Shown in pieces: positions 1-64,000 of a stretch of 64,000 nt of DNA. The translations under genes and the position numbers were made by a program. Every line of letters starts with the position of its first letter. Positions within the stretch are counted from its first letter, which is position 1. This DNA comes from Anaerolineae bacterium (GTDB lineage Bacteria > Chloroflexota > Anaerolineae > Anaerolineales > Anaerolineaceae), in contig JABUFD010000001.1 in the NCBI GenBank assembly GCA_013314735.1, forward strand, positions 1 through 64,000. Reading direction: 5' to 3'. The notes under the pieces are model-generated. The model searched no databases and was not told where the DNA came from. It saw nothing but the letters and a program-made list of their open reading frames with translations.

Positions 1-37
1 TGAAAAAATCAACTTATCGTTTGTCTTTGTTAACTAT

Positions 38-65
38 ATTATAAACAAACAATTGAAAAAGTCAA
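38..65 (-). promoter_or_regulatory. leftward sigma70-type promoter at the window edge
   Basis: Read on the minus strand, TTGACT and TATAAT are separated by 16 bp, so transcription would run left, out of the window. GTTTGT and ACAAAC form an inverted repeat around the -10, which could be an operator. The SIS gene to the right is divergent. The rest of the first 200 bases is AT-rich and I see no gene in it. Confidence 0.45.
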
Positions 66-210
66 TAGTAAAACACAGATAATTCAATATTTTAAGGTAG
101 AAAACTCAAGATTCTTGAGGTTGGATGGGAAAATAAGTGAAAATACTGCGATTTGCTTGTTGATGGGCGTATTTTGCCGCTGAAAAGACATTTCAGGGCA
201 ATGGGACTGT

Positions 211-216
211 TATAAT
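211..216 (+). promoter_or_regulatory. -10 box of the SIS-domain gene
   Basis: A perfect TATAAT lies about 45 bp before the start codon. The -35 region is poor: only AAGACA-like matches lie about 20 bp upstream, so an activator may be needed. Confidence 0.4.
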
Positions 217-256
217 AAAGGCAGTTGAACCGTGATCAATGGAAGGAGTGTGCCCA

Positions 257-1294
257 ATGGGTCTGTACGAGGAAATATTTGAGCAGGCGCAAACCGCCCA
301 GCGCATCCTGGAAGAACAGCGCGAGAATATCGAAACGATTGCCGCCAACATCCGGGAAAGACAACCGGATACGGTCTTCCTGGCCGCGCGCGGAACATCT
401 GACAATGCCGGCCGGTACATCAATTACCTGTGGGGTGCTTATAACCGTTTGCCTGTGACCCTGGCGACTCCCTCTTTGTTCAGTATTTACCAGCGGCCAC
501 CGCGGTTACACAACACCCTGGTGATTGGCATCTCGCAAAGCGGTAAATCACCGGATATTGTCAGTGTTCTGGCCGAGGCCCGCAACCAGGGCTGCCCGAC
601 CCTGACGATCACCAATGCACCCGGTTCCCCGCTCTCCCAACTGGCGGATTGGGAAATTGACATCTGTGCCGGGGTGGAAACCGCGGTGGCAGCCACCAAG
701 ACCTACAGCGCTTCGATGATGGCAGCTGCCATGCTCAGCTGCGCCCTCGCGCAGGATGAGGCACGCTGGGAACAACTTTCCCATGTGCCCGGTTGGATCA
801 CTGAGGTGCTGCGGCGCGATGAGACCATAGCCCGTATTGCTGAACGGTACCGCTTCATGGAACAATGCGTGGTGCTGGGGCGGGGGTTCAACTATGCCAC
901 CGCGTTCGAGTGGTCCTTGAAAATGAAGGAATTGTGTTACGTGATGGCAGATCCGTATTCGTCGGCGGATTTCCAACACGGCCCGATTGCCCTGGTGGAA
1001 CAGGGTTTCCCTGTAATGGCGGTGGCGCCCAAGGGAGAGGTGTTGGCAGACCTGATGGGACTGATGGAACTGCTGTGCGAGGAGCGCAAGGTGGAACTGC
1101 TGACACTTTCCAACGATGACGATGTGCTTTCATTGGGACAGTCAGCGATCCAACTGCCTGCGGACATGCCGGAATGGATCAGCCCGATTGTGAGTATTGT
1201 GCCGGCACAATTATTTGCCTATTACCTGACTGTAGCCAAAGGCTTCGATACCGAGGCTCCGCGCGGTTTGAAAAAAGTAACTGAAACCGTTTAA
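257..1294 (+). CDS. double-SIS sugar-phosphate isomerase/deaminase family protein (GlmS C-terminal half / NagB-II / AgaS type)
   Basis: A 345-residue cytoplasmic protein with two SIS domains (about residues 30-170 and 195-335), which bind phosphosugars. The segments ISQSGKSPD and AATKTYSA, and the C-terminal PRGLKKVTETV resembling the GlmS tail, place it with GlmS-like isomerases that lack the glutaminase domain. Such proteins include GlcN6P deaminases (NagB-II) and AgaS-type ketose isomerases; the substrate cannot be told here. The start is the second in-frame ATG, because GGAAGGAG lies 8 bp before it; the upstream ATG at 239 has no such site. It stands alone, divergent from whatever lies off the left edge. 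Family confident, reaction inferred. Confidence 0.8.
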   Translation: MGLYEEIFEQAQTAQRILEEQRENIETIAANIRERQPDTVFLAARGTSDNAGRYINYLWGAYNRLPVTLATPSLFSIYQRPPRLHNTLVIGISQSGKSPDIVSVLAEARNQGCPTLTITNAPGSPLSQLADWEIDICAGVETAVAATKTYSASMMAAAMLSCALAQDEARWEQLSHVPGWITEVLRRDETIARIAERYRFMEQCVVLGRGFNYATAFEWSLKMKELCYVMADPYSSADFQHGPIALVEQGFPVMAVAPKGEVLADLMGLMELLCEERKVELLTLSNDDDVLSLGQSAIQLPADMPEWISPIVSIVPAQLFAYYLTVAKGFDTEAPRGLKKVTETV

Positions 1295-1574
1295 GAAAAA
1301 GTGCTTCATGACTGCTGACACCGCATGATAATTTTCAGCGGTGCCTGTGAATCGTGCGTTTACTGGATGCTGCCTGTACTTAAATAGTATCGAGCTTGAT
1401 GTGTATGAGCAGGGAGAGGATAACTGGATGCGGCATGACCGATTCCCCAACCTGCTTTGCTGAGTTTGATCCCGAACCTGCCGGCGATCCCGATCCTGAT
1501 AGGATTTGATAGCTTTTTCTTCCTATACTTACGCTAGATTGAATGGTATTGATAGCAAAAGGAGCAAGCGTAGC
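1295..1574. other. intergenic region, no gene seen
   Basis: About 280 bases between the SIS gene and the DUF35 pair. A TATACT at 1524 might serve as a -10 but has no well-spaced -35. No convincing terminator hairpin, RNA or coding signal was found. Confidence 0.4.
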
Positions 1575-1766
1575 ATGGAAGTTCCTCATCATTGGCGATT
1601 ACGGAAGCAGCGTTACCAGCTGCAGGGAGAAGTCTGCCCGCATTGTGAGGCAAAGGTTTTTCCACCCCGCCCGGTATGCCCACACTGCGGCCACGGACTG
1701 GTGAAAACGCAGCCATCACTCCCGATTTCAATCCGCTTCAGCGAACCGGCCCGTGTGGACCGGTAA
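1575..1766 (+). CDS. truncated duplicate of the following DUF35 zinc-ribbon protein
   Basis: A 63-residue frame preceded by AAAAGGAG. Its first 39 residues match the next gene's N-terminus at 31 positions, including the zinc-ribbon cysteines C21, C24, C35 and C38. After that the sequence becomes unrelated (QPSLPISIRF...) and stops, so the OB-fold is missing. It ends 12 bp before the start of the intact copy. It is either a remnant of a tandem duplication or a stand-alone zinc-ribbon peptide. The well-kept ribosome-binding site and cysteines leave open that it is still made. Confidence 0.55.
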   Translation: MEVPHHWRLRKQRYQLQGEVCPHCEAKVFPPRPVCPHCGHGLVKTQPSLPISIRFSEPARVDR

Positions 1767-1778
1767 CAAAGGGGTATG

Positions 1779-2183
1779 ATGGAAGTACCGCGCCATTGGC
1801 GTTTGAAAAAACAACGCTACGGACTGGTAGGCGAAGTTTGCCCACACTGTGAAGTAAAAATTTTCCCACCGCGCGATGTTTGCCCGGAATGCGGCGGCGA
1901 GGCCAAAACCCCTTTCACTTTCAGTGGGAAGGGCGAGGTGTATTCCTACACCACCATGATGAGCGGCCCGACCGGGTTTGACGAGTATGCCCCATACGTG
2001 GTGGCGTTGATCCGCCTCGATGAAGGTCCGATGTTGACCGCCCAATTGACCGATCTGGAACCCGGGCAGGAGGTGCAGATTGGCATGCCGGTGGAGATGG
2101 TCACGCGCCGCATGCGCAGTGACCACGGCGATGAGGGCATTCTTCTGTATTCCTATAAATTCAGACCGGTGTTTGCCGGTTAG
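1779..2183 (+). CDS. Zn-ribbon/OB-fold protein (DUF35 family)
   Basis: A 134-residue protein with an N-terminal rubredoxin-like zinc ribbon (CPHC at 21-24, CPEC at 35-38) and a C-terminal OB-fold (about 50-130, with GKGEVYSYTTM and PYVVALIRL). DUF35 proteins usually partner SCP2-type thiolases or KAS III-like enzymes and hand over acyl-CoA. No thiolase lies next to this one; another DUF35 gene in the window, at 51.4 kb, does adjoin one. Two ATGs stand in tandem; the second is chosen because it matches the start of the truncated copy and leaves a usable gap to AAAGGGG. A terminator follows. Family confident, partner unknown. Confidence 0.75.
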   Translation: MEVPRHWRLKKQRYGLVGEVCPHCEVKIFPPRDVCPECGGEAKTPFTFSGKGEVYSYTTMMSGPTGFDEYAPYVVALIRLDEGPMLTAQLTDLEPGQEVQIGMPVEMVTRRMRSDHGDEGILLYSYKFRPVFAG

Positions 2184-2205
2184 GGTTGTGTATTTCTCTT
2201 TTCAC

Positions 2206-2240
2206 ACAAATTCGCGGTCATTCACCGCGAATTTGTCTTT
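2206..2240 (+). terminator. rho-independent terminator after the DUF35 gene
   Basis: Perfect 13-bp arms (ACAAATTCGCGGT and its complement) around a 5-nt loop, followed by CTTT. It lies 22 bp past the stop codon. Confidence 0.7.
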
Positions 2241-2377
2241 AATGCGAAACTCTGTTTCATCAAAGGTTCCAGCGTGATGCGGCATAAATTAGGTTGATGT
2301 TTCAGCATAATTATCTATTCCAGCCTCTTTATGGATTCATTAGAGCGTCATATGGCATAACAGATGAAAATCTCATA

Positions 2378-2406
2378 TTTACTTTGACCTGCCAGGTTTG
2401 TATAAT
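2378..2406 (+). promoter_or_regulatory. promoter with a long leader before the HEGGH membrane protein gene
   Basis: TTTACT and TATAAT are spaced by 17 bp. The predicted leader runs about 225 nt to the start codon. I see no recognisable riboswitch or leader peptide in it; the 2241-2377 stretch is likewise empty. Confidence 0.45.
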
Positions 2407-2638
2407 TGAAATAGTGCCTATATTACTGCTTCATTGAGAATGATAAATGGTCTTGTTGGTTGTTGGTTTCAACTGAAGGTCTTTAAGTCATGTTCTTTGT
2501 GGTTTAAGTGTGGGAAGGAAGTCTTATTCTGACTGGCCATGGCCTGTGAGGTCACGGGTTTCTTGGTCATGAGAAGTTGTTACCAACCCATAATAAATTC
2601 CCAGTAGGGCAGTCTTCGAATGTGAGGATACCATCGAC

Positions 2639-4021
2639 ATGAAAACAACAGTTTGCACTCAAAGAAGTCTGTATCTGGGCATTGCCTGCCTTCTGCTTTT
2701 TGTTGCTGTCATGTTGAATGCCTGCACTTCCACAAAGCCTGCAGGGCAGACTTTGAATGACAGAGACAACCCGACGGGTATTAATCCACCAGTCGTTCTG
2801 TCTGTTCAGGAGCGTGAAGCGGTGGAAAATGGTTACCTCTGGTATTACCAGGATATTACCTTTACTGATCCCGATGGTGATGCGGTTGCAATGACGTATT
2901 CGGTAGTATCTTCATCATTACCATATGCGATTAATCTACCCGACGAAGAGCCGATTGCAGCCTCACCGGAAGAGCAGAAAGATGGGACTATTTTCACCGT
3001 GAGCGGTGGGTGTGGTCAAAAAATCGATCTTATTTTTGAGAGCCGCATCCGTGATGCGGCAGGCAACCTGAGTGACCCGGTTGTATTCACCATGTCCTGC
3101 ACTGCGCCTCTGCCGTTGGATACCACCCCGCTCTGGAAATCCGGTCTCATGGTGGGGGCTCCGATTGGTTTGCTTCTCTTTCTGGGTTTCTGGTTTTTGT
3201 ACCGCAAACAGCCTGAGCAAAGGCTGCCTGCCCTCCGGTCCGTTCTGCTCCTGTTTTTCCTGTTCATGTTCGCCCGGTTCGCCCACCTGATTTTGCACGA
3301 AGGCGGACACTCCATCTATCCGTGGATCAAGGGCATGCCTGTGACATTGTATATTCATCCCTTTTTATTTCAGGGATACTCGCGGCCCATCATCGATGAA
3401 AGCATCTGGAAAGATATCCTGGGTTCTGTTGTTGCTTTACCCATCGGCGCTCTTTTGTACCTGTTGGGCTGGAAGCACCGCTCAACCTGGCTGTTTCCGA
3501 TCCTGTTCCTTGTGCCATACATTGCCCTGGTGGATGGCTTTAACGTGATGGGATTCATGGGGGATTTTCGGAATTTGTGTGAAACCAACGGATTGCCCGC
3601 GGCGCCGTTCCTACTTGTAGGCGGGGTGATTGTCCTCTTTGGGTTCATTACCTTGATGTCTCTCTTTCCGCTGGCAGGCCTGGATCCGCGGAACCAGAAA
3701 ACGATTTTGATCCTTCCAATGGCTTTATACCTGGCAAGTATGGTCACTTTTGTTACCGCGCATCTGTTCGTGCCTGGTTCCTGGTTCAACAAGGAGTATT
3801 TCCTGGCAGGGGTGATCGTTCCTTCTGCCAATACCTTCCTGTTTACATTCCTGTTAGGGATTTTTTTTGCGGCTGTATACCTCACGTTGTTTCGGAAATG
3901 GGCTCCGCGGCTACCGGAGTGGCTGCATGCGGAAATCACACCTGTAACCTGGAAGACGCTGCTCCTGCCAGGATTACTATGGATGGTCAGTATCACAGTT
4001 GGTCTGCTGGTTATTACATAA
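2639..4021 (+). CDS. lipobox-bearing multi-pass membrane protein with HEGGH (M50/site-2-protease-like) signature
   Basis: 460 residues. A signal peptide ends in a lipobox (LNAC, Cys29). It is followed by an extracytoplasmic segment (about 45-150) containing TDPDGDAVAMTYS, typical of Ig/cadherin-like putative adhesion folds, then 7-8 hydrophobic segments. In the membrane part, HEGGH at 220-224 fits the HExxH zinc site. FPLAGLDP, with Asp349, resembles the LDG motif that supplies the third ligand in M50 intramembrane proteases. Known of the family: such proteases cut membrane-embedded substrates. The fusion to a lipoprotein-like ectodomain is unusual. GTGAGGAT sits 9 bp before the ATG. The gene appears to be on its own. 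Alternative: a membrane protein with a chance HExxH. Confidence 0.6.
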   Translation: MKTTVCTQRSLYLGIACLLLFVAVMLNACTSTKPAGQTLNDRDNPTGINPPVVLSVQEREAVENGYLWYYQDITFTDPDGDAVAMTYSVVSSSLPYAINLPDEEPIAASPEEQKDGTIFTVSGGCGQKIDLIFESRIRDAAGNLSDPVVFTMSCTAPLPLDTTPLWKSGLMVGAPIGLLLFLGFWFLYRKQPEQRLPALRSVLLLFFLFMFARFAHLILHEGGHSIYPWIKGMPVTLYIHPFLFQGYSRPIIDESIWKDILGSVVALPIGALLYLLGWKHRSTWLFPILFLVPYIALVDGFNVMGFMGDFRNLCETNGLPAAPFLLVGGVIVLFGFITLMSLFPLAGLDPRNQKTILILPMALYLASMVTFVTAHLFVPGSWFNKEYFLAGVIVPSANTFLFTFLLGIFFAAVYLTLFRKWAPRLPEWLHAEITPVTWKTLLLPGLLWMVSITVGLLVIT

Positions 4022-4180
4022 TATTGTTTGGTTCTTCCTATTGTCTTCGGGTGATCCAGGTACTGAGTGATTGCGGCAGTGATCGAGATGGATGCCGTAT
4101 ACCGGTTTGCCTATGGCGCTATCTGCGGCGGTACATCACTTGTTAGATATATTCATGGTCTTCTGTCACAAACGTCGGGT

Positions 4181-4213
4181 AAAAAAAAACGGCATCTTGT
4201 GCGAGATGCCGTT
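4181..4213 (-). terminator. rho-independent terminator of the sugar transferase gene
   Basis: On the minus strand a 10-bp perfect stem (AACGGCATCT and its complement) with a 6-nt loop is followed by a run of T. It lies 25 bp beyond the stop codon. The roughly 160 bases between it and the HEGGH gene hold nothing I can identify. Confidence 0.85.
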
Positions 4214-4237
4214 CTATTTGAAAGGGATTTTGCTCCA

Positions 4238-4981
4238 CTAAACCCTGGACAATTCCAATTCCGGGCTGCCTGTGTTTTCAGGTTCCGCCTGAATGGTCTC
4301 GGGTTCGATACTCTGTTGTTTGGCGAATTGCTGGGAATCACTTTTGCCGTTGCCGTTGACTTCGATGCCTTTGAATTCTTCCATGATGACACCATCGGTA
4401 GGGCTGACCCCTTCGTGGGTGAGGACGATCTTGATCGTGCGTAGAATGATCTTTAAATCCAGCGCGAAGCTCCAGTTGTCCACATACCACACATCGTGGG
4501 CAAAGCGTTCCTCCCAGTTGAGGATGTTACGCCCGTTGATCTGCGCCCAGCCGGTGATACCCGGCAGCACATCATGCCGCCGGCGCAGTTCGGGGGTGTA
4601 ATGCTTCAGGTATTTGACCAGCAAGGGGCGGGGACCGATCAGGCTCATTTCACCCTTGAGGACGTTGAACAATTCGGGCAATTCATCGAGGCTGGTGGTG
4701 CGAAGGAACGCGCCCAATTTCGAGATGCGCTTTTCCGGCGGGAATTGGCGGCCGCGGCGTTTGGGAGGCGCCATGGTGCGGAATTTGCACATGGTAAAGA
4801 CCTCACCGCGAATGCCGGGGCGTTCCTGGCAGAAGAATACCGGACGTCCGTCAAATACCAGCACCGCGAGGCTGATAACCAAAAATACAGGGGAAAGAAG
4901 GAGCAGGGCGAGTAGGGCAACCGTGAAGTCAAAGACGCGCTTCGACCAATGCACTCCTTCAGGCAATACTTTGAATACCAT
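4238..4981 (-). CDS. polyprenyl-phosphate sugar-1-phosphate transferase (bacterial sugar transferase, PglC/WcaJ-type)
   Basis: 247 residues. One N-terminal hydrophobic re-entrant helix (about 15-40) precedes the catalytic domain. Family motifs are clear: CQERPGIRGEVF, KFRTM, SLDELPELFNVLKGEMS (with the catalytic Asp-Glu pair) and SLIGPRPLL. Proteins of this monotopic family move a sugar-1-phosphate from a nucleotide sugar to undecaprenyl phosphate, starting exopolysaccharide or glycoprotein glycan synthesis on the inner face of the membrane. The length fits the minimal catalytic form (PglC-like) with no WcaJ N-terminal helices. The ATG is used here; a TTG lies two codons upstream, and no strong ribosome-binding site decides between them. 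Sugar specificity is unknown. Confidence 0.85.
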   Translation of the reverse strand: MVFKVLPEGVHWSKRVFDFTVALLALLLLSPVFLVISLAVLVFDGRPVFFCQERPGIRGEVFTMCKFRTMAPPKRRGRQFPPEKRISKLGAFLRTTSLDELPELFNVLKGEMSLIGPRPLLVKYLKHYTPELRRRHDVLPGITGWAQINGRNILNWEERFAHDVWYVDNWSFALDLKIILRTIKIVLTHEGVSPTDGVIMEEFKGIEVNGNGKSDSQQFAKQQSIEPETIQAEPENTGSPELELSRV

Positions 4982-5103
4982 ACGCAAATTTTACCAAAGT
5001 CAAGGTTTACTCCATCCGAAAGGCTGTTCTCGTAGGGAAAACGTAGTTTATTCGTGGATGAAAACGGGATTCTACCCGGATTTGCTGCAACAAAGGTGCC
5101 ATT

Positions 5104-6747
5104 TTACGGGGTTTGCAGCCATTGGGCGAAGATGACGGCAATCTCACCGATGGCGGCTTCGAGGCTTTCATAGGTGGTGGAGAGGGCGACATCCTGGTAA
5201 GCGAACACCTGCAGCAGAATTGTTTCTTCGCCGGTTTGCAGGATGGCACCATCCGCGACGATCAACTGCGGCGCCAGCAGGCTGCCGCGCTTGTTGTACA
5301 GGACAATCTCGTCACCCAGAACAGTTTTCACCTGTCCCAGGCGAAGGTCGTCGTTGGGGGTGTAGGTGCTCATCAAGTCCAGTACATAAGCGGTGGCTTC
5401 AGCGGAAAGCAATTCTCCCTGGTACAGCTTGCGGAACAAGGTAACCAGATCGGCAGTAGTCGATTGCCGCGGTTCCAGCACGGTGTGAGTCAGCCCCCAG
5501 CTTTGCAGCATCGGCTTCAGCCGCAGCGGTGAACGATCCAGGTTCTCGAACAGAATATCCGCAGCCAATTCTTCCGAATTGACCAGCATGGCAGTCAGCA
5601 GCTGCTGGTAGGAACGGTCATTCTCAGTTTCATTGAATGCTGGGCCGCGAGCCAGCTGTTGTTCGAGGGTTTGCCCGGGTTCCTGCTGGGATTCCAGCCA
5701 TTGCAGCGTGCCAACAGCGATGGCAACTTTGATCACCGAGGCAGGGTGAATGGTGTAGCCCGGGCGACGGGAATAGAGCACATCGCCTTCCAGGGTCTCG
5801 ATCTGGATATACCATAATCCACCGGTAGTGGTAATCACACCATCAATCGCCTCCGCCAAAGCGATTTTGCGCGGGTCTGGTGCTGGTATGGGGGTTATCG
5901 GCCGGAAGCGATAATATCCCTTCACGCCGGTCAGCCCCAGCTTCCAGTTGGTACGGTCTGCCCACTGGTAAATCACGCCTGCCCCCGGCTGGCCGGGACT
6001 GTACAGCAAAGTCTCGGCGATCACAAAACTGGTGTCTTCCGGGTCGCCGTTGAGGTATCCGGCCTCGATATTCTGAACCGTATAGGCGCTGCCATCCGCA
6101 TCCACGCGGGTGACGACGAACATGTGCTCATAATTCCCACCAAAGGTATAAATGAAATCTCCCGGCAGAAGCGGATCGGTTGTGAAATCCATCTCCGCCA
6201 TCGGGGTGGTGTCGCGCAGCCATTGATACTGTTCCGGGGGGAATACTTCCAGGAACAGGGTTTCATTTTTCTCCGGCAGGGGGCTGATCAGCCAGAATTC
6301 ATTCAGGGTAAAGTAAGGCGAGACCAGCCCGGCATCCTGCAGGATGGCAAATGCCAACGGCCCGCAGGTCAGGCTGGCATTCGCGCCAAGGGCATAATTC
6401 ATCTCGCGCACCGTGGCATCGGCCTTTTCCTGGGTATCGCTCAAGTAACGGGTTGCAGCTGCGTTCAGGGCAGTGAGTTGCTCCGGGCTCAATACAGATG
6501 CCGCTTGTCTGGTTTCTGTGATGGCAACTGCAGATGTGGTAGTTGCGGATGTTGCCTGTGAGGGAGCCACTGTGGCCGAAGGCGCCAGTGTTGGGCGGGA
6601 GGTGGCTGTGGATGCGGCTGGGGTTGCGGTTACCGGCGTCAGGGTTATTGTGGGCGCTGGGGGGGAAGCCTGGTGGCAGGCATTGAACGCCAATGCAAAC
6701 AGTAGCAGGAGAAGATGCAGTGGTAATTTCGCAGGGAATTTGTTCAT
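5104..6747 (-). CDS. lipoprotein fusing a Cys-peptidase-like module to a class A beta-lactamase-like serine hydrolase
   Basis: 547 residues. The signal peptide ends in a lipobox (FNAC, Cys24), followed by a Thr/Ala/Pro-rich linker to about residue 80. The first module (about 100-290) has LTCGPLA with Cys128 and PGDFIYTFGGNYEHMFVV with His208, the Cys/His layout of NlpC/P60- or CHAP-like peptidases. The second module (about 295-545) has SVIK (Ser337, Lys340), NSEE in the place of SDN, and KRG at 486-488 in the place of KTG, matching the beta-lactamase2 fold. The Glu166 element of true class A enzymes is not evident. It is likely a cell-envelope hydrolase. The start is ATG with a signal peptide; the frame stays open upstream but would overlap the divergent gene. 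Confidence 0.65.
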   Translation of the reverse strand: MNKFPAKLPLHLLLLLFALAFNACHQASPPAPTITLTPVTATPAASTATSRPTLAPSATVAPSQATSATTTSAVAITETRQAASVLSPEQLTALNAAATRYLSDTQEKADATVREMNYALGANASLTCGPLAFAILQDAGLVSPYFTLNEFWLISPLPEKNETLFLEVFPPEQYQWLRDTTPMAEMDFTTDPLLPGDFIYTFGGNYEHMFVVTRVDADGSAYTVQNIEAGYLNGDPEDTSFVIAETLLYSPGQPGAGVIYQWADRTNWKLGLTGVKGYYRFRPITPIPAPDPRKIALAEAIDGVITTTGGLWYIQIETLEGDVLYSRRPGYTIHPASVIKVAIAVGTLQWLESQQEPGQTLEQQLARGPAFNETENDRSYQQLLTAMLVNSEELAADILFENLDRSPLRLKPMLQSWGLTHTVLEPRQSTTADLVTLFRKLYQGELLSAEATAYVLDLMSTYTPNDDLRLGQVKTVLGDEIVLYNKRGSLLAPQLIVADGAILQTGEETILLQVFAYQDVALSTTYESLEAAIGEIAVIFAQWLQTP

Positions 6748-6842
6748 CGGCTCACACTCTGGCTGAATTCTAGCACAGCGGGAAACCGGAGGCAATGCTG
6801 CGGCATCGTGTCCGAAACACAATGCTGGTTGACCTGATTTTC

Positions 6843-6851
6843 TGCTACAAT
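6843..6851 (+). promoter_or_regulatory. extended -10 promoter of the URO-D-like gene
   Basis: TGC followed by TACAAT. The TTGACC upstream is only 11 bp away, so the extended -10 would have to do the work. The same TGCTACAAT occurs before the oxidoreductase pair at 42.5 kb. Confidence 0.4.
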
Positions 6852-6888
6852 CAAGACAGAATTTCGACCCAGCAGGAGATACCAACAC

Positions 6889-7950
6889 ATGCTGCCTGAC
6901 CACCAATTCCCCATCGATGAATTTCTGCCACAACCCGGTACACCGGATTTCCGCCAGCTGCATACTGTCCTGACGGGCGGTGAACCGGATCGTCCGACCC
7001 TGTTTGAGTTTTTCCTCAATGATCGCCTGCACCAACGGTTAAGCGGTCTGCAGATCACACCGGGCATGTCCTGGCTGGATCATCAACGCGTGCGCCTGCG
7101 GGCTTTCCAGCGCGCCGGGTACGATTACCTGACCGTCCTGGTACCGGGATTCGATTTCCCTACCGGGGCAATCCATCACGCACAGTCGGTATCGCAGAAC
7201 GAGGGGGCGCTGGTCCATGACCGCGACAGTTTTTCGCGTTATCCATGGAAGGATGCCAGCCAGACACAGGTAGACTGGCTGGAACGCCTGGCGGAATCCC
7301 TGCCCGATGGCATGAAGATCATTGTTCACGGCCCCGGTGGTGTATTGGAGAATGCCATCGCACTGGTGGGGTACGAGAACCTTTGCCTGCTGATCATGGA
7401 TGATCCGGCACTGGCTTTGGATCTGTTCGCCGAAATCGGGCAACGGTTGAATGCTTATTATGCCCGTACCAGCCGATACGATTTTGTTGGTGCCTGCATT
7501 TCAAACGATGACTGGGGATTCAAGACCCAGACCCTGTTCTCACCGCGTGCCATGCGCAAATATGTCTTCCCCTGGCATAAACAAATTGCGGAAACCATCC
7601 ATGCTGCCGGGAAACCGGCCATCCTGCATTCCTGCGGTAATTTCAGTCAGGTGTTGGAAGATGTGATTGATGAAATGGGCTATGACGCACGCCATTCCTA
7701 TGAAGATACCATCATGCCGGTGGAGCAGGCGTATGAAGACCACCATCATCGCCTGGCCATATTGGGCGGGATCGATGTGGACTTTATTTGCCGCTCCACC
7801 CCGGAGCAAGTGTACCAGCGTTCACGCAAAATGCTGGAGCGCAGCCGCGGACGCGGGGCATACGCCCTGGGCACCGGTAACAGTGTGCCGGAATATGTGC
7901 CGGATGCGGGTTATTTTGCGATGATCCGCGCCGCTTTGGAACTGCGATAA
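6889..7950 (+). CDS. uroporphyrinogen-decarboxylase family protein (MtaA/methyltransferase-like)
   Basis: 353 residues covering the whole URO-D/MtaA TIM barrel. HSCGN at about 245, within AILHSCGNFSQVLEDV, resembles the zinc-binding His-x-Cys of corrinoid-dependent methyltransferases such as MtaA and MtbA. True HemE motifs at the N-terminus (RQAGR) are absent, so haem synthesis is unlikely. No corrinoid protein is nearby. CAGGAG lies 11 bp before the ATG. It is 38 bp upstream of the phosphofructokinase homologue on the same strand and may be co-transcribed with it. Family confident, substrate unknown. Confidence 0.75.
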   Translation: MLPDHQFPIDEFLPQPGTPDFRQLHTVLTGGEPDRPTLFEFFLNDRLHQRLSGLQITPGMSWLDHQRVRLRAFQRAGYDYLTVLVPGFDFPTGAIHHAQSVSQNEGALVHDRDSFSRYPWKDASQTQVDWLERLAESLPDGMKIIVHGPGGVLENAIALVGYENLCLLIMDDPALALDLFAEIGQRLNAYYARTSRYDFVGACISNDDWGFKTQTLFSPRAMRKYVFPWHKQIAETIHAAGKPAILHSCGNFSQVLEDVIDEMGYDARHSYEDTIMPVEQAYEDHHHRLAILGGIDVDFICRSTPEQVYQRSRKMLERSRGRGAYALGTGNSVPEYVPDAGYFAMIRAALELR

Positions 7951-7988
7951 TTTCAACGGACAACAAATCGAGAAAGGATGGGTTGGAT

Positions 7989-9080
7989 ATGAAGAAACAC
8001 ATCGGTATCCTGACCGCGGACGGCGATAGCCCCGGTTTGAACGCGGCCATCCGCGCATTCGGGAAGGCTGCGCTGGGTGAATACGGGTTTGACGTGACCG
8101 GTTTTCTGGATGGTTTTCATGGTTTGCTGACAGACCAGGCGATGCCAATGGAAAGCAGCCATTTCTCCGGCATTCTCACCGCCGGGGGAACCACCCTGGG
8201 CACCAGCCGTGAGCATATCGGCGACGTGTCGCCGCTGCTGGCCACCTGTGAGCGTCATAAACTGGATGGGCTGGTGTGTTTCGGCGGACGCGATACCCAG
8301 AACCTGGCGCTGCGCCTGAAACAGGCCGGGTTGAATATCATCACCCTGCCCAAGAGCATCACCAACCACATCGCCGGTACCGACCACTGTATCGGATTTG
8401 ACAGCGCCCTCACAATCGCCGCGGAGTCCATCGACCGTCTGCATTCCACCGCCCACAGCCACCACCGCATTATCCTGGTGGAAATGATGGGAGAAGATTC
8501 CGGCTGGTTGACATTGGGGGCAGGTATCGCCGGCGGAGCGGACGTGATCCTGATCCCGGAAATTCCGTATCATGTGGAACAGGTGGCTGCAGCGGTGCGT
8601 GAACGCAGCCGTAAAGGCAAGCGTTTTTCACTGGTAGCGGTTTCCCAGGGAGCCATTTCGGAGGAGGACAGCCGCTTTTTCCAGAAGGCGCGTCAGATCA
8701 ATCGTGACCTGCGTGAGGGAAGCGAAGAAACTGAGGTGGAACAGCAGTTGTTGGAGATTGAAAACGAATTCACTGAGAAAACCATCGACCTCGCGCACCG
8801 CCTGCAAATTGCCACCCGCCTGGAAACTCGCATCACCATTCTCGGGTTCCTGCAGCGCGGTGGCTCGCCCACTGCAACGGATCGGCTGCTGGCAACCATG
8901 CTGGGTACCACAGCTGCCAGGCTGGCAGCCGAAGGCATGTTCGGAGTGATGGCAGCCTCACAGGCGGGACAATTTGTCCCGGTTGCTTTGGAAGAGGTTG
9001 CTGGCAAGAATAAAATGGTGCCATTGGATCATGCCTGGATTCAAAGCGCGCGTGCCGTCGGTACCTGTCTGGGTGATTAA
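7989..9080 (+). CDS. 6-phosphofructokinase homologue with altered catalytic residues
   Basis: 363 residues, PfkA fold throughout: DGDSPGLNAA near the N-terminus, GTDHCIGFDSAL, and LGFLQRGGSPTATDRL. The active site is changed. GGDGS/GGDDT is GGRDT (Arg101 replaces the metal-binding Asp). The TIDND catalytic loop is SITNH (Thr125 and His127 replace the Asps). The MGR motif is MGE. The Lys in PKSITNH recalls the pyrophosphate-dependent branch. Ordinary phosphofructokinase activity is therefore doubtful; a regulatory role or different chemistry is possible. AAAGGA lies 10 bp before the chosen ATG; a TTG two codons earlier is less well spaced. Confidence 0.75.
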   Translation: MKKHIGILTADGDSPGLNAAIRAFGKAALGEYGFDVTGFLDGFHGLLTDQAMPMESSHFSGILTAGGTTLGTSREHIGDVSPLLATCERHKLDGLVCFGGRDTQNLALRLKQAGLNIITLPKSITNHIAGTDHCIGFDSALTIAAESIDRLHSTAHSHHRIILVEMMGEDSGWLTLGAGIAGGADVILIPEIPYHVEQVAAAVRERSRKGKRFSLVAVSQGAISEEDSRFFQKARQINRDLREGSEETEVEQQLLEIENEFTEKTIDLAHRLQIATRLETRITILGFLQRGGSPTATDRLLATMLGTTAARLAAEGMFGVMAASQAGQFVPVALEEVAGKNKMVPLDHAWIQSARAVGTCLGD

Positions 9081-9144
9081 TCCTGCCTGGGATGATTGCC
9101 ACTTTCTGCAATCGAAACCGAAATGATATTCCCGATGCTTCGGT

Positions 9145-9156
9145 TATAATCAAGAC
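9145..9156 (+). promoter_or_regulatory. TATAAT directly before the NAD kinase start (possible leaderless transcript)
   Basis: TATAAT ends 6 bp before the ATG, so a start site at the usual distance would be the A of the start codon. No ribosome-binding sequence precedes the ATG. The -35 region is weak. Confidence 0.45.
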
Positions 9157-10053
9157 ATGAAAGCGTCCCGGCCACAATACCAGCGCATCGCTGTGATTAC
9201 CCATGCTGCTCAAAATGGAGCGGCGGGTGACAACGCCCATCCGGCACTGGCAGAACAGCTGGCAGAATACCTGGAAAAAGAACTGCATGCTGCTGTGATG
9301 GTGACAACGTTTCAGGATGAAGAAGCCGATCCGACCATCAGTGATCCGGCAGTCGATCTGCTGGTGGTGCTGGGCGGTGATGGCAGTGTGCTGCGGGCAA
9401 GCCATATCGGCGGACCGCGTGGGATTCCCATTTTGGGGGTGAATCTTGGCCGCCTGGGCTTTTTAACAGAAGTATCCCGCCAGGAATGGCGCCAGCAGAT
9501 GGATGCTTTCATCCGTGGTGACTTCCGTTTGGAAGATCGGATGATGCTGCATGGAGAACACTGGCGCAACGAGCAATTGTTAAATACCTGGGATGTGCTC
9601 AATGACCTGGTGGTTGTACGGGGACGCTTTGTGCGGCCGATCACACTCGGCGTCAGCGTGGGCTGCTGTCCACTGGTGAACTATGTGGCGGATGGTATCA
9701 TCGTTGCGACAGCCACCGGTTCGACCGCGTATGCCCTGGCAGTTGGTGGACCAATCCTGATGCCTGAGATGCGCAATATGGTGGTGATTCCCATCTCACC
9801 CCATTTTTCGGTAGATCGTGCGTTTGTCCTGCCGGATCACGAAACCGTCAGCATCCGGCTGGATACCGACCACGAGGCAGTGATCAGCCCGGATGGCCGC
9901 AGCTCGGTGATGATCGAAAATGGTGATATTTTGCTGGTGCGTGCCAGTGAGTACAGCGCTCGTTTTATCCGATTCAACTCACCGGCAGATTTTTACCGCA
10001 ACCTGATGCGGTATATGGAAAAAAACCCGATTGTTGATACAATGAAAGCATGA
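9157..10053 (+). CDS. nadK: NAD kinase
   Basis: 298 residues. NAD kinase phosphorylates NAD at the 2'-hydroxyl to give NADP in the cytoplasm. GGDG at 73-76 (the nucleotide-binding catalytic motif), NLGRLGFLTEV, and TATGSTAYALAVGGP are diagnostic. The length matches bacterial NadK. It begins a plus-strand series with the B-box protein gene (19 bp gap) and recN, an arrangement in which nadK commonly precedes recN in bacteria. There is no Shine-Dalgarno sequence, and the -10 box abuts the start, suggesting a leaderless message. Confidence 0.92.
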   Translation: MKASRPQYQRIAVITHAAQNGAAGDNAHPALAEQLAEYLEKELHAAVMVTTFQDEEADPTISDPAVDLLVVLGGDGSVLRASHIGGPRGIPILGVNLGRLGFLTEVSRQEWRQQMDAFIRGDFRLEDRMMLHGEHWRNEQLLNTWDVLNDLVVVRGRFVRPITLGVSVGCCPLVNYVADGIIVATATGSTAYALAVGGPILMPEMRNMVVIPISPHFSVDRAFVLPDHETVSIRLDTDHEAVISPDGRSSVMIENGDILLVRASEYSARFIRFNSPADFYRNLMRYMEKNPIVDTMKA

Positions 10054-10072
10054 TTGTTGAGGGAGAGAGAGC

Positions 10073-10630
10073 GTGAGTACCAGCGAACAGGAACAATCCG
10101 CCGCCGTCGTGTGTTATCGGCATCCCGCCCGTGAGACATTTTTACGCTGCAACCAGTGCGGCAAACCGATCTGTGCCAGCTGCGCTGTACATATGCCTAT
10201 CGGTTACCGCTGTCCTGATTGCATCCGCGGCCAGCAAAAAACCTTTGAAACGGCCAAGCCGATGGATTTTGTGTGGGCGGTGGTTGTCAGCGGTGTGATT
10301 GCCTTCGTGGGGAGTCTGCTGGTGGGGTGGTTGGGGTATTTCACCCTGTTCCTGGCGCCTGGCGTGGGGGTGGTTATGGCAGAAACTGTGCGTTGGGTAA
10401 CTGGCAGGCGGCGCTCGAAAAAATTGTTCACGATGGTGGTGATCACCTGCGTGGTGGCTGGCCTGCCGGTGCTGATTGGCTCTTTGTTACCACTGCTGCT
10501 GGGTTTGGGGGCCGGTGTGCAGGGTTTGCTGTTGCTGTGGTCACCGCTGTGGCAGGTCTATTATATTGCCACCCTGACTGCAACTGCCTATTACCGGATT
10601 TCTGGCACACCCTTGCGCTGGAGAAAATGA
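10073..10630 (+). CDS. B-box-type zinc-finger membrane protein
   Basis: 185 residues. The N-terminal 60 residues carry a zinc finger of B-box pattern (CYRHP, CNQCGKPICASC, HMPIGYRCPDC). Four hydrophobic helices follow (about 65-175). This layout is common for small bacterial membrane proteins of unknown role; some relatives are fused to rhomboid proteases, but no rhomboid GxSG site is present. The start is GTG with GAGGGAGAGAGA just upstream. It sits between nadK and recN (4 bp gap to recN), so it is translated in the same operon. Function unknown. Confidence 0.65.
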   Translation: MSTSEQEQSAAVVCYRHPARETFLRCNQCGKPICASCAVHMPIGYRCPDCIRGQQKTFETAKPMDFVWAVVVSGVIAFVGSLLVGWLGYFTLFLAPGVGVVMAETVRWVTGRRRSKKLFTMVVITCVVAGLPVLIGSLLPLLLGLGAGVQGLLLLWSPLWQVYYIATLTATAYYRISGTPLRWRK

Positions 10631-10634
10631 CCCT

Positions 10635-12398
10635 ATGCTCAAACAATTGCACATTAAAGATTTTGCGATCATCGATGCGATTGACCTGGAATTTTCCGAT
10701 GGATTGGTGATCCTCACCGGTGAAACCGGGGCTGGGAAATCGATCCTGATTGATGCCCTGTTGATGGTGATGGGCGCAACCGCTGATATCAGTTTCATCC
10801 GCGCAGGCTGTGATAAGGCGCAGGTGGAAGCGACCTTTTTGCTGGATGCGGACAAAGATGCCGACCTGATCCGCAAATTAAAAGACGAGGAATTGCTGGA
10901 TGACGGTGATTTGACGATGGTGCTGTCGCGGGAACTGCGTGACAGCAACCGCAGCATCGCCAGGGTCAACGGCAGCCAGGTGCGCGCCGGGCTGCTGCGA
11001 GAGTTGGGTGAAACCATGGTCGATATTCACGGGCAGGCAGAACACCTCTCACTGTTAAATGTGCGGAAACACATTGAATTGTTGGACCGTTTTGCCAATG
11101 TGGAAGAACCTTTGAAACACTATCAGGCAGATTACACCGCATTGCATACGCTGCGCAAGGAACTGTCGGAATTACGGGAAGCCCAGCAGGATGCCGCGCG
11201 TCGCCTGGATGTGCTCAGTTTCCAGGCAGAGGAGATCGAGAATGCCGGCATCAAACCTGGCGAGGATGAAACCCTCAAGCAGGAACGCGACCGCCTGGCG
11301 AATGCTGAGAATCTCAGTAAATTGGCTTCCCAGAGCCTGATGCTGGTGGGCGACGGGGATGGGCGCGTCCCGCCGATCCTCGACCTGATGGGTGAAGTCA
11401 GCGAAGCTCTGCAGGACCTGGCAACAATGGATGTTTCCCAGCAGGAAATGGCCGGACAGGCCGAAATGGTGCTGGATACCCTCAGCGAAATTGAGCGCCA
11501 ATTGCGCCTGTATTCCGAGGCAGTAGAATACAATCCGCGCCGGCTGGACCAACTCGAAGACCGGCTGGATTTGCTCAACCGCCTGAAACGAAAATACGGT
11601 GGCAGCCTGGAGACGGTGATTGCTTTCGGGAACAAATGCCGCGCTGATATGGAATCCCTCAACAGCGCGGATGAACGCATTGCGGCACTGGAAGCGGAGG
11701 AGCTCACCCGCCTTTCGGCGTTGGGTGAAAAGGCACTGGCCCTTTCGGCGGCGCGGGTCATGGCTTCGGTTGCGCTGGGCAAGGGCATTGAGGCGGAATT
11801 GAATGACCTGGGTATGGGCGGCGCGCGTTTCCAGGTGCAAATCACACATCAGCCAGATGATCATGGGGTGGAATTGGCCAATGGGCAGCGGGTGGCTTTT
11901 TCTGACCGCGGCATTGACAACGTTGAATTCCTGATCGCACCCAACCAGGGGGAAGGGTTCAAACCGCTGGTGAAAACCGCTTCTGGCGGTGAAACCGCGC
12001 GCCTGATGCTGGCACTAAAAAATGTGCTGGTTGAAGCCGACACCGTTCCCACCCTGATTTTCGATGAAATTGACCAGGGTATCGGCGGGCGGTTGGGCCT
12101 GGTGGTCGGTGAAAAACTTTGGCGGTTGGGCCGTGAACACCAGGTACTGTGTGTAACCCACCTGCCGCAGCTCGCCGCTTTTGGCGACCATCATTTCCGG
12201 GTGGAAAAACACCTGACGCATGATGCGCGTACCACCACCCGCGTCCACCGCGTTGCTGGTGAAAGCCGCACCAACGAATTGGCTGAAATGATGGGCGGGG
12301 TGCGCGAGGTGAATCGTGAAGCCGCGGTTGATCTGGTAAGCCTGGCGCAACGACGGCAGGCAGCGTTGGCCGCTGGCCGCGGATTGAAACGCGCGTAA
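10635..12398 (+). CDS. recN: DNA repair protein RecN
   Basis: 587 residues, an SMC-like ATPase acting on double-strand breaks in the cytoplasm. Walker A GETGAGKS at 29-36 lies in the typical RecN opening (LKQLHIKDFAIID). A central region rich in Glu, Leu and Arg (about 150-360) forms the coiled coil. The ABC signature SGGE (TASGGETAR) and Walker B (TLIFDEIDQGIGG) follow near residues 455-485, then CVTHLPQLAAFGDHHF. The length fits the family (about 550-570). It is the last gene of the nadK series; its stop codon directly abuts the stop of the convergent gene with no visible terminator. Confidence 0.95.
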   Translation: MLKQLHIKDFAIIDAIDLEFSDGLVILTGETGAGKSILIDALLMVMGATADISFIRAGCDKAQVEATFLLDADKDADLIRKLKDEELLDDGDLTMVLSRELRDSNRSIARVNGSQVRAGLLRELGETMVDIHGQAEHLSLLNVRKHIELLDRFANVEEPLKHYQADYTALHTLRKELSELREAQQDAARRLDVLSFQAEEIENAGIKPGEDETLKQERDRLANAENLSKLASQSLMLVGDGDGRVPPILDLMGEVSEALQDLATMDVSQQEMAGQAEMVLDTLSEIERQLRLYSEAVEYNPRRLDQLEDRLDLLNRLKRKYGGSLETVIAFGNKCRADMESLNSADERIAALEAEELTRLSALGEKALALSAARVMASVALGKGIEAELNDLGMGGARFQVQITHQPDDHGVELANGQRVAFSDRGIDNVEFLIAPNQGEGFKPLVKTASGGETARLMLALKNVLVEADTVPTLIFDEIDQGIGGRLGLVVGEKLWRLGREHQVLCVTHLPQLAAFGDHHFRVEKHLTHDARTTTRVHRVAGESRTNELAEMMGGVREVNREAAVDLVSLAQRRQAALAAGRGLKRA

Positions 12399-13256
12399 CT
12401 ATTTCTTCCGCGCCAATAATTCCGGCTTGAATTCCGGCACCGGTCCGTGGTAAGGCTGGCCACCATTGCGTTTGGGGTCAAAGGGTTTTTTATACACCAG
12501 GATTGCCTGTTCCGGGCAATAGTTGAAGCAGCGCAGGCATAGATTGCACTGGTCGCTCCAGATCGGCAATCCCCCAGGATCGAGCCTGATATTCTCTACC
12601 GGGCAGATGCGTTCACATCGCCCGCAGTGGGTGCATTTTTCGGCATCCACGCTCCAGGTGTGGGTCTGCGTCCATTTCAAAGCCAACCGCCAAGGAAGCC
12701 GCTGCAGCAAACTCAATGCGTTGTTGATGACACCCTTGCCCTGTATCCATTCCTGCTCCGCCAAGATGCTCCCGGCGAGTCGCCTGGCACGGTTGGTTGC
12801 CTTTTCCAATTTTGGCGTAAACTTGGCAAAGTTCGGGGTTGATGGTACCGGGAAAATATGCATCCCGATATTGTTGGGCATTTTAAATTCCACTGCCCAC
12901 CGCACCCGGTACCCACGGGATTCGAGGCTGTGATGCAGCAGCCAGGCACCGTTGCCGGACCATTCCATCTGTGTAACAAACACCAGTGCTGGTTTCGGTG
13001 GTTCTGAGATCGGGAGATTGTGGACGAAATCCTGCACCAACAAAGGGGCATCAGAAGCATATATCGGGTAGCCGATGCCGATGGTATCTGCCCTGTGCAC
13101 CAGATCCTCAATTTCCTCACGGCTTAGCTGTTCAATTGAAAATGCTTCAGCGGTTATCCCCTGTTGATTCAATGCTGCGGCGATCTGGCGTGCCACCCAC
13201 CAAGTATTGCCAGTGCCGGAAAAGGTAAACAATGGGAGTCGAATTATTGGTGCCAT
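12399..13256 (-). CDS. EFR1-family ferrodoxin (flavodoxin domain plus two [4Fe-4S] clusters)
   Basis: 285 residues. The N-terminal flavodoxin-like half has the FMN phosphate loop SGTGNTWWVA. The C-terminal 75 residues hold two [4Fe-4S] ferredoxin motifs (CTHCGRCERICP and CNLCLRCFNYCP). This is the EFR1 family arrangement of a soluble electron-transfer protein in anaerobes. AGGAGA lies 7 bp before the ATG. The gene runs against recN, stop to stop. The physiological partner is not shown by the neighbourhood. Confidence 0.82.
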   Translation of the reverse strand: MAPIIRLPLFTFSGTGNTWWVARQIAAALNQQGITAEAFSIEQLSREEIEDLVHRADTIGIGYPIYASDAPLLVQDFVHNLPISEPPKPALVFVTQMEWSGNGAWLLHHSLESRGYRVRWAVEFKMPNNIGMHIFPVPSTPNFAKFTPKLEKATNRARRLAGSILAEQEWIQGKGVINNALSLLQRLPWRLALKWTQTHTWSVDAEKCTHCGRCERICPVENIRLDPGGLPIWSDQCNLCLRCFNYCPEQAILVYKKPFDPKRNGGQPYHGPVPEFKPELLARKK

Positions 13257-13381
13257 CTGTTATCTCCTGTGTGTCCACAATTTTACACCTAACCCAGCCC
13301 CCGGCATGAGAAGAACTAATTCCCCGACAATACTGGTTTACAAAATGAACCCGTTTTTTTAACCCGATTCCTGTTCGCGAT

Positions 13382-15169
13382 TTACTTAAATGTGTGGGGA
13401 ACAGTGGTCGGTTTCACAATGGGGAGGGTGAAATGGAAGGTACTTCCTTTTTCCGGTTCCGATTCCATCCAGATGCGGCCGCCGTGACCTTCCACCACAG
13501 TTTTTGCAATTGACAGTCCCAACCCCATTCCCTTGGATGTACGGGCGCGGTCAACCTTGTAAAAGCGCTCAAAAATGTTTTCTGCATCTGCCTGCTGGAT
13601 GCCGATGCCGGTATCCTTGACCGATACCACCACCTCCTGTCCCTGTCGACGGGCGCTGACCGTCACAGCACCGCCCGGCAAAGTGAATTTGATGGCATTG
13701 TGTACCAGGTTGGTAATCACGCTGGTAACACGTTCATAATCCACCATCACCAGTGGCAGGTTGCGCGGCAGCTGGCAAGTCAGCTTGAGCCGGCTGCGTT
13801 CTGCCTGGGGGCGCAGCCGTTCCACCGCTGGTTGGATGATCGATGCCAGCGGCGTGGGCTTCATCTGCAGCGGTACGCGGCCGCTCTGGGTGCGGGAAAG
13901 TTCCAGCAATTCTTCCACCAACTGCGACATGGTTTCGATGCTTTCTTCCATCAGCGTCAGGAATCGACCCGCCATTTCCGGGTCGTTGACTGCGCCGTTC
14001 TGCAGGGTTTCCGTCATCAGGCGCAGCGAACTGATCGGGGTGCGCAGGTCATGCGAGATATTGGAGATGAAATCGCGCCGGATGGTTTCCAGGCGGCGCA
14101 GTTCCGTCAGGTCCTGCAAGATCAGCAGGTATCCCCGTTCCTGCACTTCCGAGAAGGGGGTTATGATCACCTGCAGGAAACGCCCGAATTCACCGCTGGT
14201 TTCGATCAGTGCGCCTTGCTGCTCATCGGTTTCGAGGCATTTGCGCCACAGGTCAATGATCTGATGGTGGCGAACCACCTCGGCGAAAGTGTACCCAATG
14301 TGGCCTGTGCCTTCGGCATGCAGCAATTGCGCCGCAGCCGGATTGATGTATTGGATTAACCCCAGGTGATCGGTGATCAAAGCGCCATCTGCCATTTGCT
14401 CCAGCACAACCGACAGCCGATTTTTCTCGCTCGTGATCGTATCCATCTGGCTGGCCAATTGCTCGCTCATGCGGTTGAGGGAGCGGTTCATTTCCAGTAA
14501 TTCGGGTAAACGTGTGTGGATGAGATAGTGATTGAATCCACCTTCGCCCAATCGCTCGATCTTTTCCATGATTTCCCGCAGTGGGTTTAAAAACGCAGAC
14601 GATATGAAATAGGATATGACTGTGCTGATGATGACCATCGCAAGGGTGAAAAGTATGATGGTGCGGTTGATTGAAGTCAGGTATGCATTGAAGTCCGACT
14701 CTGGGATGGAAAGCCGAACAATGCCGATGGGTTGTTCTTGGTTGGAGATCAAAGATGCAGCGTAGATAAAGTATTGATCGATGGTTGTGCTGTATCGTAT
14801 ATCATTCCCCTGGCCGGATTGAAAGGCTTCCAGAACTTCAGGCCGGAAGTAATGATTCTCCATTGTTTCCATGCCAACTTCCGAATCACCCAAAACAGCG
14901 CCGGAAGGATCGATAAATGTTACTCTCGCATTTAATTTTTGTGCATAGTCACGGGCGATCTCATCAAATTTCTTGGAAGGTTTAGCATCGGTGAGTTGTT
15001 CCCCGACGATTTCGCCCAACAGAATCGTCTCTTCCAGCAATTCCTGTTGGTAAATGGACAGGAACGCATTCCGCATTAAAAGGGTTGTAATCAGGGTCAG
15101 GCTTGAAAATGTAATGACGATCAGCAGAACCTGGGGAATAGCGATGCGGAAGCGCAGGTTGATACGCAT
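13382..15169 (-). CDS. phoR: phosphate-regulon sensor histidine kinase (PhoR-like)
   Basis: 595 residues. Transmembrane helix 1 is about 10-32, an extracytoplasmic sensor 33-168, helix 2 170-190, HAMP 190-243, PAS about 255-355, HisKA with the phospho-accepting His373 (SNISHDLRTP), and HATPase with the N-box NLVHNAIKF and GMGLGLSIAKT. The architecture equals that of Gram-positive type PhoR/VicK kinases. It lies 11 bp after phoP on the same strand and opposite pstS, which supports the phosphate assignment; the sequence alone would fit other OmpR-class kinases. Confidence 0.82.
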   Translation of the reverse strand: MRINLRFRIAIPQVLLIVITFSSLTLITTLLMRNAFLSIYQQELLEETILLGEIVGEQLTDAKPSKKFDEIARDYAQKLNARVTFIDPSGAVLGDSEVGMETMENHYFRPEVLEAFQSGQGNDIRYSTTIDQYFIYAASLISNQEQPIGIVRLSIPESDFNAYLTSINRTIILFTLAMVIISTVISYFISSAFLNPLREIMEKIERLGEGGFNHYLIHTRLPELLEMNRSLNRMSEQLASQMDTITSEKNRLSVVLEQMADGALITDHLGLIQYINPAAAQLLHAEGTGHIGYTFAEVVRHHQIIDLWRKCLETDEQQGALIETSGEFGRFLQVIITPFSEVQERGYLLILQDLTELRRLETIRRDFISNISHDLRTPISSLRLMTETLQNGAVNDPEMAGRFLTLMEESIETMSQLVEELLELSRTQSGRVPLQMKPTPLASIIQPAVERLRPQAERSRLKLTCQLPRNLPLVMVDYERVTSVITNLVHNAIKFTLPGGAVTVSARRQGQEVVVSVKDTGIGIQQADAENIFERFYKVDRARTSKGMGLGLSIAKTVVEGHGGRIWMESEPEKGSTFHFTLPIVKPTTVPHTFK

Positions 15170-15180
15170 GGTGTTGTTTG

Positions 15181-15894
15181 TTAACCTTCAAACCGGTAGC
15201 CGACGCCATGCACGGTGACAATTCGATTAGGATTGGCCGAATCATCCTCGATTTTTTCCCGCAGCCAGCGGATGTGAACATCCACGGTACGGGTCCCGCC
15301 GGCGTATTCCCAGCCCCACACTTCACGCAGGATCACATCGCGGGAGAGCGCGGCACGGCGGTGGGTGGCCAGGTAATACAGCAGATCAAATTCCTTGGGT
15401 TTCAGCGCAATCACCTCGTTGTTCAGGCTGACTTCACGCCGGAAGGTATCGATGACCAGGTTCCCAATGGTTAGCACTGGTTTGGTTTCAGGTTGTGGCT
15501 CAGCCTGTTGTTCCATTTCATTGCGGATCATCCTCAGGCGGCGCAGCTGCGCTTTGACTCGGGACAGCAATTCCCGCATGGAAAAGGGCTTGGTGATGTA
15601 ATCATCGGCGCCCATTTCCAGGCCCAGCACCCGGTCAATTTCCGAACTGCGGGCGGTCAGCATCAGGATGGGCAGATTCATTTCCCGCCGCAAAATGCGG
15701 CAAACTTCAAACCCGTCAATGTTGGGCAGCATCAGGTCCAGCAACATCAAATCGGGCCTGATGCTGCGTGCCTGTTCGATCGCCTGTTCGCCGTCTTCTG
15801 CCGTGAACACCTCGTACCCCTGTTGCTTCAGGTTGTATGAAATGGTCTCCCGCAGTGCGAGTTCATCTTCTACCAATAGAATTTTTTCAGTCAT
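15181..15894 (-). CDS. phoP: OmpR-family response regulator (PhoP/PhoB-like)
   Basis: 237 residues. The receiver domain (1-120) has phospho-acceptor Asp53 in LMLLDLML, the acidic pair at Glu9-Asp10, and Lys in ITKPFS. The winged-helix DNA-binding domain (about 140-236) has the OmpR recognition region [15 protein letters not shown]. It presumably binds the TTAACA repeats in front of pstS and pstC. It is 38 bp downstream of the C_GCxxG_C_C gene and 11 bp upstream of phoR, so the three probably form an operon. Assignment to phosphate control rests on context. Confidence 0.85.
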
Positions 15895-15932
15895 TTCCCA
15901 TCCGCTCCACTTCGTTTTACAATCGAGAAATT

Positions 15933-16385
15933 TTATATACTGTTGACACCCGCCAGATGTGCTGAGAACAACTCCAATGCCAGGCTGACAGCACCGGTCA
16001 CATATCGCTGACAGGAACCATCGGGGCGGTGGTCGTATAGATCCTGGCAGATGATGCTGTTGTGCCCTGCCATGCTTTGAAAGCGGTCCATCAGCGCCAG
16101 CGATACTTCAACACATGTCGATTCATCTACGTGTGGATCTCCACGCCCGAACAGGTATCCTGCTACGATCAGCGAGCCTGTTAATGCACCGCAAGCGCTG
16201 GACTTTGACCCCGCCATGCCGCCCATGAACGGGTTGGCAATCCGCAAACAGATCGGATTGGCGCTGCCTTCGAGCATTTCGAGTAAGGCGCGGACAACGG
16301 CTTCGGAGCAATGGTTCCCCGATGCAAAATACCTGGCGGCGATTTCCTGTGCATTTCTGCGATCTATCGTTTTCATTAAGGCCAT
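15933..16385 (-). CDS. C_GCxxG_C_C family protein
   Basis: 150 residues. Cysteines follow the family pattern: [13 protein letters not shown] near the start, [33 protein letters not shown] and two later cysteines ([18 protein letters not shown]). The family is probably redox-active or metal-binding and is often found in anaerobes; its function is unsettled. It is the first gene of a probable operon with phoP-phoR, an unusual partner. The start could be this ATG or one three codons on. The upstream region has a TACAAT -10 and TTAACA elements. Confidence 0.72.
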
Positions 16386-16417
16386 CCCATCCTGGCGGTT
16401 AACGGCTTGATTTTGTA

Positions 16418-16441
16418 ATTGTAGCTGAATTTGTTAACAAA
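16418..16441 (-). promoter_or_regulatory. promoter of the C_GCxxG_C_C-phoP-phoR operon with a TTAACA palindrome
   Basis: On the minus strand TACAAT (16418-16423) is preceded by the palindrome TTTGTTAACAAA (16430-16441). Another TTAACG lies at 16399. No good -35 is present, fitting an activator-dependent promoter and autoregulation by PhoP. Confidence 0.4.
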
Positions 16442-16481
16442 TGGGGCCGAAACCGGCAGACATCAAGGCTTTTGCCAAACC

Positions 16482-16555
16482 TTAACCACCTGTTAACAGC
16501 CTATTACACCCTGTTAACAGTCCTTTGATTGATTGTTAAATGCGGGGTGTTAACA
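16482..16555 (+). promoter_or_regulatory. Pho box upstream of pstS
   Basis: Seven TTAACA-like hexamers start at 16482, 16493, 16504, 16514, 16525, 16536 and 16550, giving spacings of 11, 11, 10, 11, 11 and 14 bp. Direct repeats of TTAACA-like elements with an 11-bp period are the known binding pattern of Gram-positive PhoP. The last element would overlap the -10 (TAACAT), and no standard -35 is seen. Confidence 0.8.
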
Positions 16556-16604
16556 TTGCAGCGATGCAAAAATTCTGTTGATAAAACGAGGAGATAAAAG
16601 TAAA

Positions 16605-17471
16605 ATGCGTCACTTAAAAGTTTTGATTGGTATTTTAATGGTTGTGCTTCTGGCGGTTGCCGCTTGCAACACTGCCCCGGCTGAAACAGAACCCACTGTT
16701 GAAGTGGCCGCCGAAGAGGCCCCTGCTGAAGAAACCTCCGGTTCACTCAGCATTGCTGGCTCCACCACGGTACAGCCTGTGGCCGAACTGCTGGCGGAAG
16801 CCTTCATGGCAGCCAACCCCGGTATTGAAGTCACCGTCGCTGGCGGTGGTTCCTCCACCGGCGTGAAATCGGTTGCTGAAGGCCAGGTCAACATTGGCAT
16901 GGCTTCCCGCGAGATCAAGGACAGTGAAATGACCGATTGGCCGGACCTGGTTCCGTACGCGATCGCGAAAGATGGTGTAGCCGTTGTGGTGCATCCTGAC
17001 AATCCGGTGGCAGAACTGACAGCCGAACAGGTGATGAAGATCTTCCTGGGTGAGATCACCAACTGGTCTGAAGTGGGCGGCAATGATGAGATGATCACAG
17101 TGGTGAGTCGCGAAGAGGGTTCGGGCACACGCGGTACCTTCGATGAACTGGCCCTGGATGAGAATGTTCCGACCGAATTCGCTGTGATTGTCAGCTCGAA
17201 TGGCAACATGGTGACCACCGTCAGCACCACCCCGAATGCGATTGGTTACATCAGCTTTGGCTACATGGATGAAACCACCAAAGGCATCGTGATCGATGGT
17301 GTGGCTCCGACGGTTGAGAACGTGCTCAATGGAAGCTACGGCATCAGCCGCTCCTTGAATATGATCACCGTCAAAGAAGCGGAAGGTCTTGCAAAAGTAT
17401 TCCTCGAATTTGTCTTCAGTGCTGAAGGTCAGGCAATCGTGGAAGAAGAAGGTTTCATCGCTGTCAAGTAA
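16605..17471 (+). CDS. pstS: phosphate ABC transporter substrate-binding lipoprotein
   Basis: 288 residues. The signal peptide ends at a lipobox (VAAC, Cys21), followed by a short Glu/Ala/Pro linker (22-45). The type II periplasmic-binding fold has the phosphate-site motifs IAGSTTVQPVAE, GGGSSTGVKS and SREEGSGTRG, diagnostic for PstS. It captures phosphate outside the membrane for PstCAB. The start is the ATG with GAGGAGA 10 bp upstream; an upstream in-frame candidate lacks this. It is a single-gene unit, with a strong terminator after it and a separate Pho box before pstC, which would allow the binding protein to be made in excess. Confidence 0.95.
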   Translation: MRHLKVLIGILMVVLLAVAACNTAPAETEPTVEVAAEEAPAEETSGSLSIAGSTTVQPVAELLAEAFMAANPGIEVTVAGGGSSTGVKSVAEGQVNIGMASREIKDSEMTDWPDLVPYAIAKDGVAVVVHPDNPVAELTAEQVMKIFLGEITNWSEVGGNDEMITVVSREEGSGTRGTFDELALDENVPTEFAVIVSSNGNMVTTVSTTPNAIGYISFGYMDETTKGIVIDGVAPTVENVLNGSYGISRSLNMITVKEAEGLAKVFLEFVFSAEGQAIVEEEGFIAVK

Positions 17472-17497
17472 GGTGAAATTGAATCAGTAACATATCG

Positions 17498-17531
17498 CAG
17501 ACCCCTCCAGATTTCTGGAGGGGTCTGTTTT
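17498..17531 (+). terminator. strong terminator after pstS
   Basis: A perfect 14-bp stem (CAGACCCCTCCAGA and complement) with a 2-nt spacer, followed by TTTT. It separates pstS from pstCAB-phoU. Confidence 0.92.
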
Positions 17532-17563
17532 CCACGAGGAATTCACACGCAAAGGCATTATCT

Positions 17564-17616
17564 TTAACAACATATTAACATCACTTTCAATGTTTGTTAA
17601 TTGCCCCGTGTTAATA
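17564..17616 (+). promoter_or_regulatory. second Pho box, upstream of pstC
   Basis: TTAACA, TTAACA, TTCAAT, TTAATT and TTAATA start at 17564, 17575, 17586, 17597 and 17611, spaced 11, 11, 11 and 14 bp. The final 14-bp step and flanking bases repeat the layout at pstS. The leader from here to pstC is about 130 nt and shows no other feature. Confidence 0.78.
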
Positions 17617-17746
17617 TTACATGGGTTTGTGAGTGTAAAAGCCGCGTTCTGCAGGGTCAAACTATCAAGCAGCTGGCTTTCATCCACTTAAAACAGAATC
17701 GAAGCATACGCATTGCCATTACCGGTAGGCGAAAGGATGATGAGAA

Positions 17747-18640
17747 ATGCAAATACGCAGAGTTGTGGATCGGAGTATGACCTACCTGTTGCTTTTTTTC
17801 GCACTGGTATCGATCCTGATTGTGTTCCTGATCGGTATATTTACCATTCGCGAAAGTCTTGAAGCGTGGAATGAAGTCGGCCTCCTGAACTTCCTTATCG
17901 GCACTTCCTGGCATCCCACGCAGGGTGAACTGGGAATTTTGCAAATGATCATCGGGTCAATCCTGGCGACGTTTGGTTCCCTGGTGCTGGGGGTTCCCCT
18001 GGCCTTCGGCTGCGCCATTTTTCTGGCAGAAATTGCCCCGCAGGGTATCCAGCGTGTGCTGCGACCGGCGATTCAATTGTTGGCCGGGATTCCCTCGGTG
18101 GTGTTCGGCCTGTTTGGATTGGTGGTGTTGGTGCCAGCCATTCGGAAGATCCAGATCTATGGCAATTCCGGTTTCAGCATCCTGGCGGCTTCGATTGTCC
18201 TTGCAGTGATGATCCTGCCCACCATTGCCAGCATCACGGAAGATGCCATCCGCGCTGTACCGCGCAGCTATAAGGAAGGTTCATTGGCGTTGGGCGCCAC
18301 CCATTGGCAGACCATCGTGAATGTGATTCTGCCGGCTGCCCGTCCAGGGATTGTGGCCGCGGTAATCCTTGGTGTGGGGCGAGCTTTGGGTGAGACCATG
18401 GCAATGATCATGGTGATTGGCAATTCAGTAGCCATGCCCAGGGCACTCGACCCCGCTAATCCACTGACGATCTTTCTCAGCCAGGCACGCACCCTGACAG
18501 GAAATGTGGCAGTGGAAATCAGTTATGCCACCGGTGTCCACGAAAGTGGCTTGTTTGCCACCGGCGTGGTGTTATTTGTGCTGATCATGCTGGTCAATTC
18601 TGGTGCCCGGGCGCTTATCCGCGCCGGCGGAAACCATTGA
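17747..18640 (+). CDS. pstC: phosphate ABC transporter permease PstC
   Basis: 297 residues with six predicted membrane helices. The cytoplasmic EAA-type loop (PRSYKEGSLALGATHWQT) contacts PstB. LAGIPSVVFGLFGL and GRALGETMAMIMVIGN are typical of Pst permeases. Together with PstA it forms the phosphate channel in the inner membrane. AAAGGATGATGAG precedes the ATG. pstA follows with a 19-bp gap. Confidence 0.93.
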   Translation: MQIRRVVDRSMTYLLLFFALVSILIVFLIGIFTIRESLEAWNEVGLLNFLIGTSWHPTQGELGILQMIIGSILATFGSLVLGVPLAFGCAIFLAEIAPQGIQRVLRPAIQLLAGIPSVVFGLFGLVVLVPAIRKIQIYGNSGFSILAASIVLAVMILPTIASITEDAIRAVPRSYKEGSLALGATHWQTIVNVILPAARPGIVAAVILGVGRALGETMAMIMVIGNSVAMPRALDPANPLTIFLSQARTLTGNVAVEISYATGVHESGLFATGVVLFVLIMLVNSGARALIRAGGNH

Positions 18641-18659
18641 TATGGGAGTGAAGTTGAAG

Positions 18660-19595
18660 ATGACAGAACGAGCGATGACAAAAGAGAATGCAACAGTGGT
18701 GGAGCGCTGTGCAACCTCCAACTTGAAAACTCGTAAAACCACCCAGACCCTGTTTTTTATCCTGCTCTATCTGACCGGCCTGATCACGGTGGTGGTGCTG
18801 GTGTATGTGATTGGTTACGTGGTAAAAATTGGTGCGCCGGAATTGAATTTAGATTTTCTGACAACCAATCCCAGAGGGGGGCTCTCGGGTGAGGGGGGGA
18901 TACTCTCGACGATCATTACCTCCGCCTACCTGGTGGGGATGGTATTGTTGTGGGCGGTGCCGTTTGGGATCGGCGCTGGTATCTTCCTGATGGAATATGC
19001 CGAGGATGCGCAATATTCCACCAACAAATGGATCCAATGGATGGTCAAAATTTCTCATTTTGGAGTAGAAACCCTGGCCGGTGTCCCTTCAATCATTTTC
19101 GGATTGTTCGGGTATGCCCTGTTTGTGACCACTCTCAACATGGGATTCTCTCTGCTGGCGGCTTCACTGGCTGGAGCGTGCCTGGTACTGCCAACCATCA
19201 TCCGTACCACGGAAGAAGCCATGCGGGCGGTGCCGCGTTCGTACCGCGAAGCCAGCCTGGCACTCGGTGCCACCAAGTGGCAGACCATCTACAAGGTGAT
19301 CTTGCCGGCGGCTGCCCCCGGGATCATCACCGGGATCATCCTCACCATCGGGCGTGTCATTGGCGAAACCGCGGTGTTCTATGTCACCCTGGGGGGGAGT
19401 TCTGGTGTACCGAAAACATTGCTTTCTGGCGGCCGCACCATGGCGCTGCATGTTTTCTATCTCGCGATGGATACCCGCGCCTTTGAGAAAGCCATGGCCA
19501 CCGGCGTGGTTTTGATCATTTCCATTATTACAATCAACCTGATTGTGAACATTATTTCCAATAAGCTGCAAAACAATTTGCGAGGTAACGGATGA
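18660..19595 (+). CDS. pstA: phosphate ABC transporter permease PstA
   Basis: 311 residues and six predicted membrane helices. It has its own EAA loop ([18 protein letters not shown]), [15 protein letters not shown], and [15 protein letters not shown]. It pairs with PstC. The start was placed at the ATG that follows GGGAGTGAAG; in-frame ATGs further up overlap or abut pstC and lack a good site. The end overlaps pstB by 4 bp (ATGA), so translation is coupled. Confidence 0.92.
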
Positions 19596-20377
19596 CGATC
19601 GATATCGAGACAATGCCGATTAAACTGGAAACCAGGCACTATGACCTGTATTATGGCAAGTTCAAAGCACTGAATGACATCTCTGTACGGATTCCTGACC
19701 GCCAGGTGACAGCCTTGATCGGGCCTTCCGGCTGCGGGAAAAGCACATTTCTGCGTACCTTCAACCGCATGAATGATCTCATCCCGGATGTGCGCACCGA
19801 AGGTGAAGCCTTGATGAATGAAGAGAACATTTTTGCGATGGACGTGGTGGGATTGCGCCAGCACGTTGGGATGGTGTTCCAACGGCCCAACCCTTTCCCA
19901 AAATCAATTTATGATAATGTAGCGTATGGCCCACGGGCAAATGGAGTTCGCAACCGCAAAGTATTGGATGAAATTGTCGAAAAAAGTATCCGCGGAGCCG
20001 CTTTGTGGGATGAGGTGAAGGATGACCTGCACAAATCCGGGCTTTCACTTTCCGGCGGGCAGCAGCAGCGCCTGTGCATTGCCCGCTGCCTGGCAGTGGA
20101 ACCGGAAGTGATCCTGATGGACGAACCCGCTTCAGCGCTGGACCCGATTGCCACGCTGCGCATTGAGGAACTGATCCGGGAACTGAAAGAAAGGTATACC
20201 ATCGTGATTGTGACCCACAATATGCAGCAGGCGGCCCGTGTCTCAGATTTTACCGCTTTCTTTTATACCGATGAATCGCGCACCGGCCAATTGATGGAAT
20301 TTGGTCCAACCCGTGAAATTTTTACAAATCCGAAGAAAAAGACCACGGAAGATTACATCACCGGGCGGTTTGGTTAA
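19592..20377 (+). CDS. pstB: phosphate ABC transporter ATP-binding protein PstB
   Basis: 261 residues. Walker [10 protein letters not shown] at 44-52, signature LSGGQQQRL, Walker [14 protein letters not shown] and the switch His (IVTHNMQQA) are all intact. The length is typical of PstB. It drives phosphate import through PstCA. The ATG overlaps the stop of pstA, and phoU starts one base after its stop. Confidence 0.95.
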
Positions 20378-20378
20378 A

Positions 20379-21047
20379 ATGGTACATATCCAGGGAATCC
20401 GCGAAACCTTTGACAGGGAGTTGATCAACCTGCAAAATGATGTGCTCGCCTTGGGGAACATGGTGGAAAGCATGCTGGTGGAATCGGTGCAGTACCTGAA
20501 ATCGCGGGATTTTGCCGGTTCTGAACGCATCATCGAAATGGATAAAAAAGCCAATAAAAAACGGTTCCAGATTGAGGATGATGTACTTGCCCTGATTGCG
20601 CTGCGCCAGCCGATTGCGGTCGATTTACGCGTGCTGGCAGCGATGCTGGAGATTGCCTCTGAACTGGAACGCATCGGCGATTATGCCAAAGGCATTGCCA
20701 AGGTGAATTTGATGATTGGGCAGCAGTCGTTGATTAAACCCCTGATCGATATTCCCCTGATGTGCGAGAAAGTTCAATATATGCTGCGCCAGGTGTTGAC
20801 CGCTTTTGTCCGGCGGGATGCCGACCTGGCACGTGCCATCCCACCGCTGGATGACGAGGTGGACAACCTCTATATCCAGGTGTACCGCGAGTTGGCGGTG
20901 ATTATCATGACAAAACCTGCCAGCCTGGACCAGGCTAACTACCTGTTGTGGGCAGCCCACAACCTGGAGCGTGCGGCCGACCGTGTGATCAACCTGTGTG
21001 AACGGGTCGTCTTTACGGTGACCGGTGAACTGGAAGAATTAAACTGA
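20379..21047 (+). CDS. phoU: phosphate-specific transport system accessory protein PhoU
   Basis: 222 residues, two PhoU three-helix bundle repeats (about 8-100 and 115-215). The metal-binding E/DxxxD-type segments are visible (LVESVQYLKSRDFAG, LDDEVDNLYIQVYREL, LERAADRVINLCERVVF). PhoU links PstSCAB activity to the PhoR kinase and represses the regulon when phosphate is plentiful. It is the last gene of pstCAB-phoU, one base after pstB, with a terminator behind it. Confidence 0.92.
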   Translation: MVHIQGIRETFDRELINLQNDVLALGNMVESMLVESVQYLKSRDFAGSERIIEMDKKANKKRFQIEDDVLALIALRQPIAVDLRVLAAMLEIASELERIGDYAKGIAKVNLMIGQQSLIKPLIDIPLMCEKVQYMLRQVLTAFVRRDADLARAIPPLDDEVDNLYIQVYRELAVIIMTKPASLDQANYLLWAAHNLERAADRVINLCERVVFTVTGELEELN

Positions 21048-21083
21048 AGCCCGGGATGGTGGTTTCACCCACCTTTCGCCCGA

Positions 21084-21117
21084 AACTCCCCTGCCTTGAC
21101 CCTCAGGGGAGTTTTTT
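21084..21117 (+). terminator. terminator after phoU
   Basis: AACTCCCCTG and its complement form a 10-bp stem around a 10-nt loop, followed by TTTTTT. Confidence 0.88.
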
Positions 21118-21134
21118 ATCCTGTGTGAAACTAC

Positions 21135-22475
21135 CTAAAGCGGTTTGTTGGGGTTGTGGCTGGATGCGGGATTGGAACGCAAGCCGGGTTCCAACCGGCG
21201 CTGGCGCCGCCGGGTGCGGCGGTCAACGCGGCGCTGCAGACGCCGGCTGCGGCGCAAAATGCGGCGGGTTTTCCAATCCTGCCGCCAGCCGCGCAACTGC
21301 CAGAGCAATGTCCGGTCAGGCAGTTCCTGTTCATGCGGCTCGAATTCGTAATAGGCAAATACATCGGTGAAATTCTCGAAGATTTGCGCTTCGCTCAATC
21401 CCATTTCTTCAATCGAATAGTTGTGCCTGCTTTTGAATTGGCGAGCCTTTTCGGTTTCCTGGTCAATTACCTCCGAGAAGGAGTCAGTGATCTCCAGATC
21501 CAACCAGTCGTACAGATCTTCAATGATCTCATCGGGGCTGGAAACCAGTTCATCGTATTTGATGAAATTGCACGCATCCGGGTATTGCTGGAAAAATTCC
21601 ACCGGATACAGGTAATAAAAGTTCATTACCTCAAAAAATTCATCTTTGTGGGGATACGGTTCCAGCGGGTCACAGAAGACCTTCCATCCGGCAGACATAT
21701 AATTCAGCATGGAGGGCATCGATTCAAACGGGTTGCGCGCAAGGTCGATAAAACGTGCATCCGGGAATGTTTCCATCAGGCTGGCGAGTTTCGCGGTATG
21801 AGAAGGATTTTTTGACAGCAAAATGCACTCACCCCCGTGCGCGTACAGGTGGCGTTGCACCATGTTCTTATAAAACGCCATGATTTTTTGGCGCTTCTCA
21901 TATGGGATGTCGCGATCAAAGAAGAAGTAAGGGAAAACTTCTTCCTTGATGGGGTAAATCGGCCACAGGTCTTCACTGGCCCAACAATGTACCATCAGGT
22001 GACCGTCTTCTTCGGCTTCATCCAGCTTGATCTTGTGGGCATTTTTTTCAAATGAAAGTGAATTGTTGAAGTGCGAGATTACCTTTTTCACCGGCGCACC
22101 GAGCCAACGGATGATGGCACCGATTCCCCAGATCAATTTTCGTTGGCAGATGGATGGGGCGAAGATCAATTCCCAGGCAGCAAACGATGTAAAATGCTGT
22201 TTGTCCTTGTCCATCATGCGGTGCAGAAAGGTGGTTCCGCTGCGGGGGTTGCCGATGATGAAGATCGGCTGCCTGACCTCTTGCTTTCGATAGGCAGGAT
22301 AGAGGATCTCATCGAGCAGGAAGAAAAAACGATTGATGATTTGTGCCGGGGTATACAGGATCAACCAGATACTCAGGGCGAATAATCGTTTTGGCGTCAG
22401 GCGGTAATGCTGGTTCCGGGTTCTGAAGAAAGAGCGGAAGTTATACCGCAGGAAAGCTGCCAGGTCAAAATACAT
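21135..22475 (-). CDS. sulfotransferase family protein
   Basis: 446 residues. The PAPS-binding loop GNPRSGTTFLHRMM (75-88) follows a hydrophobic stretch (about 30-58) that may anchor or associate it with the membrane. The second PAPS element is probably FIDLARNPFESMPSML. The family transfers sulfate from PAPS to hydroxyl or amino groups of lipids or glycans. The last 50 residues are crowded with Arg (RRILRRSRRLQRRVDRR and RRRQRR), an unusual basic tail. The start is fixed by AAGGAG 5 bp before the ATG; the frame is open seven codons further. The acceptor is unknown. Confidence 0.8.
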   Translation of the reverse strand: MYFDLAAFLRYNFRSFFRTRNQHYRLTPKRLFALSIWLILYTPAQIINRFFFLLDEILYPAYRKQEVRQPIFIIGNPRSGTTFLHRMMDKDKQHFTSFAAWELIFAPSICQRKLIWGIGAIIRWLGAPVKKVISHFNNSLSFEKNAHKIKLDEAEEDGHLMVHCWASEDLWPIYPIKEEVFPYFFFDRDIPYEKRQKIMAFYKNMVQRHLYAHGGECILLSKNPSHTAKLASLMETFPDARFIDLARNPFESMPSMLNYMSAGWKVFCDPLEPYPHKDEFFEVMNFYYLYPVEFFQQYPDACNFIKYDELVSSPDEIIEDLYDWLDLEITDSFSEVIDQETEKARQFKSRHNYSIEEMGLSEAQIFENFTDVFAYYEFEPHEQELPDRTLLWQLRGWRQDWKTRRILRRSRRLQRRVDRRTRRRQRRLEPGLRSNPASSHNPNKPL

Positions 22476-22580
22476 GCGTGCTCCTTGGAGTGGCATTCAA
22501 TGTGCCACCCGGTTGAGTTTAACTCAATCTTACCTGATTCACGGCGGAGATTCCAGAGGGGAAACCCCTGGCTTTTTCGC

Positions 22581-23654
22581 TTACTTGCGCTTGCGGCTGC
22601 GCGCTGTCAGGTAACTGAGCAGGCCGATCAGCCCGGTAAGAATCCCCGCGCCAATCCACAACGGTTTCCAGTTCATTGCATCTTTCCGTGAACCTTCAGG
22701 AATGGCAATCGCATCTGCCTCAATGACGCGGTAAAGGGCATCAAGATTGGGGGTTTTTAACTGTGATCTGTGCATGAAATGCTGGAATTCCTGGGCGAGG
22801 AAGAACATCTCATCCCTGGCGCGGTTTGCGTGGCCGGCCAGGCCGATCCGGGCAAATTCCGTATCAAAGATTTTCCGTAGCAGCAATACACCCAGCGGCT
22901 CCGGCAGCAGAGCAAGCAGCCGGTACTTGATGGGAACAATGGGAATGCGGCACTTTCGTAAAACAGCCATTCCCTCACGGATACCGCGGAAAACCATCAG
23001 CAGGGCATCTCGTGTACGGGCCAGCCGGTAATTGCAGCCTTCGCAAAAATACAGACCAAATGCCAGCGGTAATACCAGGGCGGCATGGGTCTTCAGCCAG
23101 GGGTTAATCTTCTTTTCCAACTTCACCTGGAAATGGGCGGTTTCGAAGATGGTTTTTAATTCCAGCAGGCGCGGGGTGATGCTGCCATCCAGTTCACCCA
23201 GGTAGATCATACCGGCACGTTCTGTTTCGCCATCACCGTAGTAGTAAATGATATCGCCCCGTTTTTCACCGGTGGTTCCCCCAAATCCCAGCACAACTTT
23301 CTCTTTCGGGATCACACGTGTGAGGTCTTCTCCACTGCCCAGGTTGTTGCCGAGGAAGACAATGCTGCGGCAATGCGGGTTGGCTGCCAGGATATTGATG
23401 ATATCCTGATGATGGTTGCGGCGCAGGACTACGATTACCAGGTCATAGTCGTCCTCCGGCGTCAGAGTTTCGATCACGGTCGGATGGGCACTGCGGTAGG
23501 TGTTGCCGGTAAATGTGCGACTGACAATGCCATAACTGCGTAATTCCTCGGCGCGTTTTCCGCGCGCCAGGATACTGACCGCGTAACCGGCCTGGTCCAG
23601 TTGGGCAGCGATGATGCTGCCGATCATACCTGCGCCATATACCAATATTTTCAT
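22581..23654 (-). CDS. ketopantoate reductase (ApbA/PanE) family protein with C-terminal membrane anchor
   Basis: 357 residues. The N-terminal Rossmann fold begins with KILVYGAGMIGSIIAAQL, the dinucleotide-binding GxGxxG. The C-terminal helical domain follows (about 180-320). A final hydrophobic segment with a basic end (IGAGILTGLIGLLSYLTA, then RSRKRK) suggests membrane attachment, which ordinary PanE lacks. Overall identity to PanE is not obvious, so pantothenate synthesis is not claimed. GGAGG precedes two tandem ATGs; the second gives a workable spacing. The downstream sulfotransferase gene is on the same strand 105 bp away. Confidence 0.68.
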   Translation of the reverse strand: MKILVYGAGMIGSIIAAQLDQAGYAVSILARGKRAEELRSYGIVSRTFTGNTYRSAHPTVIETLTPEDDYDLVIVVLRRNHHQDIINILAANPHCRSIVFLGNNLGSGEDLTRVIPKEKVVLGFGGTTGEKRGDIIYYYGDGETERAGMIYLGELDGSITPRLLELKTIFETAHFQVKLEKKINPWLKTHAALVLPLAFGLYFCEGCNYRLARTRDALLMVFRGIREGMAVLRKCRIPIVPIKYRLLALLPEPLGVLLLRKIFDTEFARIGLAGHANRARDEMFFLAQEFQHFMHRSQLKTPNLDALYRVIEADAIAIPEGSRKDAMNWKPLWIGAGILTGLIGLLSYLTARSRKRK

Positions 23655-23792
23655 CATACCTCCGCAGCAATCACCGAATCCTGTAGAATCATAGCACCAT
23701 GCTTCTGGAGTATATCATAAACAGGGGGCAGGCGGCCTGGGTAATGAAGCGGATTGCATTGCCGGGGGATGCCAGAATCACCGATGTGACTC

Positions 23793-23821
23793 TTGACGAA
23801 ATAAGGTGGCTGGGGTAATAT
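23793..23821 (+). promoter_or_regulatory. tRNA promoter
   Basis: TTGACG and TAATAT are spaced by exactly 17 bp. The predicted start is about 6 nt before the mature tRNA. Confidence 0.8.
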
Positions 23822-23833
23822 TATTGACGCGAT

Positions 23834-23907
23834 GCCCTCGTAGCTCAATAGGATAGAGCGCTTGCTTGCGGAGCAAAAGGTTGGGGATTCGAATTCCTCC
23901 GAGGGCG
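23834..23907 (+). tRNA. tRNA-Arg (anticodon GCG)
   Basis: A cloverleaf of 74 nt: a 7-bp acceptor stem (GCCCTCG with CGAGGGC), a 4-bp D stem (GCTC/GAGC), the anticodon loop TTGCGGA with anticodon GCG, and a T stem with loop TTCGAAT. An A at D-loop position 20 and C35 are known arginine identity elements. The first anticodon-stem pair (27-43) is C-A, a mismatch. The discriminator is G, and CCA is not encoded. The anticodon reads CGC and, by wobble, CGU. Most bacteria use an ACG (inosine) tRNA for this box, so GCG is less usual. Confidence 0.88.
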
Positions 23908-23913
23908 CTGAAA

Positions 23914-23943
23914 AAGACCGTGAAAACGGTCTTATTTTTTTTA
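23914..23943 (+). terminator. terminator of the tRNA transcript
   Basis: AAGACCGT and ACGGTCTT with a 4-nt loop, followed by ATTTTTTTTAT. Confidence 0.9.
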
Positions 23944-23973
23944 TACCAGGATGGTTGAGGAGAAAGATCAGAG

Positions 23974-24741
23974 ATGAATGAGCCTCAGCAATTAATTGAC
24001 CGGATGGTTGAAATTGGCGAGTCATTATCGCGCACGGGGAATGCCCTGGCGTTGATCGGGTTGGGATCTGTCGGCGCTGAAATCGACCGGCTGGATGAAT
24101 ACTCCGATCTTGATTTTTTCGCGATTGTGAAACCAGGGACAAAGGAACAATACCTGGCAGACCTGGGGTGGCTGACCTCAATTGCACCTGCTGCGTGGTA
24201 CTTTCAGAATACACAGGATGGTTATAAATTCCTGTACAGCGATGGAATTTTCTGCGAATTCGCAGTGTTCGAGGAGAGTGAACTCAGCAACGCAGTATTT
24301 GCCCCTGGTAGAATCTACTGGAAGGCAAAAGGGATGGATGATTCCATCTGTATTCCTCAACAACCTTATCTTGCGCCAATGGATTCTTCCATTGAGTGGT
24401 TGGTGGGTGAAGCGCTCTCCAATCTTTATGTGGGTTTGGCGAGGGATCAACGCGGTGAAAAGTTATCTGCGATGCGGTTTATCCAGGGATATGCGGTGGA
24501 CCGTGTATTGGCGCTGATTGAACGCATGGCTGGTCAGAACAATGGGACGCGCGATCCTTTTAACATTGACCGCCGATTTGAAACACGGCATGCTGGAACG
24601 AATCTTGTGCTGCCTGAGTTTTTGCAGGGGTATGAAAAAAATCAGGAATCGGCTGCCGCAATACTCAGATTTCTCGAGGATCATTTTGACATCAATGCAG
24701 CGATATCCTGTGAGATCAACCGTTTGTGCTGTGATGCCTGA
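23974..24741 (+). CDS. nucleotidyltransferase-fold protein (aminoglycoside-adenylyltransferase-like)
   Basis: 255 residues. LIGLGSVGAEIDRLDEYSDL followed by DFFAIV has the pol-beta nucleotidyltransferase pattern: Gly31-Ser32, then Asp45 and Asp47 as metal ligands. A helical C-terminal half (about 140-250) resembles that of ANT-type enzymes. Relatives adenylylate antibiotics or other small molecules, but housekeeping members of unknown role are common, so resistance is not claimed. GAGGAG lies upstream of the ATG. It follows the tRNA terminator and converges with the DUF3159 gene. Confidence 0.6.
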   Translation: MNEPQQLIDRMVEIGESLSRTGNALALIGLGSVGAEIDRLDEYSDLDFFAIVKPGTKEQYLADLGWLTSIAPAAWYFQNTQDGYKFLYSDGIFCEFAVFEESELSNAVFAPGRIYWKAKGMDDSICIPQQPYLAPMDSSIEWLVGEALSNLYVGLARDQRGEKLSAMRFIQGYAVDRVLALIERMAGQNNGTRDPFNIDRRFETRHAGTNLVLPEFLQGYEKNQESAAAILRFLEDHFDINAAISCEINRLCCDA

Positions 24742-24808
24742 TTTCGAACTGGCTCCCCCCGTTTTTTTGACCGGTGAATAAAATCCTGTTTTCTTAATTT
24801 CAGTATGG

Positions 24809-25486
24809 TCAGAAACCTCGTCGTTGTCCTTCCCATGGAGCAGTTTTTCCCTGGTTGAACTCCTCAACGCTGGGACCGCCCAATTCACGCAAACGCCAGA
24901 TGCCATAAAGATAGCTGATGACCAGGACCATGATCGTATAGGGCCAACCCAGCAGAATGTTAACAAACCCCAAAGCATTGACAGCATCCTGGCGAAAAAG
25001 CAGGTATTGGATGGCCAGGCGGATCCCAAAGGCAAAAGCCCAGAACAATGTTACCTGGGAATACGCCGGAAGCACGCGGGGGTGCCAGTACCAGTTCAGC
25101 GTCCATCGGCGGGTTACAAAACTGGACCAGGCTGCTAAAGGGCGATGAAAGATGACACTGAACAGGCACAGAAGAATGGTAGCCATGCCGGAAATTAATC
25201 CCGGCACAAAATACCCGGAGGCAGAATCATTAAGCAAGATGAAAAAGGTTGCCAAAGCGATGCTGCCAATCCCGGCAAGGGCAAAAACAATCTTTTTTCG
25301 TTGGAACAACCGGATGATGGCTAACACAATATTGAATCCTAATGCAATCCAAAGAGCGGTTTGCCAGCCAAAAAAACGGTTGAGAATCAGGAAAAAGATG
25401 ATCGGAAGGATAGAGTCAAGTATTTGACCGCCTTTGCCGGCAAAGACAGTTTTCAATTCCTCTCGTAGTTCTTTAACTTTACTCAT
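24809..25486 (-). CDS. DUF3159 family integral membrane protein
   Basis: 225 residues with about six membrane helices, roughly at 30-60, 65-95, 96-125, 145-165 and 175-205. The soluble N-terminal helix (MSKVKELREELKTV) and the pattern of short loops match DUF3159, known from actinobacteria and Chloroflexota; its function is not established. No transporter or enzyme motif is visible. It converges with the nucleotidyltransferase-like gene and is separated from the mannosidase gene by a terminator. The 130-base gap upstream holds only an AT-rich promoter-like stretch. Confidence 0.6.
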   Translation of the reverse strand: MSKVKELREELKTVFAGKGGQILDSILPIIFFLILNRFFGWQTALWIALGFNIVLAIIRLFQRKKIVFALAGIGSIALATFFILLNDSASGYFVPGLISGMATILLCLFSVIFHRPLAAWSSFVTRRWTLNWYWHPRVLPAYSQVTLFWAFAFGIRLAIQYLLFRQDAVNALGFVNILLGWPYTIMVLVISYLYGIWRLRELGGPSVEEFNQGKTAPWEGQRRGF

Positions 25487-25612
25487 GCTATTCCTTTCCG
25501 GGACATGAATCTATTTATATATATCAATTTCCAATACCCTATACTGTTGTTATCAGTGTACCGAATTTGTATTAATTGATAATTGGAAATGAATGGAGAT
25601 AGTGACCAAATT

Positions 25613-25649
25613 AAAGAATCCAGGGTGCTCTGAACACCCTGGATTCTTT
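25613..25649 (-). terminator. terminator of the mannosidase operon
   Basis: Perfect 15-bp arms (AAAGAATCCAGGGTG and complement) and a 7-nt loop. On the minus strand the stem is followed by AATTT. It lies about 35 bp past the stop codon. Confidence 0.8.
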
Positions 25650-25682
25650 GCTGAACCATTACCTGCCTGTCATCCTGTCAGG

Positions 25683-28600
25683 TTACAGGACAATCTTAAC
25701 TGTGCGAACCTGCCATGGCCGGAAAGTGAGTTGTACTTCGTTGTTTATCACTGCCAGATGATGCAGGGGCTGCTCAATGATATTGGTTTCGGTGACCGCG
25801 GCCCCCTGTGGCAGTCCACCGATTCCGATCATTCCGCTACTGCCGGTACTTTCATACAGGCGCAGGATGATACCGGTGCCATCCTGGGCGTATTTCAATG
25901 CGGCTGGAATAATATTGGCCGAACCTGAAATACGGGGCTGCCAGGCAGGTTGATGCCGGTTCCCATTGGCGTTCACAGTTCGGGCGAACATCGGCTGGTT
26001 GAAACCCGCTGCATGACGTACGACATCTGCCGCGCGCCAATCACCGGGATGCGGAAGGAAACTATACTTAAATTCCTGGCGGCCCACATCCGAGATGGCA
26101 TCGGGTTCATAACCGCTGCGCAGCAGCGTCAGGCGAAGACGGGTGCCAAGCACATCGCAGCCATATTTGCTGTCGTTAAGAATTGCGAACCCGTACTCAC
26201 TGCCGCCCACGTCTGCCCACCGCAGAGTGGGGACTTCCTGGCCATCAGCAGGACGCTGTACCGCCGCGAAGGGTGTTTCAAACCATGCCTGGCATTCCAT
26301 CAGGTGTGCGGTGAATGCTGCTTTCAGGTTGGGGATACCTTTTTCAGCACTGCCCAATTCATTCCAATCCACCTGGGTGTTGAAGTCAACCCGCGGCAGG
26401 TCGCGATAAAAAATGATCTGTTGGGTGATCGTGGATGATCGGGGATGGTGCTGCACCTCGAATACTATCCGTGCCGGACCGTTTTCAAGCAGGCGTGTTT
26501 TCGCACCGCGCAGCAGGCTGTGGGTGGTATGGACTTCATCCAGGTGCCAGGCTGACATGCCGTGAGGGTATTCATCGTCAAATTGGAGAACATTCAACGC
26601 CAGGTCAGCCCGGGCACTATCCTGGTAATCGGAGGTTCGGCGCATGCCGTAAGCCACAAGCTCCCGGTTGACGCGCTTGTCGATAAAAGAGGTTAAAATA
26701 CCCGAATCGCGGCGTAAATAGACAAGGAAAAATGGCGTTTCCACGCGGTAATACGGCTGCTCAGCCTGGGTATCGGTCAGCCAATTGTCCCAGCGGTGAT
26801 CATTGGGCGCAAAAGCTGGCACCGCGCTGAGCGTGTCGTTTGCTGCAGGGGCTGCTTCAATGGAGTATGATACCGTCCCAAAGGCTGGCACACGGGCGAC
26901 AAACCCCAAACCCTGTGGTGTTTGCTGCACTGTGGCATGGTGTCCGTGAGTTCCAACCGCCTGTACTGGACCTGCCGGGTGAAGGCCCGTGATACTGACC
27001 CAATCCTCGCGTTCCCAACCGAGAGGGTTGGTAACCGCGATGCTGCCTTCCGGCAAACCTTGCTGTAGTTCTCTCAGGGCGGTATGGCTGACACCGCGAG
27101 CAGTTTGCTGCACGAACATGGCGTCCTCTTCGCTCTTTTCATAGGCTTCATGGATGGCGGAGCCATCGAGGATATCATGAAAGGTGTTGAACAATACGGT
27201 ACGCCAGGCCGGCTGGAGTACAGTAGTGCTGTTCAACCCGGCCAATACGGTCAGGGCATCGGCTGTGACAAGCTCATTTTCACCCTGGCGGTTCTGGCGT
27301 TTGATATCGGCATGGGTTGTATAGCAGCCTTCAAAAATGGTGGCAGATTCACCCGTATGCACCGGTAAAGCTGTTCCGGCTTCCAGAATCCGGCGGGTGT
27401 AGGCGGCAAGGGTGCTGCATTGGCTGGCTGGCAGAAGCGGATGCTGCTGGAATCGGCGGAGGGCATCCAGGCTTTGCCGGGCGGGTCCACCGCCGTGATC
27501 CCCCACCCCGTGGAAATGCAGGCTGTCACGCAGTCCGTATTGATTGGCATAAAGAGCAGCTTCCACCAGGTTACGGGCATGGATTTCACCGTTATAGGAT
27601 GGGGTGGAAATTGCCAGAAGGCGGGTGCCATCCTGACCTTCCCACCAGTAAGCGGGATATCGATCTTCCTTGCCGGGATTGGCACGGTGGTGATAGTACC
27701 GTTCTGCCCCGGCAGATTTTGCCAGCTGCGGCAGGTTGCCGGCATGACCAAAGGTGTCCGGTTCGAGCAGGGTGGTGGCTGTCGTTTGTAGGTGGTTTCG
27801 GGTAAATATAGCGCTCTCCAACATATGACGGGCAGTGGCTTCGCCGGAAGACATATTGGTGTCCCCTTCAACCCAGGTGATGGTGGCAGGTTCCCAGCGT
27901 CCCTCTCGGATCAGTTCCACCACTTTATTGAATAATTGCGGGTTCTGGGTACGGATCACTTCATAGGTGGCGGGTTGGCTGTGAGTGAAGGTCATTTCGG
28001 GGTAATCTTCCATCATCGAAACCACGCTATTAAAATCCCGGTGAATGACATTGACCGTATCGTCCCAGGTCCACAACCAGTTCATGTCGATGTGACTGTG
28101 ACCAATGATATGAACGATGTTGGTGCGGGCTTTTGGAGCCAGCGGGGCCAGGGCGGTTTCGATCTGCGCCAGGAGGGCAGGGGTGAACTGGTCGATGTCC
28201 TGTGGAACCAGGGCGAAGGCGGCTTCGACAGCCGCATGTTCCTGGGGGTTGACTGCCAGCGATTGCGCATAGGTAAGCTGCGCCCAGGCCAGGTCAAGGG
28301 TTTCAAAGGCGGCGCGCAGGCCGGGTGTGGTGAAGTGCAAATTAAACCACAGCGTGGTCTGGTTATCGGGGATATGGATTGTCAATTCCAATTGCCCATT
28401 ATCGCCCGTACGGATGCCCTTCAGCACAGTAACCAGTGCCGGTCCGGCAGCAACAGGAATTCCATCATCCGCGAAGATCGGCTTTCCCTCCAGCATCAAC
28501 TCACATGGATAAAGGCTGAAAAGAGTGCATTCCAGGGCGTCGCCCTCCAGCGCAACAGCCCCGGCCGACCCGGGCAAAACGAGGTCGGTGCTCAGTACCA

Positions 28601-28769
28601 GGTCGCAGCCGGGTTCGAGGGTCAACCCGCTGAAGCTGCCATTGCCTTTCAATACCAGTGTGTCTGGCCCGGGGCCTTTTTTCCTGGTCCAGGTAAGTTC
28701 GGGAAATGCATACCGAATCTGGTCTGCCTTACGGCGAATACTGCTCAATATGGATGCGTGGTTTGTCAT
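25683..28769 (-). CDS. alpha-mannosidase, glycoside hydrolase family 38
   Basis: 1028 residues, within the GH38 range. No signal peptide is seen, so it probably acts in the cytoplasm on imported mannosides. An N-terminal beta-rich domain (1-215) is followed by the catalytic domain, which starts with HIIGHSHIDMNWLWTW (zinc ligands His226 and Asp228). The nucleophile is Asp303 in WVEGDTNMSSGEA. EPDTFGHAGNLPQLAKSAG is another family block, and beta-sandwich domains follow from about residue 560. GAGGAT 6 bp before the ATG fixes the start. The two small membrane-protein genes upstream are probably in the same operon. Confidence 0.9.
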   Translation of the reverse strand: MTNHASILSSIRRKADQIRYAFPELTWTRKKGPGPDTLVLKGNGSFSGLTLEPGCDLVLSTDLVLPGSAGAVALEGDALECTLFSLYPCELMLEGKPIFADDGIPVAAGPALVTVLKGIRTGDNGQLELTIHIPDNQTTLWFNLHFTTPGLRAAFETLDLAWAQLTYAQSLAVNPQEHAAVEAAFALVPQDIDQFTPALLAQIETALAPLAPKARTNIVHIIGHSHIDMNWLWTWDDTVNVIHRDFNSVVSMMEDYPEMTFTHSQPATYEVIRTQNPQLFNKVVELIREGRWEPATITWVEGDTNMSSGEATARHMLESAIFTRNHLQTTATTLLEPDTFGHAGNLPQLAKSAGAERYYHHRANPGKEDRYPAYWWEGQDGTRLLAISTPSYNGEIHARNLVEAALYANQYGLRDSLHFHGVGDHGGGPARQSLDALRRFQQHPLLPASQCSTLAAYTRRILEAGTALPVHTGESATIFEGCYTTHADIKRQNRQGENELVTADALTVLAGLNSTTVLQPAWRTVLFNTFHDILDGSAIHEAYEKSEEDAMFVQQTARGVSHTALRELQQGLPEGSIAVTNPLGWEREDWVSITGLHPAGPVQAVGTHGHHATVQQTPQGLGFVARVPAFGTVSYSIEAAPAANDTLSAVPAFAPNDHRWDNWLTDTQAEQPYYRVETPFFLVYLRRDSGILTSFIDKRVNRELVAYGMRRTSDYQDSARADLALNVLQFDDEYPHGMSAWHLDEVHTTHSLLRGAKTRLLENGPARIVFEVQHHPRSSTITQQIIFYRDLPRVDFNTQVDWNELGSAEKGIPNLKAAFTAHLMECQAWFETPFAAVQRPADGQEVPTLRWADVGGSEYGFAILNDSKYGCDVLGTRLRLTLLRSGYEPDAISDVGRQEFKYSFLPHPGDWRAADVVRHAAGFNQPMFARTVNANGNRHQPAWQPRISGSANIIPAALKYAQDGTGIILRLYESTGSSGMIGIGGLPQGAAVTETNIIEQPLHHLAVINNEVQLTFRPWQVRTVKIVL

Positions 28770-28782
28770 GGAGATATCCTCA

Positions 28783-29154
28783 TTATTCATTTAAAAAATC
28801 TGGCGGGGGAGTGATCTGCCGGCGCAGGAAGATGGCGTGAGCCAATCCCAATACTCCGGCACTGAACAGGATCGTATAGAACACAAGTTGAATTTTGTAT
28901 GTGATGTCATTGAGGGCAAGCTGATTGGTGAATATGCTATAGGGAAAGAGAAATTGCAGGTATGCCTCTTTGGCCAGGCCGGCAAGCCAAATCAAAACGG
29001 CTGGCAGCCACAATTTGCGGGTCAATACCGGGTGGTATTTCCGATTTTTCCTGGCGATCAAAATTATCAACAGCGGTGCGACAAATTCAACATTGATCAG
29101 CCAGCTAAACAGGGTATTCCGAATCAGGAGGGGCAGAATTTCATTCAGGTTCAT
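28783..29154 (-). CDS. small membrane protein of unknown function
   Basis: 123 residues with three or four hydrophobic helices (about 5-35, 48-68, 88-112). I do not recognise a family. The ATG overlaps the stop of the preceding gene by 4 bp (ATGA) and is preceded by GAGGAAGGATGGG, so the pair is translationally coupled. It ends 13 bp before the mannosidase start. A role in sensing or transport linked to mannoside use is possible from position only. Confidence 0.6.
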   Translation of the reverse strand: MNLNEILPLLIRNTLFSWLINVEFVAPLLIILIARKNRKYHPVLTRKLWLPAVLIWLAGLAKEAYLQFLFPYSIFTNQLALNDITYKIQLVFYTILFSAGVLGLAHAIFLRRQITPPPDFLNE

Positions 29155-29519
29155 TGATCCCATCCTTCCTCAAAACGGTCGTCGAAGATGGCATAGCCCA
29201 GAATGAACATACCTACCGGGTAGAGCAGGTAACGCAGGTTGCGCATCATGCCGGTAACCTTGTTTGCCTCTAGAAAAATGATTTCGAGATCTTCCTCCAG
29301 ATAGATTTGCATGATTGGCTGCAATACTTCCAACGCGGTGCTGAGCAGTAAAACAAACACCGCTGCAATGCCCAACGCACGGTATTGCCAGCGATATTCC
29401 CGCTTGCGGCTGACCATGGCAAATGTCCCTGCCAGGCAGAGTACCATTCCGAATACGGGCAACAGGTCAAATAGATATTCAGGGATAAGAAATCCCAGAA
29501 AATCTGTGATGGGTTTCAT
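29151..29519 (-). CDS. small membrane protein of unknown function
   Basis: 122 residues: hydrophobic helices at about 15-37, 47-65 and 92-112, with an amphipathic, acidic stretch between (YLEEDLEIIFLEANK). I do not recognise the family. It is first in the probable operon with the second small membrane gene and the GH38 gene. Both small proteins have a similar size and layout and might form a pair. Confidence 0.58.
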   Translation of the reverse strand: MKPITDFLGFLIPEYLFDLLPVFGMVLCLAGTFAMVSRKREYRWQYRALGIAAVFVLLLSTALEVLQPIMQIYLEEDLEIIFLEANKVTGMMRNLRYLLYPVGMFILGYAIFDDRFEEGWDQ

Positions 29520-29566
29520 GAATCACGACCTCCTTTCCAGGGGTGTTGTTCCCGGTTGAAACATAA

Positions 29567-29591
29567 AGCACTTTCCCGCCGGGAAAGTGCT
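29567..29591 (-). terminator. terminator of the transporter/URO-D operon
   Basis: An 11-bp perfect stem (AGCACTTTCCC) with loop GCC lies about 80 bp past the URO-D stop. The minus-strand tail TTTATGTTT is moderately T-rich. Confidence 0.6.
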
Positions 29592-29673
29592 CTGAAGATA
29601 AGTGGTATTGATGGTTTGGTGCTCCAACCCGCCGAAGGCAAGTCCTTGATGGTTGTGCTGGATGCGCATATAC

Positions 29674-30687
29674 TTACGCTTGGGCAGATTCCGCCAATGC
29701 GGCAACATTCTCAGGCGGCACATCCGGCAGGATTGCTTCGTGGCTGGGGCTGATGATCACGTACGGACCCAGCAGGTCACGCACGCGGTTCACCTCCGCT
29801 TTGACCTCTCCCGGGGTCCCGTGCGGCAGAACTCCCTGCGCGTCGATACCGCCGAGGAAGGTGATTTTTCCCTTGAAATCCCGTGCCAGGATTTCCGCAT
29901 CCATGTTGGCCGCTTTGGCTTGCAGCGGATGCAGGCAATCGACACCGGCTTCGATCAGGCGTGGGATCACGCGGTGAATGGAGCCGCAAGAGTGCAGTAA
30001 TACCTGTTTCCCCAGGCGGTGGCCCTGGTCAGTGAATGTTTTAAACCACGGCATCACAAACCGGTCAAACAGTTTCGGGCTCATGATGGTATCGCGTTGG
30101 GTGCCAAAGTCATTGCCGAAGAAATAGCCGTCCACCAGGTGGCCGCATTCCGCAAAAAACCGCTCGTTGGCATCATAGTAGAACTGGCAGACATGGTCAG
30201 TAACCGACTGCACCACTTCCGGGTGGGTGAACATTTTCACCAGGTAATCCTCCATGCCAAACAGATCCATCACATGATGATAAAATGGGACCCAAAAACC
30301 GCTGGCACGGTAGGTGTCGGTAAAGGTGCTGAGCGTCTGTTTGACATCGGTGAAGTTCAGGTATTCCAATTTTGGCCATTCATAATCCTCAACCGCCTTG
30401 GGGTCTTCACAATTGGCAAAAGGACCAGCCTGGCCGTGATGGGTCTTGTCCATCTGTAGATCAAACATGGCACGCCCTTTGGGATGGAAATAACTGCGCA
30501 CATGCACATCGGGGGCGCACCAGCGGAAATCATCCTTCAACTGGACCCGCAATTCTTCTTCCGTGGTCGTGCCAAAATAGTCATGCAAAATCGGCCAGGT
30601 CTTCGGATCGGGATTGCCCAGCCAGAAAGCATTATGGTCAGCGGGTTCCCGTGCAATCAGCATGCGGACTCGTTCTCTGCTGTTCAT
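29674..30687 (-). CDS. uroporphyrinogen-decarboxylase family protein (MtaA-like), transporter-linked
   Basis: 337 residues, URO-D/MtaA-like barrel with LLHSCGSIHRVIPRL (zinc-type His-x-Cys) and a GGIDAQGVLPHGTP block near the C-terminus. HemE arginine motifs are lacking. The start overlaps the stop of the upstream ATP-binding-protein gene by 4 bp, with AGGAGG 10 bp before it. It is therefore the last gene of the Opp-type transporter operon. Proteins of this group often lie in carbohydrate loci with unknown chemistry. It is a distant paralogue of the gene at 6.9 kb. Family confident, reaction unknown. Confidence 0.75.
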   Translation of the reverse strand: MNSRERVRMLIAREPADHNAFWLGNPDPKTWPILHDYFGTTTEEELRVQLKDDFRWCAPDVHVRSYFHPKGRAMFDLQMDKTHHGQAGPFANCEDPKAVEDYEWPKLEYLNFTDVKQTLSTFTDTYRASGFWVPFYHHVMDLFGMEDYLVKMFTHPEVVQSVTDHVCQFYYDANERFFAECGHLVDGYFFGNDFGTQRDTIMSPKLFDRFVMPWFKTFTDQGHRLGKQVLLHSCGSIHRVIPRLIEAGVDCLHPLQAKAANMDAEILARDFKGKITFLGGIDAQGVLPHGTPGEVKAEVNRVRDLLGPYVIISPSHEAILPDVPPENVAALAESAQA

Positions 30688-31682
30688 TTGGGCTGTTCCT
30701 CCTGCTGTTTTTGATACAGGTAACAGGCTGCTTCGTGCTGCGGGCCAACGGTGAACATACCGGGCTGTTTTTGTTTGCAAATATCCATTCCATACGGGCA
30801 GCGGGGGAAGAAGCGGCAGCCACGGGCGTATTTCATCCGCATTTCCTCTTCTGAAGGCAGGTGGATGTCGGTTTCCCACTTGATTTCGGGATCTGGCGCG
30901 GGAATGGAATTGACCAGTTCCTGCACATACGGGTGCTTGGGATTTTCAATAATCTGAGCTGTGTCCCCTTTTTCTGCGGTTACGCCCTGGAACAGGACAT
31001 ACATTTCATCACCAATCTGGTAAGCGGTGGAAAGGTCATGGGTGATGTACAGGAATGAGATATGGTGTTCATCCCGCAGTTTCATCATGATGTCGAGGAT
31101 CATGGCACGCAGTGAGGCATCCACCGCGGAAACCGGTTCGTCTGCCACAATCAGGCGCGGCTTGAGCATATAGGCACGGGCGACCATCACCCGCTGCCGT
31201 TGTCCGCCGGATAATTGATGCGGGTACTTTTCCAGGATTTCCTCACCGCGCAGACCGACCACGTTGAGGGCTTCTTCTATCCGCTCGCGGCTTTCTTTTT
31301 TGTTGGTGCCCAGCTTGAAGTTACGCACCACCATATCGAAGATATGCTGCACACGGTAGAATGGGTTGTAGACCTCGTAAGGATCCTGGAAGACGGCCTG
31401 GACCTCGCGGCGGTACATTAAGCGCTGGTTACGATCCATCTCATGCAGGTTGATGCCTTTGTAGCGGATTTCACCTTCAGAGGGGGGCAGGTAGCCCAGG
31501 ATCAGGTTCACCAGGGTTGTTTTCCCACTACCGCTTTCACCGGCGATGGTGGTAATCCGCGCGGGCTGGTCATACACATCCAGACTGTAACCATCCAGGG
31601 CAACCACCGGTTTGCTGGTGGACAGCAGGCCGCCGCCGAAGATTTTGGTCACATTCTTAATTTCGAGCAATGGTTCAGCCAT
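30684..31682 (-). CDS. oligopeptide/dipeptide-type ABC transporter ATP-binding protein (OppF-like)
   Basis: 332 residues. Walker A GESGSGKTT, signature LSGGQRQRV, Walker B LIVADEPVSAVD, and the C-terminal oligo_HPY extension with cysteines (CRFFPRCPYGMDICKQKQPG), which in OppF-type proteins binds a [4Fe-4S] cluster. The start was set at the ATG with GGAGGATATC upstream; its first codons overlap the end of the OppD-like gene by 8 bp. It powers import with its OppD-like partner. Despite the family name the cargo may be an oligosaccharide, given the mannosidase and oxidoreductases nearby. Confidence 0.88.
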   Translation of the reverse strand: MAEPLLEIKNVTKIFGGGLLSTSKPVVALDGYSLDVYDQPARITTIAGESGSGKTTLVNLILGYLPPSEGEIRYKGINLHEMDRNQRLMYRREVQAVFQDPYEVYNPFYRVQHIFDMVVRNFKLGTNKKESRERIEEALNVVGLRGEEILEKYPHQLSGGQRQRVMVARAYMLKPRLIVADEPVSAVDASLRAMILDIMMKLRDEHHISFLYITHDLSTAYQIGDEMYVLFQGVTAEKGDTAQIIENPKHPYVQELVNSIPAPDPEIKWETDIHLPSEEEMRMKYARGCRFFPRCPYGMDICKQKQPGMFTVGPQHEAACYLYQKQQEEQPK

Positions 31683-32718
31683 GATATCCTCCAAGTAATT
31701 CCATACTGCGCGCGCGTTCGGCCGCGTGCCGGCAGGACACAAAATGATCTATCCCCACCTGGTACATTCGCGGTGGTTCGTTGCAGCAACTATCTTCCAC
31801 ATGCTCACAGCGGAACTGGTAAATGCAGCCCTCCGGGGTGTTGCGAAGATCGTGCGTCAATCCTTCGGTCACTTTCAATGGTTTCTTTTCCTTGATGGAT
31901 GGGATGGCTTCGATCAACAGCTGTGTATACGGATGTGTCGGGTTTTTGAACATCTTCATGACCGGGCCGATTTCCACCAGGCGGCCGGCATACATCACCG
32001 CTACCCGGTCCACCATCTGCGCCTGCAGACCCATGTCGTGGCCAATCATGATCATCGAAACACCCAGGCGTTCTTTCACTTCCAAGATGGTCTGGGCAAC
32101 CACGCGCTGCACCACCACATCCAGGGCGCTGGTTGGTTCGTCGGCAATAATTACGGACGGATTCAGGACAATCGACATGGCGATGCACACGCGCTGCTTC
32201 ATACCGCCACTGAGTTCATGCGGGTACATGTTGTACACACGTTCCGGCAGGCCGACATCGTTGAATAACTTCAAAATCCGCGGTTTGAGATCTTTCTTTT
32301 TGATGTTCTCATGGGCGCGGATGGCGTCAGCCATCTGTTCCTTGATCTTGATCACCGGGTTCAGGGAGTTCATCGCCCCCTGCGGAATTAAAGACAATTC
32401 TGTCCAGCGGTATTTGCGCAGTTCGCTTTCGGGGATGCCGACGATGTTCCTGCCGTTGATCCGGATTTGCCCGCCGACGATGCGGCCCGGAGACTGCACC
32501 ATTTGCAGAATGGCCATGGCTGTGGTTGTCTTACCGCAGCCAGATTCACCCACCAGGCCGAGGATCTCTTTTTCCTTCAGGTAGAAAGAAACGTCATCTG
32601 CGGCCCTGACCGCACCGCGTGGGGTATCGTATTGCACGCGCAGGTTTTCAACTTCGAGCACCTTTTTGGCGTCTGTGGGCGCGTCCAGGATCAGGTTTTC
32701 AGTGTTAATCGTACTCAT
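31675..32718 (-). CDS. oligopeptide/dipeptide-type ABC transporter ATP-binding protein (OppD-like)
   Basis: 347 residues. Walker A GESGCGKTTTAM, signature LSGGMKQRV, Walker B VIIADEPTSALD, His switch IGHDMGLQAQ, and the oligo_HPY C-terminus with cysteines (CIYQFRCEHVEDSCC). It pairs with the OppF-like protein. The ATG lies in a 4-bp overlap with the upstream permease gene. Confidence 0.88.
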   Translation of the reverse strand: MSTINTENLILDAPTDAKKVLEVENLRVQYDTPRGAVRAADDVSFYLKEKEILGLVGESGCGKTTTAMAILQMVQSPGRIVGGQIRINGRNIVGIPESELRKYRWTELSLIPQGAMNSLNPVIKIKEQMADAIRAHENIKKKDLKPRILKLFNDVGLPERVYNMYPHELSGGMKQRVCIAMSIVLNPSVIIADEPTSALDVVVQRVVAQTILEVKERLGVSMIMIGHDMGLQAQMVDRVAVMYAGRLVEIGPVMKMFKNPTHPYTQLLIEAIPSIKEKKPLKVTEGLTHDLRNTPEGCIYQFRCEHVEDSCCNEPPRMYQVGIDHFVSCRHAAERARSMELLGGYHG

Positions 32719-33599
32719 TTGTTCAACCCTCGCAATCTGGGATTGGCAATTTCATCCAATCCGGTGGTGATGAGGAAGAAAGAAGTGAAGATGATCATCA
32801 ACACCAGGATGGGGGGGAACCACCACCACACCATTCCGCGAATCAAGGCGGAACTGGTTTGTGCCTGGTTGATGATTGTTCCCAATGAAGGAACACGGGT
32901 TGGCCCCAATCCCAGAGCTTCCAGGCTGGTTGCCCCAAGAATGGCACCGGAGATGTTGCCGGTGATGCTGGCGGCAATCCAGGGCAGCATGTTCGGCAGC
33001 ATTTCGCGGAACATCAGGCCAAACGGCCTTTCTCCAGAGAGGACCGCCATGCGGATATATCCTCGTTCGCGCAGGGATAGCACCTGGGAACGGACAATCC
33101 GGGTTGGCCCAGGCCAGGCGAACATCGCCAGGATCAGCGCCATTGAGGTGGTATCGCGCATGGTGAAGAATGCCGCAATGACGATCAACACCGCCAGGGT
33201 CGGGATGGTCACCACCGCGTCCGCAAGGGTGCGGATGACGGCATCGACCCAGCCTCCAAAATAACCGGCGAGAGAACCCAGAACCAGGCCCGCAGTCATC
33301 CCCACACTGGCAGCGATCAGCCCCACCTTAAAGGAGGAGGGAATCGCGACAATCAACTGTGCCAGCATGTCGCGCCCGTTGCTTTCGGTGCCCAGTGGAT
33401 GTTCAGGAACACCGCCCTGCCATACCGGCGGTAAGTTCAGCGGTGAAGACCCAACATAAGCCAGTTCAACATTCCAGAAGATGCGTCCCAGCAAGCCAAA
33501 CAGCACAACCAGGATAACGATCGAAATGCCGATCAGGAATTTGGTATTGAGCCATGGATTATCCCATGTATTCCAGCGTCTTACTTTCTTTTGTTCCAT
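32715..33599 (-). CDS. ABC transporter permease (OppC/DppC-like)
   Basis: 294 residues. A cytoplasmic N-terminal tail and first helix (about 20-40) are followed by the conserved periplasmic EHPLGTESNGRDMLAQLI block, five more helices, and the cytoplasmic EAA-type loop around GERPFGLMFREMLPNM. Typical of DppC/OppC. It overlaps the OppD-like gene by 4 bp and follows the OppB-like gene by 17 bp. Confidence 0.88.
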   Translation of the reverse strand: MEQKKVRRWNTWDNPWLNTKFLIGISIVILVVLFGLLGRIFWNVELAYVGSSPLNLPPVWQGGVPEHPLGTESNGRDMLAQLIVAIPSSFKVGLIAASVGMTAGLVLGSLAGYFGGWVDAVIRTLADAVVTIPTLAVLIVIAAFFTMRDTTSMALILAMFAWPGPTRIVRSQVLSLRERGYIRMAVLSGERPFGLMFREMLPNMLPWIAASITGNISGAILGATSLEALGLGPTRVPSLGTIINQAQTSSALIRGMVWWWFPPILVLMIIFTSFFLITTGLDEIANPRLRGLNK

Positions 33600-33616
33600 G
33601 TTATACCTGCCACTTT

Positions 33617-34630
33617 CTACTTGTTGCTCTTGAATGTAATGCGCGGGTCCAGCAAAGGATACAGAAGGTCAATGAAGAATACACTGCCCGAAGTGATCAG
33701 GATCATCAAATTACAGACAGCCTCAATCACCGTATAATCCTGTGTCTGGATGGCCTGGAAGAGGGTGTAGCCGGTTCCAGGATAGGCGAAGATAAATTCC
33801 ACCAGGGTGGAACCGCTGACCAGGCCTCCCAATCCAAGCGCAAAGGCAGTCAGAGAAGGCATGATGGCATTACGGACGCCGTAGCGCAGGAAAACGCGCC
33901 GGGGCGAAAGCCCTTTTGCCTGCGCCAGCAGAAAGTGGTCTTCGCTGTTGGCTGTGATCATCAGGCCGCGCATGCCCAGCGCCCAACCACCGGAAGATGT
34001 GATGATGATCGAGAGCAGGGGCAGGGTGCCATGGCGGATAATGCTTTTGATGAATTCCCAGTTCCAGCCGGGATCAACGCCGCGCCCGTATCCGCCAGAT
34101 GCGGGCAGCCAGTGCAACTTGAAGGCAAGAATAAAAATGAGCAACAAACCAAACATAAAGTAAGGGATTGCTGTAAATGTCAGTGAAAAAGGCAGGATCG
34201 ATTTCAGCCATCGGGGTGTTTTATCCCATCCCATTAATGCACCGATCGTATTGCCGATGATGAAGGAAATGACGGATGCTACGGATAACAAGCCGATGGA
34301 CCAAGGTAAAGCAGGAAGCACAATATCCCAGGCATCAGTTGGAAAACGTGCCAGTGAAAAACCAAAATCGAACTGGACAACGTTTCCGAGGTATTTGACA
34401 TACTGAACAGCCATTGGGTCATTCAACCCAAAGCGTTCCTTCCAGGATTCAATAATTTCCTGGGCGTTCTCCATGTAGCCTTCGCGCATGACGATGCGAA
34501 CCACCATCGCGCTTACCGGGTCTCCCGGTGCCAGCCGTGGAATGATAAAGATCAACGAACTGCCCAGCCAGAATGTGAGCAGGAACATTGAAAATCGTTT
34601 CAGAATGTAATTCCAGGTTAAGCCGCCCAT
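33617..34630 (-). CDS. ABC transporter permease (OppB/DppB-like)
   Basis: 337 residues with six predicted helices. The opening YILKRFSMFLLTFWLGSSL and the RLAPGDPVSAMV block after helix 1 are diagnostic of DppB/OppB. The EAA-type loop (LLAQAKGLSPRRVFLRYGV) is present. It is separated from the binding-protein gene by a gap with a strong hairpin. Confidence 0.88.
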   Translation of the reverse strand: MGGLTWNYILKRFSMFLLTFWLGSSLIFIIPRLAPGDPVSAMVVRIVMREGYMENAQEIIESWKERFGLNDPMAVQYVKYLGNVVQFDFGFSLARFPTDAWDIVLPALPWSIGLLSVASVISFIIGNTIGALMGWDKTPRWLKSILPFSLTFTAIPYFMFGLLLIFILAFKLHWLPASGGYGRGVDPGWNWEFIKSIIRHGTLPLLSIIITSSGGWALGMRGLMITANSEDHFLLAQAKGLSPRRVFLRYGVRNAIMPSLTAFALGLGGLVSGSTLVEFIFAYPGTGYTLFQAIQTQDYTVIEAVCNLMILITSGSVFFIDLLYPLLDPRITFKSNK

Positions 34631-34689
34631 TGATGGAAGCCCTTTCTATAAGTAATGACATCAGCTTCACGCCCTGTTGGGCAGGAATA

Positions 34690-34724
34690 CTGGCGGCTTG
34701 AAGAGAAAACCTTCAAGCCGCCAG
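34690..34724 (-). terminator. intercistronic hairpin between binding-protein and permease genes
   Basis: Perfect 14-bp arms (CTGGCGGCTTGAAG and complement) and a 7-nt loop, with no T run. It probably attenuates read-through or protects the upstream message, so the binding protein is made in excess over the permeases. Confidence 0.65.
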
Positions 34725-34763
34725 ACTGATTTGAAAACGGGGGTTATCTAGCCATGCGGCTGA

Positions 34764-36587
34764 TTAATTCGTGGCCTTCTCAAGGTTCACGACAACCACC
34801 ACGAAGGAAGTCCACCAGCACCAGGGCGAAATATAGGGATTCTTTGCCGAGGGGAAGTTGGTCCAGTAGGTGAAGTTGTTCGGGATCAATTTCTTGGCCT
34901 GGGCTGCGGGCAGAGCCGGCAGTTCATCATACAGGATCTCGAGCGCTTCCGCGGTCAGTTCCATAATCTTGGGATCACCCAGGGGGAGAACGCCGATTTC
35001 ATTCACAATTTCGGTGTAGCGTTCGTTGTACCAGCGGTACACGTTCTGCTGACCCTGGGGTGTTTCACCGATGGGGGCGCCTTCACCCGACATGGTGCGC
35101 AGGGTTGCCCAGGGTTCGTTGACGGAACCGCAGGTAAACCACTGGCTGTTGGCTTCATAGTTGCCAAAGTTGCTGTTGTCATAGAAAGTACCATCCACCA
35201 GCTTAACCTTGACGGCGTTGATGCCAAAGCGCTGAAGCTGTTCGGCGAACACATCCGCGATGCGCTCCAGTTCCGAGAAGGATTCGGCACACTGGATTTC
35301 GAGCGACAGTTCTACGCCGTCCTTGGTCCAGTAATCGCCAGTCTTAACATAGCCCTTGGATTCGAGAATTTCCGTTGCTTTGTCCAGGTCGGGTGTCAGC
35401 ATGGCTTCCCATTTGTCCTTGGGGATCAGGTCGGTGTATGGCTGCATGGAGGCGTAGGATGGCCAGAAGGTGGGGGCGAGGGTGGTGGTGCCTTCATAGG
35501 CGATGTCGATGATCTGCTGGCGATCCATCACGTGGTTCAGCATCTGGCGCATTTCCTTGTCGTTCCAGGGTTCCACCGCGTTGTTGAGGCCGATCAGGCG
35601 GGCGCAGGGATCTGGCACAGCATAGGGGAAATCATCATAATAGGCTTCCCACTTGGGGTTCTGAGCCTGGATGGCCTGCCATGCGCCAAAGGTGATGTCT
35701 TCCATGACGTCAAAGCCATTGTCGATGGCGGTGGCGGTGCGGACTTCTTCAGTGCCCACATAGGAGATGATCACCAGTTTGGGTTCGGGCAGCTTCTGGA
35801 AGCCGGTCTTGTAGCCCCACCAGTTGTCATTGCGGACCAGGAAGACTTCATTTTCGCTGACTTTGCCCAGCATATAGGGGCCGGTCGCCATCGGGTACAT
35901 CTTGGCGATGTCAAAGTTTTTGAATGTCATCGGGTCTTCAACGGTTTCCCATACGTGCTTGGGCAGGAAGAGGGTAGTCCCAGCGATTTTAACTGAGAAA
36001 TAATCCAGCACAAAGCGGGGATTGGGTTTTGCCAGCTTGAAGGTGGCGGTGAGGTCATCCACTTTTTCGATCGAGGCAATCCATTCCTTCCAGGTGAAGT
36101 GGCCGCCGAAACCCTCGGTTGCCATTTCCAGTTCGAAAGTGTAAATGATGTCGTCAATCGTCATCGGGGTGCCATCGTAGAAGGTGATGCCATCGCGCAG
36201 TTTGAGGGTGAACTCGGTGGATTCCGAATTGCCTTCAAAGGATTCTGCCAACCAGGGCATCATTTCACCGGTTTCGTAGTTCAGGATCATCAGGGATTCA
36301 AAACCCAGTTGCGCCATACCCCAGCCAACCGCGTTGCCGGGAACCTTGGGGTTCCAGTTATCGCCGCCTTGCAAGCGTCCGGGCTTGTCGACGATCAGGG
36401 TGTCTTCGCGGTCTGCGTTCAGGTAATCCAGCGGATTTTCCGCCATTTCTTCTTCAGCAACCGTTTCTTCACCGGTGGTTTCTTCACCAGCCATATCGCC
36501 CTCATCGGTGGTTGTGCCACCGCCGCAGGCTGCCAGTAACATGGCCAGCAGGAGAAGAACAGAAATCAATTTGTACAACGTTTTCAT
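34764..36587 (-). CDS. ABC transporter substrate-binding lipoprotein, family 5 (OppA/DppA-like)
   Basis: 607 residues. The lipobox is LAAC (Cys21) after a 20-residue signal, followed by a Gly/Glu/Thr linker to about residue 45. SBP_bac_5 features include LKLRDGITFYDGTPMTIDDI, the classic block near residue 150. The C-terminal lobe is rich in aromatic residues. It binds the ligand outside the membrane for the downstream permeases. GAGGAG precedes the ATG by 13 bp; the frame is open upstream. The promoter carries an operator shared with the adjacent GntR-LacI regulator, which therefore likely controls it. Confidence 0.88.
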   Translation of the reverse strand: MKTLYKLISVLLLLAMLLAACGGGTTTDEGDMAGEETTGEETVAEEEMAENPLDYLNADREDTLIVDKPGRLQGGDNWNPKVPGNAVGWGMAQLGFESLMILNYETGEMMPWLAESFEGNSESTEFTLKLRDGITFYDGTPMTIDDIIYTFELEMATEGFGGHFTWKEWIASIEKVDDLTATFKLAKPNPRFVLDYFSVKIAGTTLFLPKHVWETVEDPMTFKNFDIAKMYPMATGPYMLGKVSENEVFLVRNDNWWGYKTGFQKLPEPKLVIISYVGTEEVRTATAIDNGFDVMEDITFGAWQAIQAQNPKWEAYYDDFPYAVPDPCARLIGLNNAVEPWNDKEMRQMLNHVMDRQQIIDIAYEGTTTLAPTFWPSYASMQPYTDLIPKDKWEAMLTPDLDKATEILESKGYVKTGDYWTKDGVELSLEIQCAESFSELERIADVFAEQLQRFGINAVKVKLVDGTFYDNSNFGNYEANSQWFTCGSVNEPWATLRTMSGEGAPIGETPQGQQNVYRWYNERYTEIVNEIGVLPLGDPKIMELTAEALEILYDELPALPAAQAKKLIPNNFTYWTNFPSAKNPYISPWCWWTSFVVVVVNLEKATN

Positions 36588-36747
36588 TTTACAGGGTCTC
36601 CTCATGAAATAACATAACAAACACACGCAGATGGTCAATCTTTCGCAGAACCGGTACTTTATGACCTCCTTTCAGGAATGATCAATTTTACAAAACGCGC
36701 TTGATCGAGATCAACCGCATACACACACAGTATTAGGCACAATTATC

Positions 36748-36797
36748 GGTGGATAAGTGGATATATCCAGTATAGCGATTTTACGAATTCATGTCAA
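36748..36797 (-). promoter_or_regulatory. promoter and operator of the Opp-type operon
   Basis: On the minus strand, TTGACA (36792-36797) and TATACT (36769-36774) are spaced by 17 bp. Immediately downstream lies the operator block GGATATATCCACTTATCCAC, which contains the palindrome TGGATATATCCA. The same block follows the -10 of the regulator gene promoter at 38.0 kb. Repression by binding over the start site is the likely mode. Confidence 0.78.
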
Positions 36798-36816
36798 GTA
36801 TTCGGGGATGAAATGG

Positions 36817-38007
36817 TCATGCCGCATGATCAAGCGGGGTGGACTCCTGCTTGGAAAAGGTATGCATCTGCATCGGCAGGATGATGTGCTGGTAGGTGTG
36901 GCGGGGGTTGTGAATGCGATCAATCATTAACCGCATGGCGATCACGCCCAGGTCATAGCCATCCTGGAAAGCGATGGCGTGCAATTTTTCGTACTTGATA
37001 TTCTGCCAGTGGTCACATACTCCTGCCAGGCCAACATCGCATACAGTCTGCTTCGGATTGACTGTCTCCGACAGGTGCATGGCATCCAGTTGATCGCGCA
37101 GCGACTGATTCTTGATCACCATCAGGTCATGCGTGATGGTATCCAGCATCAATGAATTCACTGCAATCAATGCGTCCGGGTGTTCCTGCTGCAGAAATGC
37201 CGCCAACCTGGCTGCGGATTGGGTCTGGAAGTTGAGGTCAGGGGACAGCTGGGTGGTTTCATAACCCACACACACCAGGTCTTCATTAAAAGGAATGCCG
37301 TGTTGTTCCAGCGCTTTCTTATACCCATTGAGTCGGCCGATGACGGAGGTGGTCGTGACTTCCTGTCCCGGAACGAACCCGATCCGATGATATCCTAACG
37401 AAACCAGGTGGCGTGTTAGTTCATATCCTGCTTTTTCATCGTCAAACACCACGTAATCGCCATCGAAATTTTCGATATAACGGTCAATCAGCACCACCGG
37501 GCTATCAGAATATCGGTGGTATTCCTCGATAAATTGCGCCAATTCGGTGCGCCGTGCGAATAGGATGGTACCATCGGATGGGGTGAGGGACAGACTGTGA
37601 AAGAAAACAGATAATGATTGGTTCTGCGGAATGGGTAGGATTTGTAGAAACAATTCATTGTCTGTTGCGGCCTGGGCTGCACCGACAATGATTTTGGTGG
37701 GAAACTGATCGAGCCCGTGGGGAACGACAAAGGTGATGACGATTGGTTTTTTTTCTTCCCGCTTCTGATTGGGATCAGTTACATAATTCCCCAGGCCCTG
37801 GCGGCGTTCAATCAGGTGCTCCTGTTCCAGCAAGTCAAGTGCTTTCACAATCGTAATCCGGCTGACGCCATAAATTTCCACCAACGACCGCTCGGATGGG
37901 ATCCTTGTGCTGACCGGGTATTCCCCGATCTCAATTTTCTCCCGCAGTACCTGGAAAACCTGGTAGTACTTGGGAATCGGAATCGATTCGTCAATCAAAG
38001 TGGTCAT
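36817..38007 (-). CDS. GntR-LacI (AraR-type) transcriptional regulator
   Basis: 396 residues. The N-terminal GntR winged helix (about 10-78) has the block IPSERSLVEIYGVSRITIVK. A LacI/GalR-like periplasmic-binding effector domain (about 90-390) includes SPVVLIDRYIENFDGDYVVFDDEKAG. The chimera is known from Bacillus AraR, a sugar-responsive repressor. Its own promoter and that of the adjacent transporter operon carry the same operator, so autoregulation and control of the transporter are likely. It is a paralogue of the next regulator. The ligand is unknown, probably a sugar. Confidence 0.85.
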   Translation of the reverse strand: MTTLIDESIPIPKYYQVFQVLREKIEIGEYPVSTRIPSERSLVEIYGVSRITIVKALDLLEQEHLIERRQGLGNYVTDPNQKREEKKPIVITFVVPHGLDQFPTKIIVGAAQAATDNELFLQILPIPQNQSLSVFFHSLSLTPSDGTILFARRTELAQFIEEYHRYSDSPVVLIDRYIENFDGDYVVFDDEKAGYELTRHLVSLGYHRIGFVPGQEVTTTSVIGRLNGYKKALEQHGIPFNEDLVCVGYETTQLSPDLNFQTQSAARLAAFLQQEHPDALIAVNSLMLDTITHDLMVIKNQSLRDQLDAMHLSETVNPKQTVCDVGLAGVCDHWQNIKYEKLHAIAFQDGYDLGVIAMRLMIDRIHNPRHTYQHIILPMQMHTFSKQESTPLDHAA

Positions 38008-38020
38008 GATTACTCGCTCA

Positions 38021-38069
38021 GTGGATAGGTGGATATATACAGTGTAGCACGCAAGCAGCCGTCCGTCAA
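38021..38069 (-). promoter_or_regulatory. promoter and operator of the first GntR-LacI regulator
   Basis: On the minus strand TTGACG (38064-38069) and TACACT (38041-38046) are spaced by 17 bp and followed by GTATATATCCACCTATCCAC (38021-38040). This differs from the transporter operator at only two positions and lies at the same distance from the -10. Confidence 0.78.
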
Positions 38070-38108
38070 ATATTTGTCGGTTACCACCCCTGGATCGGCC
38101 TCAAGCCA

Positions 38109-39251
38109 TTATAGAACCTGCATTGACACCACTTGATGGACCGGGGATGGGTCAGGCAAATCCCGGTTGATCCGTGCAAGAACCAGGTCAAATGCGGCTT
38201 TACCCAATTGTCGGCCATCCTGCATCGCCACACCATGGTAGTATGGATTCTGGAAAAACAGATCATGGTCATAAATACCCGCCTGTCCAACCTGGTAGGA
38301 CGCCTTCGGCTCTGTGGCCTGGTTAAGGGGGTTAATTAATGACAACAATTGACGGTTATGAAGGGTCATTAAGTCAAAGTAAAACTTTTCCCCCACCCGG
38401 TGATTAATTGCAAAGATCCCATCCGGTTGGTAGCGCCGGATGTGTTCATCCAGGTTTTGGGTGGAGTCATCCTGGAGTAAGTCAACACCGCCACGCAGAT
38501 GGCTGTAGGCTTCAAACCACATCATATCTTCATCCAGGGGGATGCCGAATTCGAGGTGGGCACGCTGAAACCCCTTCAGACGGTCGATGACGCTGGTGGT
38601 GTTGATTTCCACTTGCGGGATGAAAGCAATTCGCCGCATGCCATGACGAATCATGCCCGTTGTCAGCTGATATGCGGCTTCTTCATCATCAAACACAACG
38701 TGGTCGCAAGCCAGTTCCGGGAAGTATCGGTCAATCAAAACAACAGGAACACCACTCTCGACAATGGATTTCACCCACCCCTGCCAGCCAGACGCGGCTG
38801 GATAGACGATCACCCCGTCCAGGTCACCGCAGCACAATTCATCAAAAAATATGGAATTTTTCCGCCCGATTTGCGGCCCCATCAATTGCACCTGGGTGGA
38901 AGCCCCCGCAGCCTGCTCCACAATCCCGGTCAGAACTGAAGAGATGTATCCTTCCAGTGTACCGGGAATCACTAATGCTACCGTTTTTAACCTGGCCGGG
39001 GCGATGGCCTTGCGGACAGGTTTCACAAAGTTGCCGGTTCCCTGCCGGGTTTCGATCAGGCCTTCCTGCACCAACAGGTCAACCGCTTTAACAATAGTGA
39101 TCCGGCTGACCTCATGCATCTCGACCAGATGGCGCTCTGAAGGGATGGCAGTCCCTTCGGGATACACCCCTTCTTCAATTTTTTCTTTGAGCGCCAGATA
39201 CACCTGGTAATATTTGGGAATAGGGATTTGGGCGTAGGTGTTGGATGTCAT
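38109..39251 (-). CDS. GntR-LacI (AraR-type) transcriptional regulator, second copy
   Basis: 380 residues with the same architecture as its neighbour: GntR winged helix (IPSERHLVEMHEVSRITIVK) and LacI-like effector domain (PVVLIDRYFPELACDHVVFDDEEAA). The effector parts differ considerably, suggesting another ligand. The ATG at the start of MTSNTYAQIP was chosen because the N-terminal extension would begin with TTG and lies outside the homology. Its upstream region lacks the shared operator, so its targets may differ. It is divergent from tldD, and either gene set could be its target. Confidence 0.82.
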   Translation of the reverse strand: MTSNTYAQIPIPKYYQVYLALKEKIEEGVYPEGTAIPSERHLVEMHEVSRITIVKAVDLLVQEGLIETRQGTGNFVKPVRKAIAPARLKTVALVIPGTLEGYISSVLTGIVEQAAGASTQVQLMGPQIGRKNSIFFDELCCGDLDGVIVYPAASGWQGWVKSIVESGVPVVLIDRYFPELACDHVVFDDEEAAYQLTTGMIRHGMRRIAFIPQVEINTTSVIDRLKGFQRAHLEFGIPLDEDMMWFEAYSHLRGGVDLLQDDSTQNLDEHIRRYQPDGIFAINHRVGEKFYFDLMTLHNRQLLSLINPLNQATEPKASYQVGQAGIYDHDLFFQNPYYHGVAMQDGRQLGKAAFDLVLARINRDLPDPSPVHQVVSMQVL

Positions 39252-39321
39252 CTCATCAGGATTTCCTTGGTTCCAGTATTGTGTATTGTATCCGATATTT
39301 GCCAATCCAGCCGGATTTTTG

Positions 39322-39349
39322 TTGCATTCTCACCCTGTGGGTGTACAAT
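39322..39349 (+). promoter_or_regulatory. promoter of the tldD-tldE pair
   Basis: TTGCAT and TACAAT are spaced by 16 bp. ATCTGG and CCAGAT (39362-39380) form an inverted repeat just downstream, a possible operator. Confidence 0.5.
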
Positions 39350-39415
39350 TACAGGCGGAAAATCTGGATGCCAACCAGATGATCCATAATTTACATGTAC
39401 CAAGGAAGGAATACC

Positions 39416-40870
39416 ATGATCAACGAACTGAAACAACAGATCGAGCGGCTGAGGAATGCCGGCGCAACCTACGTTGACGCGCGCTGGTACCCGCTGGAAG
39501 AATCCAGCGACCTCACAATGTGGAACGGCAATCTTAAAAACGCCACCGCCTCACGCGAGAGCGGGGTGGGGGTGCGGGTGCTCTACAAAGGCGCCTGGGG
39601 CTTCTCGGCATCCTCCGATATCAGCCAGCTGGCGGGGTTGTTTGACAAGGCCTTTGATAATGCCCGCGTAGCAGCGGAACGAGTGACGTTCCCGGTGCGG
39701 CTTGCTGAAAAAGACGCAATCCAGGCATCATTTACCAGCCCGAATGAAATTGACCCATTCACGGTTGAACTTTCGGAGAAGGTTGACTTCTTAAAGGAAA
39801 TGGACAGTCTGATGAACCAATCCGGCGTGGTGCAGCGCGCCAGCGGGATGACCTTTATGAAAAAACAGATCATCTTTGTGGATTCTGAAGGCAGTGAAAT
39901 TGAGAAAAAAATCATCGAGGTATTTCCCGCCATCCAGGTGATGGGGGTGGATGCGCAGGGCGTGACTCATACCCGCAAATATCAGCCGGGACGGATTGGC
40001 GCAACCCGTGGTTGGGAAACCATGGACCGCAAACTCTTCACTGATAATGCGGCACGGATTGTGAAAGAACTGAATGAAGTTCTGGTCGCAGAGGATTGCC
40101 CCAGGGATACACGCTCGGTAATCCTGCTGCCCGGAATCATGTTCCTGCAGACTCACGAAACCATCGGGCACGCTTTGGAACTGGACCGCATCCTCGGCTA
40201 TGAACTGGCCTATGCCGGCGGCTCGTTTGTGCGGTTGGAAGACTTTGGCAAGCTCCAGTATGGTTCCAGCAAGTTGACAGCCCGTGCTGATGCCACCCTG
40301 CCCAATACCCCGGGTTCTTTTGGGTATGACGATGACGGCATTCCGGCCCAGAATAACCTGCTGATTGACAAAGGCCTGTTGGTGGGAGCGATCACCGGGC
40401 GGCAGATGGTGGAGGAAGCCAACGCCAAAGCGCGCAAGCCGATTTTCAATGGCAGCGGCGGCGCCAACCGTGCCACATCCTTTTACCGGGTGCCGATCGA
40501 ACGCATGACCAATATCAATATTGATTTCGGCACAGACGGTACACTGGATGACATTGTTAAGAATACGGAAAAAGGCGTGATCCTTGACGGTGAAAAGAGC
40601 TGGTCGATCGGGTCCAACCGCGAGCAGTTCCATTTTGCCACCGACATCGGCTGGGTGGTGGAAGACGGTGAGGTGAAGCATGTGGTCAAAAACGCCACCT
40701 ACCGCGGTGAAACAGTGAAATTCTACAATTCACTTACCGCTGTGGGTGATGAATCGACCTGGGAAGTCCAGTATGTCGATAACTGCGGCAAGGGGCAGCC
40801 CAACCAGGTGATGCAGTTGGGCCATGGCGTACCGGTATGCCGGTTTGATAACGTAACGATTGGAGAGTAG
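39416..40870 (+). CDS. tldD: TldD-type metalloprotease
   Basis: 484 residues. The HExxxH metal-binding motif is HETIGH at 247-252, followed by ALELDRILGYELAYAGGSF, the typical TldD context. TldD and TldE form a heterodimeric zinc protease that in E. coli degrades unfolded short peptides and matures microcin B17 and CcdA. AAGGAAGG precedes the ATG. Two bases separate it from its partner gene. No bacteriocin precursor was recognised nearby, so a peptide-degrading role, in line with the transporter, is as likely. Confidence 0.9.
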   Translation: MINELKQQIERLRNAGATYVDARWYPLEESSDLTMWNGNLKNATASRESGVGVRVLYKGAWGFSASSDISQLAGLFDKAFDNARVAAERVTFPVRLAEKDAIQASFTSPNEIDPFTVELSEKVDFLKEMDSLMNQSGVVQRASGMTFMKKQIIFVDSEGSEIEKKIIEVFPAIQVMGVDAQGVTHTRKYQPGRIGATRGWETMDRKLFTDNAARIVKELNEVLVAEDCPRDTRSVILLPGIMFLQTHETIGHALELDRILGYELAYAGGSFVRLEDFGKLQYGSSKLTARADATLPNTPGSFGYDDDGIPAQNNLLIDKGLLVGAITGRQMVEEANAKARKPIFNGSGGANRATSFYRVPIERMTNINIDFGTDGTLDDIVKNTEKGVILDGEKSWSIGSNREQFHFATDIGWVVEDGEVKHVVKNATYRGETVKFYNSLTAVGDESTWEVQYVDNCGKGQPNQVMQLGHGVPVCRFDNVTIGE

Positions 40871-40872
40871 CG

Positions 40873-42258
40873 ATGAAAGAGAAAATTCTGAACATCCTCG
40901 GCGAATTGCGCCAATATGCCATTAACAAAGGGATCAGCGCCGCGTTTTTCTACCATGAAGAAGACAGCTACCTGATGCGTTTTGCCAACTCTGCCATTTC
41001 ATTGAATACCAATGAACACCTCGTCCGGCTGGAAATTACCACTTATGACGGCAGGAAGCGTGCCGAATACCAGATGATCACAGACCTGAACCAGGTGGAG
41101 CAGATGAAGGCCGGGATTGACACCGCTGCGGAAATGATGAAACATACCCAGCCGCTCAGTTACGACCCGACCATTCCGCTGTATACCGAAACCTATGCCG
41201 ACGAAAGTTCGTATGATCAAGCGCTGGCCCAGCTGAGCAATGAGGAAAAGCTGGCTTACTTCAACCAGGCGGCTGAAGGGTTGGAAACTGGCGAAATCAC
41301 CCTTTCTGGCATTTTCTCCAGCGGCACCAATATTACCGCCCAGATCAATACCCGTTCTGAACATACCCAGTATTTCAAATCTTCTGACGCCCAGGTGAAC
41401 CTGGTGCTGTCCCATGGCGCACAGAAATGGGAAATCCTGGCGGAGCAATCGGCGCAGCAGAAAGCCGACCTGGACCCGGCAGCAGTGCACAGCGAGCTGG
41501 CATTTTTAAGCCACGTGTATACCACCACGGTGCCCCAGCAAATTCCGGTAGGTACCTACGATATTGTGCTGGGTTCTGCCGCGATCGGCGACTTGCTGGA
41601 CCTGATGAACTGGATCGGGTTCAGCGGTGGGATGATGAAGCGCGGTTTTTCGTTCACCACCCAGGAACAGGTTGGTAAACCCGTTTTTTCTGAGAAATTC
41701 ACCCTGGTCGATGACCCGACCCGGCGCGAGACTTTCCCCTACAAACGTGATGTGAGTGGGATTGAGCGAAAACCATTTCCCCTGTTCACGCGGGGCGTGT
41801 TCGACGGTTATACATGGGTACAGGATGACGCCGATGAATATGGTGCGCAACCCACCGGGCATACTGTGATGCACAAAAGCCTGGTGTTACACTGCGGTGA
41901 CCAGCCGGTGGATTCACTGGAAGCCCTGGTGAGCATGCCGCGGGAAAAAGACCTGCTGTATATTCCCTACCTGCACTATATGAACATCGTCAACCCCTCC
42001 CGTGGTTTGATCACCGGCAGTTCCCGCTTTGGCGCATTACTGTTGAAAAAAGATGGGTCCGTGGCGGTGCCGTTCAATGTGCGGCTGACGCAAAGTTTAC
42101 TCGACATCTTCGGCGAAAAATTGCAGTGGCTTTCCAGCACTGAGAAGATTGCCAACACTTCGATGAGCTACGGCGCTCGCAACCCCAAGGCAATTGTGCT
42201 GCCGGCCTTCATCCGCGTCAACGGTCTGGAAATTTCTCATTCCAATTCAGCATTTTAG
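40873..42258 (+). CDS. tldE: TldE/PmbA family protein (TldD partner)
   Basis: 461 residues, homologous fold to TldD but without the HExxxH motif, as expected for the non-catalytic subunit. The C-terminal block (YIPYLHYMNIVNPSRGLITG and NGLEISHSNSAF) is typical. It follows tldD by 2 bp in the same operon and ends before a strong terminator. Confidence 0.87.
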   Translation: MKEKILNILGELRQYAINKGISAAFFYHEEDSYLMRFANSAISLNTNEHLVRLEITTYDGRKRAEYQMITDLNQVEQMKAGIDTAAEMMKHTQPLSYDPTIPLYTETYADESSYDQALAQLSNEEKLAYFNQAAEGLETGEITLSGIFSSGTNITAQINTRSEHTQYFKSSDAQVNLVLSHGAQKWEILAEQSAQQKADLDPAAVHSELAFLSHVYTTTVPQQIPVGTYDIVLGSAAIGDLLDLMNWIGFSGGMMKRGFSFTTQEQVGKPVFSEKFTLVDDPTRRETFPYKRDVSGIERKPFPLFTRGVFDGYTWVQDDADEYGAQPTGHTVMHKSLVLHCGDQPVDSLEALVSMPREKDLLYIPYLHYMNIVNPSRGLITGSSRFGALLLKKDGSVAVPFNVRLTQSLLDIFGEKLQWLSSTEKIANTSMSYGARNPKAIVLPAFIRVNGLEISHSNSAF

Positions 42259-42280
42259 TTGATTCAGGAAAGACAATCCA

Positions 42281-42310
42281 TGAAAAACCGCTTGTGAGAG
42301 CGGTTTTTCA
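42281..42310 (+). terminator. terminator after tldE
   Basis: TGAAAAACCGCT and its complement form a 12-bp stem with a 6-nt loop. The 3' arm ends in TTTTTCATT. Confidence 0.85.
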
Positions 42311-42465
42311 TTGTAATGCCGGAAGTCACCAGAGGGATTATTCAGCGAATATCGCGTGTGTTATGTATGTCATCAGTGAAAGGTCAGAATCTGAAAAGCT
42401 TTTCAGCAGATACTTTTTTCATATTTTTTTGTTTTCCATCTGGAAAGAGAAAACCCTTGCATATC

Positions 42466-42474
42466 TGCTACAAT
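42466..42474 (+). promoter_or_regulatory. extended -10 promoter of the oxidoreductase pair
   Basis: TGC plus TACAAT, 35 bp before the start codon and without a good -35. The remaining 150 bases between the terminator and this site are AT-rich and hold nothing else I can name. Confidence 0.4.
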
Positions 42475-42509
42475 GATAGTTGCCAATTACCAGAAAAAAG
42501 GAGTCAACG

Positions 42510-43496
42510 ATGTTAAAAATTGCCATGATCAGCAAGTGGCATGTGCACGCCGTGGATTATGCACGGCAATTCCGGGATACCGGAAAGGTCCAGATTACCG
42601 TTGTGTGGGATGAAGATTCCGTTCGTGGTGCTGCCTGGGCGGAAGAACTGGGGGCAGATTTTGAGCCTTCACTGGATGCGGTGATGGCGCGGGATGATGT
42701 GGATGCTGTGGTGATCGATTCACCCACCAATATGCACCTGGAAATCATCCGCAAAGCGGCAGCCGCCGGGAAGCATATTTATACCGAGAAAACCCTGTGC
42801 CTGACAGAAGCAGATGCGTTGGAAGCGGCGGACCATATCCGCAAAGCGGGTGTGAAGTTTGTGATCTCGATGCCGCAGCTGGTTTCACCGGAAATCCAAT
42901 ACATCAAAAAGGCCATCGAGGAAGGATTGCTGGGTGAGGTGTCGGTGTTTCGCATGCGCAACGCGCATAATGGTGCCAGCGCCAACTGGCTGCCGGCCTA
43001 CTGGTATGATCCTGTTACCGCTGGCGGGGGGGCGATGATGGATCTCGGCTGCCATTCGGTATATATTGCCAACTGGCTGTTTGGCGAGCCGAAGCGCATC
43101 ACGGCTATGTATAATACACTGACCGACCACGCGGTGGATGACAACGCGATGATGAGCGTTGAATTTGAGAATAAAACAGTGGCGATCCTGGAAACCAGTT
43201 TTGTTTCCTACCGCTCTCCGCGCGCGGTGGAAGTGTATGGTACCGAAGGTACCATCCTGTGGACGCAGGAAGGCTTCAAGATGGTTTCTTCCAAAGTGCC
43301 CGGCGCAGAAAAAGAATGGATCACACCCGCGGACCTGCCGCCAGCGATCCCCATGCCGGTGTGGCAGTTTGTCGAGGCGATCCTCAATGATGACTGCTCC
43401 CGGATTCACAGTGGCCTGGCAGAAGGGATCGCTCTCAGCAAGGTACTGGAAAAATCGTATATCGCCAATGCAGAAAACAAAACCGTTACATTGTAG
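42510..43496 (+). CDS. Gfo/Idh/MocA family oxidoreductase
   Basis: 328 residues. The N-terminal Rossmann fold is less canonical than usual (KIAMISKWHVHAVDYARQF), followed by DAVVIDSPTNMHLEII and the EKTLCLTEADA block in the place of the EKP motif. The C-terminal GFO_IDH_MocA domain holds the WYDPVTAGGGAMMDLGCHSV segment with the catalytic-type His. The family oxidises or epimerises sugars with NAD(P). AAAGGAG precedes the ATG; the in-frame upstream extension lacks such a site. The second oxidoreductase gene follows 15 bp later. Confidence 0.83.
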   Translation: MLKIAMISKWHVHAVDYARQFRDTGKVQITVVWDEDSVRGAAWAEELGADFEPSLDAVMARDDVDAVVIDSPTNMHLEIIRKAAAAGKHIYTEKTLCLTEADALEAADHIRKAGVKFVISMPQLVSPEIQYIKKAIEEGLLGEVSVFRMRNAHNGASANWLPAYWYDPVTAGGGAMMDLGCHSVYIANWLFGEPKRITAMYNTLTDHAVDDNAMMSVEFENKTVAILETSFVSYRSPRAVEVYGTEGTILWTQEGFKMVSSKVPGAEKEWITPADLPPAIPMPVWQFVEAILNDDCSRIHSGLAEGIALSKVLEKSYIANAENKTVTL

Positions 43497-43511
43497 GAGT
43501 TTGGATACAAG

Positions 43512-44588
43512 ATGGAAACTTTAAAAGTAGGTATCATTGGCTGTGGTGGGATAGCCTTTGGCAAACACATGCCCAACCTGAAGAAAACCGGCAAAGTAGA
43601 AATGGTTGGTTTCTTCGATATAGATGAAGAACGGTCTGCCAAGGCCAAAGCCGAATTTGGAACAGATAACGCAAAAACCTATACGGATTACCGCGCGCTG
43701 TTGGAGAACGGCGATATTGATGTGGTGCACATCCTGACGCCGAACGCATCCCACGCGCCGATCAGCATTGACGCGCTCAATGCCGGCAAGCATGTGATGG
43801 TGGAGAAACCGATGGCTTCCAAAGCCGCGGATGCGCGCAAGATGGTGGAAGCTGCCCGCAAAAATAACAGGAAGTTATCAGTGGGTTACCAGAGCCGATC
43901 CACCCTGGAAGCGCAGTACCTGAAGAAGATGATCCAGGCGGACGAGTTGGGGCATATCTACTTCGCGAGGGCAATTGCCTGCCGACGGCGCGGCGTGCCC
44001 ACCTGGGGTGTATTCACTGACAAAGAGGCCCAGGGCGGTGGTCCGCTGATCGATATTGCCACCCATACTCTCGACATGGTGCTGTGGCTGATGGATAACT
44101 ATGAGCCAGTGAGTGTGATGGGGTCGGCTTATGATTACCTGAAGGACACCCGCAACGCCGCCAACCTGTGGGGCCCGTGGGACCCGGACAAATATACTGT
44201 TGAAACTTCGGCGTTTGGTTTCATCCGCTTTAAGAATGATGCCACGATCGTGCTTGAATCCTCGTGGGCGATCAACATGGCGGAATTCAGCCAGACTGCA
44301 TTCTGCGGCACCAAAGGTGGGGCGGATATGGTGGATGGCCTGCGGCTGAACGGCGAAAAAGACGGTGCGTTGTATGTGAACAAAGTGGAAGTCACCCCAT
44401 ATACGCGCAGTGAATATCCCGGGCAGAAGATGGAAACCTTTGAATATGAAATGAACCGCTGGGTCGATGCGATCCTGTTTGACAAACCCCAACTGGTGAC
44501 AGGAGAACAAGCCCTGGTGGTGTCGGAAATTCTGGAGGCGATCTACACTTCTTCCGAGAGCGGTAAACCGGTCTATTTTGATCGCTGA
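43512..44588 (+). CDS. Gfo/Idh/MocA family oxidoreductase
   Basis: 358 residues with a clear NAD(P) fold (VGIIGCGGIAFGKHMPNL), the EKP motif (HVMVEKPMASKAAD) and the C-terminal domain block GGGPLIDIATHTLDMVLWLM. It is a typical sugar or inositol dehydrogenase relative and a paralogue of the upstream gene. The two are probably co-transcribed and could act successively on one sugar. The substrate is unknown. A terminator follows. Confidence 0.88.
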   Translation: METLKVGIIGCGGIAFGKHMPNLKKTGKVEMVGFFDIDEERSAKAKAEFGTDNAKTYTDYRALLENGDIDVVHILTPNASHAPISIDALNAGKHVMVEKPMASKAADARKMVEAARKNNRKLSVGYQSRSTLEAQYLKKMIQADELGHIYFARAIACRRRGVPTWGVFTDKEAQGGGPLIDIATHTLDMVLWLMDNYEPVSVMGSAYDYLKDTRNAANLWGPWDPDKYTVETSAFGFIRFKNDATIVLESSWAINMAEFSQTAFCGTKGGADMVDGLRLNGEKDGALYVNKVEVTPYTRSEYPGQKMETFEYEMNRWVDAILFDKPQLVTGEQALVVSEILEAIYTSSESGKPVYFDR

Positions 44589-44631
44589 TGCAGTGTCGAT
44601 TGGGAAGATACCGGATTTCATCCCATCAACC

Positions 44632-44664
44632 GGGCTGGCGGGTAACCGCCAGCCCATTTTCTTT
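44632..44664 (+). terminator. terminator of the oxidoreductase operon
   Basis: GGGCTGGCGG and its complement with a GTAA tetraloop, then ATTTTCTTT. Confidence 0.88.
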
Positions 44665-44669
44665 AATGC

Positions 44670-44697
44670 CACCACCCCCGCAGATGCGGGGGTGGTG
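44670..44697 (-). terminator. GC-rich hairpin at the end of the liv-type operon
   Basis: CACCACCCCCGC and its complement (12 bp) with an AGAT loop, 44 bp past the LivM stop. It has no clear T run on the minus strand. With the neighbouring terminator it isolates the two convergent operons. Confidence 0.55.
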
Positions 44698-44740
44698 ATT
44701 GCTATTTTGTGAAAATCCAGGTTTTTTCAACAACCAATGC

Positions 44741-45868
44741 TCATTGTTGTTCCGGTGGTTTGCTGCCAAGCAATCTCCGGAATCGTTCCCAGCCGGCCTT
44801 GAGATCCGGTTGTTTCAGGCGCCAGGTGCCGACAATGCCGTAGGGGAAGAACAGCACAATAAAGATGAAGATCAGGCCAAACACCAGTGGCCAGCGTGCT
44901 CCAAAGAAGTTATAGAGGAATTGGCTGAGGGTTTGCATTAATCCTGCTCCGATGATGGGACCAATGAGGGTACCCATGCCGCCCAGGATGACCATGATGA
45001 GCATATTGACCGTGGTGACGGCTGACGTCATCGAGGGGGTGGCGCTCATATTCCAGAGCGAATACATCGCCCCGGCCAGTCCGGCAAACAGGGACGCGGT
45101 CAGGAAGGTGATCGTGCGGTAAGTGGCCGGGTTGTACCCGATCATGCGCATGCGATCTTCATTTTCGCGGGTAGCGACAATCACACGCCCGGTGGGGGAG
45201 TTGGTGAAGCGGCGAATGACGAAATAGGAGATCACCAGGAAGGCCAGGGCGATGAAATAGAAGCGCAGGCGAAACTGGGTGGGGTTGAGCCAGGCCGGGA
45301 TCGGAACGCCGTGCAGTCCTTCATCAGCGCCGGTCCACTGGACAAAATCAGTTGCCTTGGCAAGGATGTGAATCGCCTCTGCCAGCGCCAGGGTCAGCAT
45401 GGCAAAGTAAGCGCCTTTCAGACGGGCGGAAGTGGCGCTGAACAAAGCGCCGATCAACAACGCCACCACGGCTGATGCCAAAAGGCTGGCGATGAAGATG
45501 ATCAGGGTAGTGATATCGGTCCCGCCGGGAATGGTGATGCGATAACGGCTGGCAAAGGTGGGTCCCCAATGCGTGAGGAGCAGGGCCATGGTGTAGGCGC
45601 CGCCGCCGAAAAATGCGGCATGGCCAAAGGAGAGAATCCCGGCATAACCGATCAACAGGTCATAGCTCATGGCAAGCACAGCCATGATAAAAAAGGCGAT
45701 CAATTGGCCCTGCCAATATTTGGTGATGCCGTCATTCAGACCGGAACCGGTGATCAGGTTCATGACGAACGGGAACAGGCCCAGGAGTACGGTCAGCACC
45801 AGGAAGCCGCTTTCGCGGCGGATAATTTTCCGGAAGGAGATTTTTTTGGTTGAAGTTGGTTCAGGCAT
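44741..45868 (-). CDS. branched-chain-type ABC transporter permease (LivM-like)
   Basis: 375 residues with about nine predicted helices. GYAGILSFGHAAFFGGGAYT is the LivM signature after the second helix, and the EAA-like loop is ATRENEDRMRMIGYNPATYR. It forms the channel with the LivH-like protein. AAGGAG precedes the ATG and the LivH stop is 3 bp upstream. Substrates of this family include branched-chain amino acids, urea, amides and aromatic or short carboxylic acids. The acyl-CoA genes upstream in the same run favour a carboxylic acid. Confidence 0.87.
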   Translation of the reverse strand: MPEPTSTKKISFRKIIRRESGFLVLTVLLGLFPFVMNLITGSGLNDGITKYWQGQLIAFFIMAVLAMSYDLLIGYAGILSFGHAAFFGGGAYTMALLLTHWGPTFASRYRITIPGGTDITTLIIFIASLLASAVVALLIGALFSATSARLKGAYFAMLTLALAEAIHILAKATDFVQWTGADEGLHGVPIPAWLNPTQFRLRFYFIALAFLVISYFVIRRFTNSPTGRVIVATRENEDRMRMIGYNPATYRTITFLTASLFAGLAGAMYSLWNMSATPSMTSAVTTVNMLIMVILGGMGTLIGPIIGAGLMQTLSQFLYNFFGARWPLVFGLIFIFIVLFFPYGIVGTWRLKQPDLKAGWERFRRLLGSKPPEQQ

Positions 45869-45871
45869 GCA

Positions 45872-47365
45872 CTACTCCTTTTTCCCGAAGAGACCCGAAG
45901 GGCGGATCAGCAGGACGATGATCATGATGATCACGGTCGAGGCTTCCGCGATGGCGGGTGACAATGACAGTTTCAGGGCGAAATAATCACCGAAAGCGCG
46001 TGCCAGGCCGAGGGTGAGTGCGCCAATGAAAGCACCCACATAGGAACCCATCCCACCCAACACCACCGTGATGAAGCCCTGCATCTGGAACTGGTCGCCC
46101 ATCAGGGGCTGCACCGGAATGAACGGCGCGGCGCCAATACCGCCCAGCGCGGCCATGGCAATTCCGAGGGCGAACACGAAGGTGAACACCTGGCGCACAT
46201 TAATGCCCAGTGCTTCCACCATTTCGGGATCCTGTACACCGGCACGGATGATCATTCCCAGACGGGTGCGGGTCATCAGGAGGGTGATGAAGATGAACAT
46301 CACCAGGCCGAGGGCGATGATGAACAGGCGGTAGGTGGGGAAAGTGACACCGAAGATGTTCAGGGTCGAGTTACCGTTGCGGAACCATTCGAGGACGGTT
46401 TCAGCCTTGCCTGGCTGGGCAAAGAACGGCGGCCGTACCATCTGGTAAGCCAGCGGATCCCACAGCACCTGCACCACCTCGCGGATTACAAAGCTCAGGC
46501 CGAGGGTCATCAGCACAATGAACGTGGCTCGCTGGTATAACGGCCGGATCAGGGTGATTTCGATGATCCCGCCGAAGACCAGTCCGAACAACACCGCCAC
46601 TATCATTGCCAGGAAGAAGCGCAGGTTGCCGTTCATCAGCAGCACCGTTTCTGGCAGGGCTTCGCGAAAGGCGGTCAGCAGTACTGTGGCTACAAACAGG
46701 GCGGCGACGATGATCCATTTCTGGGTGGTTTTTTCCGCCACGGCAAACTCAGTTTTATCGCCAGGCTTTGCAGTGGCAAAGGCAATCAATGCCCCGGACA
46801 CCAGCATCAGCGCGGGACGAACCCAGAAGCGCAGCAGTGGTTCCTGCGCGCTGAGTTCTGCCAGCGGATTATCCGCGGTCGTGGTGGTGATCGCCACCAT
46901 GGCGGTGTCCGCCAGGCCCATGATATCCAGCTGGTTGAAAGCAAAGAAGATCATCAGCAACGCCAGTGCGTATGCGATTCGCGGCAGGTTCTGCTGCAAT
47001 TTGGAATTGATTTCCCAGCGGATCAGTGCCGGTTTGATCAACGGCAGCAGCATCAAGCCGGATGCAAAAGCAAAGATCAGCGGCGATATGCCAAAGATAA
47101 AGGTCGGGTTGGTATAAAATTGCCACCCCATATAAGCACCCAGCATAAACATGGCGCCGTGGGCAAAGTTGAGAACATCCATCAGCCCGAAGATCAGAGT
47201 TAAACCGGCAGCGACCATGAAGAACAGGCTTCCCAGGGTTAACCCTGAAAGGGTGGTACGTACAAACGAAGCTGTCCCCAGTCCTGTCCAGCCCCAGGCG
47301 ATCAGCAGCAGGACCATGATGATGGCAGCACCGATTGGGAGAATTTTTTTCCATGCGAATTTCAT
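45872..47365 (-). CDS. branched-chain-type ABC transporter permease (LivH-like) with large insertion
   Basis: 497 residues, against about 300 for LivH. The N-terminal signature (GLMDVLNFAHGAMFMLGAYM, 60-79) and the block IEITLIRPLYQRA (268-280), normally about 15 residues apart, are separated here by roughly 170 additional residues. That insert has two or three hydrophobic helices and a soluble segment (about 145-215). The rest, with GMIIRAGVQDPEMVEALGIN as EAA-like loop, is regular. The ATG overlaps the LivF stop by 4 bp. The insert could alter topology or bind a partner. Family confident, meaning of the insert unknown. Confidence 0.85.
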   Translation of the reverse strand: MKFAWKKILPIGAAIIMVLLLIAWGWTGLGTASFVRTTLSGLTLGSLFFMVAAGLTLIFGLMDVLNFAHGAMFMLGAYMGWQFYTNPTFIFGISPLIFAFASGLMLLPLIKPALIRWEINSKLQQNLPRIAYALALLMIFFAFNQLDIMGLADTAMVAITTTTADNPLAELSAQEPLLRFWVRPALMLVSGALIAFATAKPGDKTEFAVAEKTTQKWIIVAALFVATVLLTAFREALPETVLLMNGNLRFFLAMIVAVLFGLVFGGIIEITLIRPLYQRATFIVLMTLGLSFVIREVVQVLWDPLAYQMVRPPFFAQPGKAETVLEWFRNGNSTLNIFGVTFPTYRLFIIALGLVMFIFITLLMTRTRLGMIIRAGVQDPEMVEALGINVRQVFTFVFALGIAMAALGGIGAAPFIPVQPLMGDQFQMQGFITVVLGGMGSYVGAFIGALTLGLARAFGDYFALKLSLSPAIAEASTVIIMIIVLLIRPSGLFGKKE

Positions 47366-48123
47366 TGTTCACCTCCGCTCTTTGCGGTACGTACACTGGC
47401 CCCCAGGTATTCATGCACCAACTCTTCGTTTTGCGCCAGGTCTTGCATCAAGCCGGAATGGACGCTTTTTCCATCATCGATGATCGTATAGCGTTGCGCC
47501 AGCTGGCTGGCCATGATGAAGTTCTGTTCCACCAACAGCACGGTGGTGGTGGCGCTCAGTTTACGGATGGCCTCCATCATCTGCTGGATCAGGATTGGCG
47601 CCAGGCCTTCGCTGGGTTCGTCAATTAACAGGAGCTTATTATCCGGCACCAGGGCGCGCGCCACCGCCAGCATCTGTTGCTGCCCGCCCGATAAATGGTT
47701 GCCGGGCAGCTTGTAGAGCCGTTTCAGGTCGGGGAACAGGTCAAAGATGAAATCAGCATGCTGCTCCAGGTCGCCACGTTTGCGTTCTGCCAGCTTGAGG
47801 TTTTCCATCACCGAAAGCTGGCGGAAGATGGCGCGGTTCTCGGGAACATAACCGATGCCCAGGTTGGCAATGTTGAAAGCGCGTTTTCCCTGGATTTCCA
47901 TCCCGTCAAACACCACCCGACCTTCGCGTGGTGGTGTCAGGCCGAGGATTGATTTTAAGGTAGTGGTCTTGCCGGCGCCGTTGCGCCCCAGCATGACTGT
48001 GATCGAGTTGGCAGGCACGGTCAGGCTGACGCCTTCAAGGATGTGGAACTGCCCGATGAAGGTCTGGATATTTTCCACCGACAACAGCGGTTGTGGGGAT
48101 TGGTTGGTGGTGAATGCGTTCAT
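47362..48123 (-). CDS. branched-chain-type ABC transporter ATP-binding protein (LivF-like)
   Basis: 253 residues. Walker A GRNGAGKTTTLK, signature LSGGQQQML, Walker B LLLIDEPSEGLAP and the LivF-type C-terminal GLMQDLAQNEELVHEYLG are present. It overlaps LivG and LivH genes by 4 bp on each side. Confidence 0.9.
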   Translation of the reverse strand: MNAFTTNQSPQPLLSVENIQTFIGQFHILEGVSLTVPANSITVMLGRNGAGKTTTLKSILGLTPPREGRVVFDGMEIQGKRAFNIANLGIGYVPENRAIFRQLSVMENLKLAERKRGDLEQHADFIFDLFPDLKRLYKLPGNHLSGGQQQMLAVARALVPDNKLLLIDEPSEGLAPILIQQMMEAIRKLSATTTVLLVEQNFIMASQLAQRYTIIDDGKSVHSGLMQDLAQNEELVHEYLGASVRTAKSGGEQ

Positions 48124-48890
48124 GCTAATTCTCCGTACAGGTCGCCGAGATAAGCCTTTTGCACCTGGCGGTTATTGGCTATTTCATGCGGTGAGCCTTC
48201 GGCAAGAATGGTGCCCTGGCTCATAACGGTGATTTTGTCAGAAATTTGCATTACCATATCCATGCGGTGTTCCACCAGGATGGCAGTGCGGCCTTTTTCT
48301 TTGACGACCTTGTTGATGATCTGGATCAACTCCGGCACCTGTTCCGAGGACATCCCGGCGGTTGGTTCATCAAACAACAGTAATTCAGGATCACACGCCA
48401 GCATAATGCCCAGTTCGAGCTTGCGTTTCTCGCCGTGCGGCAGGTTGCGGACGATGATCAGTTCCCGCCCTGTCAGCCCCACTTGCTCAATGACTGCCTC
48501 TGCTTTTTCGATATATTCGCTGTAATTTTCTGCCAGGTGCAGCAGGCGGAAATTGTGCTTGCCCATGGCCTGGGTGGCCAGGCGGATGTTCTCGAGCACG
48601 GTCAGGTTGGGGAAAATGTTGGTGATCTGGAACGAACGCCCGATGCCGAGATGCGCCCGGCGCTGGGGCGGCAGGTGGGTGATGTCGCGGCCGTGGTAGA
48701 ACACCTGGCCACTGGTGGGGGGCATTGTTCCACTCAACAGGTTGAAGAGTGTAGTTTTGCCAGCACCATTGGGTCCGATGATGGCATGCATGGTTTTTTC
48801 CTGGATATGGATGCTGACATCATCGACTGCCACCAGGCCGCCAAACGCCTTCCGTAGATTGTGTGCTTCAAGGATGTTTTCTTGACTCAT
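48120..48890 (-). CDS. branched-chain-type ABC transporter ATP-binding protein (LivG-like)
   Basis: 256 residues. Walker A GPNGAGKTTLFNLLSG and Walker B LLLFDEPTAGM are intact. The signature is unusual: LPHGEKRKLELG stands where most transporters have LSGGQ, as in other LivG proteins (LPYGxQR). AAAAAGG precedes the ATG. It is the first of four coupled transporter genes after the binding-protein gene. Confidence 0.9.
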   Translation of the reverse strand: MSQENILEAHNLRKAFGGLVAVDDVSIHIQEKTMHAIIGPNGAGKTTLFNLLSGTMPPTSGQVFYHGRDITHLPPQRRAHLGIGRSFQITNIFPNLTVLENIRLATQAMGKHNFRLLHLAENYSEYIEKAEAVIEQVGLTGRELIIVRNLPHGEKRKLELGIMLACDPELLLFDEPTAGMSSEQVPELIQIINKVVKEKGRTAILVEHRMDMVMQISDKITVMSQGTILAEGSPHEIANNRQVQKAYLGDLYGELA

Positions 48891-49027
48891 AGTGTACCTT
48901 TTTCATGAATGATTTGAACGATAACCAATGGAATAATTGCGCTTGTGAGTGTTGAAATGATCCTCAATATCCCGATTGTAACAAAAGGTTCATGCATGCG
49001 GCAATCAACGTTGCAGGATGGGAAACA

Positions 49028-49057
49028 GCGGGGAGGGGATGAAAGACCCCTCCCCGC
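49028..49057 (-). terminator. hairpin between binding-protein and LivG genes
   Basis: GCGGGGAGGGG and its complement (11 bp) with an 8-nt loop, 28 bp past the binding-protein stop. It has a weak T tail. It probably stabilises the upstream message or partly terminates. The rest of the 194-base gap shows nothing else. Confidence 0.6.
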
Positions 49058-49084
49058 GCCCCCAATTCGATGCAATCGAAAGGC

Positions 49085-50515
49085 TTACTCGACAGGGATG
49101 ACCGGCAGGTCGCCGCAACGGGCAGCGTAGTCGCCGGTCAGGGTGCAGGGAACACCCAGTTCATCAAAGGCGGTCACGTATACGGTCTCGAAGAATTCGT
49201 ATTCGTTGATCCCGTCGCCGTCCTGGTCAGGATTGAGGTTGACGAGTTTCAGAATGTTCATCGGTTGTTCGCAGACGTGGTCTTCCGGGCGGATGTAGTA
49301 AGTGCCCTTGGGGCCTTCGAATGTGAGGCCTTCCAGCGCGGTAATCATCACATCACCGGTGGTGTCGCCGCCGGTCGCTTCCAGTGCGGTGGCAAGGGCG
49401 ATGGCGGAGGCCATACCGCCGGCGGTGAACAGGTCAGGATATTCGCCAAATTCTTCCAGGTGGCGTTCCACCAGCCAATCGTTGACTTCGGTGTCAGCGG
49501 CGGTGTAGTGGTAAACATTCAAACCGATCTGGTCGAGGGCGGCGCCGTAAACGGCCGCAAAGGAAGCGTTGTCGCCGTAACCGGTGGCAACGGTCATCAC
49601 GTCCAGTGCGCCCAGGTCAGCCAGCTGCTGGAAGAGGGTCACGTAGCCAACACCGGCCCAGGTGAGGAACAGGTTGTCAGCACCGCTGTCCATGGCCTGC
49701 TGGATGTAGGGGGTGAAGTCGGTGGTGTCAAACGGAGCGTAGATATCAGCAACCATTTCGCCGCCGAATTTTTCAACCGAGTACTTGAGGGCGATACCGG
49801 AACCCTGGCCAAAGGCATTGTCGATACCGATGTGGGCAAAGGTGGGGCCGACGTTCTCAACCAGGTACTTAGCAATGACGAGGGTATCGTCAAAGTTGGT
49901 GCGGGAGGTGCGGAACACGTACGGATTGAAGTACGGGCCGGTGGTAAAGGAGGAGGCAGCAGGATCAACCATCAGGATGATCTCGTTCTCCAGCGCAACC
50001 GTGGTCAATGCTGCGGCAACGCCGGAAGCAACCGGACCCTGCAGGAGTTCAACGCCGTCTTTTTCAATCAGTTCCAGTGCCAGGGCGACGCCTTTTTCGG
50101 CATTGCCTTCGTCGTCTTTGGTGATCACTTCCACCGGGCGGTTGGCGATAATGTAGCGGCCTTCTTCATCCATATTGCCGCCAGACATATATTCCAGACC
50201 AAGCTGGAAGCCGCGCACCTGCTGCTGGCCGTAGAGGGCCATCGCGCCGGAAAGTTGGGAAATCTGCCCGATCTTGAGGACGGGGCCGAGTTCAACCACT
50301 TCTTCCTCTTCGACAACTTCTTCGGTGGGTTCTTCTTCCACCACTTCCTCTTCGACGGGTTCGGCGGTGGGCTCTTCTTCCACCACTTCTTCCTCAACGA
50401 CTTCTTCTTCTGCCACAGGTTCTTCAGTGGGTTCCTGAACTTCCTGCACGCAGGCCGACAGCATCATCGAAGCGATGAGCAGTACGGACACAACCAAAAG
50501 CAAAACTTTTTTCAT
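49085..50515 (-). CDS. branched-chain-type ABC transporter substrate-binding lipoprotein
   Basis: 476 residues. The signal peptide ends at LSAC (Cys22). Residues 23-75 are an acidic low-complexity linker of Glu, Val, Pro and Thr (repeats such as EEEVVEEE). The type I periplasmic-binding fold follows (LKIGQISQLSGAMALYGQQQ), typical of LivJ/LivK-like proteins for amino acids or carboxylic acids. Near the end, CEQPMNILKLVNLNPDQDGDGINEYEF carries an EF-hand-like DxDGD loop. AAGGAG lies 7 bp before the ATG. It lies 100 bp after the alpha/beta hydrolase gene and before the four transporter genes. Confidence 0.9.
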   Translation of the reverse strand: MKKVLLLVVSVLLIASMMLSACVQEVQEPTEEPVAEEEVVEEEVVEEEPTAEPVEEEVVEEEPTEEVVEEEEVVELGPVLKIGQISQLSGAMALYGQQQVRGFQLGLEYMSGGNMDEEGRYIIANRPVEVITKDDEGNAEKGVALALELIEKDGVELLQGPVASGVAAALTTVALENEIILMVDPAASSFTTGPYFNPYVFRTSRTNFDDTLVIAKYLVENVGPTFAHIGIDNAFGQGSGIALKYSVEKFGGEMVADIYAPFDTTDFTPYIQQAMDSGADNLFLTWAGVGYVTLFQQLADLGALDVMTVATGYGDNASFAAVYGAALDQIGLNVYHYTAADTEVNDWLVERHLEEFGEYPDLFTAGGMASAIALATALEATGGDTTGDVMITALEGLTFEGPKGTYYIRPEDHVCEQPMNILKLVNLNPDQDGDGINEYEFFETVYVTAFDELGVPCTLTGDYAARCGDLPVIPVE

Positions 50516-50617
50516 CTTTTTTCTCCTTGTTTAGTTTTGATGAAATATGGGTTTGGATTGGGACTTCTCAAACTGACATTTTCTCTCTTTGAATGGTGAT
50601 GCAAACACCTCCTTCAC

Positions 50618-51418
50618 TTAAGGTTTCGTATGCTTCGCGATGAAACCGATCAGCAGCGTGTTCAGGATGGCCGGCTTTTCCAGGCATAGGGCATGTCCTG
50701 AACCGGGTACGACCACATATTCACTACCCGCAATGCGGCTGGCAATGACCTCAGCAAAACGCCGACCTTTGATGAGATCATCCTCTCCAACCACCACCAG
50801 GGTTGGCGCTTGAATCCGGGATAATTCACCGGTAATTTCGAGTTTATAAAAAGCTTTCATCAATTCAACGAATGCCTTCATATCAATTTGCGCGTAACGC
50901 GCGGCTGAACCTTCGATGAAAGCCTGGTTGGCTTCGATGTAAGGTTTGGCAAAATTAAGATGGTATGATGTCCGCAGCAGCCATTCCGCATCTTCCTGTT
51001 CGGCGGCCATCAGCCACGGATAGGTCTGCCCGTGCAGCAATGCATCCACCTCACTCACGCCATCCATCACAATCAAAGAACGGGTCAGGTGGGGATATCG
51101 CAGCGCGAACACCATGCTGATTTCAGAGCCGTAAGAAATACCGCCAATGTGTGCGGCGGGAATCTGCAAGTGTTCCAGCAGGGCGGCCAGGTCATCGGCA
51201 TGCTGCTCCATCGAATAGGGTCCGGCCGGATGCTCCGACTGCCACATCCCGCGGCAATCATACAGCAGAACACGCATGTGTTTGTGCAGCTCCGCAGTCT
51301 GGTAAGCCCAACTGGCGGTGCTCATCATGATCCCATTGGAAAGCACCAGCACTTCACCGGTTTCGGGTCCGTGCAGTTCATAATACAGGTCTATTCCATG
51401 TACATGCGCGATTGCCAT
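50618..51418 (-). CDS. alpha/beta hydrolase
   Basis: 266 residues, a full alpha/beta-hydrolase fold. The nucleophile elbow is GISYG (93-97, Ser95), and the catalytic His lies in GSGHALCLEKP near the C-terminus. The oxyanion region is LSNGIMMS. It is most like 3-oxoadipate enol-lactone hydrolases and carboxylesterases. In this operon it may open a lactone or cleave an ester or thioester of the imported substrate. AAGGAA precedes two tandem ATGs and overlaps the stop of the DUF35 gene. Confidence 0.78.
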   Translation of the reverse strand: MAIAHVHGIDLYYELHGPETGEVLVLSNGIMMSTASWAYQTAELHKHMRVLLYDCRGMWQSEHPAGPYSMEQHADDLAALLEHLQIPAAHIGGISYGSEISMVFALRYPHLTRSLIVMDGVSEVDALLHGQTYPWLMAAEQEDAEWLLRTSYHLNFAKPYIEANQAFIEGSAARYAQIDMKAFVELMKAFYKLEITGELSRIQAPTLVVVGEDDLIKGRRFAEVIASRIAGSEYVVVPGSGHALCLEKPAILNTLLIGFIAKHTKP

Positions 51419-51428
51419 CATTCGTTCC

Positions 51429-51845
51429 TTAAGCAGGTTCAAAGGCGAGGTATTTTTTGCGGGTTTCGCCCTCACCACGTTCAATCGTGGTCATCACCAG
51501 AGGTGTTCCAATCCGGATCGTGTGAGGGGCATGCACATCCACATCCAGAATCTGGGCGCATACCCGCGCGCCTTCCTGCAGGGTGACAATCCCCACGCAG
51601 TAAGGGTTCTTGGCGCCGTATCCGGCAACCGCCATGTGGGTGGGGGGGACGCTGACCACAGTGAATGCGGCAAGTGTACCCTTCCCATCAAATTCGATGA
51701 CTTCCTGCCGGTCGGAGTGGCATGTGGGGCAGATCTGGCGTTGGGGGGCACTGATGTGGCCACAGTCCAGGCAGCGGGAGCCGATCAAACGATCCTGGCC
51801 GAGGGCGGTATAAAATTCCTTGCTGGTCAGTTGGAATGATGTCAT
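51429..51845 (-). CDS. Zn-ribbon/OB-fold (DUF35) protein, thiolase partner
   Basis: 138 residues. A zinc ribbon (Cys25, Cys28, Cys39, Cys42) is followed by an OB-fold (about 50-135). It begins one base after the thiolase stop. Such adjacency is the rule for thiolase-DUF35 complexes, for example BbsA/BbsB of benzylsuccinate degradation and the archaeal acetoacetyl-CoA thiolase/HMG-CoA synthase/DUF35 assembly, where DUF35 channels CoA intermediates. GGAGAG precedes the ATG. The longer open frame upstream overlaps the thiolase and is not used. Confidence 0.85.
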   Translation of the reverse strand: MTSFQLTSKEFYTALGQDRLIGSRCLDCGHISAPQRQICPTCHSDRQEVIEFDGKGTLAAFTVVSVPPTHMAVAGYGAKNPYCVGIVTLQEGARVCAQILDVDVHAPHTIRIGTPLVMTTIERGEGETRKKYLAFEPA

Positions 51846-51846
51846 G

Positions 51847-53112
51847 TCAGTCTCTCCGTTCAAAGATATGCACCACACAGGTCTGGCCGGAACCGCCCAC
51901 ATTGTGGGTGAGGCCTCTCCGTGGGTTGCCGGGCAATTGACGTTCGCCGGCCACACCGCGCAGTTGCTTCCATACTTCCACCACCTGGCCGACACCGGAA
52001 GCGCCAACAGGGTGGCCTTTGGCCTTGAGCCCACCGGAGGTGTTGATCGGGTGTTCACCATCACGGGCGGTTTTTCCGCTCATGGCGGCTTTCCAGCCTT
52101 CACCGCGCGGGAAGAATCCCAGGTCTTCGGTGGCCATAATTTCAGCGATGGTGAAACAATCATGAACCTCGGCAAAATCGATATCTTGCGGGCCAATGCC
52201 AGCCATTTGATAAGCCTGCTGACCGGCCTCGACAGCGGCCGGGATGTGCGAAAGGGTGGCCCGGTCGGTCAATGCGCCGTCGCTGGCCTGTCCGCTGCCG
52301 ATGATGTATATGGGGCTGTCTGTGTAGCGGAAAGCGATTTCTTCGGCAACCAGCAGCACGGCCACACCGCCATCGGAAACAGGCGAACAGTCAAACAGGC
52401 TCATCGGCCAGGCGATATTGGGGTTGCCCTTGGGATCGGCGAGAAATTCCAGTTCATCCTTCCATTCGGGCACCGGCAACCCTTTTTGTTCTGCCCGTGC
52501 TTTCTTGCTGGCCATGATATCGGCGATGCGTTGTCCAAACTGGGCTTTGTCATTGAGGGCACCGTTCTCATGGTTCTTGATGCTGACATGCGCCAGTGCC
52601 TGGGGTGAAGCGTCATACTGATCGAGATAGGCGGTTGCCATGGCGGCGTAGAAGCCCGGGAAGGTAAAGCCGGCGGGGATTTCAAATTGGGTATCGGCGG
52701 CGGTCGCCAGCGCTTCGGTGACCTCTGCGATTGGCAGGTCCGTCATTTTCTCCAGGCCGCCCACCAGAACCACATCATACATGCCGGAAGCGATCGCCAG
52801 CGCGGCTTCACGCAGGGCTACCCCGCCGCTGGCGCAGGCGTCTTCCACCCGCATTGCGGGAATCGGTGATAACCCGACCCAGCTGGCAACGATTGGCGCG
52901 AGGTGTGCTTGTTTTTCGAACTGGTCGCTGCTGAAGTTGCCCAGGTAGAACGCCTCGATTTGCCCGGGATCCAGGCCTTTGTCGACGGTCCCTTTCATTT
53001 CCAGGAAAGCCTCGACGAAGAGGTCGCGGGATGTTCTGTCAGGGAATGCGCCGAATTTGCTCATTCCTGCGCCAACCACGGCAACACCGCGTGCAAATTT
53101 TTGTTTTGCCAT
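51847..53112 (-). CDS. SCP2/acetoacetyl-CoA-type thiolase
   Basis: 421 residues. Catalytic Cys93 is in VEDACASGG. VHDCFTIAEI is the HDxF motif of SCP2-type thiolases (in place of NEAF), and AKGHPVGASGVGQ carries the catalytic His. It cleaves a 3-oxoacyl-CoA with CoA, or condenses acyl-CoAs. The immediate DUF35 partner marks it as one subunit of a complex. AAAGGTG precedes the chosen ATG three codons into the open frame. It is part of the CoA operon. Confidence 0.88.
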   Translation of the reverse strand: MAKQKFARGVAVVGAGMSKFGAFPDRTSRDLFVEAFLEMKGTVDKGLDPGQIEAFYLGNFSSDQFEKQAHLAPIVASWVGLSPIPAMRVEDACASGGVALREAALAIASGMYDVVLVGGLEKMTDLPIAEVTEALATAADTQFEIPAGFTFPGFYAAMATAYLDQYDASPQALAHVSIKNHENGALNDKAQFGQRIADIMASKKARAEQKGLPVPEWKDELEFLADPKGNPNIAWPMSLFDCSPVSDGGVAVLLVAEEIAFRYTDSPIYIIGSGQASDGALTDRATLSHIPAAVEAGQQAYQMAGIGPQDIDFAEVHDCFTIAEIMATEDLGFFPRGEGWKAAMSGKTARDGEHPINTSGGLKAKGHPVGASGVGQVVEVWKQLRGVAGERQLPGNPRRGLTHNVGGSGQTCVVHIFERRD

Positions 53113-53127
53113 ACAGTTCACCTTTGA

Positions 53128-53442
53128 TTAATGGATTTGTTTTTGATACAGTCGGGCGTTGTCCAGGTTTGCCGGACGCGGTTGCCCGGCGCCACTGGCG
53201 AGTGCCATTTTCAGGATGTCACCTTCCACCGCGAACAGGCCTTTGAATTCACCGACCAGGCCGAAGGTATGTGAAGTCTGGTTCATGGTGATATAATAAC
53301 CTTCCACCCGGTATGTGCCGCTGGACACGATTGCCATGGCGTCGTACTGGGCGAGGAATGTGCCGTCGCTTTTGAATTCGAACCACAGGCCGGCGTAGGG
53401 CTGGCCTTCATTCTGTACCCATTTTCCAAGAATTTTGTTCAT
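53128..53442 (-). CDS. small protein of unknown function in the CoA operon
   Basis: 104 residues, no signal peptide. The sequence alternates short beta-like strands (GLWFEFKSDGTFLAQY, SSGTYRVEGYYITMNQ), resembling small lipocalin-like or DUF5640-like barrels that measure deviation from a baseline fold. I do not recognise it with confidence. It lies 13 bp after the CoA-transferase gene and 15 bp before the thiolase gene, with AAAGGC before the ATG, so it is made with them. It might be a small-molecule-binding or structural subunit. Confidence 0.6.
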   Translation of the reverse strand: MNKILGKWVQNEGQPYAGLWFEFKSDGTFLAQYDAMAIVSSGTYRVEGYYITMNQTSHTFGLVGEFKGLFAVEGDILKMALASGAGQPRPANLDNARLYQKQIH

Positions 53443-53455
53443 TGACTTGCCTTTC

Positions 53456-54772
53456 TTAAAACTGGGTTTTGGGGACGATCCCCAGGCGGTGCGCTTCATC
53501 CCGGATCCAATCCCGGAAATCAGGATGGGCAACCCGAATCAGAGCTTCCATGCGGTCTTTGACCGAACGTCCGCGCAATTCTGCCACGCCGAATTCGGTG
53601 ATGATGGTATCCACATCCTGGCTGGGCACGGTTACACCGGCGCCGGGAGCAAGGGTGGGTACGATGGTGGAGATGGCACCATTCTTGGCGGTCGAGCGCA
53701 GGGCGATGATCCCGCGCCCGCCTTCGGAGAGCTGCGCGCCGCGGTGGGTGTCCAGCTGTCCGCCAGTGCCGCTGAACTGGCGTGTACCAATGCTCTGTGA
53801 GCATACCTGCCCCAGGATGTCGACTTGCAGGGCGGTGTTGACGCTGACCATCTTGTTGTTTTTCGCAATGACGTAGGGATCATTGACATAGCGGCCGCGG
53901 TACAACTCTACATTCTGGTTGTGATCGAGGAAGTCATACAGTTTGCGCGTGCCGAGGGCAAAGGTGCCGATAATCTTGCCGGGGTGCAGGGTTTTGCGGC
54001 TGTTGTTGACCACACCGGCTTCGAACAGGTCAACCATCCCATCCACGATCATTTCGGTGTGAATACCGAGATCTTTGCGCTCCATAATGTAAGCGGTGAT
54101 GGCATTGGGGATGCCGCCGATGCCCAACTGGATCGTGGAACCATCTTCAATCAAATCGGCAATGTAACCGCCAATCTGCTGTTCGATCTCGCTGGATTCG
54201 CCGTTGGACAACTCCACCAGCGGTATGTGGTTTTCCACCACATAATCCACCTCGGATATATGCACCAGGGTGTCGCCATAGGTCCACGGCAGGTTTTCGT
54301 TGATCTCGAGGATTTTCAGGCTGGCTGCGTTGAGCAGATCACGTTCCACAATCAGGCCGATGGAGAGGGACATGTACCCTTCTTCGTTCGGTGGGGTAGC
54401 AGTGCCGAAGAACACATCCAGGTGTCCTTTGGTGGCATACAGTTTGTCCTCGGAAGCACGGTGGAGGTTGTTGGGGATATAGGAAACGCGCCCTTCGGGG
54501 TGTACCTGGCGATCGGTAAAGCTGTAGAACCAGTTTTCGTTGAAGAAATGCCCTGCCATTTCAGGTTGGGCGAAGATGTCATAGGCACGCATGGGCAGGC
54601 AAGTCCAGCAGTGCACTCCTTCCAATCGGTTGCGCTGACTGGCGAGTTCTGTCAGCAGGCCAACCGGTTCTGAACCGGCAATGGCAATTCCCAGTGTCTG
54701 GTGTGATTGCACCATTGCGGCTGCTTCCGCAAAGGAGATGTATTTTTCAGGGTAACTTCTGGCAGAATTCAT
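53456..54772 (-). CDS. acetyl-CoA hydrolase/transferase family CoA-transferase (4-hydroxybutyrate CoA-transferase-like)
   Basis: 438 residues, family I CoA-transferase with both domains in one chain. The catalytic Glu240 lies in GIHTEMIVDGMVDLFEAG, and the GxGG-type CoA loop is QLGIGGIPNAI. The C-terminal FGVAELRGRSVKDRMEALI is typical of the Cat1/4-hydroxybutyrate CoA-transferase group. It would move CoA from acetyl-CoA to the imported acid. GAAAGG precedes the ATG. It lies between the KAS III-like gene (22 bp) and the small unknown. Confidence 0.88.
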   Translation of the reverse strand: MNSARSYPEKYISFAEAAAMVQSHQTLGIAIAGSEPVGLLTELASQRNRLEGVHCWTCLPMRAYDIFAQPEMAGHFFNENWFYSFTDRQVHPEGRVSYIPNNLHRASEDKLYATKGHLDVFFGTATPPNEEGYMSLSIGLIVERDLLNAASLKILEINENLPWTYGDTLVHISEVDYVVENHIPLVELSNGESSEIEQQIGGYIADLIEDGSTIQLGIGGIPNAITAYIMERKDLGIHTEMIVDGMVDLFEAGVVNNSRKTLHPGKIIGTFALGTRKLYDFLDHNQNVELYRGRYVNDPYVIAKNNKMVSVNTALQVDILGQVCSQSIGTRQFSGTGGQLDTHRGAQLSEGGRGIIALRSTAKNGAISTIVPTLAPGAGVTVPSQDVDTIITEFGVAELRGRSVKDRMEALIRVAHPDFRDWIRDEAHRLGIVPKTQF

Positions 54773-54794
54773 ACCGGTTGACCTTTCATTATGT

Positions 54795-55802
54795 TTATGG
54801 CATGCGGAAAGCGACGGCTGCCTGGTTGTAGCCTACCCCTGAACCTACAAAGACCACCAGGTCGCCGGATTTGATTTTGCCCAGCTTGCGGGCATCGTCG
54901 AACGCCATTGGCAGGCAGGCAGAGCCGGTGTAGCCCCACTTGTCCATCACCCAATGCGCTTTTTCGATGGGCAATCCCAGTTCTTCCATTACCAGTTGAA
55001 TACTGTTCAAGCGCACCTGGGTGAAGATCACAAAATCGATATCCTGGATGTCGAAGCCGCCATTTTTGGCAACTTCACGTACGCGCTTCGGCCAGCCTTC
55101 ATTATTAACCTCGGGCGGGAAGGCATTGACCAGGCGTACCTGGGTTTTGCCGGATTGTACATTTTCCACACTGGCCGGTTCGGCTGTCCCGCCGGCATAA
55201 ATGCCCCAATGATTGGCAAAAGAGCCATCGGCAAAGAAGCTGGAGGAGATAAAGCCGGGTTTATCGCTGGGCGCAACGATCGCCGCGCCAGCGCCGTCGC
55301 CGTAGAAGAAGGCCATCACATCATGCTTGTAATCTGCCAGGCGGTGCATCATGTAGGCGCCAATCACCAGCACATATTTCAGATTGGGATTGGTCATGAT
55401 CAGTCCAGCCGCCTGTGCCAGCCCGGTGGGGAATGAAGCACAGGCACATCCGACATCATACGTGCCGGCATTGACCGCGCCCAATTTGTGCTGCACCACA
55501 ACCGATGTGGCAGGGGTGATGAAATCCGGGCTGTCCGTGCCGAGGATGATCAGGTCGATCTCTTCCGGGGTGATCCCGGCATCGGCAATGGCATCCCTGG
55601 CGGCTGCCACAGCCAGGTCGGAGGTTGCCCAATCTTCCGGGGCATAGAAACGGGTTTTGATGTTGGAACTGGCTTCAAATTTGCCGACCACATCAGCCAG
55701 TTTGGGGCTGACAGCGCCCATCCATTCAGCAAAGGTGGCATTGGTGATTTCGTTCTCGGGCAGGCAGCGGCCTGTCCCAATGATGGTTGCGTAACGTGTC
55801 AT
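54795..55802 (-). CDS. beta-ketoacyl synthase III-like protein lacking the catalytic His and Asn
   Basis: 335 residues, full FabH/thiolase-like fold. Cys121 in GCACASFPTG aligns with the acyl-accepting cysteine. The FabH His (LVPHQAN) is Thr261 (VIFTQVR), and the Asn (GNTSAAS) is Tyr291 (GYTGSAC), so the decarboxylating pair is missing. It may use another condensation, transfer an acyl group from its Cys, or be a non-catalytic partner. Position with thiolase and DUF35 recalls the archaeal HMG-CoA synthase complex. AAAGGG lies 8 bp before the ATG; the open frame extends seven codons upstream without support. Confidence 0.82.
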   Translation of the reverse strand: MTRYATIIGTGRCLPENEITNATFAEWMGAVSPKLADVVGKFEASSNIKTRFYAPEDWATSDLAVAAARDAIADAGITPEEIDLIILGTDSPDFITPATSVVVQHKLGAVNAGTYDVGCACASFPTGLAQAAGLIMTNPNLKYVLVIGAYMMHRLADYKHDVMAFFYGDGAGAAIVAPSDKPGFISSSFFADGSFANHWGIYAGGTAEPASVENVQSGKTQVRLVNAFPPEVNNEGWPKRVREVAKNGGFDIQDIDFVIFTQVRLNSIQLVMEELGLPIEKAHWVMDKWGYTGSACLPMAFDDARKLGKIKSGDLVVFVGSGVGYNQAAVAFRMP

Positions 55803-55861
55803 GGAATAACCCTTTCGATCCAAAGTGTTGGTGATTCAATCCAGTGCGATGTGCCCCGTGC

Positions 55862-56626
55862 CTAGGTGCCCAGCACCATACCGCCATCGACGCTGATGGT
55901 GGTGCCGGAGATGTATGAAGCTTCATCGCTGGCCAACCAGCAGTAAACGTTGGCGACGTCTTCCGGTTCGCCCATACGGCCGAGTGGTGTTTTGGCTGCG
56001 AGGCCTTCCAGGATTTTCTCGGGCATTTTCCTGACCATTTCGGTCAGGATGAAACCAGGGCAGACCGCGTTGACGCGAATATTGTACTTGCCCAGCTCAC
56101 GTGACCAGGTTTTGGTCATGCCGATGACACCAAACTTGGTGGCGGCATAGTTGGTCTGGCCAAAGTTGCCGTACAACCCGACGATGGAAGAGGCATTCAG
56201 AATTACTCCGCCGCCCTGCTTGATCATTTGGGGGGTCACTGCCTGGGCGCAGTTAAAAACCCCTTTGAGGTTGACATTCACCACCATATCGAAGGCCTGC
56301 TCGTCCATCTGCCCGACCATTTCGCCTTCTTTGAATTTAACCAACTGCCCATCGCGGGTGATGCCGGCGTTGTTAACAAGGACATCAACGCGCCCAAATT
56401 TGGCGACAACATCATCAACCCAGGATTGCACATCCTGGCGGTTGGTGACATCTACCTGGTAAAACACAGCGCCATTCCCCAGTTCAGCGGCAAGCGCCTG
56501 GCCTATTTCTTGATTGACATCACAAATGACTACCTTCGCGCCTTCACTGGCGAATTTCTCCGCGGTGGCTTTGCCGATCCCGGCAGCACCACCCGTAATT
56601 AAACAGACCTTGTCCTTTAATCGCAT
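55862..56626 (-). CDS. short-chain dehydrogenase/reductase (FabG-like)
   Basis: 254 residues, classical SDR. GGAAGIGKA (cofactor loop), NNAG, Ser in NASSIVGLYG, and YAATK (Tyr/Lys catalytic pair) are intact; the Asp in VVICDVN suggests NAD(H) preference. SVDGGMVLGT is the usual C-terminus. The role is probably 3-hydroxyacyl-CoA oxidation before thiolysis, or the reverse. AAGGAG fixes the start. It is the first gene of the 12-kb minus-strand run and lies next to the tandem-repeat promoter. Confidence 0.9.
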   Translation of the reverse strand: MRLKDKVCLITGGAAGIGKATAEKFASEGAKVVICDVNQEIGQALAAELGNGAVFYQVDVTNRQDVQSWVDDVVAKFGRVDVLVNNAGITRDGQLVKFKEGEMVGQMDEQAFDMVVNVNLKGVFNCAQAVTPQMIKQGGGVILNASSIVGLYGNFGQTNYAATKFGVIGMTKTWSRELGKYNIRVNAVCPGFILTEMVRKMPEKILEGLAAKTPLGRMGEPEDVANVYCWLASDEASYISGTTISVDGGMVLGT

Positions 56627-56705
56627 GGAATACTCCTTAACCTGTGGATGATATGGCTCATTTACAGCATAAACGGCAGAAAATATCTGCGTTGTACGCA
56701 TCCAC

Positions 56706-56744
56706 AGGATACCACTGCTACATTACAAAGCGGTTACAAAGCGG
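56706..56744 (-). promoter_or_regulatory. tandem 11-bp repeat and promoter before the CoA operon (candidate SARP site)
   Basis: TTACAAAGCGG occurs twice without a gap (56723-56733 and 56734-56744) and is followed by TAACAG. Read on the minus strand, the repeats lie 11 bp upstream of TATCCT, a possible -10. SARP proteins are known to bind direct repeats with an 11-bp period next to the -10. The adjacent regulator has a SARP-type C-terminus. Confidence 0.5.
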
Positions 56745-56751
56745 TAACAGT

Positions 56752-59700
56752 TCAGAAAGAAAAGGTGCCTTTTTGCTCCTTTGCCAGTAATTCCTCGTAC
56801 AGTTGGCGGATCTTGGGTGAGGGCGGCGCATTGAACTGACGTTCGAATGCCTCAACGCATTGTTTGTAGACCGTTCGCACCATCGAATAACGTCCCATGC
56901 GATGGAAGATGCGCATTTGCAAGCGGTAGGCTGATTCCCATACATTGTCCTGTGCCAGGATGCGGAAGGTAATCTCCAGCGCCTGTTCCAGTTTGCTGTC
57001 ATCGATCAACAAATGGGTGAGTTTTTCAGCGGCCAGCAGGAATTGCTGATGATAAAATTGCTCCTCCACCACCAGCCATTCCTGCACATAACTGTCTTCA
57101 AAATAGTGACCCTGGTACAGGTCCACTGCCGCTTCCAGGTCCATCAACGTATTGGATGCGGCAGCTTTTTCGAATAATTCTGTATCAATCATGATCCGGG
57201 CAGTGGGATTAAGTCGATACAATTCCTGTTGGCGTTCCACGAAAAATGGCTGAGCGCCGCGGACGCGCTCCGGTTCCAGCACCTGGTTAAGGGCATTGAA
57301 GACAACTTTCAGGTTATTGGCGGCGGCATCGGTCAATGTTTCGGGCCAGAGCATGTTGATCAACTGGTCGCGGTGCATCCATTTTCCACGGTGGGCTACC
57401 AGCAGCTGCATTAATTGCCTGGCTTTCTCACGTTTCCATTCTTGTTGGTCGATTTCTTGCGTGCCGCGCCAGATGGCGAAGCCGCTGAATGTTTTCACCC
57501 ACAGGGTGTAGCCGGGATGCGTGTTCATGTCCAGCAGCCCGTGCGCGCTGAGGATGTGGTTGATCCATTCAGGTTCAATCGCATGCTCCCGGGCGGCCAG
57601 CAGTAGCGGTAGGATCATTTCCCGATCTTTCAGGCCCAGGTAGGTTTCACGGGTCAACAGGAAATCATACTGGTGTTGGCGAATGACCGGCAATAATTTT
57701 TCCAGTGTAACAAAAGCGGTGTTGCGGTATCCCTGGTACCAGGCATTCACCGCCAGCCATAATCGTGCTGCGCTGAGGGCAAACGGATCTTTCACTTTGA
57801 TGGCGGCTGATTCAGCGATGGAAAGGTGGTGCTGTGCCTGATCATAATTGCCTGCCAATACTTCCCCCGCGCCCAAGGAAACCTGGACCAGGATGCGGAT
57901 CCAGACATCACCTGCTTTTTCTGCAATTGCCAGGGCTTCCTGTGCCACCTGACGGGCTTCCACCACACGGTTGGAATAGCCCAGTGCACGGCAAATACCC
58001 CACAAGGGTTCCACGTGGATGCGGACCACGTCTACCTGCCTCATCGATTCACGGTAGGAGGTAATCGCCCGTTCGTATCCATCCTGATTCCACGGATGGG
58101 TGTTGCGCAGCTGAAGCGTATGCCCCAGGCGCATGATGCCGACCGATTGGACAAAGGTCGATTGCAATTGCTCACCGATCTGTATTCCACGTTGAGCATA
58201 TCTCTCCGCCCCATCGATATCGCCCATCAGGCTGTAGAATAATGATAGCAGCAACGAAGCTTCACGGTGGAAGCGCTGCGGGCGTGACAGGGTAGGCGAT
58301 ACCTGGGTGCTCTCCCGTTCTTCCAGCAGCCTGATCCCTTCCCTCAGGCGGCCGGTGCGCAGGTACAGTCGTGCCTGGATCAAGTCGGTTTCGGTGTCCA
58401 ATTCCGGCCGCAGCGCGCGTGCCTGTTGGAGCAGGCTTTCGGCGCTGTCCGGGCTGCCAAGATTCAACTGGTTCTCAGCAGTCAACACCAACAGATCAGC
58501 AACTTCCTGGGGCATCTCTACCGGATTCAGAAGACGCAGCGCATCCTGCAGCAATTGGTCTGCATTGACCGGGCGGATCGTATCGAGAAAGACCTGCGCC
58601 TGTCCACGCAACGCCATGCTTGTTCCCCAAAGATTCTCCTGGGCGCGGTAAATGCGTTCAGCACTATGGTAATACTCCAGCGCCTGGTCAAAGCGTGAGG
58701 CGAAACGGTTGACCTCTCCCAACAAATAGTTAACGTATGGGTAGTGCCTGCGGACTGATTCGGGAAAGGCGTTGATCCAATAATTAATACTTTCCTGGCG
58801 ACCATCCATGATCATCCGTTCGCCGATGTTCTGCAAGATCTGGTTCACCTGGCGGTAATCACCTGCCGAAAGCAGGTGATAAATGGCTTCTTCCCAGTAT
58901 TCGTGGGCGGTGAAATAACTCGCGATGGTCCGGTGGTATTCGATGGTTTCCGCCGGGTGCTGCTGCAGGCGATTGAGCAGAAATTCGCGGAAAATCTGGT
59001 GGTAGCGGTATAGACCTGGTCGCAGTTCTTCGATGAATAGACCACTATGATGCAATTTGCGCAGCATTTCATCGCTGGTGTCGCTTCTCATCAGAAAATC
59101 ACAGGTGGCCGAATCCAGTTTGGAGAGGATCGATGTGCGCAGCAGGAATTGCTGTGTGCTGGCATCCTGGCGGGAAAGCACCTCTTCCGCCAGATAATCG
59201 AACAAAGCCATCCTGGATTCGCGGTTGTCTTCCAGTACGGACAGCAGGCTGCGGCCGGGATTGTTTTGCAGAGATTGCCATACCATCTGAAGCCCGATCG
59301 CCCATCCTTCGGTTTTTTCCAACAGCTGATCAATTTCCAACGGGGTCAGTTTGATGCCGTACTCCGACTCGAACAACACCTGCACTTCCTCGGCTGTGAA
59401 CGTGAGGTCATCGCGCGTAATTTCCAACAAGGCGCCTTTGACACGCCACTTGTTGAATGATGGAAAATCAATCATTTGCCGGCTTGAAATGACCATATGC
59501 AGGTTGGAGGGGATGTTCTCAATCATCCAATCCATTAACGCCATGATTTCCGGAATGTCGCGCACGCGGTGAAAATCATCCAGTACCATGAGCGTGGGAT
59601 GTGCCAGGCGCGTGGACAGGGCATTAATGAAAGCGATCATTGCCTCCTGTTGGGTGGCGTCCGGCATATCGAGGATGCGCAGTGCTTCATCGCCGATTTC

Positions 59701-59979
59701 ATCACCGTGCTGGTTGAATGCCGTAAACAGCTTTGCAAGGAACAACCTGGGATCGCGGTCTGATCCGGTGATGGTGTACCAATAAACCGGTTTGTCGAGG
59801 CGATGTACAAAAGAGATGATCGCCGTACTTTTACCATACCCGGTGCCGGCTTGCAGGATGGTGAGTGGGTAGGAGAATGCGCCACTTAAAATAGAAGAGA
59901 CTCGCTCCCGGATGAGGACGCGGCTGCGCTGCGCGGGCGGATTCAACTGGCTGAGGATGATCAGGTTTCGGATGGACAT
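56752..59979 (-). CDS. MalT-like STAND ATPase fused to a SARP-type (winged helix + BTAD) domain
   Basis: 1075 residues. The NTPase domain has Walker A AGTGYGKST (44-52) and Walker B-like LMVLDDFH. A winged-helix connector (to about 330) and a long helical repeat (TPR-like) region of about 370-800 follow. From about 825 an OmpR-type winged helix (WKREKARQLMQLLVAHRGKW, MLWPETLTDAAANNLKVVFN) and a BTAD domain to the end match SARP activators. The layout suggests a ligand- and ATP-gated switch that activates neighbouring genes. It lies on the same strand just upstream of the CoA operon. The ATG has only a weak ribosome-binding site. Confidence 0.85.
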   Translation of the reverse strand: MSIRNLIILSQLNPPAQRSRVLIRERVSSILSGAFSYPLTILQAGTGYGKSTAIISFVHRLDKPVYWYTITGSDRDPRLFLAKLFTAFNQHGDEIGDEALRILDMPDATQQEAMIAFINALSTRLAHPTLMVLDDFHRVRDIPEIMALMDWMIENIPSNLHMVISSRQMIDFPSFNKWRVKGALLEITRDDLTFTAEEVQVLFESEYGIKLTPLEIDQLLEKTEGWAIGLQMVWQSLQNNPGRSLLSVLEDNRESRMALFDYLAEEVLSRQDASTQQFLLRTSILSKLDSATCDFLMRSDTSDEMLRKLHHSGLFIEELRPGLYRYHQIFREFLLNRLQQHPAETIEYHRTIASYFTAHEYWEEAIYHLLSAGDYRQVNQILQNIGERMIMDGRQESINYWINAFPESVRRHYPYVNYLLGEVNRFASRFDQALEYYHSAERIYRAQENLWGTSMALRGQAQVFLDTIRPVNADQLLQDALRLLNPVEMPQEVADLLVLTAENQLNLGSPDSAESLLQQARALRPELDTETDLIQARLYLRTGRLREGIRLLEERESTQVSPTLSRPQRFHREASLLLSLFYSLMGDIDGAERYAQRGIQIGEQLQSTFVQSVGIMRLGHTLQLRNTHPWNQDGYERAITSYRESMRQVDVVRIHVEPLWGICRALGYSNRVVEARQVAQEALAIAEKAGDVWIRILVQVSLGAGEVLAGNYDQAQHHLSIAESAAIKVKDPFALSAARLWLAVNAWYQGYRNTAFVTLEKLLPVIRQHQYDFLLTRETYLGLKDREMILPLLLAAREHAIEPEWINHILSAHGLLDMNTHPGYTLWVKTFSGFAIWRGTQEIDQQEWKREKARQLMQLLVAHRGKWMHRDQLINMLWPETLTDAAANNLKVVFNALNQVLEPERVRGAQPFFVERQQELYRLNPTARIMIDTELFEKAAASNTLMDLEAAVDLYQGHYFEDSYVQEWLVVEEQFYHQQFLLAAEKLTHLLIDDSKLEQALEITFRILAQDNVWESAYRLQMRIFHRMGRYSMVRTVYKQCVEAFERQFNAPPSPKIRQLYEELLAKEQKGTFSF

Positions 59980-60063
59980 GGTTTCTTGTAACGCCGTTCA
60001 TCAAGACAGATAGGGCTGCAAGGTGGGTAATACTCTCTGGCAGGCATCAGCCTGTTCCTTACT

Positions 60064-60069
60064 ATTATA
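60064..60069 (-). promoter_or_regulatory. -10 box for the STAND-SARP gene
   Basis: TATAAT on the minus strand, about 85 bp before the start codon, with a weak -35. It is divergent from the next -10 box. Confidence 0.4.
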
Positions 60070-60107
60070 AACGGTTCCAACCCGGAAACTGATGGCACAG
60101 CTTGCGC

Positions 60108-60113
60108 TATAAT
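60108..60113 (+). promoter_or_regulatory. -10 box for the SDR/tocopherol-cyclase-like cluster
   Basis: TATAAT on the plus strand, 41 bp before the first start codon, with no clear -35. The two divergent -10 boxes are about 40 bp apart, so one regulator could act on both. Confidence 0.45.
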
Positions 60114-60154
60114 AGATAGTATCAACAATATGTTGTACTTCAGTGAGAAATGGT

Positions 60155-61732
60155 ATGACTGTTCAAACAGTTTGCTTGTTTGGTGCATCGGGCACCATGG
60201 GGTTGTGTGTTCTGCGAGAGCTGTGGCAGTGCCGGGATCGGTATCGGCTGGTGCTTCTGTTGCGGCGGTCGAAAAAAAACATGCGATTCATTCGGCCTTA
60301 TGCAAAACAAGCGGGTCTTAACCATTGGTGGAAAAAACGTGTGAGCGAAAACCAAGCCCTTAAACTGGTGTGGGGCGATGCTACCCGTTATGAAGATGTA
60401 TGCGAAACGATTCGGGGCGCGGACTGGGTGCTGGATGCGATGGCGCTGATCTCTCCGTATGCAGACTATTACCCGGCACAGGCACGGGCGGTCAACACGG
60501 AAGCCATAAAACATATAGTGAGTGCCATCGAGGAAGAACCCGGCGGGGCAGAGCGTATCCGGTTGATCTATACTGGAACGGTGGCCGAAACGGGTGACCG
60601 TTTACCGCCGATCCATTGGGGCCGTGTTGGCGATCCATTGAAGCCTTCCATTTTTGATTATTATGCCGTCACGAAAATAGCTGGTGAGCGATGCGTGTTG
60701 GAGTCCAATATCCGCCATTGGGCATCTCTGCGGATGACTTTTATCATGCCCACCAATTACCGCGGTATGCTATCGTTGATGGACCCGATTCTCTTCCACC
60801 AGCCCCTGCGGACATGCATGGAGAATATTTCCGACCGTGACGCGGGTCGCGGGATGGCGCTTTGCCTGCAAATTCCTGACAACTCTTCATTCTGGCGGGG
60901 CATTTATAACATGGGCGGGGGGCCTTCGATGCGCTGTACCGCATGGGAGTTCATGGATCGCAGTATGCAAATGATGGGATTGCCAGGGATTCATGCCTGC
61001 ACGATGCGACGCTGGTTTGCCCTGCGGAATTTCCACATGCAGTATTTCCTCGACAGCAGCCAACTCAATGATTATCTTCATTATTGGCGGGATTCATTGC
61101 AGGATTGCTGGAGCAGGCTTGAGCGGAGCATGCCCCTTGCAATGAAAATCCTCCGGCTGTTCTGCCAAAAATTCAAGGGATTTCAAACATTACTGACGCG
61201 GCAGGTGGAGAAACGCATGCGGCAGATGGCCGAACATCACCGTAATGGCACCGCTTATTGGGTTCACCATGGAAACACAGGCCGTATCAGTGCCTTTTAT
61301 GGGGTGGGAACCGATGTTTCAACCATGGCGGGTTGGGAGATGAAAGATGATTGTGTTAGTGATACAGATACTGTGGTGGAGATTTGCCATGGTTACAACG
61401 ACACCGGGAATTCGGTGACCCTGGCAGGTCTGGTATCAGCCGCTGTGTACCGGGGTGGCGAATGCCAGAGCCTGGATTGGAATGGGGATCTGTTTGCGGA
61501 TGTGCGCTGGCGCTGTGCCAGGGGGCATACGTTTATAATGAAACCCAATACGGTATTAAAGGGCGGTCATTGGTGCCCTGACTGTGCAGCACCGCCGTGG
61601 GATTATGACAGGGAAGCACAAATAAACCCGTTTTTTGCCCAGGTCTGGTATCCGAACCATCATGTGGAAGAGAAAAATGTTTACCCGGAGAAATTAATCA
61701 ATGACATTGCGGGAGCGGATCGAGACAGGTAG
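60155..61732 (+). CDS. atypical extended SDR (NAD-binding epimerase-like) with C-terminal zinc-ribbon
   Basis: 525 residues. The N-terminal Rossmann fold has FGASGTMGLCVL, a TGxxGxxG variant. YYAVTKIAGE supplies the Tyr/Lys pair near residue 170, so the dehydrogenase part (1-300) looks functional. A helical segment follows. Near the end (454-477) CARGH and GGHWCPDC form a treble-clef or zinc-ribbon pattern not expected in SDRs. The ATG was chosen over a GTG four codons earlier. It starts a plus-strand cluster and lies 21 bp before the next SDR gene. Substrate unknown. Confidence 0.68.
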   Translation: MTVQTVCLFGASGTMGLCVLRELWQCRDRYRLVLLLRRSKKNMRFIRPYAKQAGLNHWWKKRVSENQALKLVWGDATRYEDVCETIRGADWVLDAMALISPYADYYPAQARAVNTEAIKHIVSAIEEEPGGAERIRLIYTGTVAETGDRLPPIHWGRVGDPLKPSIFDYYAVTKIAGERCVLESNIRHWASLRMTFIMPTNYRGMLSLMDPILFHQPLRTCMENISDRDAGRGMALCLQIPDNSSFWRGIYNMGGGPSMRCTAWEFMDRSMQMMGLPGIHACTMRRWFALRNFHMQYFLDSSQLNDYLHYWRDSLQDCWSRLERSMPLAMKILRLFCQKFKGFQTLLTRQVEKRMRQMAEHHRNGTAYWVHHGNTGRISAFYGVGTDVSTMAGWEMKDDCVSDTDTVVEICHGYNDTGNSVTLAGLVSAAVYRGGECQSLDWNGDLFADVRWRCARGHTFIMKPNTVLKGGHWCPDCAAPPWDYDREAQINPFFAQVWYPNHHVEEKNVYPEKLINDIAGADRDR

Positions 61733-61753
61733 TGATGGAGGAACGCAAATAAA

Positions 61754-62737
61754 ATGAAGGTGATGATCATCGGCGGTACAGGTTTTTTGGGGTACCATGC
61801 CAGCCTGGAATTCCTGGCACGTGGACACGAGGTTGCGACCCTATCGCTGCCCGATGTCGCCCTGGGACATTGGTTTCCTGCAGCGATCCAGGTGCAGTAT
61901 GGCGATGTGTTTTCCATGACCGATAGGGGCCTTGCGCAGGCGTTGACCGGATACGATGCCCTGGTGTATGCGGTAGGTCCTGATGACCGGGTAACACCGC
62001 CGGCGCCGGCCTACCCATTCTTCCATGCACGGTTGGTGGATGCCAGCGCGAAAGTGATTGCGGCAGCGCGTGAAGCTGGTATCAGGCGTAGCGTGGTGTT
62101 GAATTCTTACTTTGCCACATTTGACCGAACACAGCCGCAAAAGAAACTGGCAGAACGTCATCCTTATATCCGCTGCCGTGTAGAACAGGCAGAGCGGGTG
62201 ATTGCTGAAGGGCAGGATCGTATGGATGTCATGATTTTGGAGCTTCCATACATATTTGGCGCCATGCCAGGACGGGTTCCATTATGGAAGGATGTACTGT
62301 TTGAACGGCTGCGAAAACCAAAGGTGATCCTATACCCAAAGGGTGGAACCAATATGATAGCGGTGGAACACGTGGCGGAGGCGATCGTTGGCGCGGTGGA
62401 ACGCGGTATCCATGGGAAACGTTACCCGGTGGGTGACGTGAATCTATCGTGGAATGGGATGATCCAATTGATCCTGCACGCGATGGGTACCAACAAGCCT
62501 GTGATCAATATTCCCAGGTTCCTGGCAGTGCAGGCTGGCAAACAGATGCAGGAGGATCATGCCAAAAAGGGCCTGGAATCGGGTTTGGACCCGGTCTGGT
62601 TGATGAAGGATATCATGACGGACGAATTCTTTTTTGATCCGTCCGAAAGCCGCCAGGAATTGGGGTACAGATCAGGGGGAATTGAAACAGCCATAGAAAA
62701 AACAGTTTATGCCAGTTATCCAGAGGACTTTTTGTAA
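61754..62737 (+). CDS. NAD-dependent epimerase/dehydratase family protein (extended SDR)
   Basis: 327 residues. IIGGTGFLGYHASLEFLARG is the NAD-binding loop, and the Asp in GDVFSM follows the usual beta-strand. The Tyr-x3-Lys pair of classical SDRs is not obvious (YIRCRVEQAE stands in its place), so it may be an atypical SDR. The C-terminal half has the extended-SDR substrate domain. GGAGGAACG precedes the ATG. Its stop overlaps the next start by one base (TAATG). It is probably a step in the same pathway as its neighbours. Confidence 0.75.
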   Translation: MKVMIIGGTGFLGYHASLEFLARGHEVATLSLPDVALGHWFPAAIQVQYGDVFSMTDRGLAQALTGYDALVYAVGPDDRVTPPAPAYPFFHARLVDASAKVIAAAREAGIRRSVVLNSYFATFDRTQPQKKLAERHPYIRCRVEQAERVIAEGQDRMDVMILELPYIFGAMPGRVPLWKDVLFERLRKPKVILYPKGGTNMIAVEHVAEAIVGAVERGIHGKRYPVGDVNLSWNGMIQLILHAMGTNKPVINIPRFLAVQAGKQMQEDHAKKGLESGLDPVWLMKDIMTDEFFFDPSESRQELGYRSGGIETAIEKTVYASYPEDFL

Positions 62738-63720
62738 TGAAATTATCCCGATATATATCAACGGTCATGCATCCGGAATGGTTTCACGGTGATCTGTTTA
62801 CCCCTCCCTATTTTGAGGGATGGTATTTCAAGGTGGTCAGCGCAGATCGGTCAAACGCATATGCCTTTATCCCCGGGGTGTACCTGGATGCGGATCCTGG
62901 AAAAAGCCATGCGTTTCTCCAGGTAATGGATGGAAATACTGGCCTGGTGCACGAACGACAAATTCCGATTTCAGAATTTTCGTGGTCAAAGGATCCGTTT
63001 GCGGTGCGTATTGGCAGGAGCCAGTTTTCATTGAGCGGTATCCAGGTAGATATGGACGCTGCTGACTTTCACCTGACGGGAAGAATTGATTTCGGTGAAA
63101 TGAACCCATGGGAGGTCAAATGGTATTCCCCGGGCATCATGGGCTGGTTTGGGTGGCTGCCATTCATGGAGTGTTACCATGGGCTGTTGGGATTTGACCA
63201 TCCGCTTCAGGGGTATTTAATGGTCAATGGAACAACAGTTACGTTTGAGGCCGGCCGTGGGTATATTGAAAAGGATTGGGGGAAAGCCTTTCCGTCCAGC
63301 TGGGTGTGGATGCAGAGCAATCATTTCAGCCAGGCAGGCAGCAGTCTTTCCGCATCGGTGGCGGTGATCCCATTCCTGGGAATCAAATTCACCGGGGTGA
63401 TTGTAGGTTTATTGCTTGGAGGCAGGTTGTACCGCTTTACAACATACAATGGGGCAAAGCTGCTGCACCTTGACGTGCAGGCGAAACATGTGGAGCTGGT
63501 AATTAAAAGGGGGCAGTATCGCCTGCACATTACAGCGGAACGGCAGGCAGGCGGTATCCTGGCGGCGCCCACCCTGAACGGGATGGATCGCCGGATCACG
63601 GAAAGTTTACAGGGGAAATTGGCTGTGAAGCTGTACAAGGATCATCATCTGGTCTATGATGATTGCGGTGAGAGGGCCGGGATGGAAATTGTAGGCACAA
63701 TGAAAGAACTGTATCGATGA
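62737..63720 (+). CDS. tocopherol cyclase family protein
   Basis: 327 residues, a two-part beta-rich fold. The N-terminal FEGWYFKVV and the central YIEKDWGKAFPSSWVWMQSN are hallmark motifs of the plant/cyanobacterial tocopherol cyclase family. In plants the family closes the chromanol ring of tocopherol. In non-photosynthetic bacteria the members have no defined substrate, so the name gives the fold, not the reaction. A hydrophobic patch (about 203-225) may meet the membrane. The gene overlaps both neighbours (TAATG upstream, ATGA downstream), pointing to one translational unit. Confidence 0.8.
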   Translation: MKLSRYISTVMHPEWFHGDLFTPPYFEGWYFKVVSADRSNAYAFIPGVYLDADPGKSHAFLQVMDGNTGLVHERQIPISEFSWSKDPFAVRIGRSQFSLSGIQVDMDAADFHLTGRIDFGEMNPWEVKWYSPGIMGWFGWLPFMECYHGLLGFDHPLQGYLMVNGTTVTFEAGRGYIEKDWGKAFPSSWVWMQSNHFSQAGSSLSASVAVIPFLGIKFTGVIVGLLLGGRLYRFTTYNGAKLLHLDVQAKHVELVIKRGQYRLHITAERQAGGILAAPTLNGMDRRITESLQGKLAVKLYKDHHLVYDDCGERAGMEIVGTMKELYR

Positions 63721-64000
63721 TGGCCGAGGAGAGGCGAATACCCCGTCTGTCTGGTGACTTTGAAAAAGAAATGGAGTTCCTATATAACTCCAGTGAGAAT
63801 GGGATTGGTGTTTTTGCCCGCGGCCCCATCATCGGCGGGAGGATACCGTTTACTTGTAGGCTCGCCAATCCACAATTGGTGAAAATCCTTGCGGTTGATG
63901 GCGGGCAGCAGGCAATTTTGGATCTCGATTTTCACCAGGTTTTTACGGATGAACAACATGCTGTCATCAGCCAGGTGATTGAAAAAACCATCACACACAA
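63717..64000 (+). CDS. unknown protein, cut by the window edge
   Basis: An open frame of at least 94 codons that continues past the window. It overlaps the preceding stop by 4 bp (ATGA) and is on the same strand, so it belongs to the cluster. The visible part (MMAEERRIPRLSGDF, VFARGPIIGGRIPFTC) is soluble in composition. I do not recognise a family. The second ATG, three bases on, could equally be the start. Confidence 0.55.
   Translation, partial: MMAEERRIPRLSGDFEKEMEFLYNSSENGIGVFARGPIIGGRIPFTCRLANPQLVKILAVDGGQQAILDLDFHQVFTDEQHAVISQVIEKTITH

Follow-up and report, generated by a model that had tools for sequence, protein, structure and literature searches.

Within the window (a 64,000-nucleotide stretch of contig JABUFD010000001.1 from an Anaerolineae bacterium), the gene for a large STAND-SARP regulator is followed by an operon that encodes a FabG-type SDR, a KAS III-like protein, a CoA-transferase, a small beta-barrel protein, a thiolase, a DUF35 protein, an alpha/beta hydrolase and a full Liv/HAAT importer set of binding protein, two ATPases and two permeases (Table 1). 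An earlier note on this DNA had claimed this gene set, in this order and on a single strand, next to a 1075-residue STAND-SARP regulator gene; every gene that it named was found, all on the minus strand, and the regulator gene adjoins the operon as described. Intergenic gaps are 1–125 nt from the regulator gene to the hydrolase gene (1 nt between the thiolase and DUF35 genes), while the binding-protein gene is set off by 102 nt upstream and 194 nt downstream and the transporter genes lie −4 to +3 nt apart. Since the predicted promoter sits just upstream, the start at 56626, which gives 254 amino acids and has a good ribosome-binding site, appears the better choice for the SDR. The small open reading frame is very probably a real gene; it is present in 35 of 51 main-group loci, and its structural model has a pLDDT of 95.

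Table 1. Genes and predicted sites of the locus, with positions in the window
Feature	Positions	Strand	Remarks
STAND-SARP regulator, 1075 aa	56752..59979	minus	Pfam and NCBIfam
Predicted operator	56722..56750	minus	heptamers CTGTTAC / TTGTAAC / TTGTAAT, 4-nt spacers
Predicted -10 element	56706..56711	minus	TATCCT, 10 nt past last heptamer
FabG-type SDR, 254 aa	55862..56626	minus	
KAS III-like protein, 335 aa	54795..55802	minus	Cys121-Thr261-Tyr291; ATG at 55802
Family I CoA-transferase, 438 aa	53456..54772	minus	4-hydroxybutyrate/butyryl-CoA:acetate type; Glu240
Small beta-barrel protein, 104 aa	53128..53442	minus	calycin/lipocalin-like
SCP2-type thiolase, 421 aa	51847..53112	minus	Cys93/His317/Cys319/His367
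DUF35 protein, 138 aa	51429..51845	minus	zinc ribbon and OB fold
Alpha/beta hydrolase, 266 aa	50618..51418	minus	esterase/lactonase-like
Substrate-binding protein, 476 aa	49085..50515	minus	Liv/HAAT type
Stem-loop	49028..49057	minus	perfect, 11 bp, GC-rich; between binding-protein and first ATPase genes
Importer ATPase	48120..48890	minus	LivG type
Importer ATPase	47362..48123	minus	LivF type
Importer permease	45872..47365	minus	LivH type
Importer permease	44741..45868	minus	LivM type; last gene of the operon

The comparison of gene order that the earlier note had proposed found the same order in related genomes and in public loci, most of which are metagenome-assembled genomes. Because the order recurs in both, it is not due to chance, and the locus is, judging from these sequences, a module conserved in Anaerolineaceae; other Chloroflexota, Acidobacteriota and Bacillota carry variants of it. 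Among the 51 Chloroflexota loci of the main group, the CoA-transferase is encoded in 51, the SDR in 48, the thiolase in 41, the binding protein in 40, DUF35 in 38, LivG/F in 36 and the regulator in 35. Main-group loci L064, L067, L068, L070 and L071 have neither thiolase nor DUF35 in an otherwise full operon, ligase-type variants encode fatty-acyl-CoA-ligase-like enzymes and Acidobacteriota loci encode a TonB-type receptor. Literature searches, judged by titles and abstract openings, found no paper on this gene cluster.

Upstream of the SDR gene, three heptamers of the form YTGTWAY follow one another at 11-bp spacing, and a triple with at most one mismatch occurs only once in the 4.09-Mb genome. 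Relaxed heptamer pairs are present in 44 of 46 main-group SDR-upstream regions, compared with a dinucleotide-shuffle mean of 0.09, and strict pairs in 31 of 46, where the other periods tested gave 0–1. TAnnnT stands 10 nt past the heptamers in 39 of 48 operator-bearing regions. The operator also lies upstream in Bacillota loci L097 and L104, which have a classical acetyl-CoA acetyltransferase-type thiolase, and in Bacillota locus L108, whose thiolase is typed by BLAST only. Nine loci have the operator with no regulator in view (in one, L098, it is just outside) and three have the regulator without the operator; no heptamer site was found in three of the five divergent ligase-type loci or in plasmid copy L126. 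In genome G049 (contig C2), a heptamer triple precedes a pentapeptide-repeat gene and an antiporter-like gene.

From this conserved site we infer DNA binding that ties the STAND-SARP gene to the operon, which is probably switched on by the large regulator: bound to the tandem heptamer array that lies shortly before the -10 element, the regulator would activate transcription. Pfam and NCBIfam place in it a MalT-like ATPase/TPR region, then a winged helix (851–903) and a BTAD domain. In the part of the literature on PimR drawn on here, the operator of this Streptomyces SARP-LAL regulator lies upstream of its target and consists of three heptamers separated by 4 nt each (PMC5930380). As far as that part goes, the two systems share a STAND-type ATPase region joined to a SARP, and triple heptamers with 4-nt spacers upstream; they differ in that the SARP is C-terminal here (BTAD 940–1065 of 1075) and N-terminal in PimR, that the heptamer is TTGTAAC here and CGGCAAG there, and that the target predicted for Chloroflexota and Bacillota is a catabolic operon.

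The only other exact heptamer pair in the genome lies upstream of an ACAD-EtfB-EtfA-MaoC operon, with TATAAT 9 nt on. Since pairs are at control level, both within this genome (4 versus 5 with at most one mismatch) and as exact pairs outside the cluster in 61 genomes (12 versus 12), the case for placing this second operon in the regulon is built on the genes that it contains and on the promoter setting of its heptamers; exact pairs outside the cluster in other genomes were dropped as candidate members for the same reason. The ACAD is the only acyl-CoA dehydrogenase found in the genome, in which no crotonase was found, and ACAD/ETF are nearest to the C3 acryloyl-CoA reductase, with a score below the cut-off. 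The main operon appears to be the chief part of a small STAND-SARP regulon, with the ACAD-EtfBA-MaoC operon under a similar promoter; the latter would supply beta-oxidation steps that the main operon lacks.

The thiolase keeps its catalytic Cys, His, Cys and His in 40 of 40 aligned rows (window and public loci). It scores 453 bits with PRK06064, where the cut-off of 420 is reached, and 419 of 600 with the equivalog AcCoTHIOL_METTL. The nearest solved relatives of the thiolase and of DUF35, its likely partner, both belong to the archaeal acetoacetyl-CoA thiolase/DUF35/HMGCS complex 6esq, the catalytic residues of which are kept here. Unlike in that complex, the third protein here is a FabH-like KAS III with Cys-Thr-Tyr and not HMGCS, and the setting includes an importer and a CoA-transferase.

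The earlier note had pointed to the archaeal HMG-CoA synthase assembly and to BbsAB, which likewise pairs an SCP2-type thiolase with DUF35. The analogy with BbsAB was not supported: the scores (40 of 250 bits for BbsA, 140 of 750 for BbsB) are far under the cut-offs, and the nearest solved relatives are those of 6esq. Beta-oxidation of an imported aromatic acid in the manner of benzylsuccinate, which that analogy would favor, as would the aromatic acids that some solved relatives of the binding protein reportedly take, is very improbable given these scores, an operon with no hydratase or acyl-CoA dehydrogenase gene, and crotonase over the cut-off in 1 of the 11 genomes with the cluster; we rejected it. 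A steroid aldolase of the Ltp2/Sal type was also rejected, as the motif is HDCF in 40 of 40 rows and not the YDHF or YDCY given in the part of the aldolase literature used here (PMC12329534).

The KAS III-like protein matches the fold of FabH (4dfe; Foldseek E 6e-37) and shares its nucleophilic Cys, but the His and Asn of FabH are Thr and Tyr here. Cys-Thr-Tyr was found in 86 of 86 rows of at least 42% identity, compared with Cys-His-Asn in two FabH rows. These rows were defined by identity and not by clade because the KAS tree, with its long branches and a weak fork that puts the divergent ligase-type rows on the side of FabH, does not carry a one-clade claim. Neither the curated fabH model (173 of 292 bits) nor the archaeal HMGCS model TIGR00748 (35 of 353) reached its cut-off. 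A housekeeping FabH role was rejected, since only 10 of 37 same-family genomes carry the protein (at least 68%) and the triad is changed. The subfamily appears in records titled Chloroflexota, Acidobacteriota, Bacillota and Riflebacteria; the gene lacks every partner sought in 4 of 80 loci, of which Riflebacteria account for three, and one of the four contigs is just 3 kb.

Does this protein join the thiolase and DUF35 in one product-building multienzyme C-acyltransferase? The PhlACB Friedel-Crafts acyltransferase of Pseudomonas and the archaeal HMGCS complex are, in the part of that report drawn on here, composed of KAS III-like, thiolase and DUF35 subunits (PMC6392133), and all three types are encoded together at our locus. 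The earlier statement that the combination matches no known pathway therefore holds only in part, although the KAS III-like subfamily is indeed another one. The same part of the report gives Gly115 in place of the catalytic Cys in PhlA (PMC6392133), whereas the Cys is invariant here. In Bacillota loci the gene for the KAS III-like protein lies next to one for a classical thiolase, with no DUF35, and some Chloroflexota loci have it without either partner; the protein is FabH-like and not HMGCS-like, and contig C6 of this genome carries an HMGS-like/thiolase pair of its own. A biosynthetic complex of this kind is therefore distinctly improbable, and an archaeal mevalonate/HMGCS role was rejected on the C6 pair and the TIGR00748 score.

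Having kept the Cys and lost the His/Asn pair that FabH uses in decarboxylative condensation, the protein is predicted to handle an acyl group on CoA, by acyl transfer or thiolysis, with no decarboxylation. That it is a new enzyme class on the KAS III fold, whose Cys passes an acyl group from a 3-hydroxybutyrate ester or oligomer to CoA, or catalyzes the reverse transfer, is a speculative and rather doubtful extension, by which oligomers would be activated without spending a second CoA-activation step. A PRK06840-type partner (Cys-Ile/Val/Leu-His), present in six loci and with relatives in haloarchaeal Liv operons, would then be a sister activity or subunit.

Tyr160 and Lys164 of the SDR, a predicted (R)-3-hydroxyacyl-CoA dehydrogenase, are conserved in 67 of 67 rows, and Asp36 at the end of beta-2 suggests use of NAD(H). 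Ser96 and His243 of the hydrolase are conserved in 45 of 45. Glu240 of the CoA-transferase, present in 59 of 59 rows, aligns with Glu238 of 3gk7, which we take to be the catalytic Glu of family I CoA-transferases. The enzyme is closest to 4-hydroxybutyrate types and its best model, below the cut-off, is butyryl-CoA:acetate (equivalog TIGR03948, 284 of 675 bits), a likeness that places it at the family level (butyryl-CoA/4-hydroxybutyrate type) and not by substrate. The binding protein scores 42 of 477 bits with the branched-chain amino acid binding-protein model, and we know of no ligand for its nearest solved relatives.

These families support the earlier proposal that the locus imports a carboxylic acid and activates it with CoA, and of the shortening or building that the note had suggested they favor shortening, by thiolytic cleavage within the one operon. 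At what level does the acid enter? Given the lack of hydratase and ACAD genes in the operon, the absence of an ACAD match in 6 of 11 genomes with this cluster type (one of the six 69% complete) and the PHA genes linked in two relatives, entry at the 3-hydroxyacyl level is most likely, which narrows what had been called an unknown acid. We also rejected a complete fatty-acid beta-oxidation encoded within the operon, since family scores fall far short of the cut-offs, the operon has neither gene and the genomes show few of them. A C4 size is suggested by the 4-hydroxybutyrate types near the CoA-transferase, the acetoacetyl-CoA thiolase near the thiolase and the C3 reductase near ACAD/ETF.

We infer substrate and direction from these genes and residues, and give somewhat better than an even chance to an operon that serves uptake of C4 acids and their oxidation through the (R)-3-hydroxyacyl-CoA. 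The Liv-type importer would take in the acid, most likely 3-hydroxybutyrate or its short esters, which the hydrolase would split; the CoA-transferase would put CoA on the acid; the SDR with NAD would convert (R)-3-hydroxybutyryl-CoA to acetoacetyl-CoA; and the archaeal-type thiolase with DUF35 would cleave this to two acetyl-CoA. The second operon, by contributing an acyl-CoA dehydrogenase, an ETF and a hydratase of the MaoC type, could open this route to saturated short acids, for example butyrate. Thus, an imported short acid is probably cut into acetyl-CoA, the probable substrates being 3-hydroxybutyrate and, in this genome, butyrate.

The same route could act on another 3-hydroxy or 3-oxo acid, such as (R)-3-hydroxy fatty acids of greater length or C5 acids with a 2-methyl branch, in which case C4 would be wrong. 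The ligase-like enzymes of the ligase-type variants and the Acidobacteriota TonB-type receptor suggest larger substrates there, and Liv importers reportedly accept branched compounds. However, the relatives of the CoA-transferase, thiolase and ACAD are short-chain and a class I PHA synthase is linked in one relative, so we consider such a substrate unlikely. It is quite unlikely that flow is reversed, with butyrate or 3-hydroxybutyrate fermented from acetyl-CoA and the importer serving another purpose. The butyryl-CoA:acetate model of the CoA-transferase and the reductive acryloyl-CoA type nearest to ACAD-ETF, under a similar site, would fit fermentation; the ABC importer in the same operon, the hydrolases and the six genomes without an ACAD match argue against it.

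Oxidation of 3-hydroxybutyrate would connect the locus to PHA metabolism, with which it shares a FabG-type SDR, an acetoacetyl-CoA-type thiolase and MaoC, as well as PHA synthase genes in two relatives. PhaC is present in 1 of 61 genomes, inside the cluster, and L098 has a class I PhaC within the cluster. The L098 genome has another operator, with TATCAT 10 nt on, downstream of a STAND-SARP gene; after it come genes for two short helical proteins, for PhaC, and for one PhaE-like and one PhaC-like protein. Unlike in PHA metabolism, no PhaC was found in the window's genome (no PF07167 match), so the link rests on those two relatives. PF10503 (PHB-esterase family) matches 25 of 61 genomes, made up of 12 of 16 KAS III-like carriers and 13 of the 45 remaining genomes, with no correction for kinship; as the family is broad and the scores mostly weak, it was not relied on as a marker of PHB use. 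To our knowledge, known PHA clusters have no importer, KAS III-like protein or STAND-SARP control.

New here are the operator before the SDR gene, the second operon with its exact heptamer pair and the Cys-Thr-Tyr KAS III-like subfamily, by which a KAS III subfamily with an altered catalytic triad is named. If our reading is correct, an operator of the SARP type, a kind of site known from antibiotic clusters of Streptomyces, stands before an operon of primary catabolism in Chloroflexota and Bacillota, and the defined operator could serve to search uncultured genomes for more target genes. The family Anaerolineaceae, which is known mostly from metagenome assemblies, would also gain a concrete and testable catabolic regulon.

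The operon proposed in the earlier note is real: all of the genes named there lie on the minus strand (see table). The window itself opens a contig of 1.34 Mb in a genome of 4.09 Mb. Catalytic residues are kept in every aligned row, namely Tyr160 and Lys164 of the SDR (67/67), Glu240 of the CoA-transferase (59/59), Ser96 and His243 of the alpha/beta hydrolase (45/45), and Cys93, His317, Cys319 and His367 of the thiolase (40/40). Family models describe residues 7–523 of the regulator as MalT-like and its C-terminal part as a winged helix and BTAD. The small protein is modelled as an eight-stranded barrel, for which lipocalin-like and fatty-acid-binding barrels gave the best structural matches, none with E ≤ 0.001; because all are weak, a carrier role is conjectural. 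The stem-loop that follows the binding-protein gene possibly uncouples its expression from that of the transporter.

Features of the operon, its surroundings and selected loci elsewhere
Feature	Position	Strand	Remark
Operon: regulator, SDR, KAS III-like, CoA-transferase, small protein, thiolase, DUF35, alpha/beta hydrolase, binding protein, two ATPases, two permeases	59979 down to 44741	minus	
Predicted operator: CTGTTAC, TTGTAAC, TTGTAAT, 4-nt spacers	56722-56750		directly upstream of SDR
Stem-loop, perfect, 11 bp, GC-rich	49028-49057		between binding-protein gene and first ATPase gene
Stem, strong, 12 bp	44670-44697		between convergent operon end and opposite-strand Gfo/Idh gene
Tocopherol-cyclase-family protein and two NAD-epimerase-like proteins	60143-63720		divergent genes
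HMGS-like/thiolase pair (L044)	window's genome, C6, ~427660-429900		separate from operon; like archaeal-type mevalonate pathway
Exact heptamer triple (L156)	G049, C2:23328-23356		before pentapeptide-repeat gene and antiporter/NADH-dehydrogenase-like gene
23S_rRNA_IVP-family proteins	L037 4482-4847; L098 7022-7393; L102 2369-2758		inserted at differing cluster positions

Among 61 related genomes, the window's own counted, 11 encode the KAS III-like protein at 68% identity or more (split over two contigs in one), and five more do so at 43–46% identity. An AMP-forming CoA ligase is encoded nearby in four of these five; the fifth contig ends after a nearby radical-SAM gene and a hydrolase. Screening a single genome per species confirmed at least 559 relatives, of which the best 80 were retained. 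Within these 80, a main group of 51 Chloroflexota loci contains the CoA-transferase (51), SDR (48), thiolase (41), hydrolase (40), binding protein (40), DUF35 (38), LivG/F (36), regulator (35), small protein (35), a second hydrolase type (19) and MaoC (12); these counts are lower bounds, many contigs being short. The other 29 of the best 80, from Bacillota, Acidobacteriota, Riflebacteria and other Chloroflexota, contain a ligase (18), SDR (18), CoA-transferase (7), TonB-type receptor (12) and a second, PRK06840-type KAS (6). Neither ligase nor CoA-transferase was found in four of these 29, the 3-kb L116 and the Riflebacteria loci L114, L122 and L125, in which the KAS III-like gene, with its Cys-Thr-Tyr triad, stands alone without the partner genes sought. 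In Bacillota loci a classical acetyl-CoA acetyltransferase-type thiolase replaces the thiolase and DUF35, and tblastn found no thiolase in ten main-group loci, five of them otherwise full operons. Riflebacteria excepted, it is CoA activation, SDR and import, rather than DUF35, that accompany the KAS III-like protein.

Several loci have further features. The entire cluster is plasmid-borne in Chloroflexota strain ZRK35 (L126; plasmid plas-ZRK, CP069395.1), where an extra gene separates the TPR regulator gene from the SDR. A RecD2-type helicase gene lies upstream of the regulator in L048 and L049, the two loci scanned, and similar-sized ORFs occupy this position in L047 and L050–L052. In L114, a chloramphenicol-acetyltransferase-family gene follows the Cys-Thr-Tyr gene.

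The predicted operator shares its architecture with known SARP sites: according to PMC5930380, the PimR operator consists of three heptamers with 4-nt spacers, and classical SARP units measure 11 bp. Our survey covered 81 sources (the window and the best 80 of at least 559 relatives), of which the 64 that offer 150 nt or more upstream of the SDR were used and the other 17 set aside. Of the 46 main-group regions, which include the window's, 31 contain a strict pair of heptamers (YTGTWAY) at 11-bp spacing, as do 4 of the 18 others; no such pair lies on the reverse strand, and block shuffles give a mean of 0.005 of 46. When up to two mismatches in the 14 bases were allowed, the pair was found in 44/46 and 4/18 regions, as compared with a mean of 0.09 and a maximum of 1 in dinucleotide shuffles, 0–1 at periods of 9, 10, 12 and 13, and 1 on the reverse strand. 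A -10-like hexamer, TAnnnT, lies exactly 10 nt past the last heptamer in 39 of 48 operator regions; other offsets tried gave 0–3. Since their sequences are related, the main-group regions are not independent events. Evolutionary distance is added by three Bacillota loci with the operator (L097, L104 and L108) and by two of the five divergent ligase-type loci (L038 and L039), whose sites have two mismatches and the -10-like hexamer at 10 nt. No heptamer site was found in the other three divergent loci or in the plasmid copy. Of the 52 loci whose upstream sequence extends for 3.5 kb or more, 31 have regulator and operator, nine the operator alone, nine neither and three the regulator alone; in L098, one of the nine operator-alone loci, regulator-like genes lie directly outside the locus.

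Does the regulator act elsewhere? With up to one mismatch, the heptamer triple occurs once in the window's genome, at the SDR (control, 0), and the exact triple is present in five of the 61 genomes, in four of them at this cluster. The window's genome has two copies of the exact pair TTGTAAC-N4-TTGTAAY, one at the SDR and one on contig C11. The C11 copy lies 81 nt before an operon that encodes an acyl-CoA dehydrogenase, both ETF subunits (EtfB, then EtfA) and a MaoC-type protein (assigned by BLAST and by a model scoring below its cut-off); TATAAT stands 9 nt past the second heptamer. As this acyl-CoA dehydrogenase is the only one found in the genome and an ECH_1 crotonase was not found there, the C11 operon would supply two steps missing from the window operon. 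Against this assignment, when up to one mismatch is allowed, pairs in this genome do not exceed the control (4 versus 5), nor do exact pairs outside the cluster across the 61 genomes (12 versus 12, with 10 further matches at the cluster). One other non-cluster exact pair, in G037, is also followed by a complete TATAAT, at 11 nt. From its promoter context and gene content, the C11 operon is a candidate second member of the regulon. Of 13 further cluster-bearing genomes, eight contain exact pairs; there are 12 matches, all but one of them at the cluster (control, 3). The exception, followed by TATCAT at 10 nt, lies 7.5 kb ahead of the L098 cluster, in front of genes for two short helical proteins, a PHA synthase, a PhaE-like and a PhaC-like protein. 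The helical proteins matched no phasin family, and "phasin-like" would describe them by context only.

Although the KAS III-like protein resembles FabH in its predicted fold (model pLDDT 88), its triad is Cys-Thr-Tyr in 86 of 86 rows of at least 42% identity (the window, 80 loci that are the best of at least 559, and five divergent loci), while the two FabH rows aligned with them have Cys-His-Asn. Since decarboxylative condensation by FabH requires His and Asn, we infer that the protein carries out an acyl-CoA reaction without decarboxylation. The second KAS proteins, encoded in the same loci as the Cys-Thr-Tyr protein (L102, L105, L107, L109, L113 and L124), have Cys-(Ile/Val/Leu)-His in 6/6; two of the six were scored, at 412 and 415 bits, above the PRK06840 cut-off of 315. 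Relatives of these second proteins (36–39% identity) terminate Liv operons on haloarchaeal plasmids (L127–L130), with AMP-ligase and alpha/beta-hydrolase genes nearby in two of four records viewed.

What is the substrate? An acyl-CoA dehydrogenase was not found in six of the 11 CoA-transferase-type cluster genomes (one of the six only 69% complete), and a crotonase scored above cut-off in one of the 11; the five ligase-type genomes each encode several of both. Given this scarcity, we expect the core substrate of CoA-transferase-type clusters to enter at the 3-hydroxy or 3-oxo level or, with MaoC, at the enoyl level. Of 61 relatives, one has a PHA synthase, which lies within the cluster, and a class I PHA synthase, above cut-off, is encoded inside L098. 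The SDR is FabG-type with Asp36, a residue type that marks NAD-type enzymes, and its nearest solved relatives, 4nbw and 4nbv, are NADH-dependent FabGs. Together with the acetoacetyl-CoA-type thiolase, the SDR and the PHA synthase links point to (R)-3-hydroxybutyryl-CoA as the hub metabolite. The second hydrolase type has GWSMG, GWSLG, GWSAG or GHSMG in 21 of 25 rows (loci from the best 80 of at least 559 relatives), a box similar to that of intracellular PHB depolymerases; against the PHA-depolymerase model it scores only 79 bits (cut-off 300).

The individual parts come from known families; their combination and control make a new variation. This analysis adds the predicted operator, a candidate second operon, a module that spans phyla and a KAS III subfamily with the triad Cys-Thr-Tyr. 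The general sense of the earlier note, import of a carboxylic acid that is activated with CoA and then shortened or built up, agrees with this evidence. We lean slightly toward a STAND-SARP regulon for C4-acid uptake and oxidation via (R)-3-hydroxyacyl-CoA, our confidence being lowered a little by the Riflebacteria loci, the divergent loci that lack the site and the G037 match. In the window's genome, the C11 operon would make butyrate use possible and, as PhaC was not found there, the organism would scavenge such acids rather than store them.
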